Of a stretch of DNA of 64,000 nt, positions 1 through 64,000 are shown piece by piece. The notes below the pieces were generated by a model. It was not told the origin of the DNA and ran no database searches. It worked only from the letters and a program-made list of their open reading frames with translations. This DNA is from a virus. Numbering within the stretch: position 1 is the first letter of the stretch; each line of letters starts with the position of its first letter. The translations under genes and the position numbers were made by a program. The DNA is taken from the IMG/VR virus record IMGVR_UViG_3300032287_003808, positions 62,001 through 126,000 of that record. One strand, written 5' to 3'.

Positions 1-329
1 GCTTCAATTAATTGTTTTTGAGTATTTAATAATTCAGTTCTTAACTGATCTATTTCTTTTTGTAGTGCTAATATTAATTCATTATTAAATTGGTAATTAA
101 TATATTCAGCACTTGTAGTTATAAGGTATTCATGTGAATTAGTAGTTCCTAATTCAGGTATGTCATAGAATAATTCGTCATACATTTGAAAAAATTGTTC
201 AACTGTATTTTGTTGGGCTAATTGTTCAGGTATAGTTTGAACACCTAATTGAGTAAAAGACGTATCAATTACTTTTTGGTAATTAGCTTTATTATATACT
301 TGCTTACTAAATTTTATTTGTTCACTCAT
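1..329 (-). CDS. Virion-type protein, truncated by window edge
   Basis: Only the first 109 or so codons are present; the rest lies beyond position 1. The ATG at 329-327 overlaps the TGA of the upstream DNRLRE-type gene (ATGA), which indicates translational coupling in a structural operon. The visible part is rich in Gln, Asn and Tyr and ends in a probable coiled coil (LALQKEIDQLRTELL). I do not recognise the family. Position next to baseplate genes suggests a tail or baseplate component, by context only. Confidence 0.75.
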   Translation of the reverse strand, partial: MSEQIKFSKQVYNKANYQKVIDTSFTQLGVQTIPEQLAQQNTVEQFFQMYDELFYDIPELGTTNSHEYLITTSAEYINYQFNNELILALQKEIDQLRTELLNTQKQLIE

Positions 330-1513
330 CCGTTAACTACTTTAAAATAATACTGATCATTAAAAATGAGAGTAGAGCCGTTAATATTAGTTTGAATCAG
401 GATAGTATAATATCTTTCAGGTTCAAGCCCACTCATATAAACATCAAAATAATTACCATATTCATCAGCACTAATTTGAGTATATTGTTCATCGAATGTA
501 ACAACGTATTCATTAGTATCCAAGTCTTTTATAGCATAATATGAAGAAGTTGGTAGATAATATAAATCAGTAAAGTATGATGATGTCTGGAATGTTCGAG
601 GTGGGTATAAAGGACTTGAATTAACTCTAAATCTATTTACACTAAAAGGATAAAATACTCCTGGGTTTTCGTTTAGAGCTAATTTTGCTTCTGTTGTGTT
701 AAGTATTTTTTCTGTAGATGCTCCTGTTAGTATGGTAGAATAATCTCTCCATCTAAATTCTAAACATGGAGGGTATATTGTATTAGTATCAACACTATAA
801 TATTTTAATGTAGGTTGAATGTTTTGACTTGGGTTAAATTCAGCGTTTTCATCTAGTTTAGTTATAAAACCATAATTTGGTATATAATCTTCCGCCCACG
901 CTTGGACTAAGAGACTAACATTTGCTTCAAGATCTTTAACAGTTCTTAATCCGTATGATGCACTAGAAGGTAAACTTAAAGGATTTCCTTGAGTATAAAA
1001 AGGACTCATATAGTTAATAACAACATATAAGTTACTTCCTGTATCATAAAACCAATTACCACCCCCAGCAGAAGCATAAGCTGAGTTATAAGAACTGGTA
1101 TAAGAAAATCCATTTATAGAGCCGCTTGGATTCCAATTCCCTGAACCTGAGAAGTTAGCGTAATTCCAGGATACTCCGTCTTTAGTTTGAGGGGAATCTC
1201 CGAACACTCCTGTTCCATTATTCCAAGATTGAGCTACAGGATAAATTTCTATTGTTGTATCTGCGTTTAATCCTTGAGCGGTAGCTATGAAATTTTTTAA
1301 GTATACCCCAAATAAATTATCTTTTACTTTATTATTTAATATATCTTTTATTTCATCTGTATCAAATAAAGTAAGATATCTAGTTACAACTGGGTTTCCA
1401 GCTCCATTTAACGTATTAGAGACTTCACATATAGCATCTAAACCTGTATTCATTTCTGGGTATTCAGAATACAAAGTAGCATCTTGGGTAGGGAATATCT
1501 TGTAGACAGCCAT
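326..1513 (-). CDS. Virion protein with DNRLRE-like domain
   Basis: The 395-residue protein opens with VYKIFPTQDATLYSEYP and an early RYLTLFD strand, the layout of DNRLRE-type beta-sandwich domains found in surface and phage tail proteins. The rest is rich in Gly, Ser, Tyr and Asn, as in secreted or fibre-like proteins. It lies just upstream of the truncated gene and just downstream of gp6, with a late-type motif 5 bp before its ATG. It is probably a peripheral baseplate or fibre-attachment protein; the exact role is not visible. Confidence 0.7.
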   Translation of the reverse strand: MAVYKIFPTQDATLYSEYPEMNTGLDAICEVSNTLNGAGNPVVTRYLTLFDTDEIKDILNNKVKDNLFGVYLKNFIATAQGLNADTTIEIYPVAQSWNNGTGVFGDSPQTKDGVSWNYANFSGSGNWNPSGSINGFSYTSSYNSAYASAGGGNWFYDTGSNLYVVINYMSPFYTQGNPLSLPSSASYGLRTVKDLEANVSLLVQAWAEDYIPNYGFITKLDENAEFNPSQNIQPTLKYYSVDTNTIYPPCLEFRWRDYSTILTGASTEKILNTTEAKLALNENPGVFYPFSVNRFRVNSSPLYPPRTFQTSSYFTDLYYLPTSSYYAIKDLDTNEYVVTFDEQYTQISADEYGNYFDVYMSGLEPERYYTILIQTNINGSTLIFNDQYYFKVVNG

Positions 1514-1517
1514 TTTA

Positions 1518-1527
1518 TTATAAATAT
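1518..1527 (-). promoter_or_regulatory. Late-type promoter motif
   Basis: ATATTTATAA on the minus strand, ending 4 bp before the ATG of the gene that starts at 1513. It is one of ten copies in this window and has no conserved upstream box. Confidence 0.6.
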
Positions 1528-3380
1528 TATAAAGGTACTACTTTTCCTTTAATATCTAACTCAGGGTATCTAACTTCAAAAATACTAGGGTCTAAAGAAG
1601 GGTATACAACTTGATTTTGGGTAGCTGCTGTTATATCATAAGCATATTGAGAATATCCCATCATAGTTCCTACTTTATTAGAAATAGCAATATTTTTAAC
1701 AGTTTGAACTCCTTTTATTTTATCTAAAAGTATATATAAATCTCTTAAAAATATAGGTTGATTAATTTGCCATTTATCACGAGCAAAATAATTTTGGACT
1801 GAAGTGATGCATGCCAAGATAACTTCGTTGTTGTTATATTCAGGTAAAACTATGATTTCAAAATTTACTCCTATATTAATAATATAAGCGTCTTTAATCT
1901 CAATAGAATCTCCTATTACTCTATATTGGGAAAGGTAAGTGCGAAGATTATTCTTTAATGTATTAGAGGCATAATCAAATTGACCTAAATTATTAAATGC
2001 TAAACAATAAAGATTTAAAGTTTCAATAGTTGAAACTTGTTCATCTGTTAATTGAGGTTGTTGAATATATGCTTTAGATAATGAACCATATATAGAAGGC
2101 ATACTTAAAGCTCTAACTAAATAATCATATGATGTTACAGATCTTTGTTGAGATGCTATAAGTGCTAAAGTATTTTGTCTAATTTGTTCTAAAGTATCTC
2201 CTGCTGATCCTCCAGAAGCTGCTTCTGGGTTTGATAAAGCTAAAGAAGAATTAATGTAATTAGCCGTTGTTGGGTTTAATCCTATAACATTAAAAGTATA
2301 TGCCGTTGGATCTATCTTAGTTAAAGAATTTGAAGGTAAATTTGAAGCAACTCCACCCCCTGTTAAATATCTAATGATTAAAGTAGTATTAGAAGGCGCT
2401 ATACCATAAGTATTAGTATATAAGAAATTAGTAGGAGAGTAAGCCGCAGTTAATTTATCCTGATAGAAGGGTAATCCTAATCCTACATTGTTAGGGTTAG
2501 GTGTTATTTCTTCATCATTATCTTGGGTTGTTCCTGAACCGAATTGGATAACTAGAGTGTTACGAGATGTGAATCGGGTAGTGAATCTTCTTTGGATTTT
2601 TTCTAGACGAAGTAAATAAGGTACTTGATTATTACTTACTGAGTTATTAGGGTCATTAATGTTAGTGTTAATAACAGGTTTATAAATCATTTCTTGTCCT
2701 AAATGATCTACTTCATACCATACATTTCCATCTGAATCTGTTATGTCAAGGATCCCTATTAAGTTAGGTTTATTAATCTCAATAGTTGAAAATTCTACAG
2801 GTTCATTAAAGGTTTGTGTAGTTGTATTTATTGTAGCGGATATAGCATTTCTTTGTTTTTTTAAAAGAAAGTATTGAGGGATAGTCCCTGCTATTTGATA
2901 TACAGAAATTTCTGTAGGGTCTTGAGAACTAGATATTGAGAAATCAATTTTATCTTGAGTTAAAAAAGATGTTCCATTTTGAGAACTAACTGTTGAATTT
3001 TCTCTTACAGTTAAGGCATAATCATAATCAGGTACATATTCACTACCAGAAAGCTTAGAAGGTAATTGTTGGTAAAAATTTAAAGTAACTTGAGCAACAC
3101 CCGTAGCTTTTGGTTTATATCCAAACATATAAGCCAACTCAAAGATGTTATTGGTTTGACGAGCATATTGAATAAAATTTTCTTGAAATTGATTATCAAG
3201 ATAAAAACTTAGAACATCACCAACATAAGCTGCTTGCTCCATAAATAACATCCCTGGGGATGCTGGGGAGAAGTCATTGTAAGTATTAGGGAAATAAGTC
3301 TTAGTATATTCAATTAATCGTTGTCTGAAATCATTGAAATCACGATTAATGTATTTGATGTCTCTGTTTACAGTCGCCAT
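1527..3380 (-). CDS. 6: Baseplate wedge protein gp6-like
   Basis: The 617-residue protein matches the T4 gp6 / baseplate-J family in layout. The N-terminus has a FNDFRQRLIEYTKTYFP block followed by SPASPGMLFMEQAAYVGDVL, which is very typical of T4-like gp6. A central GDTLEQIRQNTLALIASQ block and a SYDYLVRALSM segment match the conserved J-like core. The C-terminal part has the usual domain that pairs wedges. gp6 forms the inner ring of the baseplate and joins neighbouring wedges. Its start overlaps the stop of the gp25-like gene by one base, so the two are probably translated together. Confidence 0.93.
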   Translation of the reverse strand: MATVNRDIKYINRDFNDFRQRLIEYTKTYFPNTYNDFSPASPGMLFMEQAAYVGDVLSFYLDNQFQENFIQYARQTNNIFELAYMFGYKPKATGVAQVTLNFYQQLPSKLSGSEYVPDYDYALTVRENSTVSSQNGTSFLTQDKIDFSISSSQDPTEISVYQIAGTIPQYFLLKKQRNAISATINTTTQTFNEPVEFSTIEINKPNLIGILDITDSDGNVWYEVDHLGQEMIYKPVINTNINDPNNSVSNNQVPYLLRLEKIQRRFTTRFTSRNTLVIQFGSGTTQDNDEEITPNPNNVGLGLPFYQDKLTAAYSPTNFLYTNTYGIAPSNTTLIIRYLTGGGVASNLPSNSLTKIDPTAYTFNVIGLNPTTANYINSSLALSNPEAASGGSAGDTLEQIRQNTLALIASQQRSVTSYDYLVRALSMPSIYGSLSKAYIQQPQLTDEQVSTIETLNLYCLAFNNLGQFDYASNTLKNNLRTYLSQYRVIGDSIEIKDAYIINIGVNFEIIVLPEYNNNEVILACITSVQNYFARDKWQINQPIFLRDLYILLDKIKGVQTVKNIAISNKVGTMMGYSQYAYDITAATQNQVVYPSLDPSIFEVRYPELDIKGKVVPL

Positions 3381-3784
3381 TATAATTCTATTTCTATATT
3401 ATCAGTAATATTAGTATTTTTCACTGAGTAGGTTAAATTTATTTTTATAGTATTTTCGTCTTCAATAGAGGAGATTTCTAAAGATTTTACATCTACATTA
3501 GGGAAATAAAGAGTTATTTTATCTTTAACGTCTTGTAAAAGGAAATCTGTTTCTTGTTTAGTAATTTGTTCAAATATAAAAGCTCGTAGACCACCACCAA
3601 ATGTTGGATTTAAATATCTTTCCCCAGGGTTAGTTAAGAAGAAATTTATCAAATTATTCTTTATAGCATCTTTAGTTAAATAATTTGATTGGAAAACAGC
3701 AGGAGCATTAAAAGGGATATTTACTCCTACTGCTTTACTAGCATTTAGATCAATTGGATATATTTGTTGAGGATCAAAAGCCAT
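3380..3784 (-). CDS. 25: Baseplate wedge protein gp25-like
   Basis: The 134 residues equal the family's usual length (T4 gp25 is about 132). The signature NPGERYLNPTFGGGLRAFIF lies near residues 52-71, followed by the conserved acidic helix and closing beta strands. gp25 is the lysozyme-like wedge protein that links gp6 to the sheath and may start sheath polymerisation. The gene is packed without gaps between gp6 and a small unknown gene. Confidence 0.93.
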   Translation of the reverse strand: MAFDPQQIYPIDLNASKAVGVNIPFNAPAVFQSNYLTKDAIKNNLINFFLTNPGERYLNPTFGGGLRAFIFEQITKQETDFLLQDVKDKITLYFPNVDVKSLEISSIEDENTIKINLTYSVKNTNITDNIEIEL

Positions 3785-4125
3785 TATTTATTATTTAATA
3801 ACCCCATGATTTGATTCATATCTACTTCTCCTACTCCTAAATTACCATTTATAGGGTCACTTACTTGTGGTCTAAAAGGTTGAACATCATTTGATGTGAA
3901 ACTTAAAGCAGTTTCCCCTAAAATATCAGCATATTTTGATCTCAAATCAATATTTGGGGTAAATGCAGGTTGAGAAGGTTGGATAGGGTTTGTTGTTGAA
4001 GAATATGATTCCCTAACTACTGTTTTAGGTGTTTTAACTGCTTCTAAAAGAATATCCTTTAATTCTTCTTGGATTACTTCTCTAACAGCTTCTTTAATTA
4101 TTTTTTTAAATTCTACACTTTTCAT
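3784..4125 (-). CDS. Small virion-operon protein, unknown
   Basis: The 113-residue protein has a charged amphipathic N-terminal helix (EFKKIIKEAVREVIQEELKD) and then a Pro/Ser/Thr-rich, probably disordered middle. A helix of this kind followed by a linker is common in phage proteins that dock to a larger partner. It shares its boundary base with gp25 and has a late-type motif a few bases before its start. I do not recognise the family. Confidence 0.8.
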   Translation of the reverse strand: MKSVEFKKIIKEAVREVIQEELKDILLEAVKTPKTVVRESYSSTTNPIQPSQPAFTPNIDLRSKYADILGETALSFTSNDVQPFRPQVSDPINGNLGVGEVDMNQIMGLLNNK

Positions 4126-4129
4126 ATAA

Positions 4130-4139
4130 TTATAAATAT
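4130..4139 (-). promoter_or_regulatory. Late-type promoter motif
   Basis: ATATTTATAA on the minus strand, 4 bp before the ATG at 4125. It would drive the 113-residue gene, gp25, gp6 and beyond. Confidence 0.6.
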
Positions 4140-4143
4140 TTGG

Positions 4144-5724
4144 TTAATCAGCTTTTAAATCATTTTGTTGAATATAAAATACAAGTTCATCAATCAATAT
4201 TTGATCAATAGATGAGAATGACCATTCTCCTTTTAACATAACAACTCCTTTTTTATTTCTTGCTATAGCTCTTCTACGTTTTAAAGTTTGAGTAGTAATT
4301 TCAGTCTCAACACCCATTTCAAATCCATTAGCATTAGTTACAACTGGTGATAACTGGTTAGATTGCTGTTGGGTTAAAGCTGTTAGTTCTGCTGAAATTT
4401 GGTTTTGGTCTATATTTTCTCCTTGGGCACAGAATTGAGTTATAAGATCTAAGAAATTTAAAAATGAAAGAACTTGAGTTAATACTTCAACTAACAATCC
4501 TAATATAGTAGATAAAGCCCCACTTCCTTGTTTTAATTTTCCTATATTATTATTCAAGAATGTTTTAACATCTTGTACCGTGTTAATTACAGAAATAGGA
4601 ATACCTACACCACCTATAGCAGTTGGGGTAGGTAGTACTTTTAATACTTGAAAAACAGTATCTATCGTTTGAATTGTAGTGTCAGTTACTTGAAGAGTTT
4701 GTGTTGTTCCATTAATTGTATTAAGTACTTTATTTAATTGGTTTACTAATTTATTTTTTAAAGCTATAATTTTTACTAAAGCATCTTGAAACGGACATAC
4801 TATTTGTTGTTTAATATTATCGGTTAATTGTCCTCCATTAGCTTCAACTTCTGCTATTAATTCTTGAATTTTAGCTAGCCCATATTGAGCTACCATGTTT
4901 AAAATTAAAGGTATAACTAATTTTTTTAGTTCACTTATACTTAAATTAAGTTGTTTTTGAATATGAAATTCAAAAGTTAAGTCTACAGTAGCGTATTTTT
5001 CTACTTCAGCATCTTTAAAAGTTAAAAGTTCAGTTATTTCTTGTATTAAATTTGATTCTAAAGGTTGAAGAGTAACAATTCCTAAATCAGCTTTAACATC
5101 TTTTGTAGATGTATAAGGTGTTAATTTAAGAGGAGCAAATTTATTTTTTGAAATATTTATTTCAAATTTTTTAGGATCTAATCCAGTATTTAAAACATCA
5201 GGTACTTTTACTTCAAACTCTCCTTTAGCATTAGTCCTTGAAGGTTTTTTAAGTGGGCTTATTACTCTAGCTCCTTTTATAGGTTCGTTTGTAGTAGAAT
5301 CTACTATAACACCTTTTACTGGTTTTAATTTAAGTTTTTTAGGTAGTTCTGGTAATTGGGGAGGAGTTTCACTTCCTGAAATTGGTATATTTGGGAGAGA
5401 TAAATCTGCTATGTTAAGACCTAATACACTAAGAATAGTAGCAATATCTATATCTATGGGGTTAGTATTTTTATCTGTTACACCCAACTCATCTAATGAT
5501 GGGTAAAATTGTTGAGTAATTGTACTAAAGAAACCAAGCGTTTGGGCTTTAAATTTTAATTCTGCTTCAATTCCTTTCTTTGGTTTTCCTGTATAATCTA
5601 TCCCATCAATAAAAGCCACATAATCTGAAGCGTATGTTATCTGTTCTATTAATTCTTTATTATAGTATACTTCAGCTACCCAGAGCCCATCAGATTTTTT
5701 AATATCAAATTTATATGGACCCAT
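4144..5724 (-). CDS. Large baseplate-operon protein with CarboxypepD_reg-like domain
   Basis: The 526-residue protein has three visible parts. The N-terminus (about 1-60) is a beta-rich tail-type domain. Residues about 130-215 resemble a carboxypeptidase-regulatory-like beta sandwich: KPVKGVIVDSTTNEPIKGAR followed by a TNAKGEFEVKVPD turn, a fold common in Bacteroidota surface proteins. The rest is long, mainly helical, with Gln/Asn-rich stretches. It lies between the hub-like and gp25-like genes and its ATG overlaps the stop of the hub-like gene by one base. A structural baseplate role is inferred from position. Confidence 0.75.
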   Translation of the reverse strand: MGPYKFDIKKSDGLWVAEVYYNKELIEQITYASDYVAFIDGIDYTGKPKKGIEAELKFKAQTLGFFSTITQQFYPSLDELGVTDKNTNPIDIDIATILSVLGLNIADLSLPNIPISGSETPPQLPELPKKLKLKPVKGVIVDSTTNEPIKGARVISPLKKPSRTNAKGEFEVKVPDVLNTGLDPKKFEINISKNKFAPLKLTPYTSTKDVKADLGIVTLQPLESNLIQEITELLTFKDAEVEKYATVDLTFEFHIQKQLNLSISELKKLVIPLILNMVAQYGLAKIQELIAEVEANGGQLTDNIKQQIVCPFQDALVKIIALKNKLVNQLNKVLNTINGTTQTLQVTDTTIQTIDTVFQVLKVLPTPTAIGGVGIPISVINTVQDVKTFLNNNIGKLKQGSGALSTILGLLVEVLTQVLSFLNFLDLITQFCAQGENIDQNQISAELTALTQQQSNQLSPVVTNANGFEMGVETEITTQTLKRRRAIARNKKGVVMLKGEWSFSSIDQILIDELVFYIQQNDLKAD

Positions 5725-6983
5725 TATTGAACTTTTGTAGTTTTAGATTTAAGACTATTATCATTTAATTGAGAAACAATATCTCCTAGTACTATTAAAA
5801 CATTACCTGCTACAGCATTATACCCGGTTTGTAAAGCTCCTCCAGGCCAATTTTTTTCAACTTCTAATATTGTAGCTAAATCCTTAACTGCTTTAGTTAA
5901 TTGTTTTAATAGCTCAATTGTAGTATCACCTTTTAAGACAGGTTCCGTAGCATTTTTAGATCCTAATTTTATATCATTTGAACTAACATAAAAGGATTTT
6001 GAATCCATATTTACACTACCATTAGTAGACATTCCTATAGATTGTTGAGAACTTAATAAAATACTATCTGTTTTAGCATTAATAACAACTCTATTAGAAT
6101 TTAATACTATTTGAGGTTGAGTGAATAAACTAGGTGTTACTGGAGGTGTAGTGTATGAATTATATAATTCACTAGCTACTTTAAAATCTTTTAAACGTTG
6201 GAATGAAGTTAGATAAATTGATGATAAGTCATTTCTTATATCTTCAGTAACCGGTAGCCATCCTTCAGATGAAGCCCTTGGAGATTGGCCGTTTCTAATA
6301 ATCATAATAGGGTCACCATTACTACCATTATCAGACCAATTATTTTTATATATACTTTTAGATTTAGCAGTATTACCTATTCTAATACTGTTTCCAAATC
6401 TTCCTTCATATATAGTATCTCCAGCAAATGGTAATAAAGGATGTATATTAGATTTTTCAACAAAAGTATCTTGACTAGGACTTAAAGGACTATTTAAATT
6501 AATTGTTATTTCTTCATCTTGAACTCTTTTTTCAAAACCGGCTGATACTTGATCGTATGATAAGTTTTGAGATGGGGCTTGTTGGGTGTATAAAGATGAT
6601 GGGAGAGCATTATGGTGTGGGTGCCTCCAAGTATTTATAGAATTTAAATAATAATATTCATTTTTTTCTCCCCCTTTTGATATAACAGGGGCAGGTAATT
6701 GAAAACAAACTACTACTTCATTTATTAAAGGAAATGATTTTATATTAGGAAATAAAGGTTTAGCAATTTTAGTAGTGCCTGAATTTCCTTTTTCTATAAG
6801 GATAAAAAATATAGTTCCTAAAGAGTCCCATTCTCCTAATCTAGGGAATTGAGGGTGGTTTTCATCTAATATGATATCTGTGACTCTACCAGCTACATAA
6901 GCTAGATTTTTAGGTACTACACTTTTATTATTAGTAGGTTGGAGATTTTGTATAGCCCCGGTAAGTCCTAATCTATTAATCAT
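5724..6983 (-). CDS. Baseplate hub or spike protein with OB-like N-terminal domain
   Basis: The 419-residue protein starts with a domain like the N-terminal OB fold of T4 gp5 and VgrG: GRVTDIILDENHPQFPRLGE, then a strand pair around IFFILIEKG and the PLINEVVVCFQLP block, which parallels the IPxxGExVxV motif of spike proteins. No lysozyme domain is visible. The middle and C-terminal part contains short repeated strands (IVLNSNRVVINAKTDSILLS) that suggest a beta-helical spike. It probably sits at the centre of the baseplate. It overlaps the next gene upstream by 8 bp. Confidence 0.7.
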   Translation of the reverse strand: MINRLGLTGAIQNLQPTNNKSVVPKNLAYVAGRVTDIILDENHPQFPRLGEWDSLGTIFFILIEKGNSGTTKIAKPLFPNIKSFPLINEVVVCFQLPAPVISKGGEKNEYYYLNSINTWRHPHHNALPSSLYTQQAPSQNLSYDQVSAGFEKRVQDEEITINLNSPLSPSQDTFVEKSNIHPLLPFAGDTIYEGRFGNSIRIGNTAKSKSIYKNNWSDNGSNGDPIMIIRNGQSPRASSEGWLPVTEDIRNDLSSIYLTSFQRLKDFKVASELYNSYTTPPVTPSLFTQPQIVLNSNRVVINAKTDSILLSSQQSIGMSTNGSVNMDSKSFYVSSNDIKLGSKNATEPVLKGDTTIELLKQLTKAVKDLATILEVEKNWPGGALQTGYNAVAGNVLIVLGDIVSQLNDNSLKSKTTKVQ

Positions 6984-7320
6984 CTTTAGAAGAATTAAAG
7001 TTTTTGACTTCAGCTAATAATTGAGCTTTTTCTTCTTCAGTCATTCCAAAATTACTATCATCAGAAGTTTCAGAGTTTAAAGCTCTTTGAACAATAGTAG
7101 CCATTTTAATAAGCTGCTCATCATTTTTAATACCTAACTCCATGTATTCCTTAATTAAAGGAACTATTAATGTAGCATCACCTATATCATTAATAAGTGG
7201 TTTAAGCTCACTTATAAGAGCAGATATTTGTTCTTCTTTCTTTTTTTGGTTTTGATATATCTCTTGAAATATATCTGAAAGTTTTTTCTTTCCGAATATG
7301 TTTTTGTCTAAACTACCCAT
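6976..7320 (-). CDS. Small helical virion-operon protein, unknown
   Basis: The 114-residue protein is almost wholly helical and charged (KKKEEQISALISELKPL; MTEEEKAQLLAEVKN), with probable coiled coil. Its end overlaps the start of the hub-like gene by 8 bp and it has a late-type motif 11 bp before its ATG. It could be a tail-assembly or chaperone-type protein. No family is recognised. Confidence 0.75.
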   Translation of the reverse strand: MGSLDKNIFGKKKLSDIFQEIYQNQKKKEEQISALISELKPLINDIGDATLIVPLIKEYMELGIKNDEQLIKMATIVQRALNSETSDDSNFGMTEEEKAQLLAEVKNFNSSKDD

Positions 7321-7331
7321 AGGATATTTTG

Positions 7332-7341
7332 TTATAAATAT
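7332..7341 (-). promoter_or_regulatory. Late-type promoter motif
   Basis: ATATTTATAA followed by CAAAAT on the minus strand, 11 bp before the ATG at 7320. It heads the hub-to-gp6 gene string. Confidence 0.6.
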
Positions 7342-7356
7342 TAAGTGGTAGTTTTT

Positions 7357-8052
7357 TTAAAAATCAATATAGTCATTTTCTAAATAGAAAACATAATGCT
7401 CCTTAAATATTTTTTGAAGTACCGTTACAATTTTAGTTATTTTAGGAGTTTTAACATCTATCATCTCATGTATGTAGATATAAAGAGCTTTTTTATTAAA
7501 TAAATCTATATTATCTCTTTTTCTAAAAATTTCTAACACAGCATCAGCTATCTGAGCATCATTTCCTTTAGGGAATATTTTATAAAGATTAAGCGATACA
7601 TGATCTACATATGAATCTATAAAACTAGATAATCTATCTTTTTGAGGATTACTTTCAAGGACATAAGAATGTTTTTCATCATGAATTATATCCTCTACAG
7701 GGGACGAAGATATTTTTTTATTATAATTCTTATCATTATAAAGAATCAACCAACGTTTAACTATAGTACCAAAATATGAATACGCTTTGGCTCCATTGTG
7801 TGGGTTAAAAAGATGAATTTTAGAGAGCAAGAAGATAATAATCTCATGTTGAAGATGCTCCAAATTTTCTACTTCAGTATGATAGAACTTAAATGTATGA
7901 ATTATATTTTGAGTTAATTTGAAGAAAGCATAATGTATTTCTTCCTCATATATCTTATTTCGCTCTATCACATCAGAAGTGCTATTGTATCTAACAATAG
8001 CATCTTCCGTTTCTTGAGTAAAATATCTTCTTTTTTCTCGTTTTTTTTTCAT
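7357..8052 (-). CDS. 55: Late-transcription sigma factor gp55-like
   Basis: The 231-residue protein matches the T4 gp55 family. The block RYNSTSDVIERNKIYEEEI, then ENIIHTFKF-type residues (NIIHTFKFYHTEVENLEHL), and AYSYFGTIVKRWLILYNDKN correspond to the sigma region 2 that contacts core RNA polymerase and melts the late -10 box. It is somewhat longer than T4 gp55 (about 185). No region 4 is visible, as expected for a family that needs the sliding clamp and a co-activator instead of a -35 box. It probably reads the ATATTTATAA-type motif found before many structural genes here. Its ATG overlaps the next gene's stop region by 4 bp. Confidence 0.88.
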   Translation of the reverse strand: MKKKREKRRYFTQETEDAIVRYNSTSDVIERNKIYEEEIHYAFFKLTQNIIHTFKFYHTEVENLEHLQHEIIIFLLSKIHLFNPHNGAKAYSYFGTIVKRWLILYNDKNYNKKISSSPVEDIIHDEKHSYVLESNPQKDRLSSFIDSYVDHVSLNLYKIFPKGNDAQIADAVLEIFRKRDNIDLFNKKALYIYIHEMIDVKTPKITKIVTVLQKIFKEHYVFYLENDYIDF

Positions 8053-8336
8053 TCTTGCTTTATTCGAATTACTTTGAATTCATTTAATATATCTTGTATT
8101 TGTTGGACTGATTTGAAAAAGAAGCCTATCTCATCATCGGATTTAAAAGTTCCTTTATTATCAATTTCTTTAAGTTTTTGATCTGATGCTTCTACTACTC
8201 TAGATAGTCTATCTAAGTATGCGAGGTATTCCATTAAAACATCTTCTGCTTTTTCTTGTTTCCTCAAAAGGTTAAAAGTTGAAAACCCTAGAATTACAAC
8301 TAATACCGACAATATACATATTACAACTACTAACAT
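8049..8336 (-). CDS. Small membrane-anchored protein
   Basis: The 95-residue protein starts with one membrane helix (VVVICILSVLVVILGFSTF) followed by a charged, coiled-coil-like domain. The topology suggests an N-terminal anchor with a cytoplasmic helical domain. It overlaps gp55 by 4 bp and is 2 bp from the HD-domain gene, so the three are probably co-translated. Function unknown. Confidence 0.75.
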   Translation of the reverse strand: MLVVVICILSVLVVILGFSTFNLLRKQEKAEDVLMEYLAYLDRLSRVVEASDQKLKEIDNKGTFKSDDEIGFFFKSVQQIQDILNEFKVIRIKQE

Positions 8337-8338
8337 AA

Positions 8339-9133
8339 TTACAAACTATTTAACATATTTTTTAAACTATCACTCTTAATTGAACTTAACGCTTTGGTTT
8401 TAGTTGGAGTTTTCTTTGGAGTGTCTTGTTGTGTCCCCAATGTAAAATTTCCTTTTTTACTATCCACGGATTTCTTACCTTCTTTTAACTTAGGTAGCCA
8501 TTCACGTTCAAACTCAATACGTGACGCCATTAAATCGGCTTGATGTAGAATATAAGGTAAACTAGTTCTTGGTTTTTGTCCTGGGGTAAATGAGATAAAG
8601 TATTTTTTATTAGCTTCATCATACAAGCCATCATGAGTTTGGATAGCAATCATCTCATTAAATGTATATTGAATACCATGAGATTGAAGTAAATATAAGC
8701 CTCTATCTGGTACTGAAGCAAATGGTACGCGCTCATTAAACATATAATCCTCTCCTAGTTTATCTCGGCGCCATTGATCTGTTTGAGGTAAATATGACTC
8801 TTCATCTTCTGAGCCTAGTTTACCTAAATCATGATTTAAAGCTGAGAATACTAATTCTTCAAGAGTAAAAGTAGATGTATCGCATCCTTCTTCATCCCAT
8901 AATTCAGCTTGCTTAATAGCACATCTAATAACTCGTAAAACATGTTCTACATACCCTCCAGGGAAAGCATTATGATACTCTTTTTTATGTGATGCAGGCA
9001 TCAACATTAAACGATCAGAATACTGTTCATAAAATTCTAATAATTTTTCTTTACGAGGAGATGAAATATGCTTATCAATGTAAGACATCAAGTCACCCCA
9101 ATTTGCTTGGATTTGTTCTGCTGTTAGATTCAT
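8339..9133 (-). CDS. HD-domain metal-dependent phosphohydrolase
   Basis: The 264-residue protein shows the HD signature: His64 in GGYVEHVLRV, His101-Asp102 in ALNHDLGKLG, a further His-Asp pair in IAIQTHDGLYD, and a final Asp in ILHQADLMASRIEFE. These residues bind the metal pair that hydrolyses phosphoester bonds in nucleotides or nucleic acids. The last 60 residues are Lys/Thr/Ser-rich and probably disordered. T4-like phages often carry such proteins; the substrate here could be a nucleotide, but that is not shown by the sequence. Confidence 0.85.
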   Translation of the reverse strand: MNLTAEQIQANWGDLMSYIDKHISSPRKEKLLEFYEQYSDRLMLMPASHKKEYHNAFPGGYVEHVLRVIRCAIKQAELWDEEGCDTSTFTLEELVFSALNHDLGKLGSEDEESYLPQTDQWRRDKLGEDYMFNERVPFASVPDRGLYLLQSHGIQYTFNEMIAIQTHDGLYDEANKKYFISFTPGQKPRTSLPYILHQADLMASRIEFEREWLPKLKEGKKSVDSKKGNFTLGTQQDTPKKTPTKTKALSSIKSDSLKNMLNSL

Positions 9134-9151
9134 AACTTATTTGGTTTTTGA

Positions 9152-9349
9152 TTAATTTTCTCTTTCAACAATATTTTGAAGATCATCTAATAACTCATGA
9201 AGTTGTTTCATAGCATCAGAAATTTCTTCTTTTGTTCCGGTGCCCATAGTCTGTCTTAAAACTCTAAGGCGTGCTTGTAAGGATTGAATCCTTCTCAAAG
9301 CTAATTCTTTATTTCTCATATGATTATTTATTATAACAGGGATGTTCAT
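9152..9349 (-). CDS. Small coiled-coil protein
   Basis: The 65 residues are almost entirely helical, Leu/Arg/Glu-rich (LALRRIQSLQARLRVLRQTM), with heptad-like spacing. It lies 18 bp upstream of the HD-domain gene in the same direction. No family recognised. The 90 bp above it hold no gene that I can see. Confidence 0.65.
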   Translation of the reverse strand: MNIPVIINNHMRNKELALRRIQSLQARLRVLRQTMGTGTKEEISDAMKQLHELLDDLQNIVEREN

Positions 9350-9440
9350 TACCCCACTTTCTACTAACTGTCTTTCTTTCTGTCTATTTTATGTCTTACT
9401 ACTTGTCTTTCTTTTAACCCGTATAGCCAACATACGTAAC

Positions 9441-9878
9441 TTAATCTTCAATAGCCAAGCAATTTTGAACAAAATCTTGAATCTTTTTTAAAAAGGCGCA
9501 CTTTTCATATTCTTCTTGTTCTTCAAAATAATGCATACATAATTTAACAGCGGTTAAAAGGTTTTCATTAGACGCTATTTCTAAATCTTTTACCCATTGT
9601 CCATCATTCCAATCTACCTGGCTAATCCAAAACCATGCTCTATTATACATCATAAACTCTCCAGCTAAATCAACTTGGATCATATCTAGGCTTTCATCAG
9701 CTTGGCTAAAGAAGTTTATAATAGACTTTTTAAAAAGTAAACCATTAAGGATAAGTCTTTCAAAAACCTTAATTTTATAAATAGGGCTTTCTTTAAAACT
9801 CTCTAAGTTCTTACTAAGCACCTCACCATCATCATCAGAGGTGGGGTTAAAGTAGTTAAAAAATTTATTTAAATCCAT
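9441..9878 (-). CDS. Conserved-type phage protein, unknown
   Basis: The 145-residue protein is acidic and helical. Its C-terminus (FEEQEEYEKCAFLKKIQDF) resembles a UVR-like helical hairpin, the short motif that lets UvrB, UvrC and McsA proteins bind partners; that match is weak. The same pattern recurs in the 78-residue protein at 20321 (ETEEFETAALVRDEF). A late-type motif lies about 125 bp upstream. Confidence 0.7.
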   Translation of the reverse strand: MDLNKFFNYFNPTSDDDGEVLSKNLESFKESPIYKIKVFERLILNGLLFKKSIINFFSQADESLDMIQVDLAGEFMMYNRAWFWISQVDWNDGQWVKDLEIASNENLLTAVKLCMHYFEEQEEYEKCAFLKKIQDFVQNCLAIED

Positions 9879-10002
9879 TATATTAAAATTAGTTTAAAGA
9901 ACTTAATCTATATCTTATTTACTTGATTTCGCCATAAAATAGCCTATAACCCTAATCTAAATCCTAATATCCGTATATACGACCTAGTATGTGTAGGTTT
10001 GT

Positions 10003-10012
10003 TGATAAATAT
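10003..10012 (-). promoter_or_regulatory. Late-type promoter motif
   Basis: ATATTTATCA followed by ACAA on the minus strand, overlapping the end of the GIY-YIG-type gene. It would start a leader of about 120 nt before the gene at 9878. The same variant precedes the structured RNA at 35665-35976. Confidence 0.5.
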
Positions 10013-10497
10013 TATAAGTACCTTTGTCCCAACAATGTAATGGCTGTTTTGGCTTCCTCCACGGATATTTGAAAAAACTCTCTATCGTTATTTATCCTAT
10101 AACCTTTTAAATACCTATGAAGCTCAATTTCTAAAGCGTGTGCATTAAAGCATCTAAACGCATATACAACACTAAACTCCAAAGGCACGCCAGTTGATCG
10201 AGAAATTTGTTTAGCACGTTTATCCGGCGTCTTATCAGTAAATCCTATTTTAACCAAATTAGGCATAGTCTTATTTGTCAAAATGTAGATCCATGAGTCA
10301 CCTTCACCTTCCCTATTTTGATACAGATCTTTTTTTCTAGCTGTATAATAAGTTACGTTATCCCATTCTGGGTCTTCTTCATTTGGTGTTAGGGTAAAGA
10401 ATGCTGGTTCTGATCCTGTGAAGTCTTCTGATACTGGGATATAATTGTGTGCTTCGGATTCACTAATACGTTTCATACTAGTTTGGGTATTTTTCAT
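10012..10497 (-). CDS. T5orf172-type GIY-YIG nuclease-like protein
   Basis: The 161-residue protein carries a T5orf172 / Mug113-type domain of the GIY-YIG superfamily at about residues 60-155. Its marks are IYILTNKTMPNLVKIGFTDK, an Arg-rich AKQISRSTGVP helix, and the late ALEIELHRYLKGYRINNDRE block with the conserved Glu and Arg. Such domains occur in phage nucleases and in DNA-binding accessory proteins. It overlaps the next gene upstream by 20 bp. Catalytic activity is possible but not certain. Confidence 0.82.
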   Translation of the reverse strand: MKNTQTSMKRISESEAHNYIPVSEDFTGSEPAFFTLTPNEEDPEWDNVTYYTARKKDLYQNREGEGDSWIYILTNKTMPNLVKIGFTDKTPDKRAKQISRSTGVPLEFSVVYAFRCFNAHALEIELHRYLKGYRINNDREFFQISVEEAKTAITLLGQRYL

Positions 10498-10750
10498 AAT
10501 ACTCCTCTTCCGTCATATAAATTGCTTCGTTAACTCGTTTTGTAAGTTCCTTAATGCTACGTTTTCTAGCGTTGACAAAAGTTAGAAACAAACTAGCTGA
10601 AATTATTAAGAACGAAATAATGTCCATGTCTACAATTTCTATTACGGCTAGTATTGATTCTACTACACCTGTAAACATTAATGTGATGATTACGAAATCA
10701 ATTACTCGGATTTCTTTTTCTAGTTGCTGTGCTTTTTCCTTGTTACTCAT
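10478..10750 (-). CDS. Small two-helix membrane protein
   Basis: The 90-residue protein has two hydrophobic segments (DFVIITLMFTGVVESILAVI and MDIISFLIISASLFLTFV) between charged ends. The start ATG follows AAAGGTC. It marks the low-coordinate end of the early gene array; a CATATATT box lies 30 bp upstream but without a clear GGA box. Function unknown. Confidence 0.75.
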   Translation of the reverse strand: MSNKEKAQQLEKEIRVIDFVIITLMFTGVVESILAVIEIVDMDIISFLIISASLFLTFVNARKRSIKELTKRVNEAIYMTEEEYYEKYPN

Positions 10751-11127
10751 GACCTTTATTTTTTAATTATTAATTTCTTTGAATATATGAAACTAATTTA
10801 GTATATACAAATATACTTGGTCAAAAGGTGAAATTTTTTTAAAGATCTCTTTTTGTGGGTTTTTGGGTTTTATCCATTTTTGCAATTTTGGAATCATGGG
10901 GTATATTCTTTGGGTGGTATATAATTATATATTTATCGATGGGTAAAAGTTGTTTTCGCTCTATAAATCCATCACATTCCTTCCCGTATACCCATACCCC
11001 GTACATTGACCGTAACGCGTACGGGGGATATACATACCTAGTACGTACCATATATGTACCATATACCGTATGCGGTGAGACTACGGAAGTGGGTCCTTGC
11101 GGACCCACCTTTATTAGAAGCGCTAAA
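10751..11127 (-). other. 377-bp stretch without a clear gene
   Basis: This stretch is richer in GC and in short palindromes than its surroundings (repeats of GTAC and GTATAC near 10985-11075). An open frame at 10839-11006 on the minus strand could give a 55-residue basic protein starting MYGVWVYGKECDGF, but it has neither the usual leader nor a promoter box, so I do not call it. A strong hairpin lies at 11089-11108. It may be the boundary between two transcription units. Confidence 0.5.
11089..11108 (-). terminator. Strong hairpin without U-tract
   Basis: Perfect 8-bp stem GTGGGTCC / GGACCCAC with a 4-nt loop, just after the gene that ends at 11128. No run of T follows on the minus strand, so it may stop or stabilise transcripts rather than act as a classical terminator. 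Confidence 0.5.
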
Positions 11128-11352
11128 CTACCATCTCGTCACTTGGTCATCATTGTTTTTGGTTGTCATGTATTCCGCATACGGGTCTTCACAGTTCTCA
11201 ATCGCTCTAACTATGTCACTTTTCAAATACGCAGCGTCCATCACGCTTAACTTACTTGTGTCGTAACCCATCGCCTTCAAGAAATCCATTACTGCGATGA
11301 ACTGATCCATTACGTTCACATCTACACCATCAAGTTTTTTCAAATTTTTCAT
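11128..11352 (-). CDS. Small early protein, unknown
   Basis: A 74-residue helical, acidic protein (MDQFIAVMDFLKAMGYDTSK). An ECF-like promoter lies 25 bp upstream. The base composition is richer in GC than in genes above 13 kb. No family recognised. Confidence 0.72.
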   Translation of the reverse strand: MKNLKKLDGVDVNVMDQFIAVMDFLKAMGYDTSKLSVMDAAYLKSDIVRAIENCEDPYAEYMTTKNNDDQVTRW

Positions 11353-11376
11353 AACCGCTATTTTTAATTATACTTT

Positions 11377-11409
11377 AATATACGTAATTCAATTTCAGAG
11401 TCTGTATCC
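11377..11409 (-). promoter_or_regulatory. ECF-like early promoter
   Basis: GGATAC, 19-bp gap, CGTATATT; for the gene starting at 11352. Confidence 0.7.
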
Positions 11410-11607
11410 CAACATATAATTGCCAATGTAACTATCTAAACTTGTTCCGCGGCAAATGTCATACCCTGTTTCCGCCTTGTCGTTATCACGTTTCGCATAC
11501 TCTTCTAACGCGGTGTACACTTCAGGTATCAATATTTTCTTCCACCCTGACAACTGTTCTGCTTGGATTCTCATTCCGTCCACTACTGTAAAAACTTTTC
11601 TTTCCAT
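11395..11607 (-). CDS. Small early protein, unknown
   Basis: A 70-residue protein starting MERKVFTVVDGMRIQAEQ, mixed alpha/beta by appearance. Leader ends in CGGTTATG, shared with its neighbours. The end of the gene carries the GGATAC box of the next promoter. No family recognised. Confidence 0.72.
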   Translation of the reverse strand: MERKVFTVVDGMRIQAEQLSGWKKILIPEVYTALEEYAKRDNDKAETGYDICRGTSLDSYIGNYMLGYRL

Positions 11608-11630
11608 AACCGTTTCTTTAAATATACTTT

Positions 11631-11663
11631 AATATACGTAACTGTCTTTAGTCATTAGTGTCC
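11631..11663 (-). promoter_or_regulatory. ECF-like early promoter
   Basis: GGACAC, 19-bp gap, CGTATATT; for the gene starting at 11607. The upstream box lies inside the end of the 44-residue gene. Confidence 0.7.
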
Positions 11664-11782
11664 TTAGCTAACTCTTCAAACTGTAATATCAACAACGGAA
11701 CCAATCCGATTAAACCCCAATCGTTCCCGAACGCCAATAATATCGTTCCAAATACTCCTACTGTAATACCAAATGTTCTCAT
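11648..11782 (-). CDS. 44-residue membrane peptide
   Basis: The ATG at 11782 follows the array's usual leader (AAACGGTT). The peptide starts MRTFGITVGVFGTILLAFGN and has one or two hydrophobic segments followed by an acidic tail. It has its own ECF-like promoter, which supports a real gene. Function unknown. Confidence 0.7.
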   Translation of the reverse strand: MRTFGITVGVFGTILLAFGNDWGLIGLVPLLILQFEELAKDTND

Positions 11783-11805
11783 AACCGTTTCTTTAAATAT
11801 ACTGA

Positions 11806-11838
11806 AATATACGTAATGTCATTTGCGACTTATACTCC
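11806..11838 (-). promoter_or_regulatory. ECF-like early promoter
   Basis: GGAGTA, 19-bp gap, CGTATATT; for the gene starting at 11782. Confidence 0.72.
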
Positions 11839-12135
11839 CGTCTTTGCTCTCAATATGTCATCTAACATGTCGATTAGGTCTCCTAGGTAGCCATTACGAG
11901 CTAAGTCATCTAAATCGTATGTCTGGTCTTCATAATACCCACCACAACAATCACATCCGAAATCAATATACTCACCTAACACTACTGTTCCGTTTTCGAA
12001 ATCGAAACCTCGCAACTCCAATTTACCCACTTTGTCAAGTCGATCACACCATAACTCCATTTCGAAATCGATGTCTTTAATTTTTCCGAATTGTGTAAAC
12101 GTGTTACACGCGTCCATAAACTCTCTTGCTGTCAT
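11830..12135 (-). CDS. Acidic early protein, unknown
   Basis: About 101 residues from the ATG at 12135, chosen because it follows GAAGGTT like its neighbours; an in-frame TTG nine bases further up is less likely. The protein starts MTAREFMDACNTFTQFGKI and contains CDCCGGYYEDQTYDLDDLA, a Cys-rich turn that could bind metal. The 25-residue gene upstream ends 5 bp before this start. Confidence 0.75.
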   Translation of the reverse strand: MTAREFMDACNTFTQFGKIKDIDFEMELWCDRLDKVGKLELRGFDFENGTVVLGEYIDFGCDCCGGYYEDQTYDLDDLARNGYLGDLIDMLDDILRAKTGV

Positions 12136-12140
12136 AACCT

Positions 12141-12218
12141 TCAATTTAGAATATACAATAAAGCAAATTTAACACCTACTACTCCCACTGCCAATAATAA
12201 ACATACTAAAACTTCCAT
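12141..12218 (-). CDS. 25-residue membrane peptide
   Basis: A single-helix peptide starting MEVLVCLLLAVGVVGVKFAL, with the usual leader (AACGGTTATG) and its own promoter. It lies just ahead of the 101-residue gene. Function unknown. Confidence 0.6.
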   Translation of the reverse strand: MEVLVCLLLAVGVVGVKFALLYILN

Positions 12219-12242
12219 AACCGTTATTTTTAATTATACTTT

Positions 12243-12275
12243 AATATACGTAACAATGTTTGGTGTTATTACTCC
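12243..12275 (-). promoter_or_regulatory. ECF-like early promoter
   Basis: GGAGTA, 19-bp gap, CGTATATT; for the gene starting at 12218. The GGAGTA box overlaps the stop codon region of the 52-residue gene. Confidence 0.75.
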
Positions 12276-12427
12276 TTTATAACGTGTTTAATATACTCTC
12301 CCTCATCGAACCAATAAAACGCTAGTCGTCCGTCTTCAAGTCGTAACGTTATCACCGCTTGGTCTAAATTGCCATCCATACTCAAAATGTCGGCTCCGTG
12401 TTTCTGTAAAAATGTTTGCGTTCTCAT
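12269..12427 (-). CDS. 52-residue early protein, unknown
   Basis: A small protein starting MRTQTFLQKHGADILSMDGN and ending IKHVIKE. Its last Glu codon and stop (GAGTAA) overlap the upstream box of the next promoter. It lacks its own ECF-like box and is probably read from the promoter of the repeat protein at 12483-12905. A hairpin lies 11 bp before the ATG. Confidence 0.65.
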   Translation of the reverse strand: MRTQTFLQKHGADILSMDGNLDQAVITLRLEDGRLAFYWFDEGEYIKHVIKE

Positions 12428-12437
12428 GTACCCCGAA

Positions 12438-12455
12438 AGCCCGATTACTCGGGCT
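12438..12455 (-). promoter_or_regulatory. Leader hairpin or terminator
   Basis: Stem AGCCCGA / TCGGGCT with a 4-nt loop, followed by TTC on the minus strand, 11 bp before the ATG at 12427 and 28 bp after the repeat-protein gene. It could be an attenuating terminator or a translation control element. Confidence 0.5.
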
Positions 12456-12482
12456 CACAAGGTGTATATTTAAGATAACCGG

Positions 12483-12905
12483 TTATGAAGCGGTGTCGTT
12501 AATTACTACTTTTGGTCTTCCAAGTGGCATCACACCACCATTAGCGGCTTTCTTGGCTTCCATTTCCGCCAATCGTTTCTGGCGCGCACTTTCCCCATTC
12601 ACCGGGCGACCTTTTTTCAACTCACCATTTGCTCGTTTCGTCTCTAACTCCACTAACCGCATTTGGCGGGCACTGTCTGCCTTAATTGGTCGACCCTTTT
12701 TCAACTCACCATTCGCTCGTTTCTCAGCCAACTCGGCAATTCGTATTTGGCGGGCACTATCTGCCTTAACTGGTCGGCCTCGTTTCCCTGTTGTCTCTGG
12801 CTTGGCCATGTTTGCCAACATCTCTTCCAATACTACGCTCTTCATTGTATGAGCTCCTTTAATTCCTGCTGCAATCGCTGTTGCTACTAATTCATTTCTT
12901 TTCAT
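12483..12905 (-). CDS. Tandem-repeat protein with GRP (AT-hook-like) motifs
   Basis: The 140-residue basic protein has three and a half copies of a unit of about 28 residues: (K)KGRPxxxxSARQxRLxEL followed by xxKRANGELK. GRP flanked by basic residues is the core of AT-hooks, which bind the minor groove of AT-rich DNA, so a DNA-binding or DNA-packing role is likely but not proven. A paralogue lies at 14841-15161. This copy uses clearly more GC-rich codons than the paralogue, which hints at separate origin or selection. Confidence 0.8.
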   Translation of the reverse strand: MKRNELVATAIAAGIKGAHTMKSVVLEEMLANMAKPETTGKRGRPVKADSARQIRIAELAEKRANGELKKGRPIKADSARQMRLVELETKRANGELKKGRPVNGESARQKRLAEMEAKKAANGGVMPLGRPKVVINDTAS

Positions 12906-12931
12906 AACTGTTATTTTTAATTATACTTTAA

Positions 12932-12964
12932 TATACGTAACTGATTTAACTTAACTTACTCCCC
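12932..12964 (-). promoter_or_regulatory. ECF-like early promoter
   Basis: GGGGTA, 19-bp gap, CGTATATT; for the repeat protein starting at 12905. Confidence 0.65.
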
Positions 12965-13096
12965 ACTTAAACTGATGTAATTAAATTGGTTGTAATCCAT
13001 CTCACCAATAATCATAGATGCTACTACCGTTACTAATCCTACTACCGCAATGGTTCCCATTGCTCCTAATACTAATGTTTCAATCCAATTTTTCAT
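12953..13096 (-). CDS. 47-residue membrane peptide
   Basis: Starts MKNWIETLVLGAMGTIAVVG and has one long membrane helix, then a short polar tail. Leader AAAAAGGTT before the ATG at 13096 and its own promoter support the call. Its end overlaps the upstream box of the next promoter. Confidence 0.68.
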
Positions 13097-13111
13097 AACC
13101 TTTTTTTATTT

Positions 13112-13144
13112 AATATACGTAACCAATCTAACTAAACTTACTCC
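13112..13144 (-). promoter_or_regulatory. ECF-like early promoter
   Basis: GGAGTA, 19-bp gap, CGTATATT; for the gene starting at 13096. The box overlaps the final GAG-TAA of the 22-residue gene. Confidence 0.75.
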
Positions 13145-13206
13145 TCATTATATTCAGAGTACCATTCAATCTTTTCCCAGCTAATTAGTCCATCAAAATT
13201 CTCCAT
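13138..13206 (-). CDS. 22-residue peptide
   Basis: A very short acidic frame starting MENFDGLISWEKIEWYSEYN, preceded by AAAGGTT and an ECF-like promoter. The regular promoter-leader-frame-box layout is the only support, so I hold it with moderate confidence. Confidence 0.5.
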   Translation of the reverse strand: MENFDGLISWEKIEWYSEYNEE

Positions 13207-13230
13207 AACCTTTATCTTAAAATATAATTA

Positions 13231-13263
13231 AATATAAGTAATTTACTTTAATTCATTTACTCC
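13231..13263 (-). promoter_or_regulatory. ECF-like early promoter
   Basis: GGAGTA, 19-bp gap, CTTATATT; for the gene starting at 13206. Confidence 0.7.
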
Positions 13264-13448
13264 TTACTTAACCATTTTAACCCATTAACATCTTTAACTT
13301 CAATAATCTCATACTCATTTTTATCCCTATCACACAATTCTTCAAACTCAATCTCACCCACCTCATAACCTAAACTCTCAATCAATTCTTCCTTACTATT
13401 ACTAATAAAACTAAAATTTAAACAATAATCAATCACTAAATACTTCAT
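13257..13448 (-). CDS. Small acidic early protein
   Basis: 63 residues, starting MKYLVIDYCLNFSFISNSKE, with a helix-rich acidic middle (EELIESLGYEVGEIEFEEL). Start follows the usual leader. No family recognised. Confidence 0.72.
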   Translation of the reverse strand: MKYLVIDYCLNFSFISNSKEELIESLGYEVGEIEFEELCDRDKNEYEIIEVKDVNGLKWLSKE

Positions 13449-13472
13449 AACTTTATCTTTTTAATTTATATA

Positions 13473-13505
13473 AATATAAGTAACAAAAATGGGGGCTCTT
13501 ACACC
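13473..13505 (-). promoter_or_regulatory. ECF-like early promoter with embedded hairpin
   Basis: GGTGTA, 19-bp gap, CTTATATT; for the gene starting at 13448. GGTGTA lies in the stem-loop of the terminator at 13485-13509. Confidence 0.65.
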
Positions 13506-13509
13506 CCCA
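13485..13509 (-). terminator. Rho-independent terminator inside a promoter
   Basis: TGGGGG / CCCCCA stem, 8-nt loop, then TTTTTG on the minus strand, after the gene ending at 13514. It occupies the spacer and upstream box of the next promoter. Confidence 0.75.
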
Positions 13510-13513
13510 CTAA

Positions 13514-13735
13514 TTAAATATAATCATATTCATCATTCCAATTACACTCAATAAATCCTATCTCACTCAAATCATCTATATAATTATAACAAAAATCTAA
13601 ATAATCTTTATAAATTATATCCTCACCCACCTTAAACTCATTTAAAAAGTTATTTAACATCTCATCATCCTCATAAGATTCAATCACTTCTTTAACATAG
13701 TCATAATCTCTAGTCTTAAATTTAATTTTTCCCAT
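13514..13735 (-). CDS. Small acidic early protein
   Basis: 73 residues, Asp/Glu/Tyr-rich (YDYVKEVIESYEDDEMLNNF), net strongly negative. Strongly acidic small phage proteins can mimic DNA, but nothing here shows that. Followed by a clear terminator. Confidence 0.72.
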   Translation of the reverse strand: MGKIKFKTRDYDYVKEVIESYEDDEMLNNFLNEFKVGEDIIYKDYLDFCYNYIDDLSEIGFIECNWNDEYDYI

Positions 13736-13759
13736 AATCTTTATTTTTTAATTTATATA

Positions 13760-13792
13760 AATATAAGTAATAAAATTAAATAATTATGTTCC
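13760..13792 (-). promoter_or_regulatory. ECF-like early promoter
   Basis: GGAACA, 19-bp gap, CTTATATT; for the gene starting at 13735. Confidence 0.7.
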
Positions 13793-13794
13793 TG

Positions 13795-13983
13795 TTAATT
13801 AAATGTTACCATCCTGTGAGCTAATAAAGCCAACTCCGTGTCATTAAAGGGCTCTTCTCCCTCGTTAATATATTTTCTCAATTGGTAGGCCACTATGGCC
13901 TTTATATCCTGGCCTGATATCTCCCCTTCATTAGCCCTCTTCATGGCCAGTTTGAACCTGTTTATTACTTTAATCTCATTCAT
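13795..13983 (-). CDS. Small helical early protein
   Basis: 62 residues, starting MNEIKVINRFKLAMKRANEG; two or three helices are likely. Own promoter and terminator-type hairpin upstream. No family recognised. Confidence 0.72.
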   Translation of the reverse strand: MNEIKVINRFKLAMKRANEGEISGQDIKAIVAYQLRKYINEGEEPFNDTELALLAHRMVTFN

Positions 13984-14008
13984 AACCTTTATCTTTTTAA
14001 TTTATCTT

Positions 14009-14041
14009 AATATACGTAATTTGTTGGGGCTATTTTATTCC
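14009..14041 (-). promoter_or_regulatory. ECF-like early promoter with embedded hairpin
   Basis: GGAATA, 19-bp gap, CGTATATT; for the gene starting at 13983. The box lies in the loop region of the hairpin at 14026-14048. Confidence 0.75.
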
Positions 14042-14048
14042 TAGCCCC
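14026..14048 (-). terminator. Terminator-like hairpin inside a promoter
   Basis: GGGGCTA / TAGCCCC stem with a 9-nt loop, at the end of the gene at 14030-14260 and overlapping its stop codon. No long T-run follows. Confidence 0.6.
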
Positions 14049-14260
14049 TCATATTTCAATAAACTATTTGCAATATACCTATGTACGGCATTTATATTTT
14101 TGAATTGGGACACATTATCAACAATTATTTTCTTGTCTGTGTCCTTAATATTTTTAGTTTCAATAAAACTTAGAATTACTCCTTTTGCCTCATTCAAATC
14201 TCTAATCTGGAATACTTGTGGTGCCACCTCTTCCAATACGCTTTTAATTTTGATCTTCAT
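14030..14260 (-). CDS. Small basic early protein
   Basis: 76 residues, starting MKIKIKSVLEEVAPQVFQIR, Lys-rich, with two helices and a short strand likely. Stop codon lies in the hairpin that also carries the next promoter box. No family recognised. Confidence 0.72.
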   Translation of the reverse strand: MKIKIKSVLEEVAPQVFQIRDLNEAKGVILSFIETKNIKDTDKKIIVDNVSQFKNINAVHRYIANSLLKYEGLGIK

Positions 14261-14284
14261 AACTTTATCTTTTTAATTTATTTA

Positions 14285-14317
14285 AATATATGTAACTAAA
14301 TTAGGGGGTCTTATTCC
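14285..14317 (-). promoter_or_regulatory. ECF-like early promoter with embedded hairpin
   Basis: GGAATA, 19-bp gap, CATATATT; for the gene starting at 14260. GGAATA forms the loop side of the hairpin at 14301-14323. Confidence 0.72.
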
Positions 14318-14323
14318 CCCTAA
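14301..14323 (-). terminator. Terminator-like hairpin inside a promoter
   Basis: TTAGGGGG / CCCCCTAA stem with a 7-nt loop, then TTTAG on the minus strand. It includes the stop codon of the gene at 14320-14580. Confidence 0.7.
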
Positions 14324-14580
14324 ATCCAATCCATACTATATCCCATTTCAACTAACTTATCCATAATATACTCTGGTAATTCAAATACACCATCATAATC
14401 TCTTAGGTAAGTTGTGTCTCCTTCCTTATCAAACCATAGGCCTCCTTCGGCATAAACCCTTTCACCCCCTGTTTCAACATCATACAATTCAAACCAACCG
14501 TAGCCTTCATTCTTGATTCCTACTGTCACTTCTAATTCTGTTCCTCGTGGTGATACCACCTTAAATGTTTCTTCTTTCAT
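14320..14580 (-). CDS. Small early protein, beta-rich
   Basis: 86 residues with a likely antiparallel beta sheet (EETFKVVSPRGTELEVTVGI; GYGWFELYDVETGGERVYA) and a closing helix. Usual leader and promoter. No family recognised. Confidence 0.74.
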   Translation of the reverse strand: MKEETFKVVSPRGTELEVTVGIKNEGYGWFELYDVETGGERVYAEGGLWFDKEGDTTYLRDYDGVFELPEYIMDKLVEMGYSMDWI

Positions 14581-14596
14581 AACCTTTTTTTCTTTT

Positions 14597-14629
14597 AATA
14601 TACGTAACTATTTCTAATGATTTTACTCC
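14597..14629 (-). promoter_or_regulatory. ECF-like early promoter
   Basis: GGAGTA, 19-bp gap, CGTATATT; for the gene starting at 14580. Confidence 0.75.
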
Positions 14630-14776
14630 CTAAAAATCACTTTTCATTAGTTCCTCTATCTTTTCTTTTAATTCTCCTAGTAATTCAGATGTTAGCTTTT
14701 CCTCATCAGCTAGTCCATTGTTCATTACATTAACTAATTCCTGTAGTACTAGTTGCTTTTCTTCCTTTAAACTCAT
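14630..14776 (-). CDS. 48-residue helical peptide
   Basis: Starts MSLKEEKQLVLQELVNVMNN and is entirely helical and acidic, probably a coiled coil. It has its own promoter and ends directly before the next promoter box. Confidence 0.68.
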   Translation of the reverse strand: MSLKEEKQLVLQELVNVMNNGLADEEKLTSELLGELKEKIEELMKSDF

Positions 14777-14792
14777 ATCTCTTTTTTTCTTA

Positions 14793-14825
14793 AATATATG
14801 TAATTAAAATAGGGGCTTTTACACC
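14793..14825 (-). promoter_or_regulatory. ECF-like early promoter with embedded hairpin
   Basis: GGTGTA, 19-bp gap, CATATATT; for the gene starting at 14776. Overlaps the hairpin at 14808-14831. Confidence 0.68.
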
Positions 14826-14831
14826 CCTATT
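14808..14831 (-). terminator. Terminator-like hairpin inside a promoter
   Basis: AATAGGGG / CCCCTATT stem with an 8-nt loop, then TTTAATT on the minus strand, just after the repeat protein ending at 14841. Confidence 0.7.
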
Positions 14832-14840
14832 ATTTTATTT

Positions 14841-15161
14841 TTATTCTTCACTTTTAATCATTTTTGGTCTCCCTAACTTAAAAGTTCCATTTAATTTTCT
14901 TTCTTCTATTTCCTTCAACCTCATCTGTCTTTTACTCTCTCCATTAACAGGTCTTCCTTTCTTTAACTCCCCATTACTTCTCTTCTCTTCTAATTCTTTT
15001 AGCCTTACCTGTCTAACACTATCTTCTTTAATGGGTCTTCCTTTTTTAATCTCCCCATTCTTTCTTCTTTCTTCTAATTCCTTTAGTCTTAATTGTCTTA
15101 CACTTTCAGGATTAACTGGGCGTCCCAATTGTTTTACTTCAATAATCTCTACTTTTTTCAT
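14841..15161 (-). CDS. Tandem-repeat protein with GRP (AT-hook-like) motifs
   Basis: The 106-residue paralogue of the protein at 12483-12905 has three full units of about 28 residues of the form (K)GRPxxxxSxRQxRLKELE then ExRxNGExK, and a last LGRP. It is very basic. The GRP cores suggest minor-groove DNA binding, by analogy with AT-hooks. Codons are AT-rich, like its neighbours and unlike the other paralogue. A terminator follows the gene. Confidence 0.8.
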   Translation of the reverse strand: MKKVEIIEVKQLGRPVNPESVRQLRLKELEERRKNGEIKKGRPIKEDSVRQVRLKELEEKRSNGELKKGRPVNGESKRQMRLKEIEERKLNGTFKLGRPKMIKSEE

Positions 15162-15186
15162 AACACTTATCTTTTTAATTTACTTA

Positions 15187-15219
15187 AATATACGTAACAA
15201 ATTTAACTTAAAACATTCC
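15187..15219 (-). promoter_or_regulatory. ECF-like early promoter
   Basis: GGAATG, 19-bp gap, CGTATATT; for the repeat protein starting at 15161. GGAATG codes the Gly-Met end of the upstream gene. Confidence 0.7.
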
Positions 15220-15402
15220 CCCGTCAATAATAAATACTTTAGTCTTTTTATTATCATCTTCACTCAGGTATACTTTTTCAGTTCCTATGTACTCAACATC
15301 ATTATAGTAAATATAATTTGTTGGGTCGGTTCCTTGAACAATCACTTCTAGATCTTTGTCCTTAACCTTTTCTAATTTTTTAATTAACTCCTTTACTGTC
15401 AT
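15208..15402 (-). CDS. Small early protein, unknown
   Basis: 64 residues, starting MTVKELIKKLEKVKDKDLEV and ending IIDGGMF. The form (short helix, DLEV strand, acidic loop, FIIDGG strand) is that of a widespread small phage and bacterial protein type of unknown function. Confidence 0.75.
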   Translation of the reverse strand: MTVKELIKKLEKVKDKDLEVIVQGTDPTNYIYYNDVEYIGTEKVYLSEDDNKKTKVFIIDGGMF

Positions 15403-15429
15403 AACCTTTTATATTTTTAATTATGTTGA

Positions 15430-15462
15430 AATATACGTAACAATTTCTAATAATTTTATTCC
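15430..15462 (-). promoter_or_regulatory. ECF-like early promoter
   Basis: GGAATA, 19-bp gap, CGTATATT; for the gene starting at 15402. Confidence 0.75.
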
Positions 15463-15767
15463 TCACTATCTATCATTTCTTTTAATTCTAGGAAAAAATC
15501 ATAGGCATCTGTTTTTCCTCCTATATGGAACTCATCCAATTCATTCATGGTGTATTCCTCATCATAAGTCTTCCAATCATAAACTGTAAATATCTCTCCA
15601 TTATACTCTACAATCCATTCCTTCTGAACCTTATCATCTCCTGATGCTTCTGGGTGTGTTGGTTCCCCTAGTACCCTAACTAGGTCCTGGTAGGTACAGT
15701 TAATGTATCCTTTAAATCCAGACCCTGATGTCTTCCCTTTTAATTCATTTTCTTTTAATACTTTCAT
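15456..15767 (-). CDS. Conserved-type phage protein, unknown
   Basis: 103 residues with the run GKTSGSGFKGYINCTYQDLV, then EWIVEYNGEIFTVYDWKTY and a late IGGK. I recall this layout from small proteins of many unrelated phages, where its role is unknown. Own promoter upstream; the final EE codons run into the next promoter box. Confidence 0.8.
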   Translation of the reverse strand: MKVLKENELKGKTSGSGFKGYINCTYQDLVRVLGEPTHPEASGDDKVQKEWIVEYNGEIFTVYDWKTYDEEYTMNELDEFHIGGKTDAYDFFLELKEMIDSEE

Positions 15768-15782
15768 AACCTTTTTTCTTTT

Positions 15783-15815
15783 AATATACGTAACTCTTTT
15801 AATCTAAGCTTATCC
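15783..15815 (-). promoter_or_regulatory. ECF-like early promoter
   Basis: GGATAA, 19-bp gap, CGTATATT; for the gene starting at 15767. Confidence 0.7.
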
Positions 15816-15951
15816 CCTTATGTTTATCTTTACGGGTGTATTTCTTTTTTGATTCCATCGCCCTCGCAACAAATCTTCCATCAAAGTACCCCTGTTGTTT
15901 CTGTGATTCCCTTGTGGCTCCTATGTTCATTTTAATTGTCTCCTTTTTCAT
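15799..15951 (-). CDS. 50-residue basic peptide
   Basis: Starts MKKETIKMNIGATRESQKQQ and is Lys/Arg-rich throughout. Supported by its promoter and compact spacing to neighbours. Could bind nucleic acid by charge; not shown. Confidence 0.65.
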   Translation of the reverse strand: MKKETIKMNIGATRESQKQQGYFDGRFVARAMESKKKYTRKDKHKGISLD

Positions 15952-15968
15952 TTCTTTTATTTTTAATA

Positions 15969-16001
15969 AATATACGAAACAATTTTAATAATTTTTAGTC
16001 C
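15969..16001 (-). promoter_or_regulatory. ECF-like early promoter
   Basis: GGACTA, 19-bp gap, CGTATATT; for the gene starting at 15951. Confidence 0.72.
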
Positions 16002-16008
16002 CTTTTAA

Positions 16009-16203
16009 TCATTCTCCCCCCTGTTCCCCCGTGGGGGTGTGGGGGTTGTATATACTTTCGTTCTCTACCCAAAGGGTCGTGTTCGCACCATGTAAGGGTC
16101 CGATACGACATTCCTCTATTCCACACTTATCATCTCCTGTTTTCCACCTACTCACAATCACTTCTAATCTCATTACCCCCTTATATTCCTGTTTGTCACC
16201 CAT
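16009..16203 (-). CDS. Small early protein, uncertain
   Basis: A 64-residue frame starting MGDKQEYKGVMRLEVIVSRW. It lies in the expected slot, with its stop 8 bp before the next promoter box, but it lacks an ECF-like promoter of its own. A 30-codon frame at 16196-16288 overlaps its start and might be translated first. Composition near the 3' end is unusually GC-rich with C-runs. Confidence 0.45.
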   Translation of the reverse strand: MGDKQEYKGVMRLEVIVSRWKTGDDKCGIEECRIGPLHGANTTLWVENESIYNPHTPTGEQGGE

Positions 16204-16315
16204 TGGTAAATATCCTTAATAAATTAAACGCGTATAAAACACTCAAATAACACTTATGATACATTTTATATTTTAATGGTGTTCTCATTTATATCACATT
16301 TATTTCATTTCTTAT

Positions 16316-16498
16316 TTAATTATCTCCAAGGTATGTTTCATAAATTTCTAGTAATTCCTCTCCATCTACAATAAACGGATCTGTTTCCTCAAGAAATCCA
16401 AACTTACCATTGTCGGTCACTTCAAATTTATCCACTTCAAGTTGGAGAATATCAAATCCATTCTCAACTAATTCCTTAAATGCTGTTTTTACTTCCAT
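16316..16498 (-). CDS. Small acidic early protein
   Basis: 60 residues, starting MEVKTAFKELVENGFDILQL, strongly acidic. Usual leader and promoter. The 110 bp below it, to 16204, hold no firm gene. Confidence 0.72.
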   Translation of the reverse strand: MEVKTAFKELVENGFDILQLEVDKFEVTDNGKFGFLEETDPFIVDGEELLEIYETYLGDN

Positions 16499-16511
16499 AA
16501 CTTTTTATTTT

Positions 16512-16544
16512 AATATACGTAAGTGATTTTTATTATTTTACTCC
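16512..16544 (-). promoter_or_regulatory. ECF-like early promoter
   Basis: GGAGTA, 19-bp gap, CGTATATT; for the gene starting at 16498. Confidence 0.75.
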
Positions 16545-16553
16545 TCTATAATC

Positions 16554-16628
16554 TCATTCCACCCAATAACCTCTAATCACTAACATAACAATCAATACAC
16601 TAATGAATACTCCTATAAACAATTCCAT
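16554..16628 (-). CDS. 24-residue membrane peptide
   Basis: A single membrane helix starting MELFIGVFISVLIVMLVIRG. Its ATG follows the TGA of the gene upstream by one base, a layout that suggests coupled translation. Confidence 0.58.
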   Translation of the reverse strand: MELFIGVFISVLIVMLVIRGYWVE

Positions 16629-16629
16629 A

Positions 16630-16785
16630 TCAAAACACTATAAAATCCTCTAAATACTCACCTGTTCCTTTTCCGTTCTTAGTTATTTCATAACTCGGAT
16701 CCATTCCACTATACATTACACGATCAATTAACTCTTGTAATGAATTAAATTCTTCCTTAAAGTAACTACAATCTAAACTATACAT
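16630..16785 (-). CDS. 51-residue early protein
   Basis: Starts MYSLDCSYFKEEFNSLQELI, mixed helix and loop. It has the array's leader (AAAGTT) and promoter and is followed at once by the 24-residue membrane peptide. Confidence 0.68.
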   Translation of the reverse strand: MYSLDCSYFKEEFNSLQELIDRVMYSGMDPSYEITKNGKGTGEYLEDFIVF

Positions 16786-16812
16786 AACTTTCTTATTTTT
16801 TATTTATACTGA

Positions 16813-16845
16813 AATATACGTTCTCTCTTTTATATCTCTTCTTCC
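16813..16845 (-). promoter_or_regulatory. ECF-like early promoter
   Basis: GGAAGA, 19-bp gap, CGTATATT; for the gene starting at 16785. The box lies in the C-terminal Glu codons of the next gene upstream. Confidence 0.72.
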
Positions 16846-17030
16846 TTTATGGTTTGTCTTGTAAATTCTATTGTTACAGAACTCTCATAAATCGTTTCTG
16901 TAGTTGTCTCACATGAATCTGCTTCCCGGTTCATGATCATTTCCATTGCTGTTTCTTCATCCTTAGCAATTATTTCATAAGTGTAAGTGACCATAGCAGG
17001 TACTTGTTCCTCAATTATATATCTTTTCAT
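16830..17030 (-). CDS. Small early protein, unknown
   Basis: 66 residues, starting MKRYIIEEQVPAMVTYTYEI, with alternating strands and one helix containing EETAMEMIMNREADS. The layout resembles small phage proteins with a beta-alpha-beta fold. It is 12 bp below the gene ending at 17043 and shares its promoter. Confidence 0.73.
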   Translation of the reverse strand: MKRYIIEEQVPAMVTYTYEIIAKDEETAMEMIMNREADSCETTTETIYESSVTIEFTRQTIKEEEI

Positions 17031-17042
17031 AATTTCTTTCTT

Positions 17043-17210
17043 TTAATCCTCAATTTTCACTCCTAATAGTTGACACATATGTTCTAAATCAATTTGGATG
17101 TCTCCTTTATTCCGTAACACTACTTTTAATGAATTAACCATTTGTACTACATTAGGATGATTTGAAGCCATTTCTGCTTTCTTAATGAACTTACTTAATT
17201 TTATTTTCAT
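17043..17210 (-). CDS. 55-residue early protein
   Basis: Starts MKIKLSKFIKKAEMASNHPN, basic N-terminus and helical throughout. Own promoter upstream; first gene of a two-gene unit. Confidence 0.68.
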   Translation of the reverse strand: MKIKLSKFIKKAEMASNHPNVVQMVNSLKVVLRNKGDIQIDLEHMCQLLGVKIED

Positions 17211-17224
17211 AACTTTTTTATTTG

Positions 17225-17257
17225 AATATATGAAACTAAATTTATATTTTTTATTCC
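17225..17257 (-). promoter_or_regulatory. ECF-like early promoter
   Basis: GGAATA, 19-bp gap, CATATATT; for the gene starting at 17210. Confidence 0.73.
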
Positions 17258-17276
17258 CCTCTTTTTATGGTACTAA

Positions 17277-17354
17277 TTATTTTTTAAAGTCATTACTTAT
17301 CTCTCCTATGCTTATTACAACTAGCAATACTAATATAACACCCACTACTCCCAT
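17277..17354 (-). CDS. 25-residue membrane peptide
   Basis: A single membrane helix starting MGVVGVILVLLVVISIGEIS with a Lys-Lys end. Its ATG lies one base past the TAA of the upstream gene, so it is probably coupled to it. Confidence 0.57.
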   Translation of the reverse strand: MGVVGVILVLLVVISIGEISNDFKK

Positions 17355-17355
17355 G

Positions 17356-17568
17356 TTAATCTTGTATTAGTTCTATTTCATCCTCAGTGTGCCAATTTGC
17401 GGTATTTTCTGTTCCAACGTGTGTTCGTCCTTCTACAAGTACTCTATAATCTAGTCTATCATTTTCATCTAAATCATATTCAACAATGGTTCCTACATCA
17501 TCTACTTTATTGATTGATCCGTTTTCTGATGATACAATTTTTACTTTATCTCCTACTTTATATTTCAT
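17356..17568 (-). CDS. Small SH3/KOW-like protein
   Basis: 70 residues. VGDKVKIVSSENGSINKVDD followed by GTIVEYD and YRVLVEG is the pattern of a small SH3-like barrel, as in KOW-type and many phage proteins. It has its own promoter. The partner it binds is unknown. Confidence 0.72.
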   Translation of the reverse strand: MKYKVGDKVKIVSSENGSINKVDDVGTIVEYDLDENDRLDYRVLVEGRTHVGTENTANWHTEDEIELIQD

Positions 17569-17582
17569 CTTTTTTTTATTTT

Positions 17583-17615
17583 AATATACGTTCTTTATTT
17601 TATATCTCTTAATCC
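17583..17615 (-). promoter_or_regulatory. ECF-like early promoter
   Basis: GGATTA, 19-bp gap, CGTATATT; for the gene starting at 17568. Confidence 0.72.
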
Positions 17616-17833
17616 TCACTTATTTCTACACCACCATTCCCTTTATCGATAAAGCTTACGGATCCATCTGCAAACTGTACTTCAATAATGTCCTCGTCCA
17701 TAGTATCAATAATCTCAACATCGTTGAATACTTCCCCAGCGGTTATTTCTTCTTCCTCCATAATGGGATCCTCTTCTTCATCAAATCCTACACAAACTTC
17801 GATGCACTGGTCTTTTAAAAATTTAATTTTCAT
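17609..17833 (-). CDS. Small acidic phage protein
   Basis: 74 residues: MKIKFLKDQCIEV, an acidic run with EEEEITAGEVF, then IIEVQFADGSVSFIDKG. This beta-rich layout with a FADGSVxF strand occurs in small proteins of several T4-like phages; function unknown. Confidence 0.75.
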   Translation of the reverse strand: MKIKFLKDQCIEVCVGFDEEEDPIMEEEEITAGEVFNDVEIIDTMDEDIIEVQFADGSVSFIDKGNGGVEISED

Positions 17834-17852
17834 AATTTCTCTTTTTTATTTT

Positions 17853-17885
17853 AATATACGAAACTTATTTTTAATCTTTTATTCC
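17853..17885 (-). promoter_or_regulatory. ECF-like early promoter
   Basis: GGAATA, 19-bp gap, CGTATATT; for the gene starting at 17833. Confidence 0.75.
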
Positions 17886-17886
17886 T

Positions 17887-18183
17887 TTATCTACTTTTTA
17901 CTTCTGATATAACTGATGTTCCTGAATTGATCATTGCTATGACTCCACCCCATTCATTCTCATCTGCTTCCCATTCAACATCATGTTTTGGATGTTTTAT
18001 TTGGAAATTGGAATAAGCGAATCCGTTACAATGCATTTTGAAATCACCATCATCATTCTTCTTAAATGTCATGTAATGGATGTTATCACACATACATGAT
18101 ACTGTTGTAAACACTACCTCTCTAGCTCCTTCTTTAATAGTTAGTTTAGGTGGGTTTCTTCTTAATTCTACATACTTACTCAT
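17887..18183 (-). CDS. Early protein, unknown
   Basis: 98 residues, starting MSKYVELRRNPPKLTIKEGA, with a CMCD turn and mostly beta strands. Own promoter. No family recognised. Confidence 0.73.
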   Translation of the reverse strand: MSKYVELRRNPPKLTIKEGAREVVFTTVSCMCDNIHYMTFKKNDDGDFKMHCNGFAYSNFQIKHPKHDVEWEADENEWGGVIAMINSGTSVISEVKSR

Positions 18184-18202
18184 AACTTTTCTTTTTTATT
18201 TT

Positions 18203-18235
18203 AATATATGTAACAAATTTTACTAAGTTTATTCC
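18203..18235 (-). promoter_or_regulatory. ECF-like early promoter
   Basis: GGAATA, 19-bp gap, CATATATT; for the gene starting at 18183. The box reads through the GAA-TAA end of the next gene. Confidence 0.75.
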
Positions 18236-18444
18236 CCAATTACTTTATCAATAAATTCTAATACTTCAGCTACCAGTTCTGGTTCATCAATATGGTGTCC
18301 ATCTTTACTTCGTAGTGAATAATCAAGTACTTTTTTACTATCCCCATCAACTAATTCAACATAGATCATAACCCCTTCTGTTGGGTGTTGAATTTTGATT
18401 AGGCGTTCTACAACTGTGTTCTCTGAGCGTGTTAAAACTTCCAT
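18229..18444 (-). CDS. Small early protein, unknown
   Basis: 71 residues, starting MEVLTRSENTVVERLIKIQH, a likely three-strand sheet with a C-terminal helix. Ends GE, whose codons form part of the downstream promoter box. Confidence 0.72.
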   Translation of the reverse strand: MEVLTRSENTVVERLIKIQHPTEGVMIYVELVDGDSKKVLDYSLRSKDGHHIDEPELVAEVLEFIDKVIGE

Positions 18445-18461
18445 AACTTTTTTTTTATTTT

Positions 18462-18494
18462 AATATACGAAACTTATTTTAATTATTTTAATCC
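18462..18494 (-). promoter_or_regulatory. ECF-like early promoter
   Basis: GGATTA, 19-bp gap, CGTATATT; for the gene starting at 18444. Confidence 0.73.
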
Positions 18495-18952
18495 TCTACT
18501 TTAATGGCAAATAATACCTTTGCTTTGAGTCGGTTACCATCATTATCATTTCCTACTACAACTCCATCAATAATTGAAAATGCATGTCCCTTAACTATTA
18601 TTAAATATCTTCCTTTAGGAAACCGTTCTAGAAATAAACGTAACGGTACATTAACTGGCTCACCACCTTTTTTCTGGTGTATATCTGATCCGGGGTATAA
18701 TAGGTTTTCTTTATGTACTAATTTGTATTTGACTCCTAATATGTTATCTCTAGCTCTTAGTTTCAATGTGGTTCCAAATGTGCCCTTTCGTGGTTCCCGT
18801 CCAAATTCATTCGCTACAAACTTATGAGCAACATCATACTTCAATCCAAACGTTGATGCAACTGCTCTAACTACACAATCGTTACGTTCACCTTTGGCTA
18901 TCGCACTCTCGTTATAGCCAATAATGTGGTCTGCCGATTTAATACTTTTCAT
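18488..18952 (-). CDS. Papain-like cysteine-peptidase-like phage protein
   Basis: 154 residues. The block ERNDCVVRAVASTFGLKYD puts a Cys at about residue 26 at the start of a helix, and GRYLIIVKGHAFSIIDGVVV puts a His at about residue 127 on a strand. That Cys-helix / His-strand order is typical of papain- or C39-like folds. Such proteins occur in many phages; the substrate is unknown. Own promoter. Confidence 0.68.
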   Translation of the reverse strand: MKSIKSADHIIGYNESAIAKGERNDCVVRAVASTFGLKYDVAHKFVANEFGREPRKGTFGTTLKLRARDNILGVKYKLVHKENLLYPGSDIHQKKGGEPVNVPLRLFLERFPKGRYLIIVKGHAFSIIDGVVVGNDNDGNRLKAKVLFAIKVED

Positions 18953-18967
18953 AACCTTTTTTATTTG

Positions 18968-19000
18968 AATATACGAAACAAATTTTATTGATGGCTATCC
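18968..19000 (-). promoter_or_regulatory. ECF-like early promoter
   Basis: GGATAG, 19-bp gap, CGTATATT; for the gene starting at 18952. Confidence 0.7.
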
Positions 19001-19186
19001 CTTCTTAACTAATTTTTTATGTAGCCGTTTTAATTTGGCTTTTAAACGTTTAACTTCTAATCGTCTTAAGTATGGGCCATGGTTGTAAGTGCTTCCTTCC
19101 CAAGCCATGGTCCATACTGTTTTGTCTGTTTGAAGAAACTCAATTCGCTTTTGAATCTGCTCTATTGATTGTTCTGTTGTTACCAT
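18995..19186 (-). CDS. Small basic coiled-coil protein
   Basis: 63 residues; helical, with a basic C-terminus (RLEVKRLKAKLKRLHKKLVK). Overlaps the next gene upstream by 7 bp and is probably co-translated with it. Confidence 0.72.
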   Translation of the reverse strand: MVTTEQSIEQIQKRIEFLQTDKTVWTMAWEGSTYNHGPYLRRLEVKRLKAKLKRLHKKLVKKG

Positions 19187-19518
19187 TTTACAGAATATTT
19201 ATCAAGTATTTCTTTTGAATATAGGTGTGAATTGTCATTATATGATACAACATCCTCCCACCAACGGATACCTACTTGTAATCGTGGTATTGCAAATGAA
19301 GTAATATCATCATCATGAACATAAAATAACAAATCAGTTCTACCACCTGTGTCTTTTATTTCATTTCCATTCTTATCCAAATCAGGATTGGTAATTACTT
19401 CCTGTTCAAATTGGATCCTAGTGTTAAATTCTTGTTGGAAAAAATTAACTAGTTCCTGTGGTTTGCTGTCTCCTAATGTTGTTGCAGGCCAAACACATAA
19501 TTGATTAAATTTACTCAT
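19180..19518 (-). CDS. Conserved-type phage protein, unknown
   Basis: 112 residues with NQLCVWPATTLGDSKPQELV at the start and TGGRTDLLFYVHDDDI, then LQVGIRWWEDVVSYN. I recall closely similar small proteins from T4-like and other large phages; their role is unknown. First gene of a two-gene unit. Confidence 0.8.
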   Translation of the reverse strand: MSKFNQLCVWPATTLGDSKPQELVNFFQQEFNTRIQFEQEVITNPDLDKNGNEIKDTGGRTDLLFYVHDDDITSFAIPRLQVGIRWWEDVVSYNDNSHLYSKEILDKYSVKW

Positions 19519-19543
19519 AACTTTTCTTTTTTTAATTTACTTT

Positions 19544-19576
19544 AATATACGAAACTAATCTTCATCTCCATCATCC
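19544..19576 (-). promoter_or_regulatory. ECF-like early promoter
   Basis: GGATGA, 19-bp gap, CGTATATT; for the gene starting at 19518. The box is coding sequence for the acidic end of the next gene. Confidence 0.72.
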
Positions 19577-19782
19577 TCTTCATCTAACCTATCAATGTAC
19601 TGTTGAATACCCATATTGTAAGTACCCTCAGCATCAACCCAGCTGCGTAGATGTCCTATAATATAAGCGTCAGCATGTCCTTTCATTGATGTTCCTCTCA
19701 ACGCTGTTTCAATGTTTCTAATCGCTGTGTTTAATTGTTCCATTGCCTCATATAGCAATTGTTCTCTGTCTCTTTTTTCCAT
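19555..19782 (-). CDS. Small helical early protein
   Basis: 75 residues, starting MEKRDREQLLYEAMEQLNTA, helical, with an acidic Asp/Glu tail whose codons carry the next promoter. No family recognised. Confidence 0.74.
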   Translation of the reverse strand: MEKRDREQLLYEAMEQLNTAIRNIETALRGTSMKGHADAYIIGHLRSWVDAEGTYNMGIQQYIDRLDEEDDGDED

Positions 19783-19796
19783 AACTTTTTTATTTG

Positions 19797-19829
19797 AATA
19801 TACGAAAGGCTCTCTAATGAGAGCCTTCC
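19797..19829 (-). promoter_or_regulatory. ECF-like early promoter with embedded hairpin
   Basis: GGAAGG, 19-bp gap, CGTATATT; for the gene starting at 19782. The gap is filled by the hairpin at 19806-19827. Confidence 0.68.
19806..19827 (-). terminator. Terminator hairpin inside a promoter spacer
   Basis: AAGGCTCTC / GAGAGCCTT, a 9-bp stem with a 4-nt loop, then TTCGTATATT on the minus strand. It lies after the gene ending at 19850. Confidence 0.75.
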
Positions 19830-19849
19830 TTTATTAAACTTTATTTTAT

Positions 19850-20260
19850 TTATTCTGCTTCTCTTTGAGCTTCAATAAACCCATCTACTTGTTCTGTTGA
19901 GTTCTCATTGTATGTCTCTACTTGTAGATCTTCCTCTTCTGGTTCTTCAATTATATACTCACTCAGTACAGCCCCTACATGTTCCATTATTTCATAAACA
20001 TTCACATCCACACTACGCAACTCAATCCGATTATCATAAGTCAATTCAAGCTCAGCGCTATCCAAATCAATCAGATCCTCACTATTATGATCTAATACCC
20101 TTTCAATTCTGTTTGCTACCTCATCAGCTAATGCTTGGGTAATTCCTATTTTTGCTTCTGATTCAATTTGTTCAATCAGTACAATCACTTTGTCAATATC
20201 AACCTGTGATGATAATGTTTTTGCTGCTTCTAGCTGCTTAATCAATTCTACTTTTTTCAT
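19850..20260 (-). CDS. Acidic early protein, unknown
   Basis: 136 residues, starting MKKVELIKQLEAAKTLSSQV; helical N-terminal half, then a small beta region and a very acidic tail (EEPEEEDLQVETYNENSTEQ). No family recognised. Terminator follows. Confidence 0.75.
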   Translation of the reverse strand: MKKVELIKQLEAAKTLSSQVDIDKVIVLIEQIESEAKIGITQALADEVANRIERVLDHNSEDLIDLDSAELELTYDNRIELRSVDVNVYEIMEHVGAVLSEYIIEEPEEEDLQVETYNENSTEQVDGFIEAQREAE

Positions 20261-20285
20261 AACTTTTCTTTTTTTAATTTAATTG

Positions 20286-20318
20286 AATATACGTAATTTA
20301 CTTTGTTAAAAATATTCC
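20286..20318 (-). promoter_or_regulatory. ECF-like early promoter
   Basis: GGAATA, 19-bp gap, CGTATATT; for the gene starting at 20260. Confidence 0.75.
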
Positions 20319-20320
20319 TC

Positions 20321-20557
20321 TTACATTTTATTTATAAACTCATCACGAACCAAAGCGGCCGTTTCAAATTCCTCAGTCTCAATTAGGAACATCATAAAAT
20401 TAGTAATGAATGATTTTATGTCACCCTCAAATTCTGTTTCCAATATGAAATGCATTTTTAACTTTTCAGGAAAATCAGCTGAGCATTGTCTGATTATTGG
20501 GTGCATGTTGACTGCTTCAGCAATCACTTGTTCGATGTTAAACTCATTTACTTCCAT
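20321..20557 (-). CDS. Small early protein with UVR-like end
   Basis: 78 residues, helical. The end ETEEFETAALVRDEF resembles a UVR-type helix (as at the end of the protein at 9441-9878). A protein-interaction role is possible; weak evidence. Confidence 0.72.
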   Translation of the reverse strand: MEVNEFNIEQVIAEAVNMHPIIRQCSADFPEKLKMHFILETEFEGDIKSFITNFMMFLIETEEFETAALVRDEFINKM

Positions 20558-20581
20558 AACCTTTATTTTTTAATTTACTTT

Positions 20582-20614
20582 AATATACGAAATTTATTTT
20601 AAGCTTCTTCATCC
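20582..20614 (-). promoter_or_regulatory. ECF-like early promoter
   Basis: GGATGA, 19-bp gap, CGTATATT; for the gene starting at 20557. Confidence 0.72.
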
Positions 20615-20814
20615 TTTTCATCAAAATATTCTAATTGGGCAAGGACTTCTTTTAACTCCCTTAGAGCAAACTCAATTGTATGAATAGAACGGTTTTTCAT
20701 TTCAGTAGAGATAGACTCATTCTCCATAGTATTTTTAATACCATTCTCGAACCCTTTAATTTTTCCTGTTAGTGTCGCTCTAACACTTTCTAGTTGAATG
20801 TTGTACTTTTTCAT
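20599..20814 (-). CDS. Small helical early protein
   Basis: 71 residues, starting MKKYNIQLESVRATLTGKIK, two long helices likely, acidic end (FDEKDEEA). No family recognised. Confidence 0.73.
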   Translation of the reverse strand: MKKYNIQLESVRATLTGKIKGFENGIKNTMENESISTEMKNRSIHTIEFALRELKEVLAQLEYFDEKDEEA

Positions 20815-20831
20815 AACCTTTTTTTTTATTT

Positions 20832-20864
20832 AATATACGAAACCTATTTTAATAATCTTCATCC
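20832..20864 (-). promoter_or_regulatory. ECF-like early promoter
   Basis: GGATGA, 19-bp gap, CGTATATT; for the gene starting at 20814. Confidence 0.72.
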
Positions 20865-21175
20865 TCATCATACTCATAACCATTATATTCATCATACAAC
20901 TCTTGTGTAATGATTTCTTCTAATGTTGCCCAGTTGTTATCTATATGTTTTTCTATTATATCATTCTGTTTATCTGTGAATTGTGTTTTATCCCATTTCA
21001 ATTCATCTAAGACTAAATAATTAGTACCAGCATCATAATAAGATGAACCCCAAAATTCATATGAACCAATACCATCATTTTCAGGATGTAGTTCACAATC
21101 AAATTCTATTTCTAGATACTCCTCACCACATTCAATTTCATGATGGAATGTTGATGTTACTGTGTTTTTCTTCAT
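20849..21175 (-). CDS. Acidic early protein, unknown
   Basis: 108 residues, beta-rich start (TSTFHHEIECGEEYLEIEFD), then helices and a Tyr/Asp/Glu tail. No family recognised. Confidence 0.74.
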   Translation of the reverse strand: MKKNTVTSTFHHEIECGEEYLEIEFDCELHPENDGIGSYEFWGSSYYDAGTNYLVLDELKWDKTQFTDKQNDIIEKHIDNNWATLEEIITQELYDEYNGYEYDEDEDY

Positions 21176-21190
21176 AACTTTTTTTATTTA

Positions 21191-21223
21191 AATATACGAA
21201 ATCAATCTTATGAATTTTATTCC
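21191..21223 (-). promoter_or_regulatory. ECF-like early promoter
   Basis: GGAATA, 19-bp gap, CGTATATT; for the gene starting at 21175. Confidence 0.75.
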
Positions 21224-21228
21224 CTTAA

Positions 21229-21522
21229 TCAATAAACCCAATTTTCTAATTTATTCTTTAAATCCTCAGGTGTTTTGAATGAAAACTTTCTACCAACTTT
21301 ACCACTACCACAAAATTTCCCGATCAAACCAAAAGCCATAATTGTAGTTGGTTTCATTCCTCTTAATGCCGCTACACGGTTTGGTTTAGTTTCATCCAAA
21401 TATATGTGAAAACTATTACCATTTGATGCCTTATATTGCACTAGTGTGTAATCATTGAATGGATATGAATTTTCAAATCCATTTTTGATTAGTTGCTCTT
21501 TAACTTCTTTTAAACTTTTCAT
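21229..21522 (-). CDS. Early protein, unknown
   Basis: 97 residues, starting MKSLKEVKEQLIKNGFENSY, with strands around YTLVQYKASNGNSFHIYLDE and a basic GKVGRKFSF turn. No family recognised. Confidence 0.73.
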   Translation of the reverse strand: MKSLKEVKEQLIKNGFENSYPFNDYTLVQYKASNGNSFHIYLDETKPNRVAALRGMKPTTIMAFGLIGKFCGSGKVGRKFSFKTPEDLKNKLENWVY

Positions 21523-21538
21523 AACCTTTTTTTCTTTT

Positions 21539-21571
21539 AATATACGAAACTAATCTTCATCATCTTCTTCC
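21539..21571 (-). promoter_or_regulatory. ECF-like early promoter
   Basis: GGAAGA, 19-bp gap, CGTATATT; for the gene starting at 21522. Lies in the acidic C-terminal codons of the next gene. Confidence 0.73.
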
Positions 21572-21927
21572 CTTGTAAATCTTTTCACTGAAAGTTCAAA
21601 ATCTAAAATATCTAGTTCCTCTTTTAGACGTTCTAAAAATGATTCATTCCCATCATCACCGGCTAACAACCAATCCATACGTTGAGCATATATTTCTGCT
21701 TTGCGGAGTATTTCATAGCCTCTTTTGAACTCAGTCATAACCTCATCTGGGAGTGTGTAATGGTTTAAATCTTCAGGATATTTTTTATACCAATCATCAT
21801 TACGCCATGATTCTTCTTTTAATTCACGTTCTGTTTTAGGCGCTCCACTTAAAGCTATTTCATGTTCAACACGGTCAGCTATTTCTCTAATACGTCGTTG
21901 GTTGTAATCAAATGTTCCTCCACTCAT
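21550..21927 (-). CDS. Conserved-type phage protein, unknown
   Basis: 125 residues with the start MSGGTFDYNQRRIREIADRV and a later RMDWLLAGDDGNESFLERL block. I recall this family as small proteins of phages and some bacteria with no known function. It is 5 bp below the gene at 21933 and shares its promoter. Confidence 0.8.
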   Translation of the reverse strand: MSGGTFDYNQRRIREIADRVEHEIALSGAPKTERELKEESWRNDDWYKKYPEDLNHYTLPDEVMTEFKRGYEILRKAEIYAQRMDWLLAGDDGNESFLERLKEELDILDFELSVKRFTREEDDED

Positions 21928-21932
21928 AATTT

Positions 21933-22259
21933 TTAATCTATAGTTATTGATTCAAGTCCAAATAATTCATTCAATACTGTTTCTTCCATTCCTTCAAATC
22001 CTGTATCATCCATTGCTTCTATTACTTCTATAATACTTGTAGCTGATTTTACTTTTGATATAGCATTTTTACACGCGTTAAAATTGAGTCGAATACTTTG
22101 AATGATGTCCTCAATTTCATCAACTGTTTTATCTTTATCTCTATTTACTACTATTCCAATGTCTTGAAACATCTCATTAGTGAAACTATCAACATGTTCT
22201 TCTAACATAGTAATTACTCGCTGTTTTCCTTCTTCGAAATTAAATCTTAAATTTTTCAT
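21933..22259 (-). CDS. Early helical protein
   Basis: 108 residues, starting MKNLRFNFEEGKQRVITMLE, almost all helix. First gene of a two-gene unit with its own promoter. No family recognised. Confidence 0.74.
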   Translation of the reverse strand: MKNLRFNFEEGKQRVITMLEEHVDSFTNEMFQDIGIVVNRDKDKTVDEIEDIIQSIRLNFNACKNAISKVKSATSIIEVIEAMDDTGFEGMEETVLNELFGLESITID

Positions 22260-22277
22260 AACTCTTATTTTTATTTT

Positions 22278-22310
22278 AATATACGAAACTATTTTTAGAG
22301 AACCTCTTCC
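22278..22310 (-). promoter_or_regulatory. ECF-like early promoter
   Basis: GGAAGA, 19-bp gap, CGTATATT; for the gene starting at 22259. Confidence 0.72.
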
Positions 22311-22585
22311 TTTATTTTTTCAAATTGATATTCAAAATAACCACCATTGTCTTGACTGCCTGATAGATCATCTCTGATCCATTCTACTTTGACATATTCT
22401 TCATCTCCGGCTCCAACATAGTATCCTTGAAATACAGCTGTTGCTCCTTCTTGGGCTTCATAGTTTTCAGCTCCTTTGAATTCTAAAATGTCCCCTTCTT
22501 TAAATTTCATAGTCTTTTCTTTTTTAATAGGCATGTCTCCATCTGATAACTGTGGGTCGTCCCATGATGTATCTCTTTTAGTCAT
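22295..22585 (-). CDS. Early protein with SH3-like core
   Basis: 96 residues. After a polar 25-residue start, MKFKEGDILEFKGAEN and AVFQGYYVG / EYVKVEWIRDD suggest a small barrel. An internal Met before FKEGD could be an alternative start. Co-transcribed with the membrane protein upstream (1-bp gap). Confidence 0.7.
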   Translation of the reverse strand: MTKRDTSWDDPQLSDGDMPIKKEKTMKFKEGDILEFKGAENYEAQEGATAVFQGYYVGAGDEEYVKVEWIRDDLSGSQDNGGYFEYQFEKIKEEVL

Positions 22586-22586
22586 A

Positions 22587-22808
22587 TTATTTTAGTGTGA
22601 CTGCGATTATAGCTACAATTACAGCTACAATAGCCGCAATTGCTACTATTGCTATAACTAACGCTAATGGAATCCATAACGGGCTTGTTACCCACCACCA
22701 TGACCAATTTGCTACTGGTCCTATTTCTGCTAATTTAAGGGTTAAGAATATCAGAAACAATACTGTTCCAATACCAATTCCGCTTGTTGTTGTTTTTTTA
22801 TCACTCAT
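22587..22808 (-). CDS. Small membrane protein
   Basis: 73 residues with two hydrophobic segments, the second a long Ala/Ile/Val run (LVIAIVAIAAIVAVIVAIIA), and a SWWWVTSPLWIP turn between. I recall this layout from small membrane proteins in many phages; function unknown. Own promoter. Confidence 0.78.
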   Translation of the reverse strand: MSDKKTTTSGIGIGTVLFLIFLTLKLAEIGPVANWSWWWVTSPLWIPLALVIAIVAIAAIVAVIVAIIAVTLK

Positions 22809-22830
22809 TATATCACTTTTAATTTATTTT

Positions 22831-22863
22831 AATATACGAAACTAATTTTATTATTCAAAATCC
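22831..22863 (-). promoter_or_regulatory. ECF-like early promoter
   Basis: GGATTT, 19-bp gap, CGTATATT; for the gene starting at 22808. The box overlaps the end of the ligase gene. Confidence 0.65.
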
Positions 22864-23912
22864 CTTATTGCTATTACTTTAGGGAATCGTGGAACGCCAT
22901 CTGTGGTTAATTCAAAGTATTTAACAGTTGCTTTTTTACCTATTAAATCACCTCGTTTAAATAACATTTCTAAATACTCATGGTCTCCATTCACTGCTGA
23001 ATCAAATCCATCAAATACTAGTTTGCCTATTTTACCTGTTAGTTTTCCTTTACCTTCAACTACGCCTTTAATTTCAAACTCATCATCCATGAATGATTTA
23101 TGTTTAAGTAAGTGTTTTGAACGCTTATTCTCATACTCACTACTTAACACTCTAACCATTTGACCTTCATACCCATCAGCCATATAAACACGATACATAT
23201 CCATTAAATCTTCTTCATTATGTATAATAGTTGTATCAACTACAATACAGCATCCAGGTAAATCTAAATCATTTATAGCAAAACTTCGTTCATGGAATTG
23301 ACCTGTATGTGATGGCAAGTCATAGATCCAATATTGGATGTATTGTTTGCTTTCAATTATATCATTCGGAGTTGGTTTTGTTTTTCTAACACACGAGATA
23401 ATCTTATTAAAATCAACCCCATCACTCTTATGAGCATACAACTCACCATCAAATACTAAATCAGGATATTTTTCAAATAGTGGTTTTAATGCTTCATGAA
23501 TGTGGGGGGCAGATATAAGTTCTTTCCCGTTGCGACTTCTCATTCCATCAATATCAATAATACATCTTACACCATCTAATTTAGGTTGAGTTGCTACTGG
23601 ATATTTGATTTTGTCTTTATAGTCATTGTAATCATGAGCCAACATTGGTTTGAAGAATATAGGTTTATCAATGTCATTGATGTCTTCAAATGCTCCTAAA
23701 TCCATTTTCTTTTTATGTAACGCTTTAGCTTGCTTTTGTGCTTGTTCTTCTGCTGTACAATATGATTTAGCCTCACATACAGTCCATTCAGATATAACTT
23801 TTTGACCATCAGTGAACCCTGACATTGTTCTGAATTTATTTGTTTCAGTTTCAATTGTCCATTCACTGATTTTTCCTGTCGTGGAACGTTTATACAATGT
23901 TTTAAATATCAT
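22851..23912 (-). CDS. ATP-dependent DNA ligase
   Basis: The 353-residue protein has a WGR-like N-terminal part (about 1-70) and an adenylation domain with motif I KLDGVR, whose Lys111 would carry AMP. Further motifs are DGELYAH (motif III region), DGYEGQMVR (motif IV) and KHKSFMDDEFEI (motif V), then an OB-like C-terminal domain. It seals nicks during replication and repair. The length is normal for phage ligases. It has its own early promoter. Confidence 0.93.
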   Translation of the reverse strand: MIFKTLYKRSTTGKISEWTIETETNKFRTMSGFTDGQKVISEWTVCEAKSYCTAEEQAQKQAKALHKKKMDLGAFEDINDIDKPIFFKPMLAHDYNDYKDKIKYPVATQPKLDGVRCIIDIDGMRSRNGKELISAPHIHEALKPLFEKYPDLVFDGELYAHKSDGVDFNKIISCVRKTKPTPNDIIESKQYIQYWIYDLPSHTGQFHERSFAINDLDLPGCCIVVDTTIIHNEEDLMDMYRVYMADGYEGQMVRVLSSEYENKRSKHLLKHKSFMDDEFEIKGVVEGKGKLTGKIGKLVFDGFDSAVNGDHEYLEMLFKRGDLIGKKATVKYFELTTDGVPRFPKVIAIRDFE

Positions 23913-23929
23913 AACTCTTATTTTTATTT

Positions 23930-23962
23930 AATATATGAAATTATCTTTTAATACCTAATTCC
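23930..23962 (-). promoter_or_regulatory. ECF-like early promoter
   Basis: GGAATT, 19-bp gap, CATATATT; for the DNA ligase starting at 23912. Overlaps the end of the phosphoesterase gene. Confidence 0.7.
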
Positions 23963-24465
23963 TCTAATGTTTTTGGAGTATAATCAACCCGCTCACATGA
24001 AACACAAATGTAACGTTCATCTATTAATTGAGTTATTTTGTATGTACCAAGGTGATAAACATCTCTCATTACTTGTTTGTCATGGATGTGACCATGAATG
24101 TTATAGTTGAAACGATAATCAAGTTCCATTGGATGAATTGGACAATGTGTTAACATAACACCTTTGTATTGTATCATACCAGCTACACTTTCAACATATT
24201 CAAGTAATTTTTTAACGTCTTGTCGTCGGTCATGATTACCTAATACAACATGTTTTATACCATTTAAACGATCAAGCAATGGGTATGGAGCTGATTTCTC
24301 CATTGTCACATCACCTAAAATATATGTAACGTCTCGTTTTGAAACAACACTATTATATTTTTCAATAATATATTCATCATGTTCTTCTACTGTTGAGAAG
24401 CCCCGATGTAAAGCCATGTTAATATGACCTAAATGTAAGTCTGCTATAAATCGTACTATTGCCAT
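23941..24465 (-). CDS. Metallophosphoesterase
   Basis: 174 residues with the full calcineurin-like set: D9-x-H11 (IADLHLGH), GD at 51-52, GNHDR at 76-80, a His in LTHCPIHP and the closing GHIH. These residues bind two metals. Short members of this family cleave small phosphodiesters. It is 1 bp below the gene ending at 24467, so co-translated. Substrate unknown. A second, longer member lies at 32306-33058. Confidence 0.9.
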   Translation of the reverse strand: MAIVRFIADLHLGHINMALHRGFSTVEEHDEYIIEKYNSVVSKRDVTYILGDVTMEKSAPYPLLDRLNGIKHVVLGNHDRRQDVKKLLEYVESVAGMIQYKGVMLTHCPIHPMELDYRFNYNIHGHIHDKQVMRDVYHLGTYKITQLIDERYICVSCERVDYTPKTLEELGIKR

Positions 24466-24466
24466 C

Positions 24467-24673
24467 TTATTTTAAGTATTTAACTCTTCTAGTTTTAATT
24501 TCATCTTTATTATGTCCATCTCTAGTAAGTTGAACTATGAGTTGCCGTTTTGAATGATATGCTACATTGTGAAAAGCAATTCCACCTTCAATATAAATAT
24601 CATAACCAATATTAGTCCAACTTTCATCATAATAATAACCCATGAACATAGTTCCATAATTTCTTCCAGCCAT
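24467..24673 (-). CDS. Small early protein, unknown
   Basis: 68 residues, starting MAGRNYGTMFMGYYYDESWT, Tyr-rich with a basic end. First gene of the unit with the phosphoesterase. No family recognised. Confidence 0.72.
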   Translation of the reverse strand: MAGRNYGTMFMGYYYDESWTNIGYDIYIEGGIAFHNVAYHSKRQLIVQLTRDGHNKDEIKTRRVKYLK

Positions 24674-24695
24674 AATTTTCTTTTTAATTTATTTT

Positions 24696-24728
24696 AATAT
24701 ACGAAACTTATTTTAATAAATTTATTCC
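24696..24728 (-). promoter_or_regulatory. ECF-like early promoter
   Basis: GGAATA, 19-bp gap, CGTATATT; for the gene starting at 24673. The box reads GAA-TAA at the end of the next gene. Confidence 0.75.
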
Positions 24729-24931
24729 CCTATTTTTTCTTTAATGTCACCAATTGTGAATATACCTTGTGGTGAATTATCCATTGCTTCTACTTCTGTA
24801 TCATCAGGTAACAATTCAGCAATTTCATTAGTAAAATAAACACTTACTTTTCCGTTTCCCACTCCTACACGTCGTGCTATAGGTTCTATTTCTCCTGTTG
24901 ATGGTATTTTAACTCCAAATGTTGTACTCAT
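24722..24931 (-). CDS. Small early protein, unknown
   Basis: 69 residues, starting MSTTFGVKIPSTGEIEPIAR, beta-rich. It lies 12 bp below the zinc-ribbon gene and has no promoter of its own. Ends GE like several neighbours. Confidence 0.73.
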   Translation of the reverse strand: MSTTFGVKIPSTGEIEPIARRVGVGNGKVSVYFTNEIAELLPDDTEVEAMDNSPQGIFTIGDIKEKIGE

Positions 24932-24943
24932 AACTCTTATTTT

Positions 24944-25441
24944 TTAATTGAAAAAGTCCCCTTCATCATCATTATTTCCACAGTCTCTTTCTCCACCTGC
25001 TTCACTTTCAAATCGGTCTTCAATTGAAAATCCTGCTGAGTCATATTTAGGACCATTATCAATTACAATTTCAACTTTAATTTCACCATCTACAAAACGA
25101 CTAATTGTAAAGTATTCTACTTCAACTCCTACATGAATTGATTCTTCTAGTTGTTGCTTCAATTCATTTAATTGTTCTTCATTTTCTAAAGCACCACAAG
25201 CAAATCCTTTTGAACCATAACCACTAATTCGGTATGCGCCATATGGATTCTTTAGTTCTTTAATTTCCCAATCATCATCAGTCAATTCACTTAGTTTTTT
25301 ATCCCGATTCTTAATTGTTGCTGAGTAGTGGTAGCCACAATGACTACAATTCACATACTCTTCTCCTGTCTTGTAATAAAAGTCATCATATGCTTCTTGA
25401 TTACAATTTGGACATTCAATATCACTAATTACACTTCCCAT
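24944..25441 (-). CDS. Zinc-ribbon early protein
   Basis: 165 residues. An N-terminal ribbon CPNCNQE ... CSHCGYH (residues about 10-37) would bind zinc. The rest is an unknown acidic domain. It could bind nucleic acid or a protein partner. Own promoter, which contains a hairpin. Confidence 0.78.
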   Translation of the reverse strand: MGSVISDIECPNCNQEAYDDFYYKTGEEYVNCSHCGYHYSATIKNRDKKLSELTDDDWEIKELKNPYGAYRISGYGSKGFACGALENEEQLNELKQQLEESIHVGVEVEYFTISRFVDGEIKVEIVIDNGPKYDSAGFSIEDRFESEAGGERDCGNNDDEGDFFN

Positions 25442-25466
25442 AATTTTCTTTTTTTTAATTTATATA

Positions 25467-25499
25467 AATATAAGTAAGACCCCCTAATGGGGGTCGTCC
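25467..25499 (-). promoter_or_regulatory. ECF-like early promoter with embedded hairpin
   Basis: GGACGA, 19-bp gap, CTTATATT; for the gene starting at 25441. The gap holds the hairpin at 25478-25495. Confidence 0.68.
25478..25495 (-). terminator. Terminator hairpin inside a promoter spacer
   Basis: GACCCCC / GGGGGTC, a 7-bp stem with a TAAT-type loop, then TTACTTATATT on the minus strand. It follows the RecA-fold gene. Confidence 0.72.
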
Positions 25500-25503
25500 T
25501 TTA

Positions 25504-26313
25504 TTATTCTTCTTTACCTGTAACTAATCCATAAACAATCTTATTATGAGCCAACTCATATGTTAGTTCTTGTTCTACATTCCCGTTTCGGTTCTTTTGA
25601 AATGACATATATGTTCCACCTCCATCTCGTTCTGATCTACGTCTCATTTCTAGGAGCGCATCAGTCATATGTTTCAATTTATTTGAACCTACAAACTCTC
25701 CTGATTTAGTTACTTGTTGTATTAGTAGGAATGCTGTGAATTTATTTTCTTTATTCTCACCTTTGTTATGTCTAACACAAACATCAACTAACCATGATTC
25801 AGCTGTTTTACGATCCCATCCATTATCATCTCTAACACCGTCTAGTACTTCCGCAATTGAATCTATCAAAATACAATCATATCCTAAGTCAAATGCTTGT
25901 TCCATAACATCCTTAGTATTGTATTGAGTATAATCACTCACAAATAATGTATCTACAACACCAAACTGTTTAAATCGTTCAGTGTATTTAAACATCTGTT
26001 TGCGACCCATTTCACCCGACACAAACAAACATTTTGAGCCTTTGTTTTGAACCGCCGATAGGATGTCTAACATTACTGTTGTTTTTCCAACACCTGGATC
26101 TCCGATAATCATAACATTAGAAGCACATGGTATGCCTTGTTCGTGGGAAAAGAACCCATCAATAGTTTTAATTCCACTTGGCATTGCTTCTAACATTCTT
26201 GGATTAACATCTAGTTGATCCAACTTAGTGATTTGTGAAAAATCAATCAGTGAAGGCACTGCTGCTACATTACTGTACTTTGCGGGGCGACCGCGTCTTT
26301 TCATTTCTTCCAT
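25504..26313 (-). CDS. RecA-fold ATPase with AT-hook-like N-terminus
   Basis: 269 residues. Walker A GDPGVGKTT lies at 71-79 and Walker B in DCILIDS; a later LLIQQVTKSGEFVGSNKLKH block matches the RadA/DnaB/KaiC branch of RecA-like ATPases (compare RadA's G-KxLEHMVD). The N-terminus MKRRGRPAKY carries a GRP AT-hook-like motif, as in the two repeat proteins. It probably works in recombination or replication-fork handling. It may be the phage's RadA- or UvsX-type protein; the exact subfamily is uncertain. Confidence 0.82.
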   Translation of the reverse strand: MEEMKRRGRPAKYSNVAAVPSLIDFSQITKLDQLDVNPRMLEAMPSGIKTIDGFFSHEQGIPCASNVMIIGDPGVGKTTVMLDILSAVQNKGSKCLFVSGEMGRKQMFKYTERFKQFGVVDTLFVSDYTQYNTKDVMEQAFDLGYDCILIDSIAEVLDGVRDDNGWDRKTAESWLVDVCVRHNKGENKENKFTAFLLIQQVTKSGEFVGSNKLKHMTDALLEMRRRSERDGGGTYMSFQKNRNGNVEQELTYELAHNKIVYGLVTGKEE

Positions 26314-26340
26314 AACCTTTTTTATTTTTTAATTTATCTA

Positions 26341-26373
26341 AATATACGAAACTTATTTTAAATAAAATCTTCC
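26341..26373 (-). promoter_or_regulatory. ECF-like early promoter
   Basis: GGAAGA, 19-bp gap, CGTATATT; for the ATPase starting at 26313. The box lies in the acidic end of the sigma-factor gene. Confidence 0.73.
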
Positions 26374-26903
26374 TCTACTAATTTATCTTTAAGAAGATCT
26401 CTTAATTTAGCTTTTGCTTTGAATAGATTTGATTTAGAAGTCCCTTCATTTATACCTAATATTTCAGCTACTTCTTTATGTGGGTGTTCTTCTAACACAT
26501 ATAATTTAAAAACTTTCCTATATGAATCAGGTAGTTTCTCTATTGTTAATAGTATTGTATCTAAAAAATCCTCACTATACTTTTTTTCCTCAGATTTAAG
26601 ATGAGTAGTATTAACATCAACAGTATTGTTTTTGAATTTATCTTTTCTTATTTCATCAATAGCTGTATTAATTACAATTCTACGCATCCACCCCTCTATT
26701 GAGTTGTTATATGAGTATTGAGATATTCTGTTAAATATTTTAATAAAACTGAGTTGTACTATGTCTTGTGCTTGGTGTTCGTTTTGAGTGTATTTAAGGC
26801 TCACATGCAACATTTTACTGTAGAACATATTGAACAGTGTTGTTTGACTCGCTTGTTTGTTTTGAACGCATCCATCAATGATATGTTTAAGATTATTTTC
26901 CAT
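26358..26903 (-). CDS. ECF-type RNA polymerase sigma factor
   Basis: 181 residues from the ATG at 26903, which overlaps the stop of the small membrane protein by 11 bp; an ATG at 26915 is also possible. Region 2 spans about 47-87 (AQDIVQLSFIKIFNRI, then GWMRRIVINTAIDEIRK). Region 4 spans about 124-168 (LPDSYRKVFKLYVLEEHPH, EVAEILGINEGTSKSNLF). There is no region 1 or 3, so it is of the ECF class used widely in Bacteroidota. ECF sigma factors read a GGAA-type -35 and a CGT-containing -10, the very pattern seen before the array genes. It is read from the promoter at 27114-27146 and so may activate its own synthesis. Confidence 0.9.
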   Translation of the reverse strand: MENNLKHIIDGCVQNKQASQTTLFNMFYSKMLHVSLKYTQNEHQAQDIVQLSFIKIFNRISQYSYNNSIEGWMRRIVINTAIDEIRKDKFKNNTVDVNTTHLKSEEKKYSEDFLDTILLTIEKLPDSYRKVFKLYVLEEHPHKEVAEILGINEGTSKSNLFKAKAKLRDLLKDKLVEEDFI

Positions 26904-27099
26904 CAATATACTCATCTGTAAGGCATACATTACATTTTTGCTTTGGGGCAAAATTATAAGTGTATATTCCTAATAATAATAGACCCCAAGTATAAAACCA
27001 ATATTTAGGGTGGAATAATGCTTTGAAGAATAAACTCACAGCCATTATAACAAAACTAATCATCAACACTCCACTAATAACATTCCAAAACCCTTTCAT
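26893..27099 (-). CDS. Small membrane protein next to the sigma factor
   Basis: 68 residues with two membrane helices (VISGVLMISFVIMAVSLFF; YWFYTWGLLLLGIYTYNF) and a C-terminal CNVC motif. It overlaps the ECF sigma gene, so the two are co-translated. ECF factors are often held by a membrane anti-sigma partner; that role is a guess here, since the protein is very short. Confidence 0.72.
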   Translation of the reverse strand: MKGFWNVISGVLMISFVIMAVSLFFKALFHPKYWFYTWGLLLLGIYTYNFAPKQKCNVCLTDEYIDGK

Positions 27100-27113
27100 A
27101 ATTTTTTTATTTA

Positions 27114-27146
27114 AATATAAGTAAAATATCTTATTTAAAATATTCC
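27114..27146 (-). promoter_or_regulatory. ECF-like early promoter
   Basis: GGAATA, 19-bp gap, CTTATATT; for the membrane protein and ECF sigma operon. Confidence 0.75.
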
Positions 27147-27665
27147 TTATTCAAATACAATTGTATCTCCTCTTAATGAGTATTGAAATGATCTTCCAAT
27201 TTCATATTGTCTATATTGAGATGTTTTAAGGTACTTTCTAATTGTGTCTTTAGCTTTGGTAAGTGGCTTTCTAGTATCTTCTTTTTTATCACCTTCTTCT
27301 AATACTACTTTTTTCACTTTCATTCCATATACAAACAAAGTCCCTTTCTCATTATGTACTTTCAAACCAGCACCTAAATGAGTATAAGCATTCTTAATCC
27401 CTTCAGAACGATTTTTAGATGGTGTTTGAAAGCTACTTAACAATTCCACTCTAGCTTCTTCTAATAATTCAACATCTACAGAACTATTTAGAGTAGATAC
27501 ATCTAATCCTTTTAGATACTCTATATCTTTCAGTTTAGCTTTTTCATAATCAACTCCAACATTGAATAATGTTTGATGTTTCTCATTCTGTTGATTAACA
27601 TATGTAACCGATACAAACGATACACCTGTAATTTCTTTTAGCTTTTCAATCAATTTTTCTGTCAT
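27147..27665 (-). CDS. Early protein, unknown
   Basis: 172 residues, starting MTEKLIEKLKEITGVSFVSV. Likely alpha/beta, with a basic C-terminal third (KTSQYRQYEIGRSFQYSLRG). I recall similar proteins in other phages without known function. Its GAA-TAA end forms the next promoter box. Confidence 0.77.
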   Translation of the reverse strand: MTEKLIEKLKEITGVSFVSVTYVNQQNEKHQTLFNVGVDYEKAKLKDIEYLKGLDVSTLNSSVDVELLEEARVELLSSFQTPSKNRSEGIKNAYTHLGAGLKVHNEKGTLFVYGMKVKKVVLEEGDKKEDTRKPLTKAKDTIRKYLKTSQYRQYEIGRSFQYSLRGDTIVFE

Positions 27666-27679
27666 AACTTTTTTATTTT

Positions 27680-27712
27680 AATATACGAAACTCATTTGGG
27701 GTAACCTATTCC
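27680..27712 (-). promoter_or_regulatory. ECF-like early promoter
   Basis: GGAATA, 19-bp gap, CGTATATT; for the gene starting at 27665. Confidence 0.75.
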
Positions 27713-27713
27713 T

Positions 27714-28067
27714 TTACTTCTGGCAGCAGTAACAGAAGCTTTCTTCATAATCATAATTGTCAGCTATTTCTCTTAGCTGTTCAACTGTAACTGTGTTATA
27801 AAATTCTTCACCCCGGCCAACTACATCATAAACTAAATCACTCCAACTATCATCACTCACATCAATTCCAGGTCCACCATCTCGTCCTAACCAAGCATCT
27901 TGATATGTTCTTGATAATAATCCTGCTTTACTATGAATAAATTCTTTTAGTGTTTTAAAATCATCATCTGATAGTTCTGACCATTCGTTTGATATTCTTT
28001 TGTAACTATGGTCTAGTTTCCATCGGGCTGCTTCAATTAGTTGCCAACATTTTTTCTCGTTCATCAT
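27714..28067 (-). CDS. Early protein, unknown
   Basis: 117 residues, starting MMNEKKCWQLIEAARWKLDH and ending ESFCYCCQK, a Cys-rich tail that could bind metal. Helical middle. I recall similar small proteins (LIEAAxWxxDHxYxRI) in phages and bacteria of unknown role. Confidence 0.78.
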   Translation of the reverse strand: MMNEKKCWQLIEAARWKLDHSYKRISNEWSELSDDDFKTLKEFIHSKAGLLSRTYQDAWLGRDGGPGIDVSDDSWSDLVYDVVGRGEEFYNTVTVEQLREIADNYDYEESFCYCCQK

Positions 28068-28091
28068 AACCTTTATTTTTTAATTTACTTT

Positions 28092-28124
28092 AATATACGA
28101 AACCTATTTTATAAAATCTATTCC
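28092..28124 (-). promoter_or_regulatory. ECF-like early promoter
   Basis: GGAATA, 19-bp gap, CGTATATT; for the gene starting at 28067. Confidence 0.75.
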
Positions 28125-28354
28125 TCCTCAAACTCCATACATACAACCATATGTTCAGGTAAGTATTCTACTTGGCCAGCGCTTTCATTGTATTTTGTAT
28201 ACTCCGGGTTTTCAATTATTTCAAAGTAACATTTATCTTTTTGAATATAAAGCAAACGGCCTCGTAATGTTGAGAATAAATTACTAGTTAATACCCGCCC
28301 AATCATTTCATTGAGTTTAGGTGTTTGTGGTGTACGGAGTGTAACTCGTTTCAT
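28118..28354 (-). CDS. Small early protein, unknown
   Basis: 78 residues, starting MKRVTLRTPQTPKLNEMIGR; beta-rich. ATGA overlap with the next gene upstream; last of a four-gene unit that starts at 29046. Ends EEE then stop, overlapping a promoter box. Confidence 0.73.
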   Translation of the reverse strand: MKRVTLRTPQTPKLNEMIGRVLTSNLFSTLRGRLLYIQKDKCYFEIIENPEYTKYNESAGQVEYLPEHMVVCMEFEEE

Positions 28355-28584
28355 CTTACAATATCTATTGCTTGTTTAACTTTACCTAACAACGCTTCTA
28401 AATCTTCAGGTCCATCTATAGCCCATTGCTCTGTTTTTAAAACATAAAATGCTCCTTCTGAATCTGAGATGCCCATATCTGACATACATTCGATTGTTAG
28501 TAGTTCATACCCACCCATGTCATTTGAACAACAATTTTCTTCTTGGATGAATTCAAATGTAACTTTATCTAATTTAATTTCCAT
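28351..28584 (-). CDS. Small early protein, unknown
   Basis: 77 residues, starting MEIKLDKVTFEFIQEENCCS; mixed alpha/beta. Overlaps the gene below by 4 bp and lies 6 bp below the membrane protein. No family recognised. Confidence 0.73.
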   Translation of the reverse strand: MEIKLDKVTFEFIQEENCCSNDMGGYELLTIECMSDMGISDSEGAFYVLKTEQWAIDGPEDLEALLGKVKQAIDIVR

Positions 28585-28590
28585 AATCTT

Positions 28591-28941
28591 TTATTTAACA
28601 AATAATTGTACTAATAATATTCCAAAGGCTAATATTAAGCAAATGATAGTTTTCATTGTTAACGGTTCATTAAATACAGACCAACTCAACCAACTAAACA
28701 CCATCGCACCAATTGAAAATCCAATTAAACGTGATGGCCACATTTGACCATCAAATGCTGTTATCATATTTTTAACCGAGTACATAAACAACATTGATAT
28801 TGGAATACCCATTAATACTGTTAACCAATAATGGGTTTTAAACCATTCATACTTCATAGGGCCTTGTAGTTGAAAAAATGTAGCTATTTGAGCTAATAAT
28901 CCAAAAATCATTCCTAATAATAATGCTCCAATATTTACCAT
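28591..28941 (-). CDS. Small four-helix membrane protein, DMT-like
   Basis: 116 residues with four hydrophobic segments. The end PLTMKTIICLILAFGILLVQ resembles the last helices of small DMT/EamA-type transporters (E-PLT motif, also in the protein at 40454-40768). A transport role is possible but a phage-specific membrane function is just as likely. Confidence 0.7.
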   Translation of the reverse strand: MVNIGALLLGMIFGLLAQIATFFQLQGPMKYEWFKTHYWLTVLMGIPISMLFMYSVKNMITAFDGQMWPSRLIGFSIGAMVFSWLSWSVFNEPLTMKTIICLILAFGILLVQLFVK

Positions 28942-28944
28942 ATT

Positions 28945-29046
28945 TTATACTATACAACCACAATTACTGCATTTAACTATTGTTAGACCATTCATGTGGC
29001 GTACTGCTACATAAGTCTTTTTGTGTTCACATTTAACTGTTTCCAT
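28945..29046 (-). CDS. 33-residue zinc-finger-like peptide
   Basis: Starts METVKCEHKKTYVAVRHMNG and ends with CSNCGC, so four Cys (plus His) are placed as in a minimal zinc ribbon. First gene of a four-gene unit, with own promoter and leader. Confidence 0.65.
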   Translation of the reverse strand: METVKCEHKKTYVAVRHMNGLTIVKCSNCGCIV

Positions 29047-29059
29047 AACTTTTTATTTT

Positions 29060-29092
29060 AATATACGAAATTTCTTTTGCTTAAACAATTCC
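29060..29092 (-). promoter_or_regulatory. ECF-like early promoter
   Basis: GGAATT, 19-bp gap, CGTATATT; for the gene starting at 29046. Lies just below the terminator at 29097-29136. Confidence 0.73.
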
Positions 29093-29096
29093 TTTA

Positions 29097-29136
29097 ATAA
29101 AAAAACCTGCCGTGCGTTCGTATCCACACGGCAGGT
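29097..29136 (-). terminator. Strong rho-independent terminator
   Basis: ACCTGCCGTG / CACGGCAGGT, a 10-bp stem, followed by seven T on the minus strand. It ends the unit made of the gene at 29288-30091 and the tRNA-like element. Confidence 0.9.
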
Positions 29137-29162
29137 AAAAGAAACGGTTATGAAGCGTTTTG

Positions 29163-29221
29163 TAGTCAGGACAGGATTCGAACCTGTGGGTGCCTACCAG
29201 CGTATAATTGCTTACCTGACT
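29163..29221 (-). tRNA. Short tRNA-like element (59 nt), probably defective
   Basis: It has a 7-bp acceptor-like stem (AGTCAGG / CCTGACT) and a perfect T-arm (ACAGG TTCGAAT CCTGT), but only 27 nt between them, so there is no room for normal D and anticodon arms. The last 27 nt are identical to those of the 123-nt element at 36347-36469. A 6-bp pairing GGTGCC / GGCACC reaches upstream of the acceptor and would form a pseudoknot. Either a tRNA remnant or an RNA that mimics the tRNA acceptor domain. Confidence 0.55.
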
Positions 29222-29287
29222 TACCCCGAATCTTATAGTAGCGGCACCTTTACGCGGCCGTCGGTTCTACTTGCGACGATTTGTTGC

Positions 29288-30091
29288 TTAGGCTGCTATA
29301 TATTTAGCAGCCACTGCAAACAATTCTTTATTAACTTTCAAGTCTTGATTGAAGTTCTTGATTCTACGAGCCTTTCTACTTCTATTTCCCGCTACGTAGT
29401 TAAAGTCTCCATCCAAAATCTTCTCTTGAACCACATTAAATATTGACCACAAGTCACTTCCTTCATCTTCCTTACGAACTGGTTTCAATAGTTCCTTAGC
29501 GTCAACTGTAATCCGTTTCATTTCATCTTCATTGAATCGTGTTGCTAATGCTTTCAAAGCAAACTCAACTGCTTGTTTCTCATCCAGTTGTATACTCTTC
29601 ATTTTATTCATTGACTCAACAGTCAATGGTAGACGTTCAACCATTTCCCGGATCTTTACTTGTAGTTCTTCAAATGTATACCCTAAGTGTCTCATCTTGA
29701 CATCTTCAAACTGTTCAGTTGAAATTACTAGTCCGTTCTCACATACCATTCTAAACAAACCAGCTGTAAATGTAAATGCATTTTTACCATCATGGCTATT
29801 TGTTAATAGAATCTGTGGAAAAACATCATCACCATCTGTACCATTAATTACTACTTCTGGGTTTCTAAATACAATCAGATGTTTCTGGAATCCTACACCT
29901 TTACGTGCTTTAACTTCCTTGGCATCTACTACTTGCCATCCTAATTGTTTCATGTCATCCACAATTACTGATGTTGGGATGTGAGTGTAATGTTGTGATA
30001 CATTACTAGCCGCTGTGGCTGTGAATACGCTCGGAGCGATTCTTTTGATTTGCTCATTTGTCAAAAATGAGTCTTTGCTTAGATCTAACAT
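29288..30091 (-). CDS. Phage protein, DUF932-like
   Basis: 267 residues. The run HYTHIPTSVIVDDMKQLGW, KHLIVFRNPEV, QILLTNSHDGKNAFTF and GLFRMVCENGLVIS is the pattern of DUF932 / phage-plasmid-like proteins, which are common in mobile elements and of unknown function. The first gene of a unit that runs through the short tRNA-like element to a strong terminator. Confidence 0.8.
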   Translation of the reverse strand: MLDLSKDSFLTNEQIKRIAPSVFTATAASNVSQHYTHIPTSVIVDDMKQLGWQVVDAKEVKARKGVGFQKHLIVFRNPEVVINGTDGDDVFPQILLTNSHDGKNAFTFTAGLFRMVCENGLVISTEQFEDVKMRHLGYTFEELQVKIREMVERLPLTVESMNKMKSIQLDEKQAVEFALKALATRFNEDEMKRITVDAKELLKPVRKEDEGSDLWSIFNVVQEKILDGDFNYVAGNRSRKARRIKNFNQDLKVNKELFAVAAKYIAA

Positions 30092-30135
30092 AACTTTTCT
30101 TTTTTAATTAAACACTTATCTTTTTAATTTATTTT

Positions 30136-30168
30136 AATATACGAAAGATAATTTTAAAAATTTAATCC
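30136..30168 (-). promoter_or_regulatory. ECF-like early promoter
   Basis: GGATTA, 19-bp gap, CGTATATT; for the DUF932-like gene starting at 30091. Confidence 0.7.
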
Positions 30169-30740
30169 CTTTCAAAGTTTATATAACCTTCATTAAGGTA
30201 CTTATTCACATACACTTCAGGGTGTTGAAGAAATGATTCAATTTTCTGTTGCTTATCAATAGCCTTCTCAGTGAATTCTCTTTTTAGTCTTTCCTTACCC
30301 ATCTCAACTAATTCAGGTAGTTCATAAGCACAATCGCCCCATCTAGCAACTAATACTTTTTCAGTGTTCCAGGTATAACCATTTTCTCTATCACTTTGAG
30401 TTCGATATCTTTCTCCCACAATCAAAGGATCAGGATTTTTATTATCGAACCATACTTTAATAAAGTCAAACATTTCGTTGTCTTTAATAAACTTAATGGC
30501 GCGTAATACTTCAACTGGTACTGTGCTTCGATTATATTCTTCTAGACTAGTTTTAGCAGGGCATAACGCTTCTAATGCTCTAATTTGTACTTGGTTTAAT
30601 GTTTGATAGACACTAGGTGTTTTACCTTGTTTTACCTCAGGGATACCTAATTCCTCTGCTAATTTTTGATACTCTGCTAGCTCATTTTCGTCTAGCAACA
30701 AACCTACATTTTCAGGTTCGCGATAAATTTTAACTTCCAT
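30162..30740 (-). CDS. Early protein, unknown
   Basis: 192 residues, starting MEVKIYREPENVGLLLDENE; alpha-rich, with a conserved-looking RYRTQSDRENGYTWNTEKVL block and a basic C-terminus. Own promoter. No family recognised. Confidence 0.76.
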   Translation of the reverse strand: MEVKIYREPENVGLLLDENELAEYQKLAEELGIPEVKQGKTPSVYQTLNQVQIRALEALCPAKTSLEEYNRSTVPVEVLRAIKFIKDNEMFDFIKVWFDNKNPDPLIVGERYRTQSDRENGYTWNTEKVLVARWGDCAYELPELVEMGKERLKREFTEKAIDKQQKIESFLQHPEVYVNKYLNEGYINFERD

Positions 30741-30764
30741 AACTGTTATTTTTTAATTTATTTA

Positions 30765-30797
30765 AATATAAGTAACCTATTTTTAAAAGCCTATTCC
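30765..30797 (-). promoter_or_regulatory. ECF-like early promoter
   Basis: GGAATA, 19-bp gap, CTTATATT; for the gene starting at 30740. Confidence 0.74.
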
Positions 30798-30799
30798 TT

Positions 30800-30916
30800 T
30801 TACCCCGCCAGACAATAAAGTACAATCATTATGATTATTAATAATGATACAGCCGCACCCATAGCATCTTCTGGTTCTGGTTCTGTATTTGGGTTGTCGA
30901 AATCTATTTTTATCAT
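30800..30916 (-). CDS. 38-residue membrane peptide
   Basis: Starts MIKIDFDNPNTEPEPEDAMG, an acidic soluble part, and ends in one membrane helix. It lies 10 bp below the 189-residue gene; its stop is 3 bp before the next promoter box. Confidence 0.65.
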   Translation of the reverse strand: MIKIDFDNPNTEPEPEDAMGAAVSLLIIIMIVLYCLAG

Positions 30917-30926
30917 ATGTTGTTTA

Positions 30927-31496
30927 TTAATCCCACCAGTTTTTTATTTGTTGTTCTAGTATTTTGAATAATAATTCATGTGAGCGTTTTTGATTGTTAT
31001 ATGCGATACACATTGCTATTTCTTTTCTATCAGTCCCATCTGTTGGTTTTCCATACCAAGCGATTTTCCCTTCTAAAGCAAGTTTATATTGACGAGGATA
31101 TAAAGCAAAATATTCATCTAAATTATCTTCAACAGTGATAAACTCCATTGTGTACCATTTATTAGTTTCATCCGTTGGAATAAATTCATGTTCCTGGTGT
31201 AGATAATCTAAGTATTCAGTTTCATATGCATCTTCTTGTTGAATATAACATAAGCGAGCACACAATAACATCATTTCAGCATCGCGTTGAGCAGTAGTGT
31301 GACGATCATTACCTCCTATACAACATGCTTGCTGTTCAAGTTTAAACTGGAGGATTTTATAGATATAATTACTATCCCAGTTTCTATCTTTCCAAATTGT
31401 AGGGAACCATTCCCATAGATTTTTCATACCTTGAATGAAGTCTTTATGGTAATATCTACCTTCATACTTCCACCATAATCTTATTTTATAAAACAT
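30927..31496 (-). CDS. Conserved-type phage protein, unknown
   Basis: 189 residues with RLWWKYEGRYYHKDF, LWEWFPTIWKDRNWDSNYI and GGNDRHTTAQRDAEMMLLCA. I recall this Trp-rich family from several large phages; no function is known. It is 3 bp below the gene ending at 31500 and shares its promoter. Confidence 0.8.
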   Translation of the reverse strand: MFYKIRLWWKYEGRYYHKDFIQGMKNLWEWFPTIWKDRNWDSNYIYKILQFKLEQQACCIGGNDRHTTAQRDAEMMLLCARLCYIQQEDAYETEYLDYLHQEHEFIPTDETNKWYTMEFITVEDNLDEYFALYPRQYKLALEGKIAWYGKPTDGTDRKEIAMCIAYNNQKRSHELLFKILEQQIKNWWD

Positions 31497-31499
31497 ATC

Positions 31500-31772
31500 T
31501 TATTTTTCACATCCTTTATAAGCAAAATCATCAACAGATGATATTCCACATTTGCAAGTATTTGTATCTGTGTTAAACATACACCCTTTTAATGCTTTCT
31601 TTTTGTTCTCTACCCATACTGCTCGTTCAGCGTCTATAGATGATACTCTATTTTCAGGGTATATTGTACGGGCTACTCTTAGTCGTTTTTTAGGCTCAAC
31701 TGGCTTTTTACAAAGCATACCTAAGTTTCTTAGGAAACTAAACAACCGATACTTTAATCTTTTCTTTGTCAT
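31500..31772 (-). CDS. Small basic early protein
   Basis: 90 residues, very basic at the start (KKRLKYRLFSFLRNLGMLCK), with a C-terminal CMFN-TCKCG-GCEK Cys cluster that may bind metal. First gene of a three-gene unit. Confidence 0.73.
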   Translation of the reverse strand: MTKKRLKYRLFSFLRNLGMLCKKPVEPKKRLRVARTIYPENRVSSIDAERAVWVENKKKALKGCMFNTDTNTCKCGISSVDDFAYKGCEK

Positions 31773-31790
31773 AACTTTTATTTTTATTTG

Positions 31791-31823
31791 AATATACGAA
31801 ACTTATTTTTAAAGATCTATTCC
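31791..31823 (-). promoter_or_regulatory. ECF-like early promoter
   Basis: GGAATA, 19-bp gap, CGTATATT; for the gene starting at 31772. This is the highest-coordinate member of the dense array. Confidence 0.75.
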
Positions 31824-32113
31824 TCTACTTTAGGAAAATCACTAAATTTTAAACCCCACATTAAGCCAGCCCAATTCATTTCTTTTTCTGCTTGTTTAGC
31901 ATACATGTTAAGTTTCTTTTGAAAATATTTTTTACCCCATTCCTGCCACTCACCATATTGTGCTTCAGTTATTGTCCATTCATTGAACCAACTGTCTTTA
32001 CGATCTTTTATGTCTTCGTAAGTGACATCATGACCAGCAATTTTAAACATTTTATTAATGATGTCAATTATTGCTTGGTCAATTTTTTCTTGTCTGCTTA
32101 ATCTTTTTGCCAT
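31817..32113 (-). CDS. Conserved-type phage protein, unknown
   Basis: 98 residues, starting MAKRLSRQEKIDQAIIDIIN; helical, with TEAQYGEWQEWGKKYF and a late MWGLKFSD. I recall similar proteins from large phages, function unknown. Last gene of the string 33958-31817. Confidence 0.77.
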   Translation of the reverse strand: MAKRLSRQEKIDQAIIDIINKMFKIAGHDVTYEDIKDRKDSWFNEWTITEAQYGEWQEWGKKYFQKKLNMYAKQAEKEMNWAGLMWGLKFSDFPKVEE

Positions 32114-32114
32114 A

Positions 32115-32315
32115 TTATTTTTCTATTGATTTCATATTTTTCCAATCCGAAATAACATTATTTACTCTTACTCTATATTTGAATACAGACAATGGATGAC
32201 ATTCAACAATAAATTCTCCTTCATACCATTGATCTGGTTTGTATTGTTTATGAAATTCAGGTAAGAATATATTGCTTACTAGTACTTTATCTCCTTTGGT
32301 TGTTTTCATAACCAT
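32115..32315 (-). CDS. Small early protein, unknown
   Basis: 66 residues, beta-rich (DKVLVSNIFLPEFHKQYKPD; FIVECHPLSVFKYRVRV). Overlaps the phosphoesterase gene by 10 bp. If translation starts at the second Met the overlap shrinks to 4 bp. Confidence 0.72.
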   Translation of the reverse strand: MVMKTTKGDKVLVSNIFLPEFHKQYKPDQWYEGEFIVECHPLSVFKYRVRVNNVISDWKNMKSIEK

Positions 32316-33058
32316 ATTATTTCATTTGTAATATTATCCCATTCAAAATTAAATGGTAAATTTGCATACATATACTGTTCATTCAAAACGGCTGCATTAA
32401 AGAAATGTGTATGCCCATCAAAATAGTATCCATATCCTTGATGTATATGTCCACAAACATGAATTTTTGGACGAATCTCATTTATTCGTTGTCGTAACAT
32501 TTCACAACCAACATTGACTCCATTGTATCGAACAAAATCCAAATGTCCATATGCTGGTCCATGTGTAACTAGAATGTCTGTATTGTCTGGGATTGCATCC
32601 CACCGTGCTCTCATTTCCTCTCCGTTGCGAGGCAAGTTAAATGCCCAATTACAAAATTCAGGTTGCCAAGGTGAACCATATATGCGAACATTTTCTTCAG
32701 GCATATCTCCGTTTGGTCCATCAAAATATAGAGCAAGCTCTCCATCTTGTAGATATTCTATTGTTTTATATCCTGTTAAATAACCTTGAGCCCACGTTGG
32801 ATCATCTTCCATTATACGGTCATGATTACCAGCAATGAATATTTTTGTATCATAGTTGGTGATTGCTTCAAACCAATTAAAAAATTCAATTGCTTCTGTT
32901 TTATAGTAACCTGAATTCATAAAATCACCAGCATGTATCAAAATGTCACCTCCAGGTAAATCTAGCGGTTGATCCATCTTGCGTAACGACTTTGTTGTTG
33001 AAAGTTGGTTATGCTTTGTATGGGTATCTGATATTAAAGTAATTTTAAATTTTCCCAT
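32306..33058 (-). CDS. Metallophosphoesterase
   Basis: 250 residues with the calcineurin-like set: SDTHTKH near the start, HAGDF, AGNHDR, LVTHGPAYGHLD and CGHIHQGY. It resembles the MPPED/UDG-like branch that hydrolyses small phosphodiesters. Longer than and only distantly like the enzyme at 23941-24465. Substrate unknown. Confidence 0.9.
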   Translation of the reverse strand: MGKFKITLISDTHTKHNQLSTTKSLRKMDQPLDLPGGDILIHAGDFMNSGYYKTEAIEFFNWFEAITNYDTKIFIAGNHDRIMEDDPTWAQGYLTGYKTIEYLQDGELALYFDGPNGDMPEENVRIYGSPWQPEFCNWAFNLPRNGEEMRARWDAIPDNTDILVTHGPAYGHLDFVRYNGVNVGCEMLRQRINEIRPKIHVCGHIHQGYGYYFDGHTHFFNAAVLNEQYMYANLPFNFEWDNITNEIIWL

Positions 33059-33059
33059 T

Positions 33060-33401
33060 TTATAAATCTTCTAAACCATCCATCAAAGTAACATCCCAAA
33101 CTGACATATCATCTTCATCTTGTTCAAAGTCACCATTCATGTATGCATTATATAATTCAAGTGAAGTGTATGTTGTTCCACTACCATCTGCTAGAACCCA
33201 ACATGCAGATCCATCTTCATCATATCCATTTACAAGATTATGCTTTAAAATCCAATCACCAAATTCAATTGCAGAAGATCTTTTTGCACTGAATATGTTT
33301 GATGCATTGAATGCCTTTTTAGAATCAGCACGTAATCGTAACTCATTCCATTCGGTATCACTTATAGCATCAATGAGTATATCTAAAGTTTCTTTATTCA
33401 T
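33060..33401 (-). CDS. Early protein, unknown
   Basis: 113 residues, starting MNKETLDILIDAISDTEWNE, helix then mixed, with an acidic end. Overlaps the gene upstream by 8 bp. No family recognised. Confidence 0.72.
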   Translation of the reverse strand: MNKETLDILIDAISDTEWNELRLRADSKKAFNASNIFSAKRSSAIEFGDWILKHNLVNGYDEDGSACWVLADGSGTTYTSLELYNAYMNGDFEQDEDDMSVWDVTLMDGLEDL

Positions 33402-33564
33402 CTTCTGTATGTGTTTTTATAGCATCAAGTAACGTTTGTAACGGGAAACGGATTGGACCATATTCTTCATCTGAACAATCAAATTCAACCATATCGTCTT
33501 CAAGTGTTAGGACTGCCTTTCTACTCCAGTTAGCTTTGCCTTCATATACTACTGTTTGTTTCAT
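33394..33564 (-). CDS. Small early protein, unknown
   Basis: 56 residues from the ATG at 33564 (MKQTVVYEGKANWSRKAVLT); two further in-frame ATGs upstream at 33573 and 33591 are possible. The chosen start overlaps the upstream stop region by 23 bp. Beta-rich; ends acidic. Confidence 0.65.
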   Translation of the reverse strand: MKQTVVYEGKANWSRKAVLTLEDDMVEFDCSDEEYGPIRFPLQTLLDAIKTHTEDE

Positions 33565-33958
33565 CTTCTTCATATAATCCTGATTCTTCATCTTGTTGCA
33601 TCATGTCTATGATTGCTTGTTCATTTGGTTTGATTTTAAATAGTTCATATCTGCTATTTTTTGTATCAAAGCAAATATAGTCTTCTCTTTGCTCTTGTAT
33701 GCCTGTAATTGTGGTTGTTTGCCATGTAAAAAAAGCATTGAATGGAGACATTATCAATGATCGTCCTATATCTGGGGTGTCATGTTTTGCTTTAAAAAAA
33801 CCATTTTCATCAAACTCAATCCATATTACCTCAGCTGATTGTTTAATTAAACCATCTCGTTCCCTTACTAGTCTCCATTTAGGTTGTTCTGGTGGTGGTA
33901 ATATTTCAATTAGATCATCTAATGTTATTGGAATTTTAACTTGATTTAACTTGCTCAT
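33542..33958 (-). CDS. Early protein, unknown
   Basis: 138 residues, starting MSKLNQVKIPITLDDLIEIL, beta-rich middle, acidic tail. First gene of the string 33958-31817. The usual ECF-like promoter is absent; an AT-rich leader with AAAAGG precedes the ATG. Confidence 0.72.
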   Translation of the reverse strand: MSKLNQVKIPITLDDLIEILPPPEQPKWRLVRERDGLIKQSAEVIWIEFDENGFFKAKHDTPDIGRSLIMSPFNAFFTWQTTTITGIQEQREDYICFDTKNSRYELFKIKPNEQAIIDMMQQDEESGLYEEDETNSSI

Positions 33959-33994
33959 AATTTCCTTTTTATAACCTTAATATATTAAAGATTT

Positions 33995-35080
33995 TTAGTT
34001 CTTCCAAACTTTTTTCATAGTACCATCATCATAAACTTCAATATACATTCCTTGTTGAGTGTTTGGAGTACATTCTTGACCCATCATGTTAATAGTTTTA
34101 ACAACTGTCTTTTGTTTTACTGAGTTGTCTACCAGAATTGGGCTATATACTTTAAATTTTCCATCGTTGTCAACCTGAGTGAGTCTATAATAATTAAATG
34201 TTGGTTCAAAATCATTATCAATAAATGTATATGTCATTATTGTTGTACTATTACCTGCAGCTGGTTTTTGCCCAACAATAGAATTCTCAGTAAAATATCC
34301 AGTTGTTGATTTTTCAACCCAATAATAAGCTGAATTATGTTCTGAGGCTGTTTCCCAAACTAATAAGTTTCCTTTTTCAGTTGGCATTCCTTCAAATGAT
34401 ATTAATTCAACAGGTAAAGGGTCAATTTGGATTAATTCAATATTATCTAACCACCATTCTTCTCCTGCGGAGTTAATACGGCAATAAAAATCTATAGCAA
34501 CTGAATTCAAGTTAGCTGCTAAGTTTAAAGTATAAGTTGAAGGAGTTGATGTTGATGCTCCAGTGTTAGCTGCATAAACATCTCCTGCTGGTGCTGCTGA
34601 GTTTGTAAAGGAGCCGTTTGCTGTATGGATGACTAAGTTAGTGTTAGTGAAAGGCCACGTTGCATTTGAATTCCCAGTTATACGCATTTCAGTCACATAC
34701 GTCCCACCATTTGATGATACTTGAACACTTAAATAATCAGCTGCATCTAATCCACGTGTAGCCGCTGATGGGGAAGAGAATGTATATGATGCTACACGAA
34801 ATCTAATTTGATATAATTTGTTTGGATCTAAAGTTACAGTTGGCATTGAATACCAATCTTGTTCTAATCCTGATGAGCCATTTCCTGCTCCATAAATTAC
34901 TGCTGATACCGTTGGGGATACTGAGGCGTTATTAAACCATCCTGCTGTTGTCGCAGGTATAAACCATCCTGCTGTAAGGTAAGTGGGTGAAGATGTTTCC
35001 ATGTTATCAAATTCGATAACTGTTTGGCTGTTTACTATTCCCGTAAGAGCCAAAAATAAAGATAAAATTAGTTTTTTCAT
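33995..35080 (-). CDS. Secreted protein with T9SS-type C-terminal module
   Basis: 361 residues. Residues 1-19 form a Sec signal peptide (KKLILSLFLALTGIVNSQ). A beta-sandwich region follows, then the linker DPLPVELISFEG and an EHNSAYYWVEKS / FNYYRLTQVDNDG repeat-like strand set, and the last 40 residues (VVKTINMMGQECTP, then GMYIEVYDDGTMKKVW) match the short C-terminal modules of flavobacterial surface and secreted proteins. In Bacteroidota such modules direct export by the type IX system. A phage gene coding a host-type secreted protein suggests action at the cell surface or on released virions. A late-type motif lies before it. Confidence 0.82.
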   Translation of the reverse strand: MKKLILSLFLALTGIVNSQTVIEFDNMETSSPTYLTAGWFIPATTAGWFNNASVSPTVSAVIYGAGNGSSGLEQDWYSMPTVTLDPNKLYQIRFRVASYTFSSPSAATRGLDAADYLSVQVSSNGGTYVTEMRITGNSNATWPFTNTNLVIHTANGSFTNSAAPAGDVYAANTGASTSTPSTYTLNLAANLNSVAIDFYCRINSAGEEWWLDNIELIQIDPLPVELISFEGMPTEKGNLLVWETASEHNSAYYWVEKSTTGYFTENSIVGQKPAAGNSTTIMTYTFIDNDFEPTFNYYRLTQVDNDGKFKVYSPILVDNSVKQKTVVKTINMMGQECTPNTQQGMYIEVYDDGTMKKVWKN

Positions 35081-35089
35081 AGCATTTTG

Positions 35090-35099
35090 TTATAAATAC
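35090..35099 (-). promoter_or_regulatory. Late-type promoter motif
   Basis: GTATTTATAA then CAAAAT on the minus strand, 9 bp before the ATG of the secreted protein at 35080. Confidence 0.6.
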
Positions 35100-35107
35100 T
35101 ATAAAGA

Positions 35108-35120
35108 TGTAGGAGTTCTT
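35108..35120. repeat. 13-bp inverted repeat, left copy
   Basis: TGTAGGAGTTCTT; its perfect inverted copy lies at 35639-35651. The pair brackets the gene at 35134-35616 and would bring the ends of its mRNA together. Confidence 0.75.
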
Positions 35121-35133
35121 GTGACGGTTATTT

Positions 35134-35616
35134 TTATCCGTTAATTACTTGTTTTTTTGAACCTTCTATAGTTCCTTTTGCTACTACTTTATCAATTCGA
35201 GAATCAATATAGCTTCTTGTATCCTCGATTTCACTTTGAAGGACTTTATAGATCTCATTTTCATGTTGATGGATATGTTCCACATCATGTTGGATTTGAC
35301 GATAGATTTCTTCTTCATGTTTGTTATGTTCTTCATTGACTTGATCAATTCGGTTTATAATGGTTCGTTCAACCATTGTAATATCACGATTTGTATCTTC
35401 AATGATACGTCGGAGATTTTCATCTTTACGATCCATTTCTCGACATACGTCTTCGATTACTTTTCGAAGGTCAGATTCAATTGTAACACACAATTGTGTT
35501 AAAATTTCTGTTTTGCTTGTTAGTTGATTAATCTTAACCATACCTACAACAATAGCGGTTACTATTAGTAATGCTATAATCGTAAGCATACCTAAAACAA
35601 ATGATGTTATTTCCAT
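35134..35616 (-). CDS. Membrane-anchored coiled-coil protein
   Basis: 160 residues: an N-terminal membrane helix (FVLGMLTIIALLIVTAIVVG), then about 110 residues of continuous coiled coil rich in Glu, Arg, Ile and His. The type is common next to phage structural or lysis genes, for example spanin-like or membrane-organising proteins, but nothing more specific is visible. It is bracketed by a 13-bp inverted repeat. Confidence 0.75.
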   Translation of the reverse strand: MEITSFVLGMLTIIALLIVTAIVVGMVKINQLTSKTEILTQLCVTIESDLRKVIEDVCREMDRKDENLRRIIEDTNRDITMVERTIINRIDQVNEEHNKHEEEIYRQIQHDVEHIHQHENEIYKVLQSEIEDTRSYIDSRIDKVVAKGTIEGSKKQVING

Positions 35617-35638
35617 GTTTTCTAATTTTAATATGTCA

Positions 35639-35651
35639 AAGAACTCCTACA
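35639..35651. repeat. 13-bp inverted repeat, right copy
   Basis: AAGAACTCCTACA, the perfect inverse of the copy at 35108-35120. It lies in the leader of the gene at 35134-35616. Confidence 0.75.
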
Positions 35652-35664
35652 CTTTTATTTTAAT

Positions 35665-35713
35665 ATAAAAAACCCCTAGTAGTACTCCAAGCGTCCTTGG
35701 CACTTTCTAGGGG
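35665..35713 (-). terminator. Two-part rho-independent terminator
   Basis: Outer stem CTAGGGG-type (35673-35679 with 35707-35713) and an inner CCAAG / CTTGG stem, followed by TTTTTTAT on the minus strand. It ends the structured RNA unit. Confidence 0.85.
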
Positions 35714-35976
35714 GTGATAGTTGGTTATAGGGTTGAGCAGTTATGATCCGTCGATCAGGTGCTGCAGCAGATCCCATTTCCCAATATCGAAAAAGACCAA
35801 TAAGGCAGATCTTACGGGATGCACCACTGGTTCTTGACCTGCAAATTCTATTTACAGGGGTGGTATTCCGTAGCAAACGTATCGCTATGGGGTTCCGTTA
35901 TTTTCATAACGGTGGGGTAAAAGACCTACCCTGGTACGCTCGATCGGGGACACCCCAGTCCAGAAGCGTGGTAGGT
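35665..35976 (-). ncRNA. Structured non-coding RNA, about 300 nt, family unknown
   Basis: No plausible protein is encoded, GC content is higher than around it, and several helices are visible. From the 5' end: 970-976 with 924-930 (7 bp), 965-969 with 936-940, a CCGTTAT-GAAA-ATAACGG hairpin at 35895-35912 with a GNRA loop, a 9-bp hairpin at 35838-35858, and a long domain closed by 821-825 with 758-762 and 816-820 with 771-775. A late-type motif ends 7 bp before the first helix, and a strong terminator closes the unit. It is not tmRNA or RNase P RNA by any motif I know. Large ornate phage RNAs such as GOLLD and ROOL also sit beside tRNAs, so a relationship is possible. Confidence 0.72.
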
Positions 35977-35982
35977 ACTTGT

Positions 35983-35992
35983 TGATAAATAT
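35983..35992 (-). promoter_or_regulatory. Late-type promoter motif for the structured RNA
   Basis: ATATTTATCA then ACAA on the minus strand, 7 bp before the first helix of the RNA, the distance expected of a -10 box. Directly above it is a terminator, so the RNA is its own unit. Confidence 0.65.
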
Positions 35993-35993
35993 C

Positions 35994-36022
35994 TAAAAAG
36001 TAGGTCACCGATGCCACCTACT
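35994..36022 (-). terminator. Rho-independent terminator after tRNA-Met
   Basis: AGTAGGT / ACCTACT, a 7-bp stem with a 10-nt loop, followed by TTTTTAG on the minus strand. It separates the tRNA-Met unit from the structured RNA. Confidence 0.78.
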
Positions 36023-36108
36023 GTGGAGAGTTATTTAATGTCATTTTTTCGTATCTTTCAACGTTCACGATCTCTCTTAACTGACAAACGCGAGTCGGTA
36101 TTAAGGTG

Positions 36109-36182
36109 TGGACCAGCCTGGGTTCGAACCAGGGACTTCAACATTATGAGTGTTGCACTCTAACCAACTGAGTTACAGGTCC
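36109..36182 (-). tRNA. tRNA-Met (CAT)
   Basis: A 74-nt cloverleaf: acceptor GGACCTG / CTGGTCC (one mismatch), D-arm ACTC-AGTTGGTTA-GAGT, anticodon arm CAACA-CTCATAA-TGTTG with anticodon CAT, and T-arm CCTGG-TTCGAAC-CCAGG. No CCA is encoded. It could be an elongator Met tRNA or, after modification, an Ile tRNA. Confidence 0.93.
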
Positions 36183-36187
36183 AAATT

Positions 36188-36346
36188 GGTGGAGATTTGC
36201 TGGCTAACGCATGATCACCCATGCGAGCGTTTCTAATGTTTTCGGCACTCCACCGTTGCAAGTATCTCTTACCTTGCGCCACCATTCGTGCACTGCCCTA
36301 CATGCCAATGGTTGTTACTGTACTACAGGACGTCAAGTAACTGCTG
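36188..36346 (-). ncRNA. Structured RNA segment between tRNA genes
   Basis: No gene is visible, but the stretch folds strongly: GGTGGAG / CTCCACC (36188-36194 with 36248-36254) encloses a CGCATG / CATGCG hairpin, and GCAAG / CTTGC (36258-36262 with 36273-36277) follows. The first domain is 67 nt, tRNA-sized, with a 7-bp closing stem but no T-loop. It may be a degenerate tRNA or part of a larger RNA. Confidence 0.5.
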
Positions 36347-36469
36347 TAGTCAGGACAGGATTCGAACCTGTAATGGTTGTTAGCGGCTTTGTTGACGGGC
36401 GGTACAGCTTCCACACTGCATCTCCCAATACCAATTCTAACTCAGCGTTTACCATTCCGCCACCTGACT
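36347..36469 (-). tRNA. Enlarged tRNA-like element (123 nt)
   Basis: Acceptor stem AGTCAGG / CCTGACT and T-arm ACAGG-TTCGAAT-CCTGT are perfect, and the D-arm (TGGCGGAATGGTAAACGC) is like that of tRNA-Leu. The core has about 50 nt more than a tRNA. A weak anticodon arm with TAG can be drawn, or instead nested helices AATGGT / ACCATT and GTTAG / CTAAC. The last 27 nt match the 59-nt element at 29163. It may be a tRNA with an insertion or a tRNA-like regulatory RNA. Confidence 0.55.
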
Positions 36470-36576
36470 ATTTGAGGATGAGAAGTCCTCTGTGTTGTAA
36501 GTCGTCTATTGTAAACAATATCCTTTAGCATCTACTCAAACAATTCCTTTCTCAAGGGAACAACACATTTTAAAAA

Positions 36577-36774
36577 TTAATACTCTCGGCCTTCAAATAA
36601 CTTCACCAATCTGAAACTCCAACTATCAGGGAAATCTGCTAGTCTAGAGGTAGATGGTGCTAATTTTGTTGCCTCTCTCCTTGTTTTAGCCTCTACAAAC
36701 CTGTAGGGTGCTTGGTATCCATTTCTATGGATCCATTCCACTCTCCAAAGTGGATATTGTGCTTGCGCTTTCAT
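36577..36774 (-). CDS. Small basic protein in the RNA island
   Basis: 65 residues, starting MKAQAQYPLWRVEWIHRNGY, basic and aromatic; a strand-helix-strand fold is likely. The ATG lies in an ATTTATCAAT context. It is the only probable protein gene within the RNA island. The 107 bp below it, to the tRNA-like element, hold small hairpins but no gene. Confidence 0.6.
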   Translation of the reverse strand: MKAQAQYPLWRVEWIHRNGYQAPYRFVEAKTRREATKLAPSTSRLADFPDSWSFRLVKLFEGREY

Positions 36775-36833
36775 ATTGATAAATCAATATGTCAGCCGGG
36801 AGATTTGTTTTTACACATTTGTTTTAATTTTAG

Positions 36834-36917
36834 TACTCGGGGTGGGACTCGAACCCACACAACCAGCTGGTCAACAGATCTTAAGTCTGTCGTGTCTACC
36901 AATTTCACCACCCAAGC
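36834..36917 (-). tRNA. tRNA-Leu (TAA)
   Basis: An 84-nt class II tRNA: acceptor GCTTGGG / CCCGAGT, Leu-type D-arm (TGGTGAAATTGGTAGACACG), anticodon arm ACAGA-CTTAAGA-TCTGT with TAA, a variable arm, and T-arm GTGGG-TTCGAGT-CCCAC. No CCA is encoded. UUA is a frequent codon in an AT-rich phage. Confidence 0.92.
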
Positions 36918-37140
36918 AAATTTACCTGTCCCCAAGCGGAATGAATACCTAATCTTGTTTTAAATGTGATTAGAGTACACAAGTAACTCAAGGAATCTTC
37001 ACCATCCAATAGACATAACACGTTACTTGGTTTGTGTTAGTAAATCTCAACTCTCCCCTTGCATATAACTGTTGAGTTTATTTAATCAGGGGAATTACTT
37101 GTCTATCTTCAGCAGGTAATATTTTCAAAGAACGTTTTTG
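36918..37140 (-). other. Stretch between tRNA genes with possible RNA structure
   Basis: About 220 bp without a gene. An 8-bp pairing CAAGTAAC / GTTACTTG encloses 34 nt, and CTCAAC / GTTGAG forms a second hairpin. These may be processing signals in a tRNA precursor or another small RNA. Confidence 0.45.
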
Positions 37141-37265
37141 TAGCTCCAATGGGAATCGAACCCATCTTAATATATTTACTAAATCTACTTATGCGCACAC
37201 TAAGTTTATCTTTCCAATACATATCCACTCACTGCTTTCGGAGCGACCTAAACAACTATGGAGCT
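37141..37265 (-). tRNA. Enlarged tRNA-like element (125 nt)
   Basis: Perfect 7-bp acceptor AGCTCCA / TGGAGCT and T-arm ATGGG-TTCGATT-CCCAT, but 93 nt between them. An ACTTA / TAAGT hairpin with a 9-nt loop could be an altered anticodon arm. Its size is almost that of the element at 36347-36469, which points to a shared kind of expansion of about 50 nt. No clear anticodon. Confidence 0.55.
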
Positions 37266-37271
37266 ATATTT

Positions 37272-37382
37272 TTAATCTTCTAGAGGTCTACGAACTTTTG
37301 GTTTTGTTTTTTTCCCTCTGTTAATTTGAAGTAACCAACCTTGTAATACTTCAATTTTTTGCCTATTTGATGTTTTACTCAT
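37272..37382 (-). CDS. 36-residue basic peptide
   Basis: Starts MSKTSNRQKIEVLQGWLLQI and is rich in Lys and Arg toward the end. A CGTATATT box lies 18 bp upstream but no matching GGA box. It lies 7 bp above the 125-nt tRNA-like element. Confidence 0.58.
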   Translation of the reverse strand: MSKTSNRQKIEVLQGWLLQINRGKKTKPKVRRPLED

Positions 37383-37417
37383 AATCTTTAATTTATTTTA
37401 ATATACGAAAAAATAAT

Positions 37418-37840
37418 TTATTTTCCAAGCTCCCCTTTAGATTTTTCAATCAAAAGATTATTCACTCTACCTCTTGCTTTTTCACCTAATGGTATTGGAT
37501 GTCCTTCTTCATCAATATGAACAAACTTAATATGTGTTTTTAAAACAATAGCTTGATTTCCTGTATAAACGTTGTGTGCTCTTGCTTCCATATACAAGTT
37601 AATAGAGGTGTTTCCAATAGTTTGAGGCCAACCATAAATTTTAACCAATTGGCCTTCACGAGCTGGTCTTTCAAAATTACATTGTTCAATTGATACTGTT
37701 ACCATACGAGGTGTATCACATAATTGCATCGCGTAACCTGCAGCTGATGCGTCGATCCAAGCCAGGAGTTTACCTCCAAATAGATTGCCGTGAAAACCTA
37801 GATCTGATTTTTTAATCGGGTGTGAGTTAAGTAGTTCCAT
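37418..37840 (-). CDS. Acyl-CoA thioesterase (hotdog fold)
   Basis: 140 residues. LGFHGNLFGGKLLAWIDASA is the signature of YciA-type acyl-CoA thioesterases, with the Asp of WID placed as the catalytic residue, and VTVSIEQCNFERPAREGQLV and THIKFVHID follow in family order. It hydrolyses acyl-CoA to free acid and CoA. Such a metabolic gene is rare in phages. Its ATG overlaps the lipoprotein gene's stop by one base. Confidence 0.88.
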   Translation of the reverse strand: MELLNSHPIKKSDLGFHGNLFGGKLLAWIDASAAGYAMQLCDTPRMVTVSIEQCNFERPAREGQLVKIYGWPQTIGNTSINLYMEARAHNVYTGNQAIVLKTHIKFVHIDEEGHPIPLGEKARGRVNNLLIEKSKGELGK

Positions 37841-38076
37841 TATTTAATGTTTCTAATTGAAGAAATTTTAGTTGAGCTAAATGGGTAGTAACTTAATACA
37901 TAGATTTGGTTGTTGATTGTGTCTTCAACCATAATTTCATATCCTTCTCGAGCTAATAGGCTAGTTGAAGGTTGCACAATACATTTAGGGTATTTCTTTT
38001 GAGCGTCCTTTAGACGATCCATTTGATTAACACAACTTGTTAGTGCTAATACTGCTATTAATAATATTTTTTTCAT
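37840..38076 (-). CDS. Small lipoprotein
   Basis: 78 residues with signal sequence MKKILLIAVLALTSC; LTSC is a lipobox, so Cys15 would be lipidated and the protein placed in the cell envelope. The rest is basic and beta-like. Function unknown; phage lipoproteins often act in exclusion of other phages or in lysis. Confidence 0.75.
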   Translation of the reverse strand: MKKILLIAVLALTSCVNQMDRLKDAQKKYPKCIVQPSTSLLAREGYEIMVEDTINNQIYVLSYYPFSSTKISSIRNIK

Positions 38077-38080
38077 AATC

Positions 38081-38704
38081 TTAATTTGATAGGGGTGCTT
38101 TAATATGTGGATGCGCTTGTATGTAATGAGTATATATTTTGTTTATCCATTCTTTAAATTCAGAAATATTCATATTATTTTTAGCGTTATTACATTTCCA
38201 ACAGCATGGAACACAATTATTTAACTCATATCCTTTACTATTATCAAATCTATCAACTCCGTTATATTTATAACTCCCTCCTTTAAAAATTTTACTACCA
38301 TTTCCTTTTATCTCTTTTGATGGTTCTATCCCACAGTAGTGACAATTGCTACTAGTTAATTTTCTAAATTCATCTTCATTTAATTTAAATTCTCTATTCA
38401 TTTTTAATGCTTCTCTTTTATATCCATTATATAAATGTTTAAAAGATGATTTATCACTTATTTTAGCTTGCCCAACTGATTTTATATGCTCTACTAACAT
38501 ACATCCACATGATTTTGTTGCTTTACTATTTAGGTTAGAATTTCTAACTTCAATTGTATTACCACATTCACATTGACATAACCATAGAGCAGTTCTTGTT
38601 TTAACTCCTGGGTTGTCTATATATCTACTAAATTTAAGTACTGTTAATCTCCCTGATTTCCATCCTGTTTTATCTGTTGATGGTTTTAATAATTTTGGTT
38701 TCAT
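38081..38704 (-). CDS. HNH endonuclease with zinc-binding domains
   Basis: 207 residues. The N-terminal part has CQCECG ... CGC, a zinc ribbon seen in phage homing nucleases. The HNH domain follows: CHYCGIEPS, then YNGVDRFDNSKGYELNNCVP and CCWKCNNAKNNM. It nicks or cuts DNA and may be a free-standing homing enzyme. It lies directly below thymidylate synthase, a usual site for such genes in T4-like phages. A late-type motif precedes it. Confidence 0.88.
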   Translation of the reverse strand: MKPKLLKPSTDKTGWKSGRLTVLKFSRYIDNPGVKTRTALWLCQCECGNTIEVRNSNLNSKATKSCGCMLVEHIKSVGQAKISDKSSFKHLYNGYKREALKMNREFKLNEDEFRKLTSSNCHYCGIEPSKEIKGNGSKIFKGGSYKYNGVDRFDNSKGYELNNCVPCCWKCNNAKNNMNISEFKEWINKIYTHYIQAHPHIKAPLSN

Positions 38705-38724
38705 ATTTAATATAATTTATCTGG

Positions 38725-38734
38725 TTATAAATAT
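38725..38734 (-). promoter_or_regulatory. Late-type promoter motif
   Basis: ATATTTATAA then CCAG on the minus strand, 20 bp before the HNH gene's ATG at 38704. Confidence 0.55.
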
Positions 38735-38748
38735 GTACCATTTATAGA

Positions 38749-39876
38749 TTAGTTACTCAAAGTAGCACTTATTTTTGAATGAGATTGGTAGTTTTCCATT
38801 ATAAAATCTTCAGGAAGCCAATACTCAGGACAAAATTGTCCTTCAAACATATCAAAATCAGGCATTTTTAATTTAGGTAATGGATATGGTTCTCTACTAA
38901 TCTGTTCTTTAGCTGCTTCTATATGGTCTGAAAGATATAAGTGGCAATCACCCAAATTACCAATCAATTCATCCGGAACCATATTAACTTCTTTTGCAAT
39001 TATTTCTAATAACAATCCGTAAGATGCAATATTGAATGGTAAACCTAAGAATGTATCCACTGAACGTTGATTCCACATTAAAGAGATTGCTCTGGTTGGA
39101 ATTTTTATACCTTGAGTTGATTCAATACCTTCATATTGTTCTTCAATGTATTTTTCCCATTCTTGTCCATAAATGATTCTATCAGTTTCAATATCATTTA
39201 TATAATTAGTTTTTTCCAATTGCCACTCTTTTTCTTCTAAACTCAACTCTCTTGTATAAACTTGAAATCCATAATGACAAGGTGGAAGTGTCATTTGATC
39301 TAATTCTCCAACATTCCAAGCATTAACCATTAAACGTCTTGAGTCTGGATTTGTTTTAAGGTCTTTGATTAGGTTTGCGATTTGGTCTGTTACTTTAACT
39401 GCAACTTTACAATTTTCTTCTGTTACATCGTATGGTATGAATTGTTTCCATTCTCTCCATTGTTTACCATATATTGGACCTAATTCACCAAACTGATCAG
39501 CATGCCATTTATCGAGACTAATCGACTTAATCAACTCTTCCTGTGTAAACTTTTTAGGTACATCAAACGGTGTGGTTTTGCTCATATGTTCATACCATTT
39601 TTCATATGCTTTATAGGCATCGCCATCCCAAATGTGACAATCATTATCAACAAGGAATTTAATGTTTGTATCACCACGCAGGAACCACAACAACTCTGTT
39701 GCTATAACACGGAATGGCATCTTCTTTGTTGTAAGTAAAGGAAACCCTTCTGACATCTTGTGTCGGATCTGTCTGCCAAATACTGAAAGTACTTCTCCAT
39801 TTCTGGTTTGTTTTGTTACTCCGTTGTCTAAAATATCTTGGAGTAGGTCTGTGTATTGTTTATCTAGGTTGTTCAT
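38749..39876 (-). CDS. thyA: Thymidylate synthase
   Basis: 375 residues, ThyA type. RNGEVLSVFGRQIRHKM binds phosphate, ATELLWFLRGDTNIKFL and GPIYGKQWREW follow, the catalytic Cys is in LPPCHYGFQ, and DTFLGLPFNIASYGLL and GDCHLYLSDH close the fold. It makes dTMP from dUMP. It is about 100 residues longer than usual: there are extra segments before GELGPIYG and an insertion of about 55 residues between FQVYTREL and SLMWNQRS. The insertions look in-frame and acidic, so the enzyme is probably active. Confidence 0.95.
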   Translation of the reverse strand: MNNLDKQYTDLLQDILDNGVTKQTRNGEVLSVFGRQIRHKMSEGFPLLTTKKMPFRVIATELLWFLRGDTNIKFLVDNDCHIWDGDAYKAYEKWYEHMSKTTPFDVPKKFTQEELIKSISLDKWHADQFGELGPIYGKQWREWKQFIPYDVTEENCKVAVKVTDQIANLIKDLKTNPDSRRLMVNAWNVGELDQMTLPPCHYGFQVYTRELSLEEKEWQLEKTNYINDIETDRIIYGQEWEKYIEEQYEGIESTQGIKIPTRAISLMWNQRSVDTFLGLPFNIASYGLLLEIIAKEVNMVPDELIGNLGDCHLYLSDHIEAAKEQISREPYPLPKLKMPDFDMFEGQFCPEYWLPEDFIMENYQSHSKISATLSN

Positions 39877-40109
39877 ATTTTTCTAAAACGATTTGCAGTG
39901 TATCTTTCTCCGTTAGGTCCACTATCTACTTTTATAGTATCATGCCACTCACTATATGGTCGAGCATGCCATCCTCCAAATGAAAGTGATTTATAGATTA
40001 CAAGTATTTCATTTGTATCTGTGTGGTTGCACATACAAACAATTTCGTATTGGCCACCTTTGTAGTGTTGCCATTTTTCTCCTGGTTGTGGGTAGTGTCT
40101 ATTTTCCAT
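39873..40109 (-). CDS. DUF1653-type small protein
   Basis: 78 residues with HYKGGQYEIVCMCNHTDTNE, ILVIYKSLSFGGWHARPYSEW; this is the pattern of DUF1653 proteins (YxGxYxV, HTETxE, VxYxxLxG, WxRPxxEF), small beta proteins of unknown function in bacteria and phages. Overlaps thyA by 4 bp. Confidence 0.82.
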   Translation of the reverse strand: MENRHYPQPGEKWQHYKGGQYEIVCMCNHTDTNEILVIYKSLSFGGWHARPYSEWHDTIKVDSGPNGERYTANRFRKI

Positions 40110-40112
40110 ATC

Positions 40113-40208
40113 TTATCCAAACATTAGCCATCCTAAAGTAATCCCTGCAAGTATTCCTACCATAGTACCAATAAGGTACCATTTTTCATTAAAGTCTTTA
40201 AATTTCAT
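40113..40208 (-). CDS. 31-residue membrane peptide
   Basis: Starts MKFKDFNEKWYLIGTMVGIL and has one membrane helix. Its start overlaps the end of the lipoprotein gene by 4 bp and its stop is 3 bp above the DUF1653 gene. Confidence 0.6.
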   Translation of the reverse strand: MKFKDFNEKWYLIGTMVGILAGITLGWLMFG

Positions 40209-40438
40209 TTAAAATATATTGTGTCAATAATTACGTTTTTAATAGTTGCACTTTCAGAGCATTGATTGTCATAATTGACATGTTCTGTTACAATTGTGAC
40301 TGTGTCTTTTCCTGTAATGTATCCATATGCGTCACAATCTGTTTTAGATGATTTGCAGCTAGTTAATACTAAAAAATAACATATAATTAAAATAAGTGTT
40401 AAAAGTAAAATAAGTAAGTCGTGTGTTTTATTTTCCAT
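40205..40438 (-). CDS. Small lipoprotein or membrane protein
   Basis: 77 residues with a hydrophobic start (LLILLLTLILIICYFLVL) ending in the lipobox-like LTSC. A short outer domain with two Cys follows. Probably envelope-located; function unknown. Confidence 0.7.
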   Translation of the reverse strand: MENKTHDLLILLLTLILIICYFLVLTSCKSSKTDCDAYGYITGKDTVTIVTEHVNYDNQCSESATIKNVIIDTIYFK

Positions 40439-40453
40439 GATTTTAAATTTATA

Positions 40454-40768
40454 TTATTGTTCTAAAAATATTACGGCGCTGGTTCCTAAAATCATCCCTA
40501 CAATTTGGGTTGTAGTTAGGGGTTCTTTATAGTATAACCAACTTACCAAGGTTAAAAATATTACATTTGAAAGAGAAAATATTAGACTTGCTATTGCTAT
40601 ATTTTTTGTTTTAAAACTAAAAGCTAAACAAACTAAACCTATAATCCATACTCCCATTCCTATAAGAAATGTAGATCCATCATTGTTTAGAGACCATTGT
40701 TTCATAAAAATATCTCCAATAGTTAAAATTAGACCTCCAATTAAAACTAGAATTAACCCTATATTCAT
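40454..40768 (-). CDS. SMR/EamA-like small membrane protein
   Basis: 104 residues with four membrane helices and the ends SWLYYKEPLTTTQIVGMILG, typical of small multidrug-resistance and half-size EamA transporters. A Glu in the first helices of true EmrE is not evident. It is similar in plan to the protein at 28591-28941. Overlaps the next gene by 4 bp. Confidence 0.75.
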   Translation of the reverse strand: MNIGLILVLIGGLILTIGDIFMKQWSLNNDGSTFLIGMGVWIIGLVCLAFSFKTKNIAIASLIFSLSNVIFLTLVSWLYYKEPLTTTQIVGMILGTSAVIFLEQ

Positions 40769-41013
40769 TTGATTAAATGTTTCTCTAATATGTTAAGAAG
40801 ATTTTGGACTTCCTCAAACTTGTAAAAACGGATTGGTTCTTGTGTGTTAAACACATCTACATACCATTGTCCATCTTCACCAAGCTCATCACTTCCGCTT
40901 GAGATAAAAGACATTCCATTTGTAATTTCATAAGAATAATAATGATGATCTCCATCCCAATCACTATACTCTTCTCGTTCAAAATTCAATAACTGTACTT
41001 CTTTTTCTGTCAT
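40765..41013 (-). CDS. Small acidic protein, unknown
   Basis: 82 residues, starting MTEKEVQLLNFEREEYSDWD; beta-rich with one C-terminal helix. A TATATATT-like box is present upstream but without a GGA box. No family recognised. Confidence 0.72.
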   Translation of the reverse strand: MTEKEVQLLNFEREEYSDWDGDHHYYSYEITNGMSFISSGSDELGEDGQWYVDVFNTQEPIRFYKFEEVQNLLNILEKHLIK

Positions 41014-41052
41014 AACTTTTTTTTTAAATATATAAAACTATTTCTAAAATAT

Positions 41053-41772
41053 CTAACTTTTTTTTATTTGCTTTACTAAAGCTGGTGCTAAGAAACTTCT
41101 AGCAGCCGCTTCATCTCCTGCAAATAATGTTATAATTTTTTGTCTAAGATCTTGTTTTGTGTCCTCATTGTTAGCCTCAATGTATTGACTTAACAATTGG
41201 GTAATTGCAGCTTCTTTATCCCTATTTAATTTTAATTTATAATCTACAATATCATATAATGTCATAAAATAATGACCACCAACAGGTTTCCTATTACTAG
41301 TTCTTAAAATAACTTGAGTTGGAGTAAATTTAGTGTCTTTATATTTTTCAGGGTCTGCTTTAGCAGGATCCCATTCTCTAAAAGCTTCAATTGGCCCTTC
41401 TTTCCCTTCAGGGCGAAAAATACCTTGAGCTACTTCTTCTTTATTATATGGAATTTTATTATGATCTAAATACTTTACTAAATAATCCCACTCTGCTTGT
41501 CCTGGTATAACAATATCTAAGTCTCCTGGTTTATCATTCAGTAATGATGAGATTTCTGGGTATAAATGTAAGCGGGCTGAACCTCCGATAAAGTATTTAT
41601 TTTTATCTGTAGGTTTAATTCCAAACCTAGGAAATATAATCTCATCAGCTTTTTGAAGTAGGCCTGTTAAAGTAGAACTACCATCACTTTCTGATAGTTG
41701 GAGACTTTCTTCTAAATCTTCACAAAACTTTTTAAGGTAAACCTCTCTAAGGTATATTTCTGATATATTCAT
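41053..41772 (-). CDS. Nucleotidyltransferase-fold protein
   Basis: 239 residues. KYFIGGSARLHLYPEI and KPGDLDIVIPG have the GG/S and DxD spacing of the nucleotidyltransferase superfamily, with Asp residues that bind metal; a later Asp could be in YDIVDYKLKL. The target (nucleotide, RNA or protein) cannot be read from the sequence. Overlaps the membrane protein upstream by 4 bp. Confidence 0.7.
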   Translation of the reverse strand: MNISEIYLREVYLKKFCEDLEESLQLSESDGSSTLTGLLQKADEIIFPRFGIKPTDKNKYFIGGSARLHLYPEISSLLNDKPGDLDIVIPGQAEWDYLVKYLDHNKIPYNKEEVAQGIFRPEGKEGPIEAFREWDPAKADPEKYKDTKFTPTQVILRTSNRKPVGGHYFMTLYDIVDYKLKLNRDKEAAITQLLSQYIEANNEDTKQDLRQKIITLFAGDEAAARSFLAPALVKQIKKS

Positions 41773-42137
41773 TTATTTTCTTTTAAATCTTTTTCAAATT
41801 CGTAGTCTTCAAACACATAATAGTCAATGAATTTTCTAACAGTTGATTCTCCATATTGTCCTTCAATAGTTAATGGTTTAAATAAAAACGCCATCAAATA
41901 TGGGTTAGGACCTTTAAAGAAAACCCACTGGTAAGCTGACCATTCTGCTGTTAGGTGATAATCTTTTTGCATAAAATCTAGAACTAATTGAATGTTTTCA
42001 TCACTATGTTCATTCATATAATTCCTATCATAAATATTGCAAAGTTTACTAACTAACTTAAGAAACGTATATGTTTGGATGATTCGTGTAACAATTATTG
42101 CTATTGTTAATACTACTAAACTAATTACTACTATCAT
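41769..42137 (-). CDS. Membrane-anchored protein, unknown
   Basis: 122 residues: one N-terminal membrane helix (VVISLVVLTIAIIVTRIIQT) and a soluble domain with an acidic tail. Co-translated with the nucleotidyltransferase-like gene. No family recognised. Confidence 0.72.
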   Translation of the reverse strand: MIVVISLVVLTIAIIVTRIIQTYTFLKLVSKLCNIYDRNYMNEHSDENIQLVLDFMQKDYHLTAEWSAYQWVFFKGPNPYLMAFLFKPLTIEGQYGESTVRKFIDYYVFEDYEFEKDLKENK

Positions 42138-42172
42138 GACCTTTATTTTTATGTTAATATATTAAATCATTC

Positions 42173-42385
42173 CTATTCTTCCAAATCCTCCCATTCAATA
42201 TCTTGAATTGTTTCACAAAACAAAAAATGGGTTTGGTCTCTTAAAACATGATCTGCTCCAACCCAATCTCTATACATTTTAACCCGTTCCATATTTTCAG
42301 GATGACGGTCAATTTCAAATTTTCCTATAAGTACTTTCCTTATAATAAGGTATGCTTTATCACTATGAATATATAACTGTTTCAT
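42173..42385 (-). CDS. Small protein, unknown
   Basis: 70 residues, starting MKQLYIHSDKAYLIIRKVLI. It begins one base below the stop of the next gene upstream, so is probably coupled to it. No family recognised. Confidence 0.72.
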   Translation of the reverse strand: MKQLYIHSDKAYLIIRKVLIGKFEIDRHPENMERVKMYRDWVGADHVLRDQTHFLFCETIQDIEWEDLEE

Positions 42386-42646
42386 TTAAAAACGAGCTAA
42401 AGGATCTGTCTTCTGTGTTCCACCATCTTTTTCACCTCTAGATGTTAAGATAGTTTCAGGGGGAACTGTATTGATGACAACACCATTAATTCTGAATTTG
42501 CCTCCTTGTTTAATCATTTTCTTAAATAAGATTTCTTGTTTTTCATCCCAAGATTTACTTACTTCTAAAATGTACTCTTTACTTACAATTACACCATCAA
42601 ATGTTATGGTGATATTTTTTCTAATTGATTGTGGTGATATTGCCAT
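42386..42646 (-). CDS. Small protein, unknown
   Basis: 86 residues, starting MAISPQSIRKNITITFDGVI; beta-rich with a basic helix. Lies 2 bp below the 34-residue gene. No family recognised. Confidence 0.72.
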   Translation of the reverse strand: MAISPQSIRKNITITFDGVIVSKEYILEVSKSWDEKQEILFKKMIKQGGKFRINGVVINTVPPETILTSRGEKDGGTQKTDPLARF

Positions 42647-42648
42647 AT

Positions 42649-42753
42649 TTATTTGAGTTTATTATTAAAATAATCTATTAATATCATTACTATTGCCCCT
42701 AACATTATAGTTAAAGAAAACATCCAACCTACACCATTTATTATTTCAGACAT
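42649..42753 (-). CDS. 34-residue membrane peptide
   Basis: Starts MSEIINGVGWMFSLTIMLGA and has one membrane helix. Overlaps the end of the gene upstream by 8 bp. Called from coupling to neighbours only. Confidence 0.58.
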   Translation of the reverse strand: MSEIINGVGWMFSLTIMLGAIVMILIDYFNNKLK

Positions 42754-42955
42754 AGACGATTTCAAGCTTATAAGAGGTACCATATTGTACTTTTTTAAAT
42801 TGTTCTATATTAGTTAGAGGTCTAGCCTTATCTAAATCATCACTAAATGATGGGTATCCTCTTCTTAATCCTGAGAAACACTGGCAAAACTCATTTAATA
42901 TGATGAACTCTGGTTCTTTAGGTTTCTTTAGTTTTCTATCTAAGAGTAACTCCAT
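42746..42955 (-). CDS. Small basic protein, unknown
   Basis: 69 residues from the ATG at 42955 (MELLLDRKLKKPKEPEFIIL), one base below the stop of the gene upstream. A longer start at 42985 would overlap that gene by 29 bp and is less likely. No family recognised. Confidence 0.68.
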   Translation of the reverse strand: MELLLDRKLKKPKEPEFIILNEFCQCFSGLRRGYPSFSDDLDKARPLTNIEQFKKVQYGTSYKLEIVYV

Positions 42956-42956
42956 A

Positions 42957-43256
42957 TTAGTCTTCTTCATCATACCATGTGTCAACTATTTCTTCTAGTA
43001 TATAATCATCTTCACCTCTATACTCAGGTAACAGCCCAGCATTTTCAATTAGATTCCATACTCTGTCCTTCCATTTTTCAATAGATATTCCTTCAATTTC
43101 AGTCATATCTCTCATAGTACATTCACCCAAAAGAGTAATCATACTTGTAGACATTTCGTCAAATAACTCAATGTTAAAATCTTTACTCTTATACATTTGT
43201 TTAAGAGCCTCAAACTTATTTGTAAATGGGAATTTTGTTAAACTTTTCTTTATCAT
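42957..43256 (-). CDS. Acidic protein, unknown
   Basis: 99 residues, starting MIKKSLTKFPFTNKFEALKQ, basic start and very acidic end (VDTWYDEED). It has the only ECF-like promoter found outside the main array. No family recognised. Confidence 0.72.
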   Translation of the reverse strand: MIKKSLTKFPFTNKFEALKQMYKSKDFNIELFDEMSTSMITLLGECTMRDMTEIEGISIEKWKDRVWNLIENAGLLPEYRGEDDYILEEIVDTWYDEED

Positions 43257-43280
43257 AACTCTTATTTTTTTATTTACTTA

Positions 43281-43313
43281 AATATAAGTAAAATTTTTTT
43301 AAAAACCTATCCT
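43281..43313 (-). promoter_or_regulatory. ECF-like promoter, outlying copy
   Basis: AGGATA, 19-bp gap, CTTATATT; for the gene starting at 43256. The upstream box fits best with GGATA shifted by one base. Confidence 0.55.
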
Positions 43314-43326
43314 TAATTTAAGGATT

Positions 43327-43668
43327 TTAAGATATCACTAAAGAATACATTCCGGTACCTTTTAAACGGTATGTCGTACCTGTTACAGCTGCTGTTGGTG
43401 TAAATGTGAATGAAGACACTCCTGGTTGTACAACAACAGAGGCTACATATGATGATGTCACTAACCCCATAGAAGAAGATACATTATATGTTCCTATAAA
43501 GTTTTTAGGTGATGTTGTATCGAACCATCCTTTACTAACAACAGGTATAGTTTCCATTGTAAAATAAGAAGAAGCTGATGGGTTAGTGAAGACAAAAGTT
43601 TTAAGTCCTGCTAAGTTTTCTCCTATTGATCCTGTTCCGTATAGTTGGGTGTATGTGTATGATGCCAT
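43327..43668 (-). CDS. Probable virion surface protein
   Basis: 113 residues, rich in Ser, Thr, Gly and Val with alternating strands and no Cys (VVVQPGVSSFTFTPTAAVTG). The composition is that of an Ig-like or decoration domain. It lies 1 bp below the gene ending at 43669. A head-decoration role is possible, by composition only. Confidence 0.62.
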   Translation of the reverse strand: MASYTYTQLYGTGSIGENLAGLKTFVFTNPSASSYFTMETIPVVSKGWFDTTSPKNFIGTYNVSSSMGLVTSSYVASVVVQPGVSSFTFTPTAAVTGTTYRLKGTGMYSLVIS

Positions 43669-43983
43669 TTATTTTTTCTTTTTCTTTAAGAACTCTAATG
43701 CTTTAACTATTTCAGCACATTTTTCATATAATTCATGAGCTTCATATTTAGGCAAATTAGTCTCTAATACATATGCGAAGTCCTCACGGTCTACAGTAAC
43801 ATCAAGGATTAATTCTTCATCTTTTAAAAATACAGACATAGCTGGGATATGTCGTTTTCTACCTTTAAGGTTTTTTAGAATAGTTTCTACTAAAGCTTGG
43901 GCAACTCGTATATCACCATGCTCTATCATACTTTCAAATTCCTCACTATTATTTACATCGAATGATTCCATTTTTGTTGCCAT
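43669..43983 (-). CDS. Small protein, unknown
   Basis: 104 residues, starting MATKMESFDVNNSEEFESMI, helical with a basic end (EFLKKKKK). Start overlaps the region just after the 51-residue gene. No family recognised. Confidence 0.72.
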   Translation of the reverse strand: MATKMESFDVNNSEEFESMIEHGDIRVAQALVETILKNLKGRKRHIPAMSVFLKDEELILDVTVDREDFAYVLETNLPKYEAHELYEKCAEIVKALEFLKKKKK

Positions 43984-43984
43984 A

Positions 43985-44140
43985 TTAAAATAAATCTAAA
44001 AAACCAGGGTTAATATTTTTTCCTTTTAATCGTTGTGATTTTTCATCTTTGTCTAGAATTTTAGATGCTAGTTTTTCAAGATGCTTCTCTTTTTGTTTGT
44101 CGTAATCTTTAACTATTTTTGTATGTTTTTTCTTCTTCAT
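43985..44140 (-). CDS. 51-residue basic peptide
   Basis: Starts MKKKKHTKIVKDYDKQKEKH, highly charged and helical. A late-type motif lies 5 bp before its ATG, so it heads a late unit with the two genes below. Might bind nucleic acid. Confidence 0.66.
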   Translation of the reverse strand: MKKKKHTKIVKDYDKQKEKHLEKLASKILDKDEKSQRLKGKNINPGFLDLF

Positions 44141-44145
44141 TCTGG

Positions 44146-44155
44146 TTATAAATAT
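44146..44155 (-). promoter_or_regulatory. Late-type promoter motif
   Basis: ATATTTATAA then CCAG on the minus strand, 5 bp before the ATG at 44140; identical over 14 bp to the site at 38725. Confidence 0.6.
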
Positions 44156-44805
44156 TACTTATAGGATACTAATGAATAAGGATCTTCATTGTCGTCTTTA
44201 TCTTGTAATCCTAATTCACGTAATATTTTCATTTGGTACTCATCCAAATGTAATTTTTCTTCTTCTGTTTTCATAGTAACTGCCCCATGCCCTTCAAGTT
44301 TCTCTATTTCTCTTTCAGTAAACACTTGGCCGTAATAAATAAAATAACAATTATAACAGAGTAATTGAACATTACCTAGGCTGTAATGTTTTGTATTGCC
44401 GTCTTTAAAATGCAGTATTAAAGGCATTTTATAGTCAGTTACACGTCTTTCATTAAAGCCACAGTCATAACATTGCTCCTCTAACAACCCAGCTTCAACC
44501 ATTCTGTATTTAAGTTTTTCAGGGCTCCAATGAGAAGCATCTACTCTGCCTTCAACTATATCTAGTATAGCAGGTTCTTTTTTATTAAAGTTTGATTGAG
44601 TTACAAATTTAGGAATACCTTTACCACATTGGTTTTTATGGAGCTCAAATAAAGACAAACCAGAAGCTTCATCTTTATAATGTTTCATCCAAGGTTTTAA
44701 ATGTTGGTAAGAACAATTCAAATACCTAGCTGCGGCCTTAACTGATTTAGTCTTAGCCATAGCGTTTAGAATTTCAGTTTTAGATAACGGGCGAGCTTTC
44801 GGCAT
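44155..44805 (-). CDS. HNH-type nuclease with helix-turn-helix start
   Basis: 216 residues. The N-terminus (KTEILNAMAKTKSVKAAARY, LNCSYQHLKPWMK) is a helix-turn-helix. CYDCGFNERR and LLCYNCYFIYYG are the two zinc knuckles of an HNH domain, with LILHFKDGNTKHYSLGNVQL between them; the H-N-H core is recognisable but somewhat altered. Possibly a homing-type or DNA-binding protein. Overlaps the zinc-ribbon gene by 26 bp. Confidence 0.75.
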   Translation of the reverse strand: MPKARPLSKTEILNAMAKTKSVKAAARYLNCSYQHLKPWMKHYKDEASGLSLFELHKNQCGKGIPKFVTQSNFNKKEPAILDIVEGRVDASHWSPEKLKYRMVEAGLLEEQCYDCGFNERRVTDYKMPLILHFKDGNTKHYSLGNVQLLCYNCYFIYYGQVFTEREIEKLEGHGAVTMKTEEEKLHLDEYQMKILRELGLQDKDDNEDPYSLVSYK

Positions 44806-45073
44806 CTTTATCTTCTAAATTATCCGTTTCCTCATCTTCATCTTCGTCTTTTACTTCATCAAAACTAGTTGCTTGTTGAGATTTTAGATATTTTTCATAC
44901 TGGTTATCATCTTCTAAGAACACAACTTCATTACAAGTGTGATCTTTTTCTCCTAGAGTTACTATAATTCCTCTTTTAGCTCCTGTTGTTGAACAATTAA
45001 CACATGTTACAGTTCTTGGTAATGCTTTTAGTCTTAGAGGATTTATTTCTTCTTTACAATGAATACATTCCAT
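44780..45073 (-). CDS. DksA/TraR-like zinc-ribbon protein
   Basis: 97 residues. CIHCKEEINPLRLKALPRTV followed by CVNC is the C4 zinc finger of the DksA/TraR family, which binds RNA polymerase in the secondary channel. The helical hairpin usually found before it is missing and an acidic tail follows instead. A role at RNA polymerase is possible but unproven. Confidence 0.7.
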   Translation of the reverse strand: MECIHCKEEINPLRLKALPRTVTCVNCSTTGAKRGIIVTLGEKDHTCNEVVFLEDDNQYEKYLKSQQATSFDEVKDEDEDEETDNLEDKDAESSPVI

Positions 45074-45450
45074 TATTTTAGTTTATTTAAATAATTATAC
45101 AATTGGTTAATATTTGATATCATAGTGGCATTTCCATCTTCATCTATCATATTATATTTGTCTACATCTAGTAGTTTTCTTTCCCCACACCACCATAATA
45201 TAATCCCACCTTTTAAAGCACCATACGATTTTATAATTAACCCTTCTATTATTTGGAAGTATGGGTCTTCATATTTTACTATGTCAATTCCTAATTCCAT
45301 TAACATTTGGGTACGGTCATCAAATCTAGATAATGCTTCAACCATACCCATAAAGAACTTCTTATCTCGTTTGGCTACTGATTTAGGACTCTCAGTTATG
45401 CTTGCTCCACTGCCTGCTAGATTTTTTAAGTGCCTTATGTGTACATCCAT
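45073..45450 (-). CDS. Conserved-type phage protein, unknown
   Basis: 125 residues, starting MDVHIRHLKNLAGSGASITE, with helices around MVEALSRFDDRTQMLMELGI and IIEGLIIKSYG, then KGGIILWWCGERK. Neighbouring genes share boundary bases. No family recognised. Confidence 0.73.
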   Translation of the reverse strand: MDVHIRHLKNLAGSGASITESPKSVAKRDKKFFMGMVEALSRFDDRTQMLMELGIDIVKYEDPYFQIIEGLIIKSYGALKGGIILWWCGERKLLDVDKYNMIDEDGNATMISNINQLYNYLNKLK

Positions 45451-45452
45451 GT

Positions 45453-45614
45453 TTATTTTTTTTCTTCTACTTCAAATATCTTTAAGAAGTCATCTATAGC
45501 CATTTGTTTAATATGTGATGCTATCAAAATTGCATCCTCTAAATCAATTGCTTCAAATTTACCATATGGCTCCTTAGAAGGGTCTAATTTGTTGTAATAA
45601 ATAAATACCTTCAT
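45453..45614 (-). CDS. 53-residue protein, unknown
   Basis: Starts MKVFIYYNKLDPSKEPYGKF, a strand then a helix with acidic end. A late-type motif lies 45 bp upstream. Confidence 0.65.
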   Translation of the reverse strand: MKVFIYYNKLDPSKEPYGKFEAIDLEDAILIASHIKQMAIDDFLKIFEVEEKK

Positions 45615-45658
45615 ATTTTATTGAATATAAGAAAAAATAATTAAAAAACCAAATTTAC

Positions 45659-45668
45659 TATAAATATT
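45659..45668 (-). promoter_or_regulatory. Late-type promoter motif
   Basis: AATATTTATA then GTAAA on the minus strand, between the end of the glycan island and the gene starting at 45614. Confidence 0.45.
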
Positions 45669-45674
45669 TAATTT

Positions 45675-46472
45675 TTATAAAATAAATTTTTGGTTTGTTT
45701 CAGGGTGTGAGTGAATATAACTCCCCCATTTATATTTAGCATATTGGTGACAACTTGTTTCTTCTTGTTTAGATTGATTAATTTGTTCCGGAGATTTATT
45801 ACTTAGAGCAACAAAATGATAGAAGTGGCAATTCCAAGTTCTAAGCATTTTTAAACCGCTTAATTGGCATTTCATAAAGAACTCCCAATCTGTAACAAAA
45901 CCCGCCTGTGATGGATAATCTTCAGCAAAACCACCAACCTTTAAATAATCATACTTGTTTATAAGAATAGGAAATGTTGATCCGTTTTCTTCTATTTTAT
46001 CTCCAGAAGCGTAATGATAATCAAACAACCAAAACTTTTCTAAATCAAATGTATTTGGGTCACGTCCTAAATCTTCAATCATAAATTGTTTAAACATTGA
46101 AGGAAAAGGTTCAACTTGATTAGGTGTTAGAACAAATCCATTTGGATATTGTTTAGTACATTCACTCCAATCTTCTTCTAATGTAGTATCCCAAAAACGA
46201 GGAAACACATTATCATCATTTACAATTAATACTTTATCATATTGAGCATTGTATACTCCTAAGTTTAATGCTTTGCAAGCACCTACATTTTGCTCTAAAT
46301 TTAAAACATCAATATGTTTAGAGTATTTTTTAAGTACTTCTTCATTTAAGTCATAATGACCATCTACAACTACAATGATTTGATTTTCATTCTGTTGTCC
46401 TTCAATAGCTGATTTTAAGCATAAATCTAAAGCATGAGTTGTTTTGTAAGTGGGGATAATTACTGTTATCAT
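45675..46472 (-). CDS. Glycosyltransferase family 2
   Basis: 265 residues. MITVIIPTYKTTHALDLCLK at the start and the metal-binding VNDDN at about 85-88 give the GT-A fold of GT2 enzymes; a later FVTDWEFFMKCQLSG is the usual acceptor-site region. It moves a sugar from a nucleotide-sugar to an acceptor. It lies at the low-coordinate end of the glycan island, overlapping the next gene by 4 bp. Confidence 0.88.
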   Translation of the reverse strand: MITVIIPTYKTTHALDLCLKSAIEGQQNENQIIVVVDGHYDLNEEVLKKYSKHIDVLNLEQNVGACKALNLGVYNAQYDKVLIVNDDNVFPRFWDTTLEEDWSECTKQYPNGFVLTPNQVEPFPSMFKQFMIEDLGRDPNTFDLEKFWLFDYHYASGDKIEENGSTFPILINKYDYLKVGGFAEDYPSQAGFVTDWEFFMKCQLSGLKMLRTWNCHFYHFVALSNKSPEQINQSKQEETSCHQYAKYKWGSYIHSHPETNQKFIL

Positions 46473-47161
46473 ATAGTTTTATTGTTTATACATTCCCAAT
46501 CAATTGTAGGTGACATTAATTGTTCCATACAATGAGTTGATAATCCTGGTATTGGTGTCATTACGAATCTGCCTCTATGTTCATTAAGGTGCATAAATGT
46601 GTTATGGTCTCCTACTGTTGTTGACCAAACGTCATAGTCTTTATCAAATAAATCCCTTGTTATAATGAAACTGCCACAAGTTGAACCTATAGTTCTCCAA
46701 TGGTGAGTACTAGTGGTATAAACTCTTGAAATCATATTATTAACATGCTCCGGGAAGTACTTGTCATTATGGTCATACAACGAGATATAATGTAAGTCTG
46801 CGTATGTAGAGAATAAATTCATAGTTTCATCTACCCAATTATCAGTATGTAAATAATCGTTCTCTAAAAAATAAATTAACTCATTAGGTTCCATAGGTTG
46901 CTCTTTAATATGTTCTAAAAGAGCTCTATAAGATAATAAACTTGATTTATAATCAGTAGGAAATAAAGTAAATTTATCTTGATAGTTTTTAGTAAAGTCT
47001 TGATTTATATCTCCATCTAAAGCTAAAGTTAGATCAATATTATCATACCCTTCTATAGTTTTAAGAAGATTTTTAAAACAGTTTTCATAACTAAACCATG
47101 ACGGTCTCCATCTCCCAGGACTGTTAGTTACAGCGTGGCGATAATAGATATGGATTTTCAT
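46469..47161 (-). CDS. Glycosyltransferase-like protein
   Basis: 230 residues. It starts KIHIYYRHAVTNSPGRWRPS and has LIYFLENDYLHTDNWVDE, an ExD-type metal site in a GT-A-like place, and a TTVGDHNTFMHLNEH block. The family is not certain, but position between a GT2 and the GNAT-methyltransferase fusion supports a glycan role. Overlaps its neighbour by 4 bp. Confidence 0.68.
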   Translation of the reverse strand: MKIHIYYRHAVTNSPGRWRPSWFSYENCFKNLLKTIEGYDNIDLTLALDGDINQDFTKNYQDKFTLFPTDYKSSLLSYRALLEHIKEQPMEPNELIYFLENDYLHTDNWVDETMNLFSTYADLHYISLYDHNDKYFPEHVNNMISRVYTTSTHHWRTIGSTCGSFIITRDLFDKDYDVWSTTVGDHNTFMHLNEHRGRFVMTPIPGLSTHCMEQLMSPTIDWECINNKTI

Positions 47162-47162
47162 A

Positions 47163-48329
47163 TTAGTGTTTTTTACAAATTAACATTATACTTGAACATA
47201 AATCAGGGTATTGATGACCTAGTTGAAAACAACCATCTAAATATTCTTTTGAAATAATATCAGTATTGAGCAATTGGTCCCATTGAAAATTAGCTAATGC
47301 TTTAAAGAATATTCCAGAGCGATTAATAACATTTAACCCTCCGTTTCTAGCATCTCTTTCTAAAGTATCTAAAGTATAAGTAATCCTATGGCCATGTTCT
47401 GCTTCAGCTGGAGTAATTGCTGCATTATGAGTAATTAGTCCCATTTTAACTGCTATTTGTCTTGAAGGAGCATTAGCATTAGGGCATACTAAAAACAATT
47501 TCCCATCTTCAGACAACCATTCATTTTTAATTCTAGATAACAATCCTACAGGATCATCAATATGCTCTAAAACATGAGTTAAGATAATATTATCATATTT
47601 TTTAGGAAGTTGAACATTTTCAAATAATGAATTAAAATACTCAATATCATGATTTAAATTTTGTTTAGCTGTCTTAATCGCTTCATCAGATGCTTCTACA
47701 CATGTAATATCATTAAAATAAGGAATAAGACGTTTTGTAAAATCACCTTTAAAACTTCCTAATTCAAGACAATTACCTTCAACAAAATGATGTTTAAATG
47801 ATTCTATCATATAGTGATGTATTACATCAAAATCAAAGTTGTAAGCGTACTTATGGTCTGGGGTGTCTTTTAATTCTTTATTGTAGTTTCTGTTCATGTT
47901 GTTCCATTTTAATATTAAAACATTATCTTTAGTTTCATGTAATATAAAATCATTTTTTTCATAGAAATTTATAGCTGGTTTGTTATTTTTAAAAACTTCT
48001 AAAGTTATGTTATTGTATTGCAAATCAGTACATCTAGACTTACAAGTATCTAATAATATTTGAGCTACACCTTGATTATGATACTCAGGTACTACACTGA
48101 TATTTGTTATGTATAAATTTTTCTGGTCAGAATTGTTATAGAAGGCTATTAAACCTATCAAAATATCATCTACTATTAATTCTATTCGTCTAGAATTTTC
48201 ATATAATTTTTTAGAGTATCCCTTAATATCAACATACGATGATAACTCAGGAGTAAATGATTTAGAACAAGATATTAAATGATTATATATCTGTTCTTGA
48301 GTGCTGTTGTTTATAGTTATTTTATTCAT
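47163..48329 (-). CDS. GNAT acetyltransferase - SAM methyltransferase fusion
   Basis: 388 residues with two enzymes. Residues about 1-145 are a GNAT domain (LYITNISVVPEYHNQGVAQI binds acetyl-CoA; AINFYEKNDF follows). Residues about 165-388 are a class I methyltransferase: LELGSFKGDFTKRL is motif I, ITCVEASDEAI binds the adenosyl ribose, and LTHVLEHIDDP follows. It probably adds both an acyl and a methyl group to a sugar. Fusions of this pair are unusual. Confidence 0.85.
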   Translation of the reverse strand: MNKITINNSTQEQIYNHLISCSKSFTPELSSYVDIKGYSKKLYENSRRIELIVDDILIGLIAFYNNSDQKNLYITNISVVPEYHNQGVAQILLDTCKSRCTDLQYNNITLEVFKNNKPAINFYEKNDFILHETKDNVLILKWNNMNRNYNKELKDTPDHKYAYNFDFDVIHHYMIESFKHHFVEGNCLELGSFKGDFTKRLIPYFNDITCVEASDEAIKTAKQNLNHDIEYFNSLFENVQLPKKYDNIILTHVLEHIDDPVGLLSRIKNEWLSEDGKLFLVCPNANAPSRQIAVKMGLITHNAAITPAEAEHGHRITYTLDTLERDARNGGLNVINRSGIFFKALANFQWDQLLNTDIISKEYLDGCFQLGHQYPDLCSSIMLICKKH

Positions 48330-49287
48330 TTTCTAATATTGCTAATCCAAATCCATATTTACCAAAATCATTTCCATTATAAGTCATATAATGTTGCCCA
48401 TCAACTTCAAAGACGTGTGGATAATGTTGCATAGTGCTGTCCCATCCCGTTTCAGAGTATCTAATCCCTGCTTCTTTATCTTTACGTTCCCAATTAATTA
48501 AGTCAATTGATGTTGCGTACCCTATTTTATACCCTCTTCCAGGTGTAGTTCTAAAATCTAAGCCTTCTCTATAAACAAAATACATATGATATAATCCATC
48601 TTTATAAAATACATCTGGTCCTGCTTGACATTCGTTTTCATCTAATATATCAGGGATAATATTCACATTTAGGCGAACCCATTTGATCCCATCTTTAGAA
48701 ATAGCCATCCTATTCTTATAGATTATTTCAGGTTTGCCATTATGATTAATCCATTTGGTCCCAGCTAAATAAAACATATACCAGGTATTGTTAAATTTTC
48801 TAATTTTAGGACCACTTAGAACAAATGGCTCAAATGCATCTGCTGATAATATAGGGCCGGGTCCTATTCTGCTGAATGTTTCTCCATTATCTTCACTATA
48901 TGCTAAACCAATAGAAGTATTAAATGGTACTGATTGGCAACGAGTCCACCCAGCGTAGTAAAATAATATTTTATCATTGAGTCTAATATTACTAGAAGGA
49001 TAAACAGCAAACTCATCAAACGTACCTAGTTCCCCTAAAGGCATTATAGGTTTATCTGAGACTCTAATTATTTTAGTAAGGTCGTTTTTGTCTAAATCTA
49101 AAAATGTTGTATAAGATTTTGCAAACCCATCCTCATCATTTTCAGGTCTACAAGAAAAATATACTCTAACAACATCATCTAAAACTAAAGTATGAGTGCA
49201 TTGTGAATGAGTTTTCATCCATGGTCTGTCAATACCGTCATCCCATACTGTTGGGTCAAAAATATGTCCTAATTTATTCCATTTCAT
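48322..49287 (-). CDS. Beta-propeller glycosidase-like protein
   Basis: 321 residues with repeated blade motifs (VRVYFSCRPENDEDG, DKILFYYAGWTR, NTWYMFYLAGTKW, GLYHMYFVYREG, QHYMTYNGNDFG), each ending in an aromatic pair. This is the five-bladed fold of GH43/GH32/GH130-type enzymes found in polysaccharide gene clusters. It may cut or modify a glycan; catalytic acids cannot be fixed by eye. Confidence 0.78.
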   Translation of the reverse strand: MKWNKLGHIFDPTVWDDGIDRPWMKTHSQCTHTLVLDDVVRVYFSCRPENDEDGFAKSYTTFLDLDKNDLTKIIRVSDKPIMPLGELGTFDEFAVYPSSNIRLNDKILFYYAGWTRCQSVPFNTSIGLAYSEDNGETFSRIGPGPILSADAFEPFVLSGPKIRKFNNTWYMFYLAGTKWINHNGKPEIIYKNRMAISKDGIKWVRLNVNIIPDILDENECQAGPDVFYKDGLYHMYFVYREGLDFRTTPGRGYKIGYATSIDLINWERKDKEAGIRYSETGWDSTMQHYPHVFEVDGQHYMTYNGNDFGKYGFGLAILENE

Positions 49288-49985
49288 ATTAAAGTATATT
49301 CATTTAAATATTCTTGTATTTGTTCTTTTGAATTAAACATCATAACATCTATAATTGAGAGCCAAGAAACAAATTCATTATTGAATTGTTTATATTTAAT
49401 TGGGTTTGATTTAATAAAGTTAAGTTTAATCTTGTTTTGTTTAAATGTTTCTTTATCATACAACTCTACTCCCCCTATAGAATTTATATAAACATCAGCA
49501 TTTTGAGCTTTACATAAAGATAAGACTTTATCTTGGGATTTCAAAGTATGATCTGCATTTATTGAAGAAGAAATTATAATAGGTGTTTTAATTTCTAAAT
49601 AAGAATTTATTAAAACAATACTATCATATATAAATTTAAATAAATTTTCTTCTGGGTTGTTTAAACATTTTGATATTAATTTAAATGTTTCTTCAAAATA
49701 AGGAGCTTTATTATATGATGATTTAATTATGTTAATCATTTTATTTTTATCTTTCTCCCACGACTCAGATAACTCTCTTTCTACTACATCTAAATAATCA
49801 GAATCTTTTTTTATCGGAAGAGTAATAAGTTGGTCTTTTCCATTTGCTAAAATACGATTTCTATTTATCCATCCTTTTTTAGTATATTGGATATTATCGT
49901 ATATAACAAATTGATCAACAGAATTTATTAATTGAAAATACCCTATATAAGGCATGAAATACGGCTGCATTATAGCTAATTTCAT
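49284..49985 (-). CDS. WbqC family protein
   Basis: 233 residues with MQPYFMPYIGYFQLI, QFVIYDNIQYTKKGWINRN and RILANGKDQLITLPIKK, the strongly conserved start of WbqC proteins. The family is found in O-antigen and glycan clusters and is thought to act in sugar modification. Overlaps both neighbours by 4 bp. Confidence 0.93.
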   Translation of the reverse strand: MKLAIMQPYFMPYIGYFQLINSVDQFVIYDNIQYTKKGWINRNRILANGKDQLITLPIKKDSDYLDVVERELSESWEKDKNKMINIIKSSYNKAPYFEETFKLISKCLNNPEENLFKFIYDSIVLINSYLEIKTPIIISSSINADHTLKSQDKVLSLCKAQNADVYINSIGGVELYDKETFKQNKIKLNFIKSNPIKYKQFNNEFVSWLSIIDVMMFNSKEQIQEYLNEYTLI

Positions 49986-50620
49986 TTAGTATAGATTTCA
50001 AATTTAGATAAATCTGGGTATGGCATCTCTAAGTCTGCATTATGTTTTGGTGTCTCACCATTATAAAATTGGTTCATAAGAAGCAAACCACGAGCAGCTA
50101 ATTCAGGCATCATATAAAAATTCCACCCTAACATATCAAAATTATCATCATGGTAAGAACACTCACGTCTCCCACTATATCTTGCTCTTTTAAACCATAA
50201 ATAAGCTTCATGACTATCAGTTAATATAGCTCCTCCTTTAGATAATTTAAAATGTTTATAAGGACCAGTAAATGAAATACACATATGCGTTTCAGGTCGG
50301 TACATGTCTGATGTAAAAGATAAGGCTGCATCCCAGACATTACTTCCTTCAAGTGGGTAAGCTCCTTTTAATGTCTTACCTTTAACCTTCTTAAAATTTA
50401 CTTTCAACCCAGCATGAATAATTTCACATGGTACTGATGGGTATGTTCTAGAAGGGATTGTAATATATTCTGATGTGATGCTCTTATTTATATGGTATTC
50501 GTAATAAAGAGCTAAAAATAAACCGTTTGATTGGTTATCTACAGTCACTACATAAGGTGCTCCTGTATATTCTGCTAAACGTCTTTCAAACTCATTTGTA
50601 ATATCATAAACATTTTTCAT
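49982..50620 (-). CDS. Short DegT-type aminotransferase-like protein
   Basis: 212 residues. The large PLP domain of DegT/DnrJ/EryC1 enzymes is visible: YTGAPYVVTVDNQSNGLFLA, TIPSRTYPSVPCEIIHAG, Asp97 in VWDAALSF, and SFTGPYKHFKLSKGG with a Lys at 122 in the place of the PLP lysine. The C-terminal domain is missing (usual length about 370). It may act as a half-enzyme, pair with the full-length enzyme at 50993-52159, or be degenerate. Confidence 0.75.
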   Translation of the reverse strand: MKNVYDITNEFERRLAEYTGAPYVVTVDNQSNGLFLALYYEYHINKSITSEYITIPSRTYPSVPCEIIHAGLKVNFKKVKGKTLKGAYPLEGSNVWDAALSFTSDMYRPETHMCISFTGPYKHFKLSKGGAILTDSHEAYLWFKRARYSGRRECSYHDDNFDMLGWNFYMMPELAARGLLLMNQFYNGETPKHNADLEMPYPDLSKFEIYTK

Positions 50621-50996
50621 AACTATAAAAATTTTGCTTTTTAAAACCTAATTTCTCAAATACTTTACTACTTGCTATATTTTGAGGAAATACAAATGCT
50701 GTTAAAGCATCATGTTGTTCCATAAATTCAGAAACCATAAATGTGCCTATACCTTTTCCTTTAAAATTAGGGTCAACACAATAAGTAATTTCATTTTCTT
50801 TAATAACTCCTATATAACCTACAGGTTCTTCACCTAATAAACATATTTTATATCTATTAGAATTTTTACTCATGTATTCTGCCTGTTGTTCAGGAGTTAT
50901 TTTAATTTGAGTAAAAAACCAGTTTTCATTTTCAGGATGCGTCCTTAACAAACGAACAAACTCCCAATATTTAGAAGTACAATCTACTAATATCAT
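50604..50996 (-). CDS. GNAT acetyltransferase
   Basis: 130 residues. EEPVGYIGVIKENEITYCVD and NFKGKGIGTFMVSEFMEQ are the acetyl-CoA site, and ASSKVFEKLGFKKQNFYSYE closes the fold. It probably acetylates an amino sugar made by the neighbouring aminotransferase. Overlaps both neighbours. Confidence 0.87.
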   Translation of the reverse strand: MILVDCTSKYWEFVRLLRTHPENENWFFTQIKITPEQQAEYMSKNSNRYKICLLGEEPVGYIGVIKENEITYCVDPNFKGKGIGTFMVSEFMEQHDALTAFVFPQNIASSKVFEKLGFKKQNFYSYEKCL

Positions 50997-52159
50997 GCTT
51001 TAATAATATTATTTACTGTTTTAATTATAAATTTAATATCTTTTTCTGTCAAAAACAAATGAAGAGGTAAAGAAATTAATTCATCACTTGCTTTATGAGC
51101 ATTAGGGCATGTACCAAAACCATAAGAATACATTTCATATTGAGTATTATCTTTATAATGTACTCCTGGGAATATACTATGGTTATTGAGATGTTCTAAT
51201 ACATTATCTCTGTTATTTACTCGTATTTGGTATAAATGTCTTGAAGATTGGCAATTTAGATTGTGACGGACTATTTTTATTTTAGAGTTATTCTTGAATC
51301 CTTCATCATACATCTCACATATTTCTCTTCTACGCTCATTATCTTCATCTAAGTATTTTAAACTAACTAACCCCATAGAAGCCATAATAGAATTACTATG
51401 TGCTTTAAACCCACAGTCTACAACATCATAATCCCACTTATAATTTCCTTTTTCATTAGTACGTTTAAAAGTATCTTTATCAATACCTAACCAAGATAAT
51501 TTACGAGCTAAAGCATCATAATCACCGTTTTGAAAGCATATCATTCCTGAATCTGCTGTTGGTAGATTCTTTACCGCTTGGAAACTATAAACTGTTACAT
51601 CTGCATCCCATCCTATTTGGATTTTGGAAGAACCCATACCATCAAAGATTTGGTCTACTTTTGTGCCAGCCATGTGAGCTGCGTCAAGAATAAACTTTAA
51701 GCCATTTTCTCTACAAAATTCTAATATTTCAAAATATTGCCCTATGTTTCCTCCTATACCTACAAATAATACTGCTTTAGTTTTCTTAGTAATTTTAGAT
51801 TTAACACTTTCTAGATCTAAACATAATTGATCATCTACATCAGCAAATACTGGTTTTAGGTTATTATATACTATAGAATGATTTGAAGAAACAAATGTTA
51901 ATGGAGTTGTAATTATTTCATCTCCATTTTTCCATTTATTAGTGTCTTTTAAAATTTTAATAGCAATTTGTAAACCAACAGTATTTGAAGCTACATAATG
52001 AGCGTATGGTACATGAGCATATTTTTTAAATGCTTCCTCAAACTTATTAGTTTTAAACCCTAACCCAGTCCACCCTAAATCAAGACATTCTTCTATTTCT
52101 TGTAGTATTTCTTCTTTACGGTATTTAGGTTTAAATAATTGAATAGGAGTATTTTCCAT
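50993..52159 (-). CDS. DegT/DnrJ/EryC1 sugar aminotransferase
   Basis: 388 residues, full length. PLTFVSSNHSIVYNNLKPVF, Asp159 in LDAAHMAG, and Lys197 in SFQAVKNLPTADSGMI, which would hold PLP, are all present. These enzymes transfer an amino group to a keto-sugar nucleotide. With the GNAT gene it would give an N-acetylated amino sugar. Confidence 0.93.
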   Translation of the reverse strand: MENTPIQLFKPKYRKEEILQEIEECLDLGWTGLGFKTNKFEEAFKKYAHVPYAHYVASNTVGLQIAIKILKDTNKWKNGDEIITTPLTFVSSNHSIVYNNLKPVFADVDDQLCLDLESVKSKITKKTKAVLFVGIGGNIGQYFEILEFCRENGLKFILDAAHMAGTKVDQIFDGMGSSKIQIGWDADVTVYSFQAVKNLPTADSGMICFQNGDYDALARKLSWLGIDKDTFKRTNEKGNYKWDYDVVDCGFKAHSNSIMASMGLVSLKYLDEDNERRREICEMYDEGFKNNSKIKIVRHNLNCQSSRHLYQIRVNNRDNVLEHLNNHSIFPGVHYKDNTQYEMYSYGFGTCPNAHKASDELISLPLHLFLTEKDIKFIIKTVNNIIKA

Positions 52160-52161
52160 AA

Positions 52162-52809
52162 TTAAATAGTATCGTAATAACTGTTTTGTTTTTCTTGTTT
52201 ATCAATTGTTTTAGGATGATATAGGGAAAATTCCTCTATAGCGGGTAATTGAGTCCAAGTTTTAAATCCATCTAAACGCTCATGAACTTTATTTACCCAT
52301 TTTATCTCCGGTTTATTTCTCCAAATACGCCATTGGTAATCAGGCCAATTAACCCATTCTTCTTCACTTAATCTCCATCCCCATTTTTGGATATGTTCTT
52401 GAGTCAAGCCTTCTACTGTATTAACTCTCGGCACTTGAAGCACCTCACATTCAGGATTGTCTTCTAACATTAAGTGTAGTATCTTAATTAAATTTTCATT
52501 TGGTACCTCATCAGCATCAATTTGAAAAATATAATCACCAGTACATGCTTTGGTTAGATGGTTTTTAAACGCTCCAAAATCATTATTTAATGGATAAAAT
52601 ACAACTCGAATATTACCTTGTGTATTATGTTTCATAAGGTAAACATGTACTTGACTTTTATCCTCAGGATGATTTTTCATATCATCCACAGTCAAATCCA
52701 TTTGAACTACAATCTCATCTTGAGGTCGTTTATGTTTAAGTAAAAAATTTAACAGTCGTTGAATCTCTATAAATTCATTACAGACTGTAACCGCGTAACT
52801 AATTTTCAT
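52162..52809 (-). CDS. Glycosyltransferase family 2
   Basis: 215 residues. ISYAVTVCNEFIEIQRLLNF starts the fold and IFQIDADEVPNE supplies the DxD-type metal site; YQWRIWRNKPEIKWVNKVHE follows, as in GT2 enzymes for LPS cores. Head of the tight gene string 52809-45675. Confidence 0.85.
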   Translation of the reverse strand: MKISYAVTVCNEFIEIQRLLNFLLKHKRPQDEIVVQMDLTVDDMKNHPEDKSQVHVYLMKHNTQGNIRVVFYPLNNDFGAFKNHLTKACTGDYIFQIDADEVPNENLIKILHLMLEDNPECEVLQVPRVNTVEGLTQEHIQKWGWRLSEEEWVNWPDYQWRIWRNKPEIKWVNKVHERLDGFKTWTQLPAIEEFSLYHPKTIDKQEKQNSYYDTI

Positions 52810-52847
52810 ATAACTTTAATATATTAAGGATTTTTTTAAAGGACAAG

Positions 52848-53297
52848 TTATTCTGGGAGTACTCCTATATAACTTAAAGCTTCAATATAGTCACGCTCAG
52901 GGAATATTTTCATATTAGGCATATCCATTTTATGAGTTTGTAATTTGCCCATAACTTCTTTTCTATCTTCTTCAGGCACTTCAACAGCTTTAACAGCTCC
53001 CCACCCCCAGTTTTGAGCATTTTGACCATATGCAAATACCATACCTTGCTCAGGATGATTGATGGTGTTTGGAATCCAAATTAAACCAGTTTCAGAATCA
53101 GTCCAAGCTAAATCTTTATACAACTCAGGCAACGTTTCCATCTGTTGTTGAAAAAATTCATGTTCTTCTGTCATTAATGAATTAGTCCAAAAACCACAAG
53201 ATAGACTCATGTAATTATAAATCTCAGGAGCAACTTGTACTTTATAACACAAGTCACCTCCTGATTTAGGGCAGTTAATTATTTCTTCGTTTTGCAT
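52848..53297 (-). CDS. Protein of unknown function in glycan island
   Basis: 149 residues, starting MQNEEIINCPKSGGDLCYKV, where two Cys in a CPxxGGxxC layout might bind metal, with Trp-rich WTDSETGLIWIPN and WGWGAVKAVEV. I recall similar proteins in T4-like phages; function unknown. Shares a boundary base with the glycosyltransferase. Confidence 0.73.
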   Translation of the reverse strand: MQNEEIINCPKSGGDLCYKVQVAPEIYNYMSLSCGFWTNSLMTEEHEFFQQQMETLPELYKDLAWTDSETGLIWIPNTINHPEQGMVFAYGQNAQNWGWGAVKAVEVPEEDRKEVMGKLQTHKMDMPNMKIFPERDYIEALSYIGVLPE

Positions 53298-54559
53298 TAT
53301 GCTTCTACTTTTTTAAGTGTTGGTAATTTTAATTCAACTTGTTTAGGAAATTCAGGTATACGTTCAGTTAAAACAACATCTAATTTTTCTTTCATCGCTT
53401 CAAATGAAAAATTAGTTCTTGAATGATACCCTTGACGTTTTGCTTTCTCAAAATATGGTTTATAATTTTCAAACATATCTTTCAAATAATGTCCTACATG
53501 ACCATAATCAACACTAAACCATTGTGCTTCTTTTAACAACATATTGTTAGCAGCTGATGGATGTATGTTTGTCATTTGACCTTGTAACAATGTTGTAAAC
53601 TCTGGGTTTAGATAATCTGTATGGCCGCTCCAGTTTGTTGTAATAATTGGTTTATTCGTGAGTGAAAATTCAAGTAATGGGCGACCAAATCCTTCCCCTT
53701 TAGTTAAATTAATCATTGCTTTAACTTTAGAATGATTATAAATCTCATTCATTTCAACATCTGTAAATTCACCATGCAGCAAATAAACATTTGGTAAGTT
53801 GTTTGATTTAACAGTGGATTTAATAATTGATATTTTCTTTAAGATCTCATCTCTATCCATATATGAAGCACCTACTTGAGTAGTCTTCAAAATTAAAGCA
53901 GGTTTTTTACTTTTATTTTTAAACGTTTCATAAAACGCTTTAATTAATAAACCTACATTCTTTCTATCCTCACCCATTTGACCTTGCATCCAATGACCTA
54001 CAAACAAATAAGCAAAATCTTCTTTAATATTAGATAAATCAAATTCTGATTTTACGGGTTTATATACTTCAGTGTTTGCACCTTCAAACATAACCTCACT
54101 ATCACCTTTCCATTCAATATGCCCTACTACTTGGTTAGTATTTTGATCACGTTTCTCAAATTTACTTTCCTTTAATACCTTAATAGTATGTTCAGAAGAA
54201 CCTAAAATTAAATTCATCCTACTGCAACCTTCAATCCATTCAGCAGGCGCAATTGTTGATTCAATACCTGCTGTACATCCAATATTATATTTTCCTACTG
54301 GTTGGAATTCATTTGGTACTGTAATTTGCATCCAAATTTCAGGTTGTGCTGTTAATTGTTGGGTAAAATGTTTATTTAAAAACTCCCACTCAGTATTCTC
54401 TTTAATAAAACCAAATGGAGTATTTCCCCACCGTTGTGGTATTATCTTTACATCATATTTATCTAATTCAATAATTGCTTTAACAATATCTCGTGATCGT
54501 GCTCCGTACCCACTATAAGTGTCAATTGGGCAACTAATTACAAATGTTGGTTTACTCAT
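53297..54559 (-). CDS. Glycosyltransferase family 4-like
   Basis: 420 residues, GT-B fold. The C-terminal half has KAMINLTKGEGFGRPLLEFS, the ExFGxPxxE site for the donor phosphate, and IITTNWSGHTDYL. The N-terminal half has YSGYGARSRDIVKAI. It builds sugar chains, donor unknown. Overlaps the small gene upstream by 4 bp. Confidence 0.9.
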   Translation of the reverse strand: MSKPTFVISCPIDTYSGYGARSRDIVKAIIELDKYDVKIIPQRWGNTPFGFIKENTEWEFLNKHFTQQLTAQPEIWMQITVPNEFQPVGKYNIGCTAGIESTIAPAEWIEGCSRMNLILGSSEHTIKVLKESKFEKRDQNTNQVVGHIEWKGDSEVMFEGANTEVYKPVKSEFDLSNIKEDFAYLFVGHWMQGQMGEDRKNVGLLIKAFYETFKNKSKKPALILKTTQVGASYMDRDEILKKISIIKSTVKSNNLPNVYLLHGEFTDVEMNEIYNHSKVKAMINLTKGEGFGRPLLEFSLTNKPIITTNWSGHTDYLNPEFTTLLQGQMTNIHPSAANNMLLKEAQWFSVDYGHVGHYLKDMFENYKPYFEKAKRQGYHSRTNFSFEAMKEKLDVVLTERIPEFPKQVELKLPTLKKVEA

Positions 54560-54810
54560 ATAACTTGTTTTAATTTAATTTCAGGTATAAATTCAGTTGG
54601 ATTTTGTACATATTCATATTGATCAAGTTCATCTTCATGTAAACATATAAGTTCAATAGTATCTTGTCCATTTTTTATAAAGGCAAATAAAATAATTTCT
54701 CCCGGTCTAATATTTCTCCCAGAAGTATATGTTTTAAGAGTTACTTTTTTAAGTGCTTCTTGGGTAACTATTTTATTCTCTGTAAGTTGTTGTGTAAAAT
54801 ACTCTCTCAT
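54556..54810 (-). CDS. Small protein between glycosyltransferases
   Basis: 84 residues, starting MREYFTQQLTENKIVTQEAL, beta-rich second half (GEIILFAFIKNGQDTIELIC). Position suggests a partner of the enzymes, nothing more is visible. Confidence 0.72.
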   Translation of the reverse strand: MREYFTQQLTENKIVTQEALKKVTLKTYTSGRNIRPGEIILFAFIKNGQDTIELICLHEDELDQYEYVQNPTEFIPEIKLKQVI

Positions 54811-54811
54811 C

Positions 54812-56254
54812 TTAATATAACAATTCGTGTTTAATAGTATCTTCTTTTACCTCATTACAGTTGATTAACTCATATTTTTCGCGTGGAGTCCACGTGTTAA
54901 ATAATTTATCTATCGCGTTAATCGCTCTATTTCCCATAGCCTCTCCTGTAAATCCTGCCTCATTCAAAGCCCACTCTCTGCCTTTCTCACCACACTCTTT
55001 TCTCTCTTCACGAGTAAAATTTGTATATAACTCAATCAAATGCTCAGTAGCATCCTCAGGTCGACATCTGTCATCAAAAATATAAGGTGTTTTAGGCGAA
55101 CCTTGAATCGAGCGATTAGTTGGATAAACCGGAAACGCCCATTGACCATGTTTTGTATACTTACCAGTATGGTTAGAAGGAATCTCAGGTGTTGGATTAT
55201 ACCAATTACCATCTTCATCTTCAAAACGCATTTGATCTTGCATTCCACCTGTTACATTTGCAATAATAACAGTTCCTGCCAAAATCGCTTCCGTTAACGA
55301 TAGACCCCATCCTTCATTTGATGTTAACAAAATTTGGGCATCAGCAATATTATACAACATATTTAACTGTTGTGATGAAAGTTTATTTACTGAAAAATAA
55401 ATTGCATCTGGGTAGTCTTGGAATAATATTTTTCTTACTGCTTCTAAATCAGTTCCATGATCACTTACTACTTCTGTATGAAGTACTAAAGCACATTTAT
55501 CAGCTTTTTCTTTTGGTAAACGATCTAAAAAGTAACGAAACGCAAGCATTGTATCCGGAATTTGTTTTCTACGAATGTTTCTTGAATTAAAAAACACTAC
55601 AAAATCCTTCTCATCATTTCCAAACAAATTAGCTCTAAATTGCTCTAATTCTTTTAACTCATTTTCCTCTTTAATCGGATAAAAATGTTGCTCATTCAAT
55701 CCATGAGGTACATACTCAATAACTTTATTTTTTGCTTTCTCACCCAAAACCAACTCATTAATAAGTTTCGTTTGTTTCGAAATTGCTAATAACGCATCAC
55801 ATGATTCGTAAAACGCTTTGTTATACAACGGCGCCGGATAATCATCCCAAATATTCAAATAAATAATTGGACATTGTTTTCTAATTTCATTTTCAATTGA
55901 AAACAACCACTCAAAATATCTTGGATCCGTAATCAACATAATAGCATCTGGTTTTTCCAGTTGCATCATATGTCTAATTAACTCAGGTGATCCATAACCA
56001 TCAGTTGGATACATAAATACAGATGAATCTTCAATCCCTGCATTTGCATTAGTGTCTGCTGATAAATCAAGGTGTTTACCTTTTTCTGGGTGTTGAATTG
56101 CTCCTGCAATGTTTACCCAATTAAAATGATGACATGTGTTGATTACTAGTTCACGTGCTACTGTTGCTACACCTGAATGTACTCTAATGTCGTCACAAAT
56201 TAATAGGATTTTCTTTCTTTGTTCTTTGGGTAGATAACTAAATTTTTCTTTCAT
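54812..56254 (-). CDS. Glycosyltransferase family 4-like
   Basis: 480 residues, GT-B fold. RVHSGVATVARELVINTCHH is the Gly-rich first loop, and LLTSNEGWGLSLTEAILAGT with VIIANVTGGMQDQM forms the donor site. A region with FFNSRNIRRKQIPDTMLAFR also fits. First gene of the glycan island as read. Confidence 0.92.
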   Translation of the reverse strand: MKEKFSYLPKEQRKKILLICDDIRVHSGVATVARELVINTCHHFNWVNIAGAIQHPEKGKHLDLSADTNANAGIEDSSVFMYPTDGYGSPELIRHMMQLEKPDAIMLITDPRYFEWLFSIENEIRKQCPIIYLNIWDDYPAPLYNKAFYESCDALLAISKQTKLINELVLGEKAKNKVIEYVPHGLNEQHFYPIKEENELKELEQFRANLFGNDEKDFVVFFNSRNIRRKQIPDTMLAFRYFLDRLPKEKADKCALVLHTEVVSDHGTDLEAVRKILFQDYPDAIYFSVNKLSSQQLNMLYNIADAQILLTSNEGWGLSLTEAILAGTVIIANVTGGMQDQMRFEDEDGNWYNPTPEIPSNHTGKYTKHGQWAFPVYPTNRSIQGSPKTPYIFDDRCRPEDATEHLIELYTNFTREERKECGEKGREWALNEAGFTGEAMGNRAINAIDKLFNTWTPREKYELINCNEVKEDTIKHELLY

Positions 56255-56288
56255 AATTAATTTTCAATAACTTGTTCAATATAATGTT

Positions 56289-56486
56289 TTAATCTTCGGA
56301 CTCCAAACTTAAGTCACTATGATTGTGAACTTTTTTTCTAAAGTCTTCATCTGTTAGATACAAATGGATTGCTCGCTCCGATAATTTTTGGAATGAGAAC
56401 TTGCGTTTAATACATTCAATTTTAAAATTTTCAAATAACTCGTTGTCTATTTTGACACTTGTTAATGTTTGGTTTTTTTCACTCAT
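56289..56486 (-). CDS. Ribbon-helix-helix-like DNA-binding protein
   Basis: 65 residues from the ATG at 56486, chosen over an upstream in-frame start that overlaps the nuclease gene. TLTSVKIDNELFENFKIECI has the strand-helix layout of CopG/Arc-type repressors, with LSERAIHLYL as second helix. It may control its own promoter or the glycan island. The leader holds a CGTATATACG palindrome. Confidence 0.68.
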   Translation of the reverse strand: MSEKNQTLTSVKIDNELFENFKIECIKRKFSFQKLSERAIHLYLTDEDFRKKVHNHSDLSLESED

Positions 56487-56526
56487 AATATTTAATTTAG
56501 TATTATCGTATATACGTATGTAGGGA

Positions 56527-57471
56527 TTATGGGTAGGTCGCAGAGCAAAGATGAGTTTTAAAAAATAGACACCATTTGCAATTATCATTTATTTTAGGTT
56601 GATGCTCTATTTTTTTATAACCATTCTCATCAAACGCGTCTTCTATGAATTTATTCATTGCTTCTGCTGCTTTCTTTATTTTAATTTTCCCGGCCGCAGG
56701 TTTAAAGATTTGGATTCGTTTGATTACAAAATCTTCACTTTCATATAATTTTCTTTTTACAATAAAGAATTCTACGTTGATATTTTCTTCGGGGAAGTTA
56801 AAATATTGGGAAAAATATTTTTTATAAAATATAAGTTGGAATTGTTTGATTTCGTCTTTCTTTTGTTTATCATTCCATCCTCTAGTAGATGTTTTTAAAT
56901 CTAAGATTTTAATCGTGTTTGTAGGTTCATGGTACATTACTATATCTAAGTACCCTTGATAAACTACATTTTGTAATTTAGAATGTGGAGAAAGTACAAT
57001 AGGTACTTCTACTCCTACTAAATACCAACCTCGTTTAGAAAAATGTTTTGTTTTATTCTTTGCAAAATCTCTTATGATTTCAATCCCATCATCATAAAAT
57101 TCTCTTAACTCATCTGGTGAACTAAAATGCTGCTTATTATTAGCAGCGTATTGTTTAGTGTATTCTCCTCGTAATACGTCTTCAAACATTTCAGATGTAT
57201 TGATTTGATCTGCTTTAGTTCCACTTTGCTCATACATTACAGTTAAATAATGTTGTATTACTTCATGGAGTGCGGTTCCGAATACTGTATGGATAGTTGA
57301 TGTGAATTGTTTATGTCCTTCAACATATTGTAGAGACCATTTTTTAGGGCATTCACTATACATTGAGAATTGAGAATACGAAACAGATTTTTCACTTGCC
57401 CAATCTATGTCACGTTTAATTTTATTGCGAATATCTTTCACAATTTGAGGAATAACCTTTTTCTTTGCCAT
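56527..57471 (-). CDS. PD-(D/E)XK nuclease with Fe-S-type cysteines
   Basis: 314 residues of the RecB/AddB/Cas4 nuclease class. FGTALHEVIQHYL gives the first His, YQGYLDIVMYH gives the Asp, and IKILDLKTSTRG gives the DxK core. Cys39 (SECPKKW) together with the C-terminal CKWCLFFKTHLC would hold a 4Fe-4S cluster, as in AddB and Cas4. It probably processes DNA ends in recombination or host DNA breakdown. Confidence 0.88.
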   Translation of the reverse strand: MAKKKVIPQIVKDIRNKIKRDIDWASEKSVSYSQFSMYSECPKKWSLQYVEGHKQFTSTIHTVFGTALHEVIQHYLTVMYEQSGTKADQINTSEMFEDVLRGEYTKQYAANNKQHFSSPDELREFYDDGIEIIRDFAKNKTKHFSKRGWYLVGVEVPIVLSPHSKLQNVVYQGYLDIVMYHEPTNTIKILDLKTSTRGWNDKQKKDEIKQFQLIFYKKYFSQYFNFPEENINVEFFIVKRKLYESEDFVIKRIQIFKPAAGKIKIKKAAEAMNKFIEDAFDENGYKKIEHQPKINDNCKWCLFFKTHLCSATYP

Positions 57472-57505
57472 AACCTTAATATATGAAAATCTTATTAATT
57501 TTCCA

Positions 57506-57541
57506 AGGAAAAAGAAACCCCCACGATAGCGACGTTGGGGG
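57506..57541 (-). terminator. Rho-independent terminator
   Basis: Stem with CCCCCA / TGGGGG ends (57518-57541) followed by TTTCTTTTTCC on the minus strand. A second perfect hairpin, CCGTTAC / GTAACGG, lies just above at 57547-57566. Confidence 0.8.
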
Positions 57542-57578
57542 CTTCGCCGTTACAGTTTTGTAACGGTCCTAAATATTC

Positions 57579-57884
57579 TTAAATGTTTTGAAGCATTTGT
57601 TCTAATTTCATTGCCTCTTCTTGAGAAAGACCAGGGTAAGCAGACATTAAATCTTCTACATCATATCCACGTCTATCACCTAATAAATCTTCATCTTTAA
57701 ACATTTGAAATAATTCTTCAGCTGTTTCAGCTTCACCTGGTTCAGCATAGTCATTTGGGTCGATTGGTTCTTGGTAACCATAATAATCTTCAGGGTCGCC
57801 TTCCATTTCTTTTAGTTTAACAGCATATTGACTTTCAGTAATAATACCTGCTAACATTTGCATTCTAAGAGTTTCTTTATCCAT
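57579..57884 (-). CDS. Small protein with LRMQMLAGIITE motif
   Basis: 101 residues, acidic. The start MDKETLRMQMLAGIITESQY recurs inside the protein at 58133-58870, and related LAGI ends occur in the proteins at 57891 and 60969. Short motifs of this kind appear in many structural and scaffold-like proteins of large aquatic phages. Function unknown. Confidence 0.75.
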   Translation of the reverse strand: MDKETLRMQMLAGIITESQYAVKLKEMEGDPEDYYGYQEPIDPNDYAEPGEAETAEELFQMFKDEDLLGDRRGYDVEDLMSAYPGLSQEEAMKLEQMLQNI

Positions 57885-57890
57885 TTTAAT

Positions 57891-58127
57891 TTATTTTATG
57901 ATTCCTGCTCGAACTAACATTATTCTACGCTCAGCTAACTCTTCTTGTGTGCTTCCGATTATAGCGTTATAATCGTCCATAGTTAATATTTTACCAGATG
58001 TTGATAATGATATAATGTTTTCTGCTATGTCATGTAGATCCATATCACCAGTTGCGTCTTCTCTAGCATATTCTAGAAGGCGAATAAATAAAGGGACGTC
58101 TACGGTGATTATGTCTTTTGGGTTCAT
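57891..58127 (-). CDS. Small protein ending in an AGIIK motif
   Basis: 78 residues, starting MNPKDIITVDVPLFIRLLEY and ending RRIMLVRAGIIK, the same closing motif as the protein at 60969-61898. Between its neighbours by 5-7 bp. A helical interaction protein is likely. Confidence 0.74.
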   Translation of the reverse strand: MNPKDIITVDVPLFIRLLEYAREDATGDMDLHDIAENIISLSTSGKILTMDDYNAIIGSTQEELAERRIMLVRAGIIK

Positions 58128-58132
58128 TATTT

Positions 58133-58870
58133 TTATCTTAATTTGCTTAAGAAAGCTTGTAATTTTTCTGGGTTGCTAGTGAAGTATTTTTCTCCGCCTT
58201 CTCCTTTAAGTCTGCTTTTAATAGACATAGCAATATTCTTTGGACCCTCAGGTGAAAGTAAATACTCACCAAATTCAATCATTTCATCATTTCCTTTTTG
58301 GGAGAATTCAAATGTTTGGAGTATTTTATCTACAGTAGTTCCTACTGTATTTTCATCTAACGGAGTCTTTTCTAATGCTATTTCTTCTAAATCTTTTTCA
58401 TCTTCCATTTCTTCAGTTAATGAAGTACCTTTTGCATAATGTTCAAATGCAAGCTCATAATCTGATTTTTCACGGTCAAAGATATTTCCAACCATTCCCA
58501 TACCAACGAAATTTTCGTTTAGTGGTTTTTTAGTAATTTCTTCTAATTTCGCCTTGTATTCGCTTTCTGTGATTACGCCGGAAAGCATTTGCATGCGTAA
58601 AGTTTCTTTGTTCATTTTGTTTTCTTTTATTGAGTTAGTTTTTTCAAAATATTGCATATCAAAAGGGACATCATTTCCTTCTTCATCTACAAATGAATTG
58701 CCTTCTTTATCTCCTATAGTTCCTTGAGGAATATAAAGTTCTGCCCCTTCATAGTTGCCTGGGTTATCATATCCTTCAGCATCCGGGACTACTCTTCCTT
58801 TTAGGCCTGGGTAGTCGCTCCAATCTTGGATATAGTACCAATCTACTAATGATTTGTATGTTTCGTTCAT
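58133..58870 (-). CDS. Structural-type protein with internal LAGI motif
   Basis: 245 residues. An acidic N-terminal 85 residues is followed by MNKETLRMQMLSGVITESEY, which copies the start of the protein at 57579, and then an acidic helical region and a closing helix. It looks like a fusion of a new N-terminus to a copy of the smaller protein. A late-type motif precedes it. Confidence 0.73.
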   Translation of the reverse strand: MNETYKSLVDWYYIQDWSDYPGLKGRVVPDAEGYDNPGNYEGAELYIPQGTIGDKEGNSFVDEEGNDVPFDMQYFEKTNSIKENKMNKETLRMQMLSGVITESEYKAKLEEITKKPLNENFVGMGMVGNIFDREKSDYELAFEHYAKGTSLTEEMEDEKDLEEIALEKTPLDENTVGTTVDKILQTFEFSQKGNDEMIEFGEYLLSPEGPKNIAMSIKSRLKGEGGEKYFTSNPEKLQAFLSKLR

Positions 58871-58882
58871 TTTAGTGTTTTA

Positions 58883-58892
58883 TTATAAATAT
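58883..58892 (-). promoter_or_regulatory. Late-type promoter motif
   Basis: ATATTTATAA then TAAAAC on the minus strand, 12 bp before the ATG at 58870. It is the highest-coordinate late-type site found. Confidence 0.58.
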
Positions 58893-59143
58893 TATATTCC
58901 TTTTGTCTCTATAATTTTCTTTAATTTTTCCAAGTATAATATAGCGTCCATATGTTCTTGTTTAGCATGTTCGATCCATTCTAAAACGCTTAAATCTTCA
59001 CGGTCTAAATCTACTCCATATTTTGTTTTGCCAAATGATGCTCTTTCAACAAATTGGTCAATAATTGAATCTACAACTGAGTCTGTTTTTTGGATGTGCC
59101 TGTACTCTGTTAGTACAGTTCTTTGAGCATTATCGTGTTCCAT
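58892..59143 (-). CDS. MazG-like small protein, possible nucleotide pyrophosphohydrolase
   Basis: 83 residues. GKTKYGVDLDREDLSVLEWI followed by HAKQEHMDAILYLEKL resembles the helical, acidic metal site of MazG-like phage proteins (E-E-x-D arrangement is only partly clear). Shares a boundary base with gp62. The role in nucleotide clean-up is tentative. Confidence 0.62.
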   Translation of the reverse strand: MEHDNAQRTVLTEYRHIQKTDSVVDSIIDQFVERASFGKTKYGVDLDREDLSVLEWIEHAKQEHMDAILYLEKLKKIIETKGI

Positions 59144-59571
59144 TATTTCAATAACTTTTTAATTTCTTTTTCTTCTATCCCCATATCGTATAGTACTCTT
59201 CTTGTACCTACTTCTCTTAAAATGTCAATATATTCTTCTGCTTCACCTAAACCACATTCAAAATGTTTAGCTACATATTCTACTAAAGCGGTTGGTTTTT
59301 TGTCTTTTTTACTTTTAAGATACTTTAAAAAGGTTTTAGTTTTAGGAATCATCTCTCTATAAATTTGATATAGTTGTTGTTTGTTATCGTATGGGGTAGT
59401 TTGGACATAATTTACAAGCTCAATATAACGTATATCCATCGATACGTATCGATTTATTATATAAGAGTTCCATTTATCCCACGATTCTTCCGAGATGTCT
59501 TCAATAGGGGTTTTATGGAGGGTGATTTCATTTAACCACCCCCATAAATCCTTTATTTGTTTTTTATTCAC
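59143..59571 (-). CDS. 62: Sliding-clamp loader small subunit gp62-like
   Basis: 142 residues. WDKWNSYIINRYVSMDIRYI, LVNYVQTTPYDNKQQLYQIY and a C-terminal AKHFECGLGEAEEYIDIL block match T4 gp62-type subunits in order. gp62 forms the loader with four gp44 subunits, which lie 440 bp upstream here. It overlaps the 78-residue gene by 4 bp. Confidence 0.82.
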   Translation of the reverse strand: MNKKQIKDLWGWLNEITLHKTPIEDISEESWDKWNSYIINRYVSMDIRYIELVNYVQTTPYDNKQQLYQIYREMIPKTKTFLKYLKSKKDKKPTALVEYVAKHFECGLGEAEEYIDILREVGTRRVLYDMGIEEKEIKKLLK

Positions 59572-59804
59572 AGAGCAATATCTTTATATTCTTCTCTTAA
59601 TTCCGGTGGAAGCGAGTCGATCAAGATTTTCTTTGTTTCCAAATCATAAAATACAGGGATTGGAATCATAGCATCTTCTTCAGCTCCAACTAGAAACTTA
59701 GAAATTTTACGAATTAGGACTGCTTGTCCAAACAAATGATTCCCATCAAATCCTACAACCGGAGTTGTTTGAGTGAAATCGATACTTAATTGTGGTTTTT
59801 CCAT
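59568..59804 (-). CDS. Small protein between clamp-loader genes
   Basis: 78 residues, starting MEKPQLSIDFTQTTPVVGFD, beta-rich. Its place between gp44 and gp62 suggests a replication link, but no family is recognised. Confidence 0.72.
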   Translation of the reverse strand: MEKPQLSIDFTQTTPVVGFDGNHLFGQAVLIRKISKFLVGAEEDAMIPIPVFYDLETKKILIDSLPPELREEYKDIAL

Positions 59805-59814
59805 TGTTTATTTA

Positions 59815-60018
59815 TTATTTATTTGTTTTCTCTTTTTTATATTCTATAAAATCATGTATAAATCCTGCTGCAACTATTAAATTCATTCCAACTGAGGCTA
59901 ATATTTCATATATATCTTCATACACATTTGTGCTTAGGTGGATATGTCCTACCATCCAAAATGGTATAGATAAATTCTGTGATACCCAAGATAATGTATA
60001 TTTTAAGAAATATTTCAT
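59815..60018 (-). CDS. Small membrane protein
   Basis: 67 residues with hydrophobic segments (LSIPFWMVGHIHLS; ILASVGMNLIVAAGFIHDFI) and a basic end. Overlaps gp44 by 4 bp. I recall similar two-helix proteins in phages; function unknown. Confidence 0.68.
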   Translation of the reverse strand: MKYFLKYTLSWVSQNLSIPFWMVGHIHLSTNVYEDIYEILASVGMNLIVAAGFIHDFIEYKKEKTNK

Positions 60019-60923
60019 ATTGCATCTATAATCTTTGCTATTGCAGACATTATATTAATTTCTTTATCAATTCTAAAATTTGCTTGGTATAAATGTTCGT
60101 TCAATATAATTGCAACTATACCTTCTTTTCCAGGTGCATATTTTGAACTATGTTCAAATAATGAGCGATACAATTCTTCAAAATCTTTTGTATTTGAGTC
60201 TGCTATAATTTGTCGAATAGTAAGCCATTTTTTATTACCCATCAACTCCTTTAATACTTCTTTAATATAATTATTTGATATTAAAACTGTTTTATCTAGT
60301 TGAACATAATCATCTTTTACAGACATTTGTATCACATTCAACATTTTTCTCATATCGGGATAATGTTGTACAATTAATGTTTTAATATCTTCAGGTGTGT
60401 AAGATAATTCTAATTGGTTTGTTAAAATCCAAGTTAAATGATGATATACATCTGTTTTAGTTGGAGGAACAATTTTAAGTACCTGGCATCTAGATTGTAA
60501 AGGATCAATAATTCGCTCTATGAAATTGCAAGTTAAAATAAAGCGTGTTGAGCGAGAAAATGTTTCAATTACGTTTCGTAGAGCTGCTTGTCCTTGAATT
60601 GTAATAAAATCTGCTTCATCTAATATTACTACTTTGATACCTTTCCAAGATGCAGCACTTGCAAATCCCTTTACTTTCTCTCTAATAGTATCAATTCCGT
60701 TTTCATCAGATGCGTTAATATAAAGATAATCACAATCAAGATTTTTAACGATAATTTTTGCTAATGTAGTTTTACCTGTGCCTGCGGGGCCGTAAAAGAT
60801 AAAGTTTTGAATATCACCTTGATCAAGGTATTTTTGGATTGTGTCTTTAACGTTTTCGTTTCCAACATAATATTTAAGTTCAGTAGGGCGAAAACGCTCT
60901 ACATATAACGTATTTTCTTTCAT
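60015..60923 (-). CDS. 44: Sliding-clamp loader ATPase gp44-like
   Basis: 302 residues, AAA+ fold. ERFRPTELKYYVGNENV starts it; Walker A GPAGTGKTT at 45-53; Walker B VVILDEAD at 98-105; sensor 1 in RFILTCNFIERI; and the LQSRCQ box with the arginine finger. It loads the DNA polymerase clamp. A terminator lies just above its leader. Confidence 0.95.
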   Translation of the reverse strand: MKENTLYVERFRPTELKYYVGNENVKDTIQKYLDQGDIQNFIFYGPAGTGKTTLAKIIVKNLDCDYLYINASDENGIDTIREKVKGFASAASWKGIKVVILDEADFITIQGQAALRNVIETFSRSTRFILTCNFIERIIDPLQSRCQVLKIVPPTKTDVYHHLTWILTNQLELSYTPEDIKTLIVQHYPDMRKMLNVIQMSVKDDYVQLDKTVLISNNYIKEVLKELMGNKKWLTIRQIIADSNTKDFEELYRSLFEHSSKYAPGKEGIVAIILNEHLYQANFRIDKEINIMSAIAKIIDAI

Positions 60924-60935
60924 AACCTTAATATA

Positions 60936-60962
60936 AGAAAAAAGCTTGTCATAGACAAGCTT
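60936..60962 (-). terminator. Rho-independent terminator
   Basis: AAGCTTGTC / GACAAGCTT, a 9-bp stem with a 3-nt loop, followed by TTTTTTC on the minus strand. It ends the unit with the gene at 60969-61898. Confidence 0.9.
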
Positions 60963-60968
60963 CTTAAT

Positions 60969-61898
60969 TTATTTTATAATTCCTGCTAATCTAAGCATTT
61001 TCTTTCTTTCGAATTCTATTTCATTTAACTCTTCTTCACTTTGGCCTTTATTCTTATCTTTAGGTTTAGGTCTATTTTTAAGATAATTAACAATATTTGC
61101 TTTTTGAGTTAAAGTTATACCTGTTATAGATAATGAAAAACCATCTTCACCTTCTTTAATTTTATATCCAGCAGATGGTATTACAAATTTATCTTGAAGT
61201 TCTCTTCTTAGTATTGCTGCTGCGGCTTTAGACTCAACAGGTACTTGCAATTGGGTGGTTTTAGAAATACTTGATACTTCGCCTGTATCTTTTTCTAATT
61301 GCGGTTTAGCATCTGTTATACCTGCATTATCCATTACAGTTTTAATGATGTTCATTACAGCATTACCCCCAGCCATATTTTCATTTTTATCTTTAGGGAA
61401 GATTAAAGCACCATTATCTTCATACCAATATAAAATATCAGCATTACCTGCCATAGATGCTATCAAAGCATCAAGTTTATCTTTAGTATAAGGAGAAATA
61501 AAATATACTCGTGGGTCTCTAATTTCTTCTGGCAATTTATTGAATGATGAGTTTTCTAGTCCGGTAATGTCTACTTCTGGGTGTCTAGATTTAATATCTT
61601 CAAGTTTGAATTTTCTCCAAGCTGCATCTGCTGCGTCCCAAATTTCTCTTGTAACTTTATTTTTAGCTTTAGGGCCCATACCGCTAGGGCCAAAATACGC
61701 ATCTTTTATTTTTCTAACATCAGAACTAGTATTTTGTTTATTAGAGGCATATTTACCATAGTTGCGTATATCATTTAGGGCAGCTTCTACATCTGCTATT
61801 GGTGTTGTTTTAGGTCTTAAAACAATCTCTCTAGCTTCTTTATAATCAGAAGAACCACTTTGGTCATCAATTTCGTATAGTATATCTGTTAACTTCAT
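60969..61898 (-). CDS. Structural-type protein ending in an LAGIIK motif
   Basis: 309 residues, starting MKLTDILYEIDDQSGSSDYK, with helix-rich N-terminal half and an acidic/basic C-terminal tail ending FERKKMLRLAGIIK. The last nine residues repeat the motif seen in its neighbours at 57.5-58.9 kb. No family recognised. Confidence 0.72.
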   Translation of the reverse strand: MKLTDILYEIDDQSGSSDYKEAREIVLRPKTTPIADVEAALNDIRNYGKYASNKQNTSSDVRKIKDAYFGPSGMGPKAKNKVTREIWDAADAAWRKFKLEDIKSRHPEVDITGLENSSFNKLPEEIRDPRVYFISPYTKDKLDALIASMAGNADILYWYEDNGALIFPKDKNENMAGGNAVMNIIKTVMDNAGITDAKPQLEKDTGEVSSISKTTQLQVPVESKAAAAILRRELQDKFVIPSAGYKIKEGEDGFSLSITGITLTQKANIVNYLKNRPKPKDKNKGQSEEELNEIEFERKKMLRLAGIIK

Positions 61899-61909
61899 GT
61901 TTATACATA

Positions 61910-62173
61910 TTAATAATCCCCATAGATATTAAAACGTTTAGGAGGCTCAGGGCGCACTTCTTCAACTTCTTTTTTAATAGCAAACAATTTAGAATTTAAA
62001 GGTTCAAGTCTAAAATGACATGGTTCCCCAGCTACTTGAAAATATGCTTCTAAAGTATCTGTTAAAGACTCATATACTGTTTTATCTTTAAACTCAGAAA
62101 CAAGTCTCCACCTGTCACCAGGTGGAACTCGTTCTGCGATTAGATGGTTATATTCTATCTCTTGTGTTTCCAT
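61910..62173 (-). CDS. Small protein below GroEL
   Basis: 87 residues, starting METQEIEYNHLIAERVPPGD, beta-rich centre (TLEAYFQVAGEPCHFRLEPL) and a Pro-rich acidic end. One base below groEL's stop, so it is co-transcribed with the chaperonins. No family recognised. Confidence 0.73.
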   Translation of the reverse strand: METQEIEYNHLIAERVPPGDRWRLVSEFKDKTVYESLTDTLEAYFQVAGEPCHFRLEPLNSKLFAIKKEVEEVRPEPPKRFNIYGDY

Positions 62174-62174
62174 A

Positions 62175-64000
<1,826 letters not shown>

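What the first reader, a model, noticed from the sequence alone, without database searches (positions are those of the whole stretch)
11377..31823. A family of at least 45 near-identical bipartite promoters with fixed spacing across the early gene array
Reading the minus strand before start codons, I find GGA-type box, exactly 19 bp, then CGTATATT (or CTTATATT, CATATATT). Forty-five sites lie between 11377 and 31823, plus one outlier at 43281. The spacing is the same at every one of the 45, although the spacer sequence varies; at the outlier the upstream box fits best shifted by one base. Frequent upstream boxes are GGAATA, GGAGTA, GGAAGA, GGATTA and GGATGA. This is unlike the main Bacteroidota promoter (TTTG / TAnnTTTG) and very like ECF sigma promoters (GGAA with CGT).
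Basis: partly seen in the sequence, partly recalled or inferred. Interest (0 to 1): 0.88.

Follow-up and report, generated by a model that had tools for sequence, protein, structure and literature searches.

The report
Phage promoters with swapped upstream box
A T4-like virus of Bacteroidota bacteria starts about 45 small genes from near-identical switches with a rigid layout; the same switch, often with a different upstream box, fills many related viruses but not bacterial genomes, so an unknown factor probably redirects the host's RNA polymerase to it.

Summary
All 45 minus-strand sites are there (43 GGA, two GGT), each with the upstream G exactly 25 bp before the C of C[G/T/A]TATATT and an ATG downstream; shuffles give 0.03. 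The window lies in a 131-kb virus record of a T4-like phage related to Flavobacterium phage immuto. The same GGA-N22-CGTATATT promoters, at that one spacing only, occur in at least 34 other virus records (3-32 sites each) but only at chance level in bacterial genomes.

The ECF-sigma reading is only partly supported. The window does encode an ECF sigma factor (26358-26951), yet nearly all other carriers lack one, and GGA-to-CGT is 25 bp instead of 22-23. In relatives the same -10 element (TTTCGTATATT) sits at an equally rigid distance from TTTGG, the host-type -33 element; GGA phages use both boxes, some promoters carry both, and the box used is conserved gene family by gene family. The GGA box therefore looks like a swapped -35 module on a host-type promoter, as the MotA box is in T4 middle promoters. 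Its reader is unidentified. In 22% of sites the spacer also holds a terminator-like hairpin.

The parts
11377..31823 (-). Array of 45 promoters GG[A/T]-N22-C[G/T/A]TATATT; start of GG box, minus strand: 31823, 30797, 30168, 29092, 28124, 27712, 27146, 26373, 25499, 24728, 23962, 22863, 22310, 21571, 21223, 20864, 20614, 20318, 19829, 19576, 19000, 18494, 18235, 17885, 17615, 17257, 16845, 16544, 16001, 15815, 15462, 15219, 14825(GGT), 14629, 14317, 14041, 13792, 13505(GGT), 13263, 13144, 12962, 12275, 11838, 11663, 11409; each is 33 bp long
31791..31823 (-). first promoter of the array, GGAATA...TTTCGTATATT, 18 nt before the ATG of ORF 31500-31772
27114..27146 (-). promoter (TTAC subclass) of the 68-aa ORF 26893-27099; the ECF sigma gene overlaps this ORF and follows it
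30136..30168 (-). GGATTA-type promoter of the DUF932 gene, a gene that has a TTTGG promoter in most other GGA phages
11377..11409 (-). last promoter of the array, GGATAC...TTACGTATATT, 24 nt before the ATG of ORF 11128-11352
19797..19829 (-). promoter whose spacer is a 9-bp hairpin (AAGGCTCTC-ATTA-GAGAGCCTT), terminator-like
25467..25499 (-). promoter whose spacer holds a 7-bp hairpin (GACCCCC-ATTA-GGGGGTC), terminator-like
43281..43312 (-). outlier promoter with the GGA box one base closer (GGATAGG...TTACTTATATT), before ORF 42957-43256
26358..26951 (-). ECF sigma factor gene (197 aa, TTG start as listed)
   Evidence: Pfam Sigma70_r4_2 9e-16, Sigma70_r2 1e-10, Sigma70_ECF 6e-5; phrog_1740 2e-26; PDB SigW 5e-15
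37400..37429 (-). TTG-class promoter (GCTTGG-type box at the TTTGG position, then TTTCGTATATT)
57478..57507 (-). TTG-class promoter before ORF 56527-57471 (314 aa)
60930..60959 (-). TTG-class promoter before the clamp-loader-like gene 60015-60923
45624..45653 (-). TTG-class promoter (AAATTTGG...TTTCTTATATT)
10782..10811 (-). TTG-class promoter before ORF 10478-10750
29288..30091 (-). DUF932 protein gene, marker used to compare promoters across relatives
   Evidence: Pfam DUF932 2e-32
7357..8052 (-). gene of a 231-aa protein conserved in all relatives, possible T4 gp55-like late sigma factor (not proven)
28118..28354 (-). F2, small protein family co-occurring with GGA arrays (candidate only)
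42957..43256 (-). F1, small protein family co-occurring with GGA arrays (candidate only)
42746..42985 (-). F3, small protein family co-occurring with GGA arrays (candidate only)

Best explanation
The 45 sites are promoters of the phage's array of small, probably host-takeover genes, each driving one gene or a short operon. They are a variant of the phage's own host-type promoter. The downstream half, TTTCGTATATT, is shared by two promoter classes and is most likely melted by the host RNA polymerase with its primary sigma factor (sigma-ABfr). The upstream half exists in two interchangeable forms: TTTGG, which matches the host -33 element, and GGA, which starts 3 bp further upstream, at about -39. 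I infer that GGA is read by a second specificity factor, made or delivered by the phage, that takes over from sigma region 4 at -35, as T4 MotA/AsiA does at middle promoters with an unrelated box. Shown: the sites, the rigid spacing, the two boxes on one scaffold, hybrids with both boxes, conservation of box type by gene family, restriction to phages. Inferred: use as promoters, timing, that sigma-ABfr reads the -10, and that a separate factor reads GGA. Not identified: that factor.
For: Sites and spacing. Shared in viruses with 3-32 sites per record, all on one strand, reversed-pattern control 0-1. Rigid spacing of both boxes: GGA-N22-CGTATATT 328 sites against at most 10 at any neighbouring spacing; TTTGG-N17-CGTATATT 41 (GGA phages) and 54 (TTG-only phages) against 0-2 elsewhere. 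Same -10 for both boxes. Hybrids GGAATTGG and GGATTTGG. Box type conserved by gene family: agreement score 178 against a shuffle mean of 141 and maximum of 159, 0 of 1000 shuffles; the DUF932 gene keeps TTTGG in 10 of the 14 GGA-phage records compared, and one more carries a GGAATTGG hybrid. Cultured relative immuto has TTG promoters on its homologous array. Not a host promoter class. Model precedent: the MotA box replaces -35 with 12 +/- 1 bp to the -10 (PMC2988021).
Against: No MotA- or AsiA-like protein was found. The small families that co-occur with GGA arrays (F1, F2, F3) have no recognisable DNA-binding domain, F2 also occurs in 20 of 42 loci without GGA sites, and GGA phages are nearly one clade, so co-occurrence is weak evidence. 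T4 uses MotA for delayed genes, whereas GGA promoters lie on small array genes that look immediate-early. The -10 lacks the T-6 and G-5 of host TAHHTTTG promoters (PMC6847099), so reading by sigma-ABfr is itself unproven.
Confidence: 0.42

Rival explanations
1. An ECF sigma factor reads the promoters: sigma-4 binds GGA, sigma-2 binds CGT (or the TTTC just upstream). It is either the phage's own (26358-26951) or one of the host's many ECF sigmas.
For: GGAA and CGT trinucleotides; rigid spacing is an ECF hallmark (PMC6411747); a bona fide ECF sigma gene lies inside the array, in an operon behind a GGA promoter; the window's clade has a second subclass (GGAG with TTAC; GGAG in 7 of 20 TTAC sites and 0 of 21 TTTC sites, p=0.003) that could belong to its own sigma.
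Against: Only 3 of 35 motif-bearing records searched (G000, G014, G019) have an ECF region-4 match over the Pfam cut-off; records of 106-174 kb with 12-20 sites have none. G014 and G019 lack the TTAC subclass. GGA-to-CGT is 25 bp, not 22-23. The same -10 works with TTTGG. Virus contigs with the closest sigma relatives lack the motif. Host genomes show no such promoter class.
Confidence: 0.25
2. The host primary holoenzyme alone reads GGA as an alternative or extended -35 element; no extra factor exists and the two boxes differ only in strength or timing.
For: Early phage promoters normally need no phage factor (T4, PMC2988021); both boxes sit on one scaffold with hybrids; genome-wide the F. 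johnsoniae -33 element is weak (PMC6847099).
Against: GGA sits at -39 to -37, upstream of where region 4 contacts TTG; GGA-N22-CGTATATT is at chance level in 301 Flavobacteriaceae genomes; box type is conserved by gene family, which implies separate control.
Confidence: 0.23
3. The pairs are not promoters but RNA-level elements (terminator plus leader, or RNase processing sites such as the GGAG sites of T4 RegB).
For: 22% of sites carry a GC-containing hairpin of 6 bp or more between the two boxes (98 of 440, shuffles 3), and an A-rich leader follows.
Against: 78% have no hairpin, while the spacing stays exact whatever the spacer, as expected of DNA read by a protein; the -10-like box resembles TAHHTTTG and the TTTGG class is plainly promoter-like.
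Confidence: 0.04

Closest known systems
T4 middle promoters (MotA box plus sigma-70 -10; sigma appropriation by MotA/AsiA)
   Same: A phage box replaces the host -35 while the host-type -10 is kept; both promoter types coexist in one genome; many copies at fixed distance; T4-like phage.
   Different: Box is GGA at about -39 instead of a 9-10-bp MotA box centred at -30; spacing is exact rather than +/-1; no MotA/AsiA homologue found; the promoters serve the small-gene array rather than replication genes.
ECF sigma factor promoters (e.g. GGAACA-N17-GTT of Mtb sigma-H)
   Same: GGA upstream, CGT downstream, rigid spacing.
   Different: 25 bp from GGA to CGT; fifth base T or G instead of C; long TATATT -10; most carriers lack an ECF gene.
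Bacteroidota primary promoters (-33 TTTG, -7 TAHHTTTG; sigma-ABfr)
   Same: The sister class in the same phages has TTTGG and TATATT(TA); TTG to TA is 23 bp.
   Different: GGA class has no TTTG; phage -10 has an upstream TTTCG and lacks G-5; spacing is exact.
T4 early promoters
   Same: Dense array of strong, over-specified promoters before small host-takeover genes.
   Different: T4 early promoters match the host consensus at every element; GGA promoters do not.

Membership tests
ECF sigma promoters | GGAAC-like -35 element | tested here: inconclusive
   GGA fixed, fourth base A in 64-73%, but the fifth base is T or G and almost never C
ECF sigma promoters | -35/-10 distance of about 22-23 bp from GGA to CGT/GTT, rigid | tested here: not met
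   rigid, but 25 bp (reference distance from PMC6411747)
ECF sigma promoters | an ECF sigma gene in the genomes that carry the promoters | tested here: not met
   over the Pfam cut-off in 3 of 35 motif-bearing records; some are fragments, but records up to 174 kb lack it. Host ECF genes could not be tested
T4-type middle promoters (sigma appropriation) | host -10 kept, -35 replaced by a phage box | tested here: met
   same TTTCGTATATT with TTTGG or GGA, hybrids present
T4-type middle promoters (sigma appropriation) | MotA box about 12 bp from the -10 | tested here: not met
   GGA starts 27 bp before TATATT; no TGCTT box in the logo
T4-type middle promoters (sigma appropriation) | MotA and AsiA encoded | tested here: inconclusive
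   candidate families F1-F3 hit no informative Pfam or PHROG family; F2 model has no PDB match at E <= 0.001; not every gene was scanned
Bacteroidota sigma-ABfr promoters | -33 TTTG | tested here: not met
   absent at GGA sites, present in the sister class
Bacteroidota sigma-ABfr promoters | -7 TAHHTTTG | tested here: inconclusive
   TATATT matches positions -12 to -7; -6 varies and -5 is A
any promoter | transcripts start just downstream | not testable with these tools
   no transcript data

The most novel reading that the evidence does not exclude
A previously undescribed promoter-specificity system in T4-like Bacteroidota phages: a phage factor unrelated to MotA/AsiA recognises GGA at -39 at an exact distance and redirects the host sigma-ABfr holoenzyme to tens of promoters, replacing TTTG gene family by gene family.
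Probability: 0.38. Interest if true: 0.75.

Novelty: new variant of a known kind. Interest (0 to 1): 0.6.

Why it matters
Transcription programmes of large Bacteroidota phages are little known. These data give a complete cis-map to test: two rigid early-type promoter classes on one scaffold and a separate late-type motif, in a family with a cultured member (immuto on Flavobacterium). It makes a concrete question testable: what reads GGA. A phage factor that retargets Bacteroidota RNA polymerase would also be a useful tool, because standard E. coli promoters do not work in these bacteria.

Tried and rejected
1) Phage ECF sigma as the general reader: suggested by the gene at 26358-26951, but nearly all other motif-bearing records lack one, and contigs with its closest relatives lack the motif. 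2) Host promoter class: chance-level hits in 257 Gb of genomes, all single and among Bacteroidota mostly inside genes such as the glmS-like reading frame; in 301 Flavobacteriaceae at most 3 per genome, like the reversed control. The two intergenic hits (F. taihuense, Echinicola) have no ECF gene nearby. 3) F1/F2/F3 as the GGA reader: perfect or near-perfect co-occurrence but clade-bound; F1 has weak relatives in TTG-only phages, F2 occurs in 20 of 42 loci without GGA and its confident model (pLDDT 86) has no significant PDB match. 4) Structure of the gp55-like protein: AlphaFold confidence too low for a fold search, PDB profile search empty. 5) No paper found on promoters or transcriptomes of Flavobacterium T4-like phages; the library holds open-access papers only. 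6) Megablast against cultured phages: no match. 7) Several 'TTG' counts include matches inside genes, so TTG totals are approximate.
Full report
WHAT WAS CLAIMED AND WHAT IS THERE. I recover exactly 45: 43 with GGA and two with GGT (14825, 13505). The GG starts 25 bp before the C of the -10-like octamer at every one. In 11000-32000 the octamer occurs 48 times on that strand; 43 have GGA at -25 and two have GGT; GGA is seen at only two other offsets (once and twice); simulated sequence gives 0.03 on average. Every site has an ATG 13-27 nt below the box (44 nt once). The plus strand has none and other spacings 0-2. The outlier has its GGA one base closer.

EXTENDED ANATOMY. The logo (397 sites from 41 other virus contigs) is rrGGA(A)(T/G)A, about 8 loose positions, tAAAa, 4 loose positions, TTTCGTATATT, then A-rich sequence; in the window the leader usually ends in GTTATG. 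In the window about half of the sites have TTAC instead of TTTC, and GGAG occurs only with TTAC (7 of 20 against 0 of 21, p=0.003); this subclass was seen only in the window's own clade.

WHERE IT LIES. The window is bases 62001-126000 of a 131,434-bp virus record. It has a T4-type baseplate-wedge relative, a T4-like terminase whose best cultured match (60% identity) is Flavobacterium phage vB_FspM_immuto_2-6A, and gene content shared with that phage.

HOW WIDESPREAD. Whole-record counts give 3-32 sites in 34 further records, all on one strand, with a reversed-pattern control of 0-1. In 301 Flavobacteriaceae genomes a shorter pattern is found at most three times per genome, as is the reversed control. 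The promoters belong to phages.

THE ECF IDEA. The array contains a genuine ECF sigma factor gene (26358-26951) in an operon behind a GGA promoter. But among the 35 motif-bearing records searched, only this one and G014 and G019 have an ECF region-4 match over the Pfam cut-off, although records up to 174 kb were among them; the sigmas of G014 and G019 are only about 34% identical to the window's. Contigs carrying other relatives of the sigma do not carry the motif. The distance is also wrong: sigma-H prefers GGAACA-N17-GTT (PMC6411747), which puts GTT 23 bp from the first G; here the G of CGT is 26 bp and the C 25 bp away. I treat the sigma gene as an accessory gene of uncertain role and keep an ECF reader as a rival.

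TWO BOXES ON ONE SCAFFOLD. In the cultured relative immuto the homologous array is preceded by TTG-N20-TATATTTAG promoters. In other relatives it is TTTGG-N17-CGTATATT, again at one spacing only. Inside GGA phages the TTCGTATATT sites without GGA usually have TTTGG at the same place. In 13 GGA phages I count 318 GGA, 65 TTG and 6 promoters with both boxes (GGAATTGG, GGATTTGG). GGA occupies positions 0-2 and TTTGG positions 3-7 of one register, so the boxes abut. Another clade has GGT at that position (L330). The box used is conserved by gene family: the within-family agreement score is 178 against a shuffle mean of 141 and a maximum of 159 in 1000 shuffles. The clearest case is the DUF932 gene, which keeps a TTTGG promoter in 10 of the 14 GGA-phage records compared, with one GGAATTGG hybrid among the rest, while its neighbours have GGA. 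The window itself is an exception: its DUF932 gene has a GGA promoter. On a DUF932 tree, the GGA label needs about three changes where shuffled labels need 18, so it is nearly one clade, with an uncertain separate case in G008 and possible losses (L301, L315).

A NESTED HAIRPIN. In 98 of 440 sites the spacer contains a GC-containing stem of 6 bp or more, against 3 in shuffled spacers, for example GGAAGCCCTCAATTAAGAGGGCTTTCGTATATT. I read this as the intrinsic terminator of the upstream gene fitted exactly between the two promoter boxes (inference). It also shows that only GGA and the -10, not the spacer, carry the information.

THE LATE CLASS IS SEPARATE. Upstream of many structural genes of this phage and of immuto lies (a)ATATTTATAA, mostly 12-30 nt before the ATG. 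A protein conserved in all relatives (7357-8052) could be a T4 gp55-like late sigma; PHROGs gives only a weak hit to 'late sigma transcription factor' for the immuto homologue (E 0.5) and the structure model was poor. The GGA sites are not this class.

MECHANISM. The shared -10, the abutting boxes, the hybrids and the exact spacing fit best with one polymerase that melts TTTCGTATATT and two alternative upstream contacts. TTTGG matches the host -33 element. GGA does not match any host element known to me, is absent from hosts, and is assigned gene by gene; I therefore think it is read by a phage-directed factor acting in place of sigma region 4, functionally like MotA/AsiA. The steps that the sites are promoters and that host sigma-ABfr reads the -10 are inferred. 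Candidate factors F1-F3 co-occur with GGA arrays (17, 16 and 17 of 18 GGA loci against 4, 1 and 0 of 46 others), but this is expected of any clade-specific gene, F2 also occurs without GGA, and none shows a DNA-binding domain.

VERDICT. A real, striking and widespread phage promoter class; a new variant of a known kind (a phage box replacing -35 on a host-type promoter). The ECF resemblance is suggestive but fails two tests. I score interest at 0.6.

Noticed in passing
genome-wide, e.g. 97098 and 63526 of G000 (window 35098 and 1526): Probable late promoter motif aATATTTATAA on the coding strand before structural genes in this phage and in immuto; it resembles the reverse complement of T4's TATAAATA.
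   Followed up: partly
window 7357-8052: Conserved 231-aa protein next to baseplate genes, possible gp55-like late sigma factor; AlphaFold model of low confidence.
   Followed up: partly
spacers of 98 of 440 sites, e.g. window 19797-19829 and 25467-25499: Terminator-like hairpins fitted exactly between the two promoter boxes.
   Followed up: partly
window 26358-26951; loci L081, L104: ECF sigma factor genes occur sporadically and highly diverged (about 34% identity) in phages of this group; distant ones occur in crAss-like phages as 'sigma-W factor'.
   Followed up: partly
window 12483-12905: Protein made of repeated KGRPV..SARQ.R..ELE.KR units resembling AT-hooks, in most GGA phages.
   Followed up: partly
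window 36347-36469: Rfam tRNA match 123 bases long (40 bits), not called by ARAGORN; perhaps a tRNA with an insertion.
   Followed up: no
window 38749-39876: Thymidylate synthase of 375 aa; PHROG profile of 335 positions matched over positions 29-306 only, which suggests an internal insertion.
   Followed up: no
locus L330: Related clade whose array promoters carry GGTCTTTGATGG at the GGA position: a third box type.
   Followed up: partly
window 62175-63821: Phage-encoded GroEL chaperonin (phrog_5725, E 3e-149).
   Followed up: no

Follow-up and report, generated by a model that had tools for sequence, protein, structure and literature searches.

The window analysed here is a stretch of 64,000 nucleotides that corresponds to positions 62001-126000 of the virus record IMGVR_UViG_3300032287_003808, a linear and possibly incomplete record of 131,434 bp. 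A 361-aa open reading frame beginning with ATG spans exactly 33995-35080 of the window on the minus strand, so the phage gene that a first-pass annotation had placed there is real, although its strand had been left unstated. The gene sits in an array of small, mostly co-directional genes, with the preceding gene 53 bp away. Its features, in window coordinates, are as follows.

33995-35080, minus strand: whole gene, encoding a 361-aa protein that is probably a secreted, type IX secretion system (T9SS)-type cargo (open reading frame; 92 viral relatives; dN/dS 0.18 against the relative L001)
33995-33997, minus strand: stop codon of the 361-aa cargo gene
33998-34123, minus strand: putative short T9SS C-terminal signal, residues 320-361 (structural model, conservation, comparison with a type A profile, and the short-CTD definition of PMC11969387)
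34127-34417, minus strand: FN3-like domain, residues 222-318, beginning LPVELISF (structure match; also found before the short tail in at least five classes of phage head)
34421-35026, minus strand: jelly-roll head, residues 19-220, with a MAM / gingipain cleaved-adhesin / CBM61-like fold (model and fold matches)
35027-35080, minus strand: predicted Sec-type signal peptide, residues 1-18 (pattern of n-region, core and small residue before Q kept in the family; putative cleavage site)

Several other genes of the window were recorded. At 45675-56254 a cluster of glycosyltransferase, aminotransferase and acetyltransferase genes resembles a surface-polysaccharide locus, and Flavobacterium phage immuto has a similar cluster; its products might modify the very surface on which T9SS cargo is anchored. 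Two small predicted lipoproteins with an LTSC lipobox (40205-40438 and 37840-38076) are candidates for further phage surface or exclusion proteins. A phage-encoded GroEL gene occupies 62175-63821, and a GroEL gene also lies near the cargo-family gene in about ten related phages. A lipoprotein reading of the cargo protein itself was rejected, as it has no lipobox.

A single-sequence search of viral contigs returned 20 relatives of the cargo protein, and a profile search returned 92, which are 36-75% identical and most of which are full-length. Pairwise dN/dS values within the family of 0.08-0.22 indicate purifying selection and, together with the 92 viral relatives, establish that the gene is not a chance open reading frame. 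Comparison with the nearest relative, L001, gave a dN/dS of 0.18 at a dS of 0.93; since this dS is near saturation, the values from closer pairs are sounder. When the profile was run against 84,980 prokaryote species, each represented by one genome, it found a single relative, in a Bacteroidetes MAG and matching over the head only, while a sensitive profile of the head gave 7 matches in 390 Bacteroidota genomes. The cargo family is thus widespread in phages and nearly absent from bacterial genomes. Its genes lie behind a gp23-like major head protein gene, before AAA ATPase, CobT-like or GroEL genes, or elsewhere, as would be expected of a gene that is accessory and mobile. The idea of a constant partner gene was rejected, as the neighbours vary among phages.

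The N-terminus of the protein is of Sec type (MKKLILSLFLALTGIVNS|QTV), with cleavage predicted before Q19. Among 45 family members, scored by a crude scan with a simple hydrophobicity rule that serves as a heuristic, a basic n-region and a strong hydrophobic core were each present in 44 and a small residue before the Q in all 45, bearing out the Sec signal that had been proposed. An AlphaFold2 model built from 45 sequences (m590b44ec8eac; pLDDT 88.1) revealed a jelly-roll head, an FN3 domain and a three-stranded tail; in an earlier model from 15 sequences the head was poor (pLDDT 64). Structure prediction had been suggested as a check, and this model upholds the beta-sandwich region of the first-pass annotation. 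By structure comparison, residues 20-220 matched the MAM domain of meprin beta (Z 13.6, rmsd 2.8, 145 aligned), TmCBM61 (Z 13.1) and the cleaved adhesins K3 (Z 12.7; 3m1h) and K1 (Z 12.1; 4itc) of the gingipain Kgp. Because the identities, the FN3 match given below included, are low (about 7-21%), these matches denote a shared fold and are no proof of ligand or function; the protein has no Pfam match at E<=1 to the cleaved adhesin or MAM families, and the likeness is one of fold. Gingipain cleaved-adhesin domains are themselves exported by the T9SS, and the head is 10-13% identical in sequence to them and to the MAM/CBM61 jelly rolls. The head keeps the conserved motifs EQDWY and AGEEWWLDN. 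The LPVELISF junction was correctly recognized and lies at residues 222-229, at the start of a domain that matched the N-terminal FN3-like part of the pectate lyase 4u49 (Z 11.5, rmsd 2.6, 88 aligned), the match covering residues 225-320.

The C-terminus reads QQGMYIEVYDDGTMKKVWKN. The tail would be 42 aa long (residues 320-361) if the protein were cleaved at the putative site N319|S320, and the model places strands at 326-330, 344-350 and 355-360 (tail pLDDT about 76-89). We assigned INMMGQE (with G334) to motif B, G344-M-Y-I to motif D and K356, K357 and K360 to motif E. Among the 45 family members G334 is kept in all and G344 in 44, residue 357 is basic in most, and a basic residue falls within the last six positions in every one; between the motif glycines and this C-terminal basic residue the tail sequence varies. 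The gap between motifs B and D, with boundaries set by eye, is 6 aa (residues 338-343), and the motif B position that is strongly conserved as Tyr (four residues before the Gly), located by eye on alignments of canonical CTDs, is occupied by I330.

The first-pass annotation had described a C-terminal module of the standard T9SS kind and had named a search with T9SS C-terminal domain (CTD) models as the result by which this claim could fall. That search gave no match. The protein matched no Pfam, NCBIfam or PHROG model at E<=1, which covers the type B (TIGR04131/PF13585) and type C (NF033708) CTDs in NCBIfam and Pfam, and it did not reach the curated cut-off of the type A models (TIGR04183/PF18962). 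Fifteen relatives likewise matched no CTD model, nor any Pfam, NCBIfam or PHROG model consistently, a TIGR04183 search of the whole 131-kb virus record found nothing, and a search of PDB sequences with the protein returned nothing useful. The seven-stranded beta-sandwich of a type A CTD, of about 70 aa or more, is also absent, the modelled tail having three strands over residues 326-360. A module of the standard kind must therefore be given up. However, the missing match is not decisive for a link to the T9SS, because the models miss short CTDs and because full type A CTDs occur on homologues that share the head. The broader claim of a T9SS-linked secreted protein is probably right: the Sec signal, the short-CTD-like tail and these homologues favor it, whereas the standard CTD models do not.

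A profile of the tail aligned with 20 type A CTDs exactly over motifs B, D and E (hhalign score 20.6). None of 200 column-permuted controls reached this score, the best of them coming close at 19.25, and the profile-profile probability was only 35%. Judged from sequence and model, the tail appears to be a shorter, three-stranded relative of the T9SS CTD that the curated models miss. It resembles the type A CTD (Por_Secre_tail) in its place, in motifs B, D and E and in being interchangeable with it within one head family; it differs in having neither a first strand of the YPNP type nor the middle strands, and in scoring below the models. A closer counterpart is provided by the short CTDs of Prevotella intermedia, which are 40-55 aa long, form one three-stranded sheet equivalent to strands 3, 6 and 7 of the long CTD, and keep motifs B, D and E with a B-D gap of 1-6 aa (PMC11969387). 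They are cleaved and glycosylated like long CTDs and their modelled binding to PorV is alike; P. intermedia is the only species reported to have both CTD lengths (Ye et al. 2025, PMC11969387). The phage tail is similar to them in length, its three strands, the glycines of motifs B and D, a basic motif E, the B-D gap, and its position at the C-terminus of Sec-signal proteins. In contrast to them, it is encoded by a phage, follows an LPVEL FN3 domain, has Ile in place of the motif B Tyr, and carries a characteristic YDDGT before motif E. In HBP35, the last 22 residues (motifs D and E) suffice for export of GFP and the motif E lysines are needed (PMC10202324). CTDs may be incompatible across species (PMC11285876).

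We then compared the tails borne by related heads. The same jelly-roll head ends in a type A CTD in four phages (L071, L073, L052 and L077; 35-40 bits, with the cut-off at 23) and in two bacterial proteins (L188 and L192; 50-52 bits). Since the members with full CTDs occupy two places in the head tree with well-supported branches between them, tail types have been exchanged at least twice. Conversely, the cassette of FN3 domain and short tail ends at least five unrelated phage head classes, among them CUB/GEVED, comprising 55 unique proteins of 227-858 aa; the classes rest on clustering by BLAST, and class 1 may combine two or more heads. Bacterial genomes were searched with a profile of the tail only, because most of their matches to an FN3-plus-tail profile covered just the FN3 part. 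Many weak matches proved to be ordinary long type A CTDs, and the clear short-tail type occurred in only 3 of 395 sampled Bacteroidota genomes. Similar tails were found on bacterial Sec-type proteins without an FN3 domain, namely an esterase, a GH16 glycosidase and a CotH protein. The type A CTDs on the same head, the exchange of tails, the profile alignment over motifs B, D and E, the cassette on at least five heads and the tails of bacterial enzymes all argue that the tail works as a T9SS signal.

On this comparative evidence, the protein probably follows a Sec signal to the periplasm and is then exported through the T9SS by its short tail, and there is a good likelihood that it ends up as a T9SS-exported surface or extracellular protein. 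It is unlikely that Sec alone acts, so that the protein reaches just the periplasm or the inner face of the outer membrane and the tail is an extension of the FN3 domain or a vestige without T9SS function. The lack of CTD model matches in the protein and its relatives and a modelled tail that is merely a three-stranded sheet after the FN3 domain would suit such a protein, but almost every one of the 45 members retains the motif glycines and a basic residue at the C-terminus, with variable sequence between these sites, genuine type A CTDs take the place of the tail in homologues, and bacterial enzymes that have no FN3 domain end in such a tail.

For export through the T9SS we propose the following sequence of steps. 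The Sec signal would carry the cargo to the periplasm and be removed before Q19. The tail of about 42 aa, as a minimal B/D/E CTD on a single three-stranded sheet, would then bind PorV in the SprA translocon, and the cargo would cross the outer membrane, a step with strong comparative support. PorU may cleave the conserved linker at N319|S320, which fits the published PorU preference of T/E/D/N|G/A/S, and the jelly roll with its FN3 stalk would be released or attached to surface polysaccharide. Throughout, FN3 domain and tail would serve as a constant export handle across phages while the head is exchanged. Mutations in the T9SS genes gld and spr give phage resistance in F. columnare (PMC9233685), and other phages could therefore be excluded by a protein that masks the cell surface or competes in the T9SS. 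A lectin- or adhesin-like head might cover or compete for sites on the infected-cell surface and limit superinfection, a role that we put forward as possible rather than probable; aggregation, binding of released polysaccharide and protection from predators are alternatives. Adhesion and surface-sugar binding would be equally compatible with the modelled head fold.

Competition for the T9SS could also be the sole purpose of the protein, which would then be a decoy that binds PorV/SprA, saturates or stalls host export, cuts the supply of surface adhesins and receptors, and so blocks later phages. Lower T9SS output would indeed exclude phages, as with the resistant gld/spr mutants (PMC9233685), and substrate binding to the translocon buries almost 40% of the CTD surface (PMC10994853). 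A decoy, however, would have no need of heads that are exchangeable, resemble sugar-binding domains, span 200-800 aa and evolve under purifying selection, and where these heads are joined to full CTDs they resemble ordinary cargo; we regard this as a quite improbable account.

The position of family genes bears on whether the protein could belong to the virion. Relatives with a gp23-like capsid have a variable slot directly behind the capsid gene, the last 97 capsid residues being 91-100% identical among loci. The slot may contain the jelly-roll protein, genes for other, non-secreted products, or larger secreted proteins whose heads are unrelated, or it may lack a secreted gene altogether. Many of the larger proteins end in the same FN3 domain and short tail; one locus (L218) has long-CTD proteins. 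The cargo gene of the window lies outside this slot, yet belongs to the same family. A capsid decoration or a tail-fibre-like adhesin built from Ig/FN3 domains would agree with the frequency of FN3 and jelly-roll domains on virions and with the place of the gene directly behind the major capsid gene in several relatives. It is nevertheless very unlikely, given a Sec-type signal conserved across the family, a gene that also occurs next to genes for AAA ATPase/GroEL or, as in the window, within an array of small genes, and a slot that takes other gene types, in some cases with a subtilase beside the cargo gene. Mis-assembly of a host gene into a viral contig would account for domains of host type but is hardly credible beside 92 relatives in many independent viral contigs, next to capsid, baseplate and GroEL genes, and a single match in 84,980 prokaryote genomes.

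Related loci yielded further observations. A subtilase (Peptidase_S8) gene lies beside short-tail cargo genes at L080 9081-11102, L055 4002-5510 and L201 117-1001, one of them with SprB repeats. Sec-type proteins of 774 aa (L219 and L252) and 484 aa (L212 and L253) behind the capsid gene have tails resembling CTDs (DGTVEIKKISVN; PGFYFI...KKIYKN), which are scored by neither tail profile and are possibly more short-CTD variants. In L185 (LR745206.1), a 634-kb phage, the FN3 domain and short tail are out of frame with a secreted PKD-type open reading frame that lies upstream, and the locus looks frameshifted.

The closest cultured relative found for the virus is Flavobacterium phage immuto (baseplate wedge 46% and GroEL 59.5% identity), whose host is Flavobacterium sp. 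LMO8. This agrees with the flavobacterial host that had been suggested for the virus. One Bacteroidota MAG (SRR5468220_bin.80, G001) holds a relative of the phage head (L186), a short-tail esterase (L153) and 134 type A CTD matches, and its lineage is perhaps near a host lineage. We found no short-tail protein in immuto. Its gp015, however, consists of a cohesin and a type A CTD (44.8-46.5 bits) and is a T9SS cargo of its own; like the window protein it is of secreted type, but its head differs and its CTD is full-length. In immuto (L183, NC_055915.1 10500-16500), gp013 (a C-type lectin), gp014 and gp015 resemble a set of secreted cargo proteins, and a similar trio occurs in the virus record G007 (L119).

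The first-pass annotation had called such a protein unusual in a phage, which overstates the case, as immuto gp015 and published proteins attest. T9SS cargo in phages was already known from Cryophage, whose T9SS-labelled secreted cargo is variable among variants and was suggested to act in superinfection exclusion (Bellas et al. 2020, PMC7468147), and from BACON/T9SS proteins of gut phages (PMC6949934). In these cargoes, unlike in the window protein, the sorting domain is annotated (as type A in the case of Cryophage) and the head is of endoglucanase, GH39, PA14 or BACON type, and a shared short-CTD cassette is not described there. In the part of the literature covered we found no paper on such a cassette in phages, which leaves its novelty unproven, and no experiment on any phage-encoded T9SS cargo. 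A short-CTD cassette that is shared across phages and carries interchangeable heads appears to be new.

These comparisons suggest that phages use the host secretion machine to place their own proteins on the infected-cell surface. In its fullest form, which we hold tentatively and somewhat short of an even chance, phages of aquatic Bacteroidota would carry a surface-display system in which a constant FN3 domain and minimal T9SS handle bear exchangeable heads (adhesins, CUB/GEVED, jelly rolls), partly at a fixed slot behind the capsid gene, and coat infected cells with proteins of the phage's choosing. If this is true, the short CTD would be a widespread, phage-favored export signal and not a specialty of P. 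intermedia, and the short T9SS signal would extend beyond the single species in which it has been reported. The phage tails would offer natural evidence on the part of the signal that is sufficient for export, motifs B, D and E, as well as a small export tag that can be tested. The FN3 domain with its YDDGT tail would also be a marker for secreted proteins of Bacteroidota phages that present annotation models miss, and would point to phages altering the surfaces of infected cells through the most characteristic secretion machine of their hosts.
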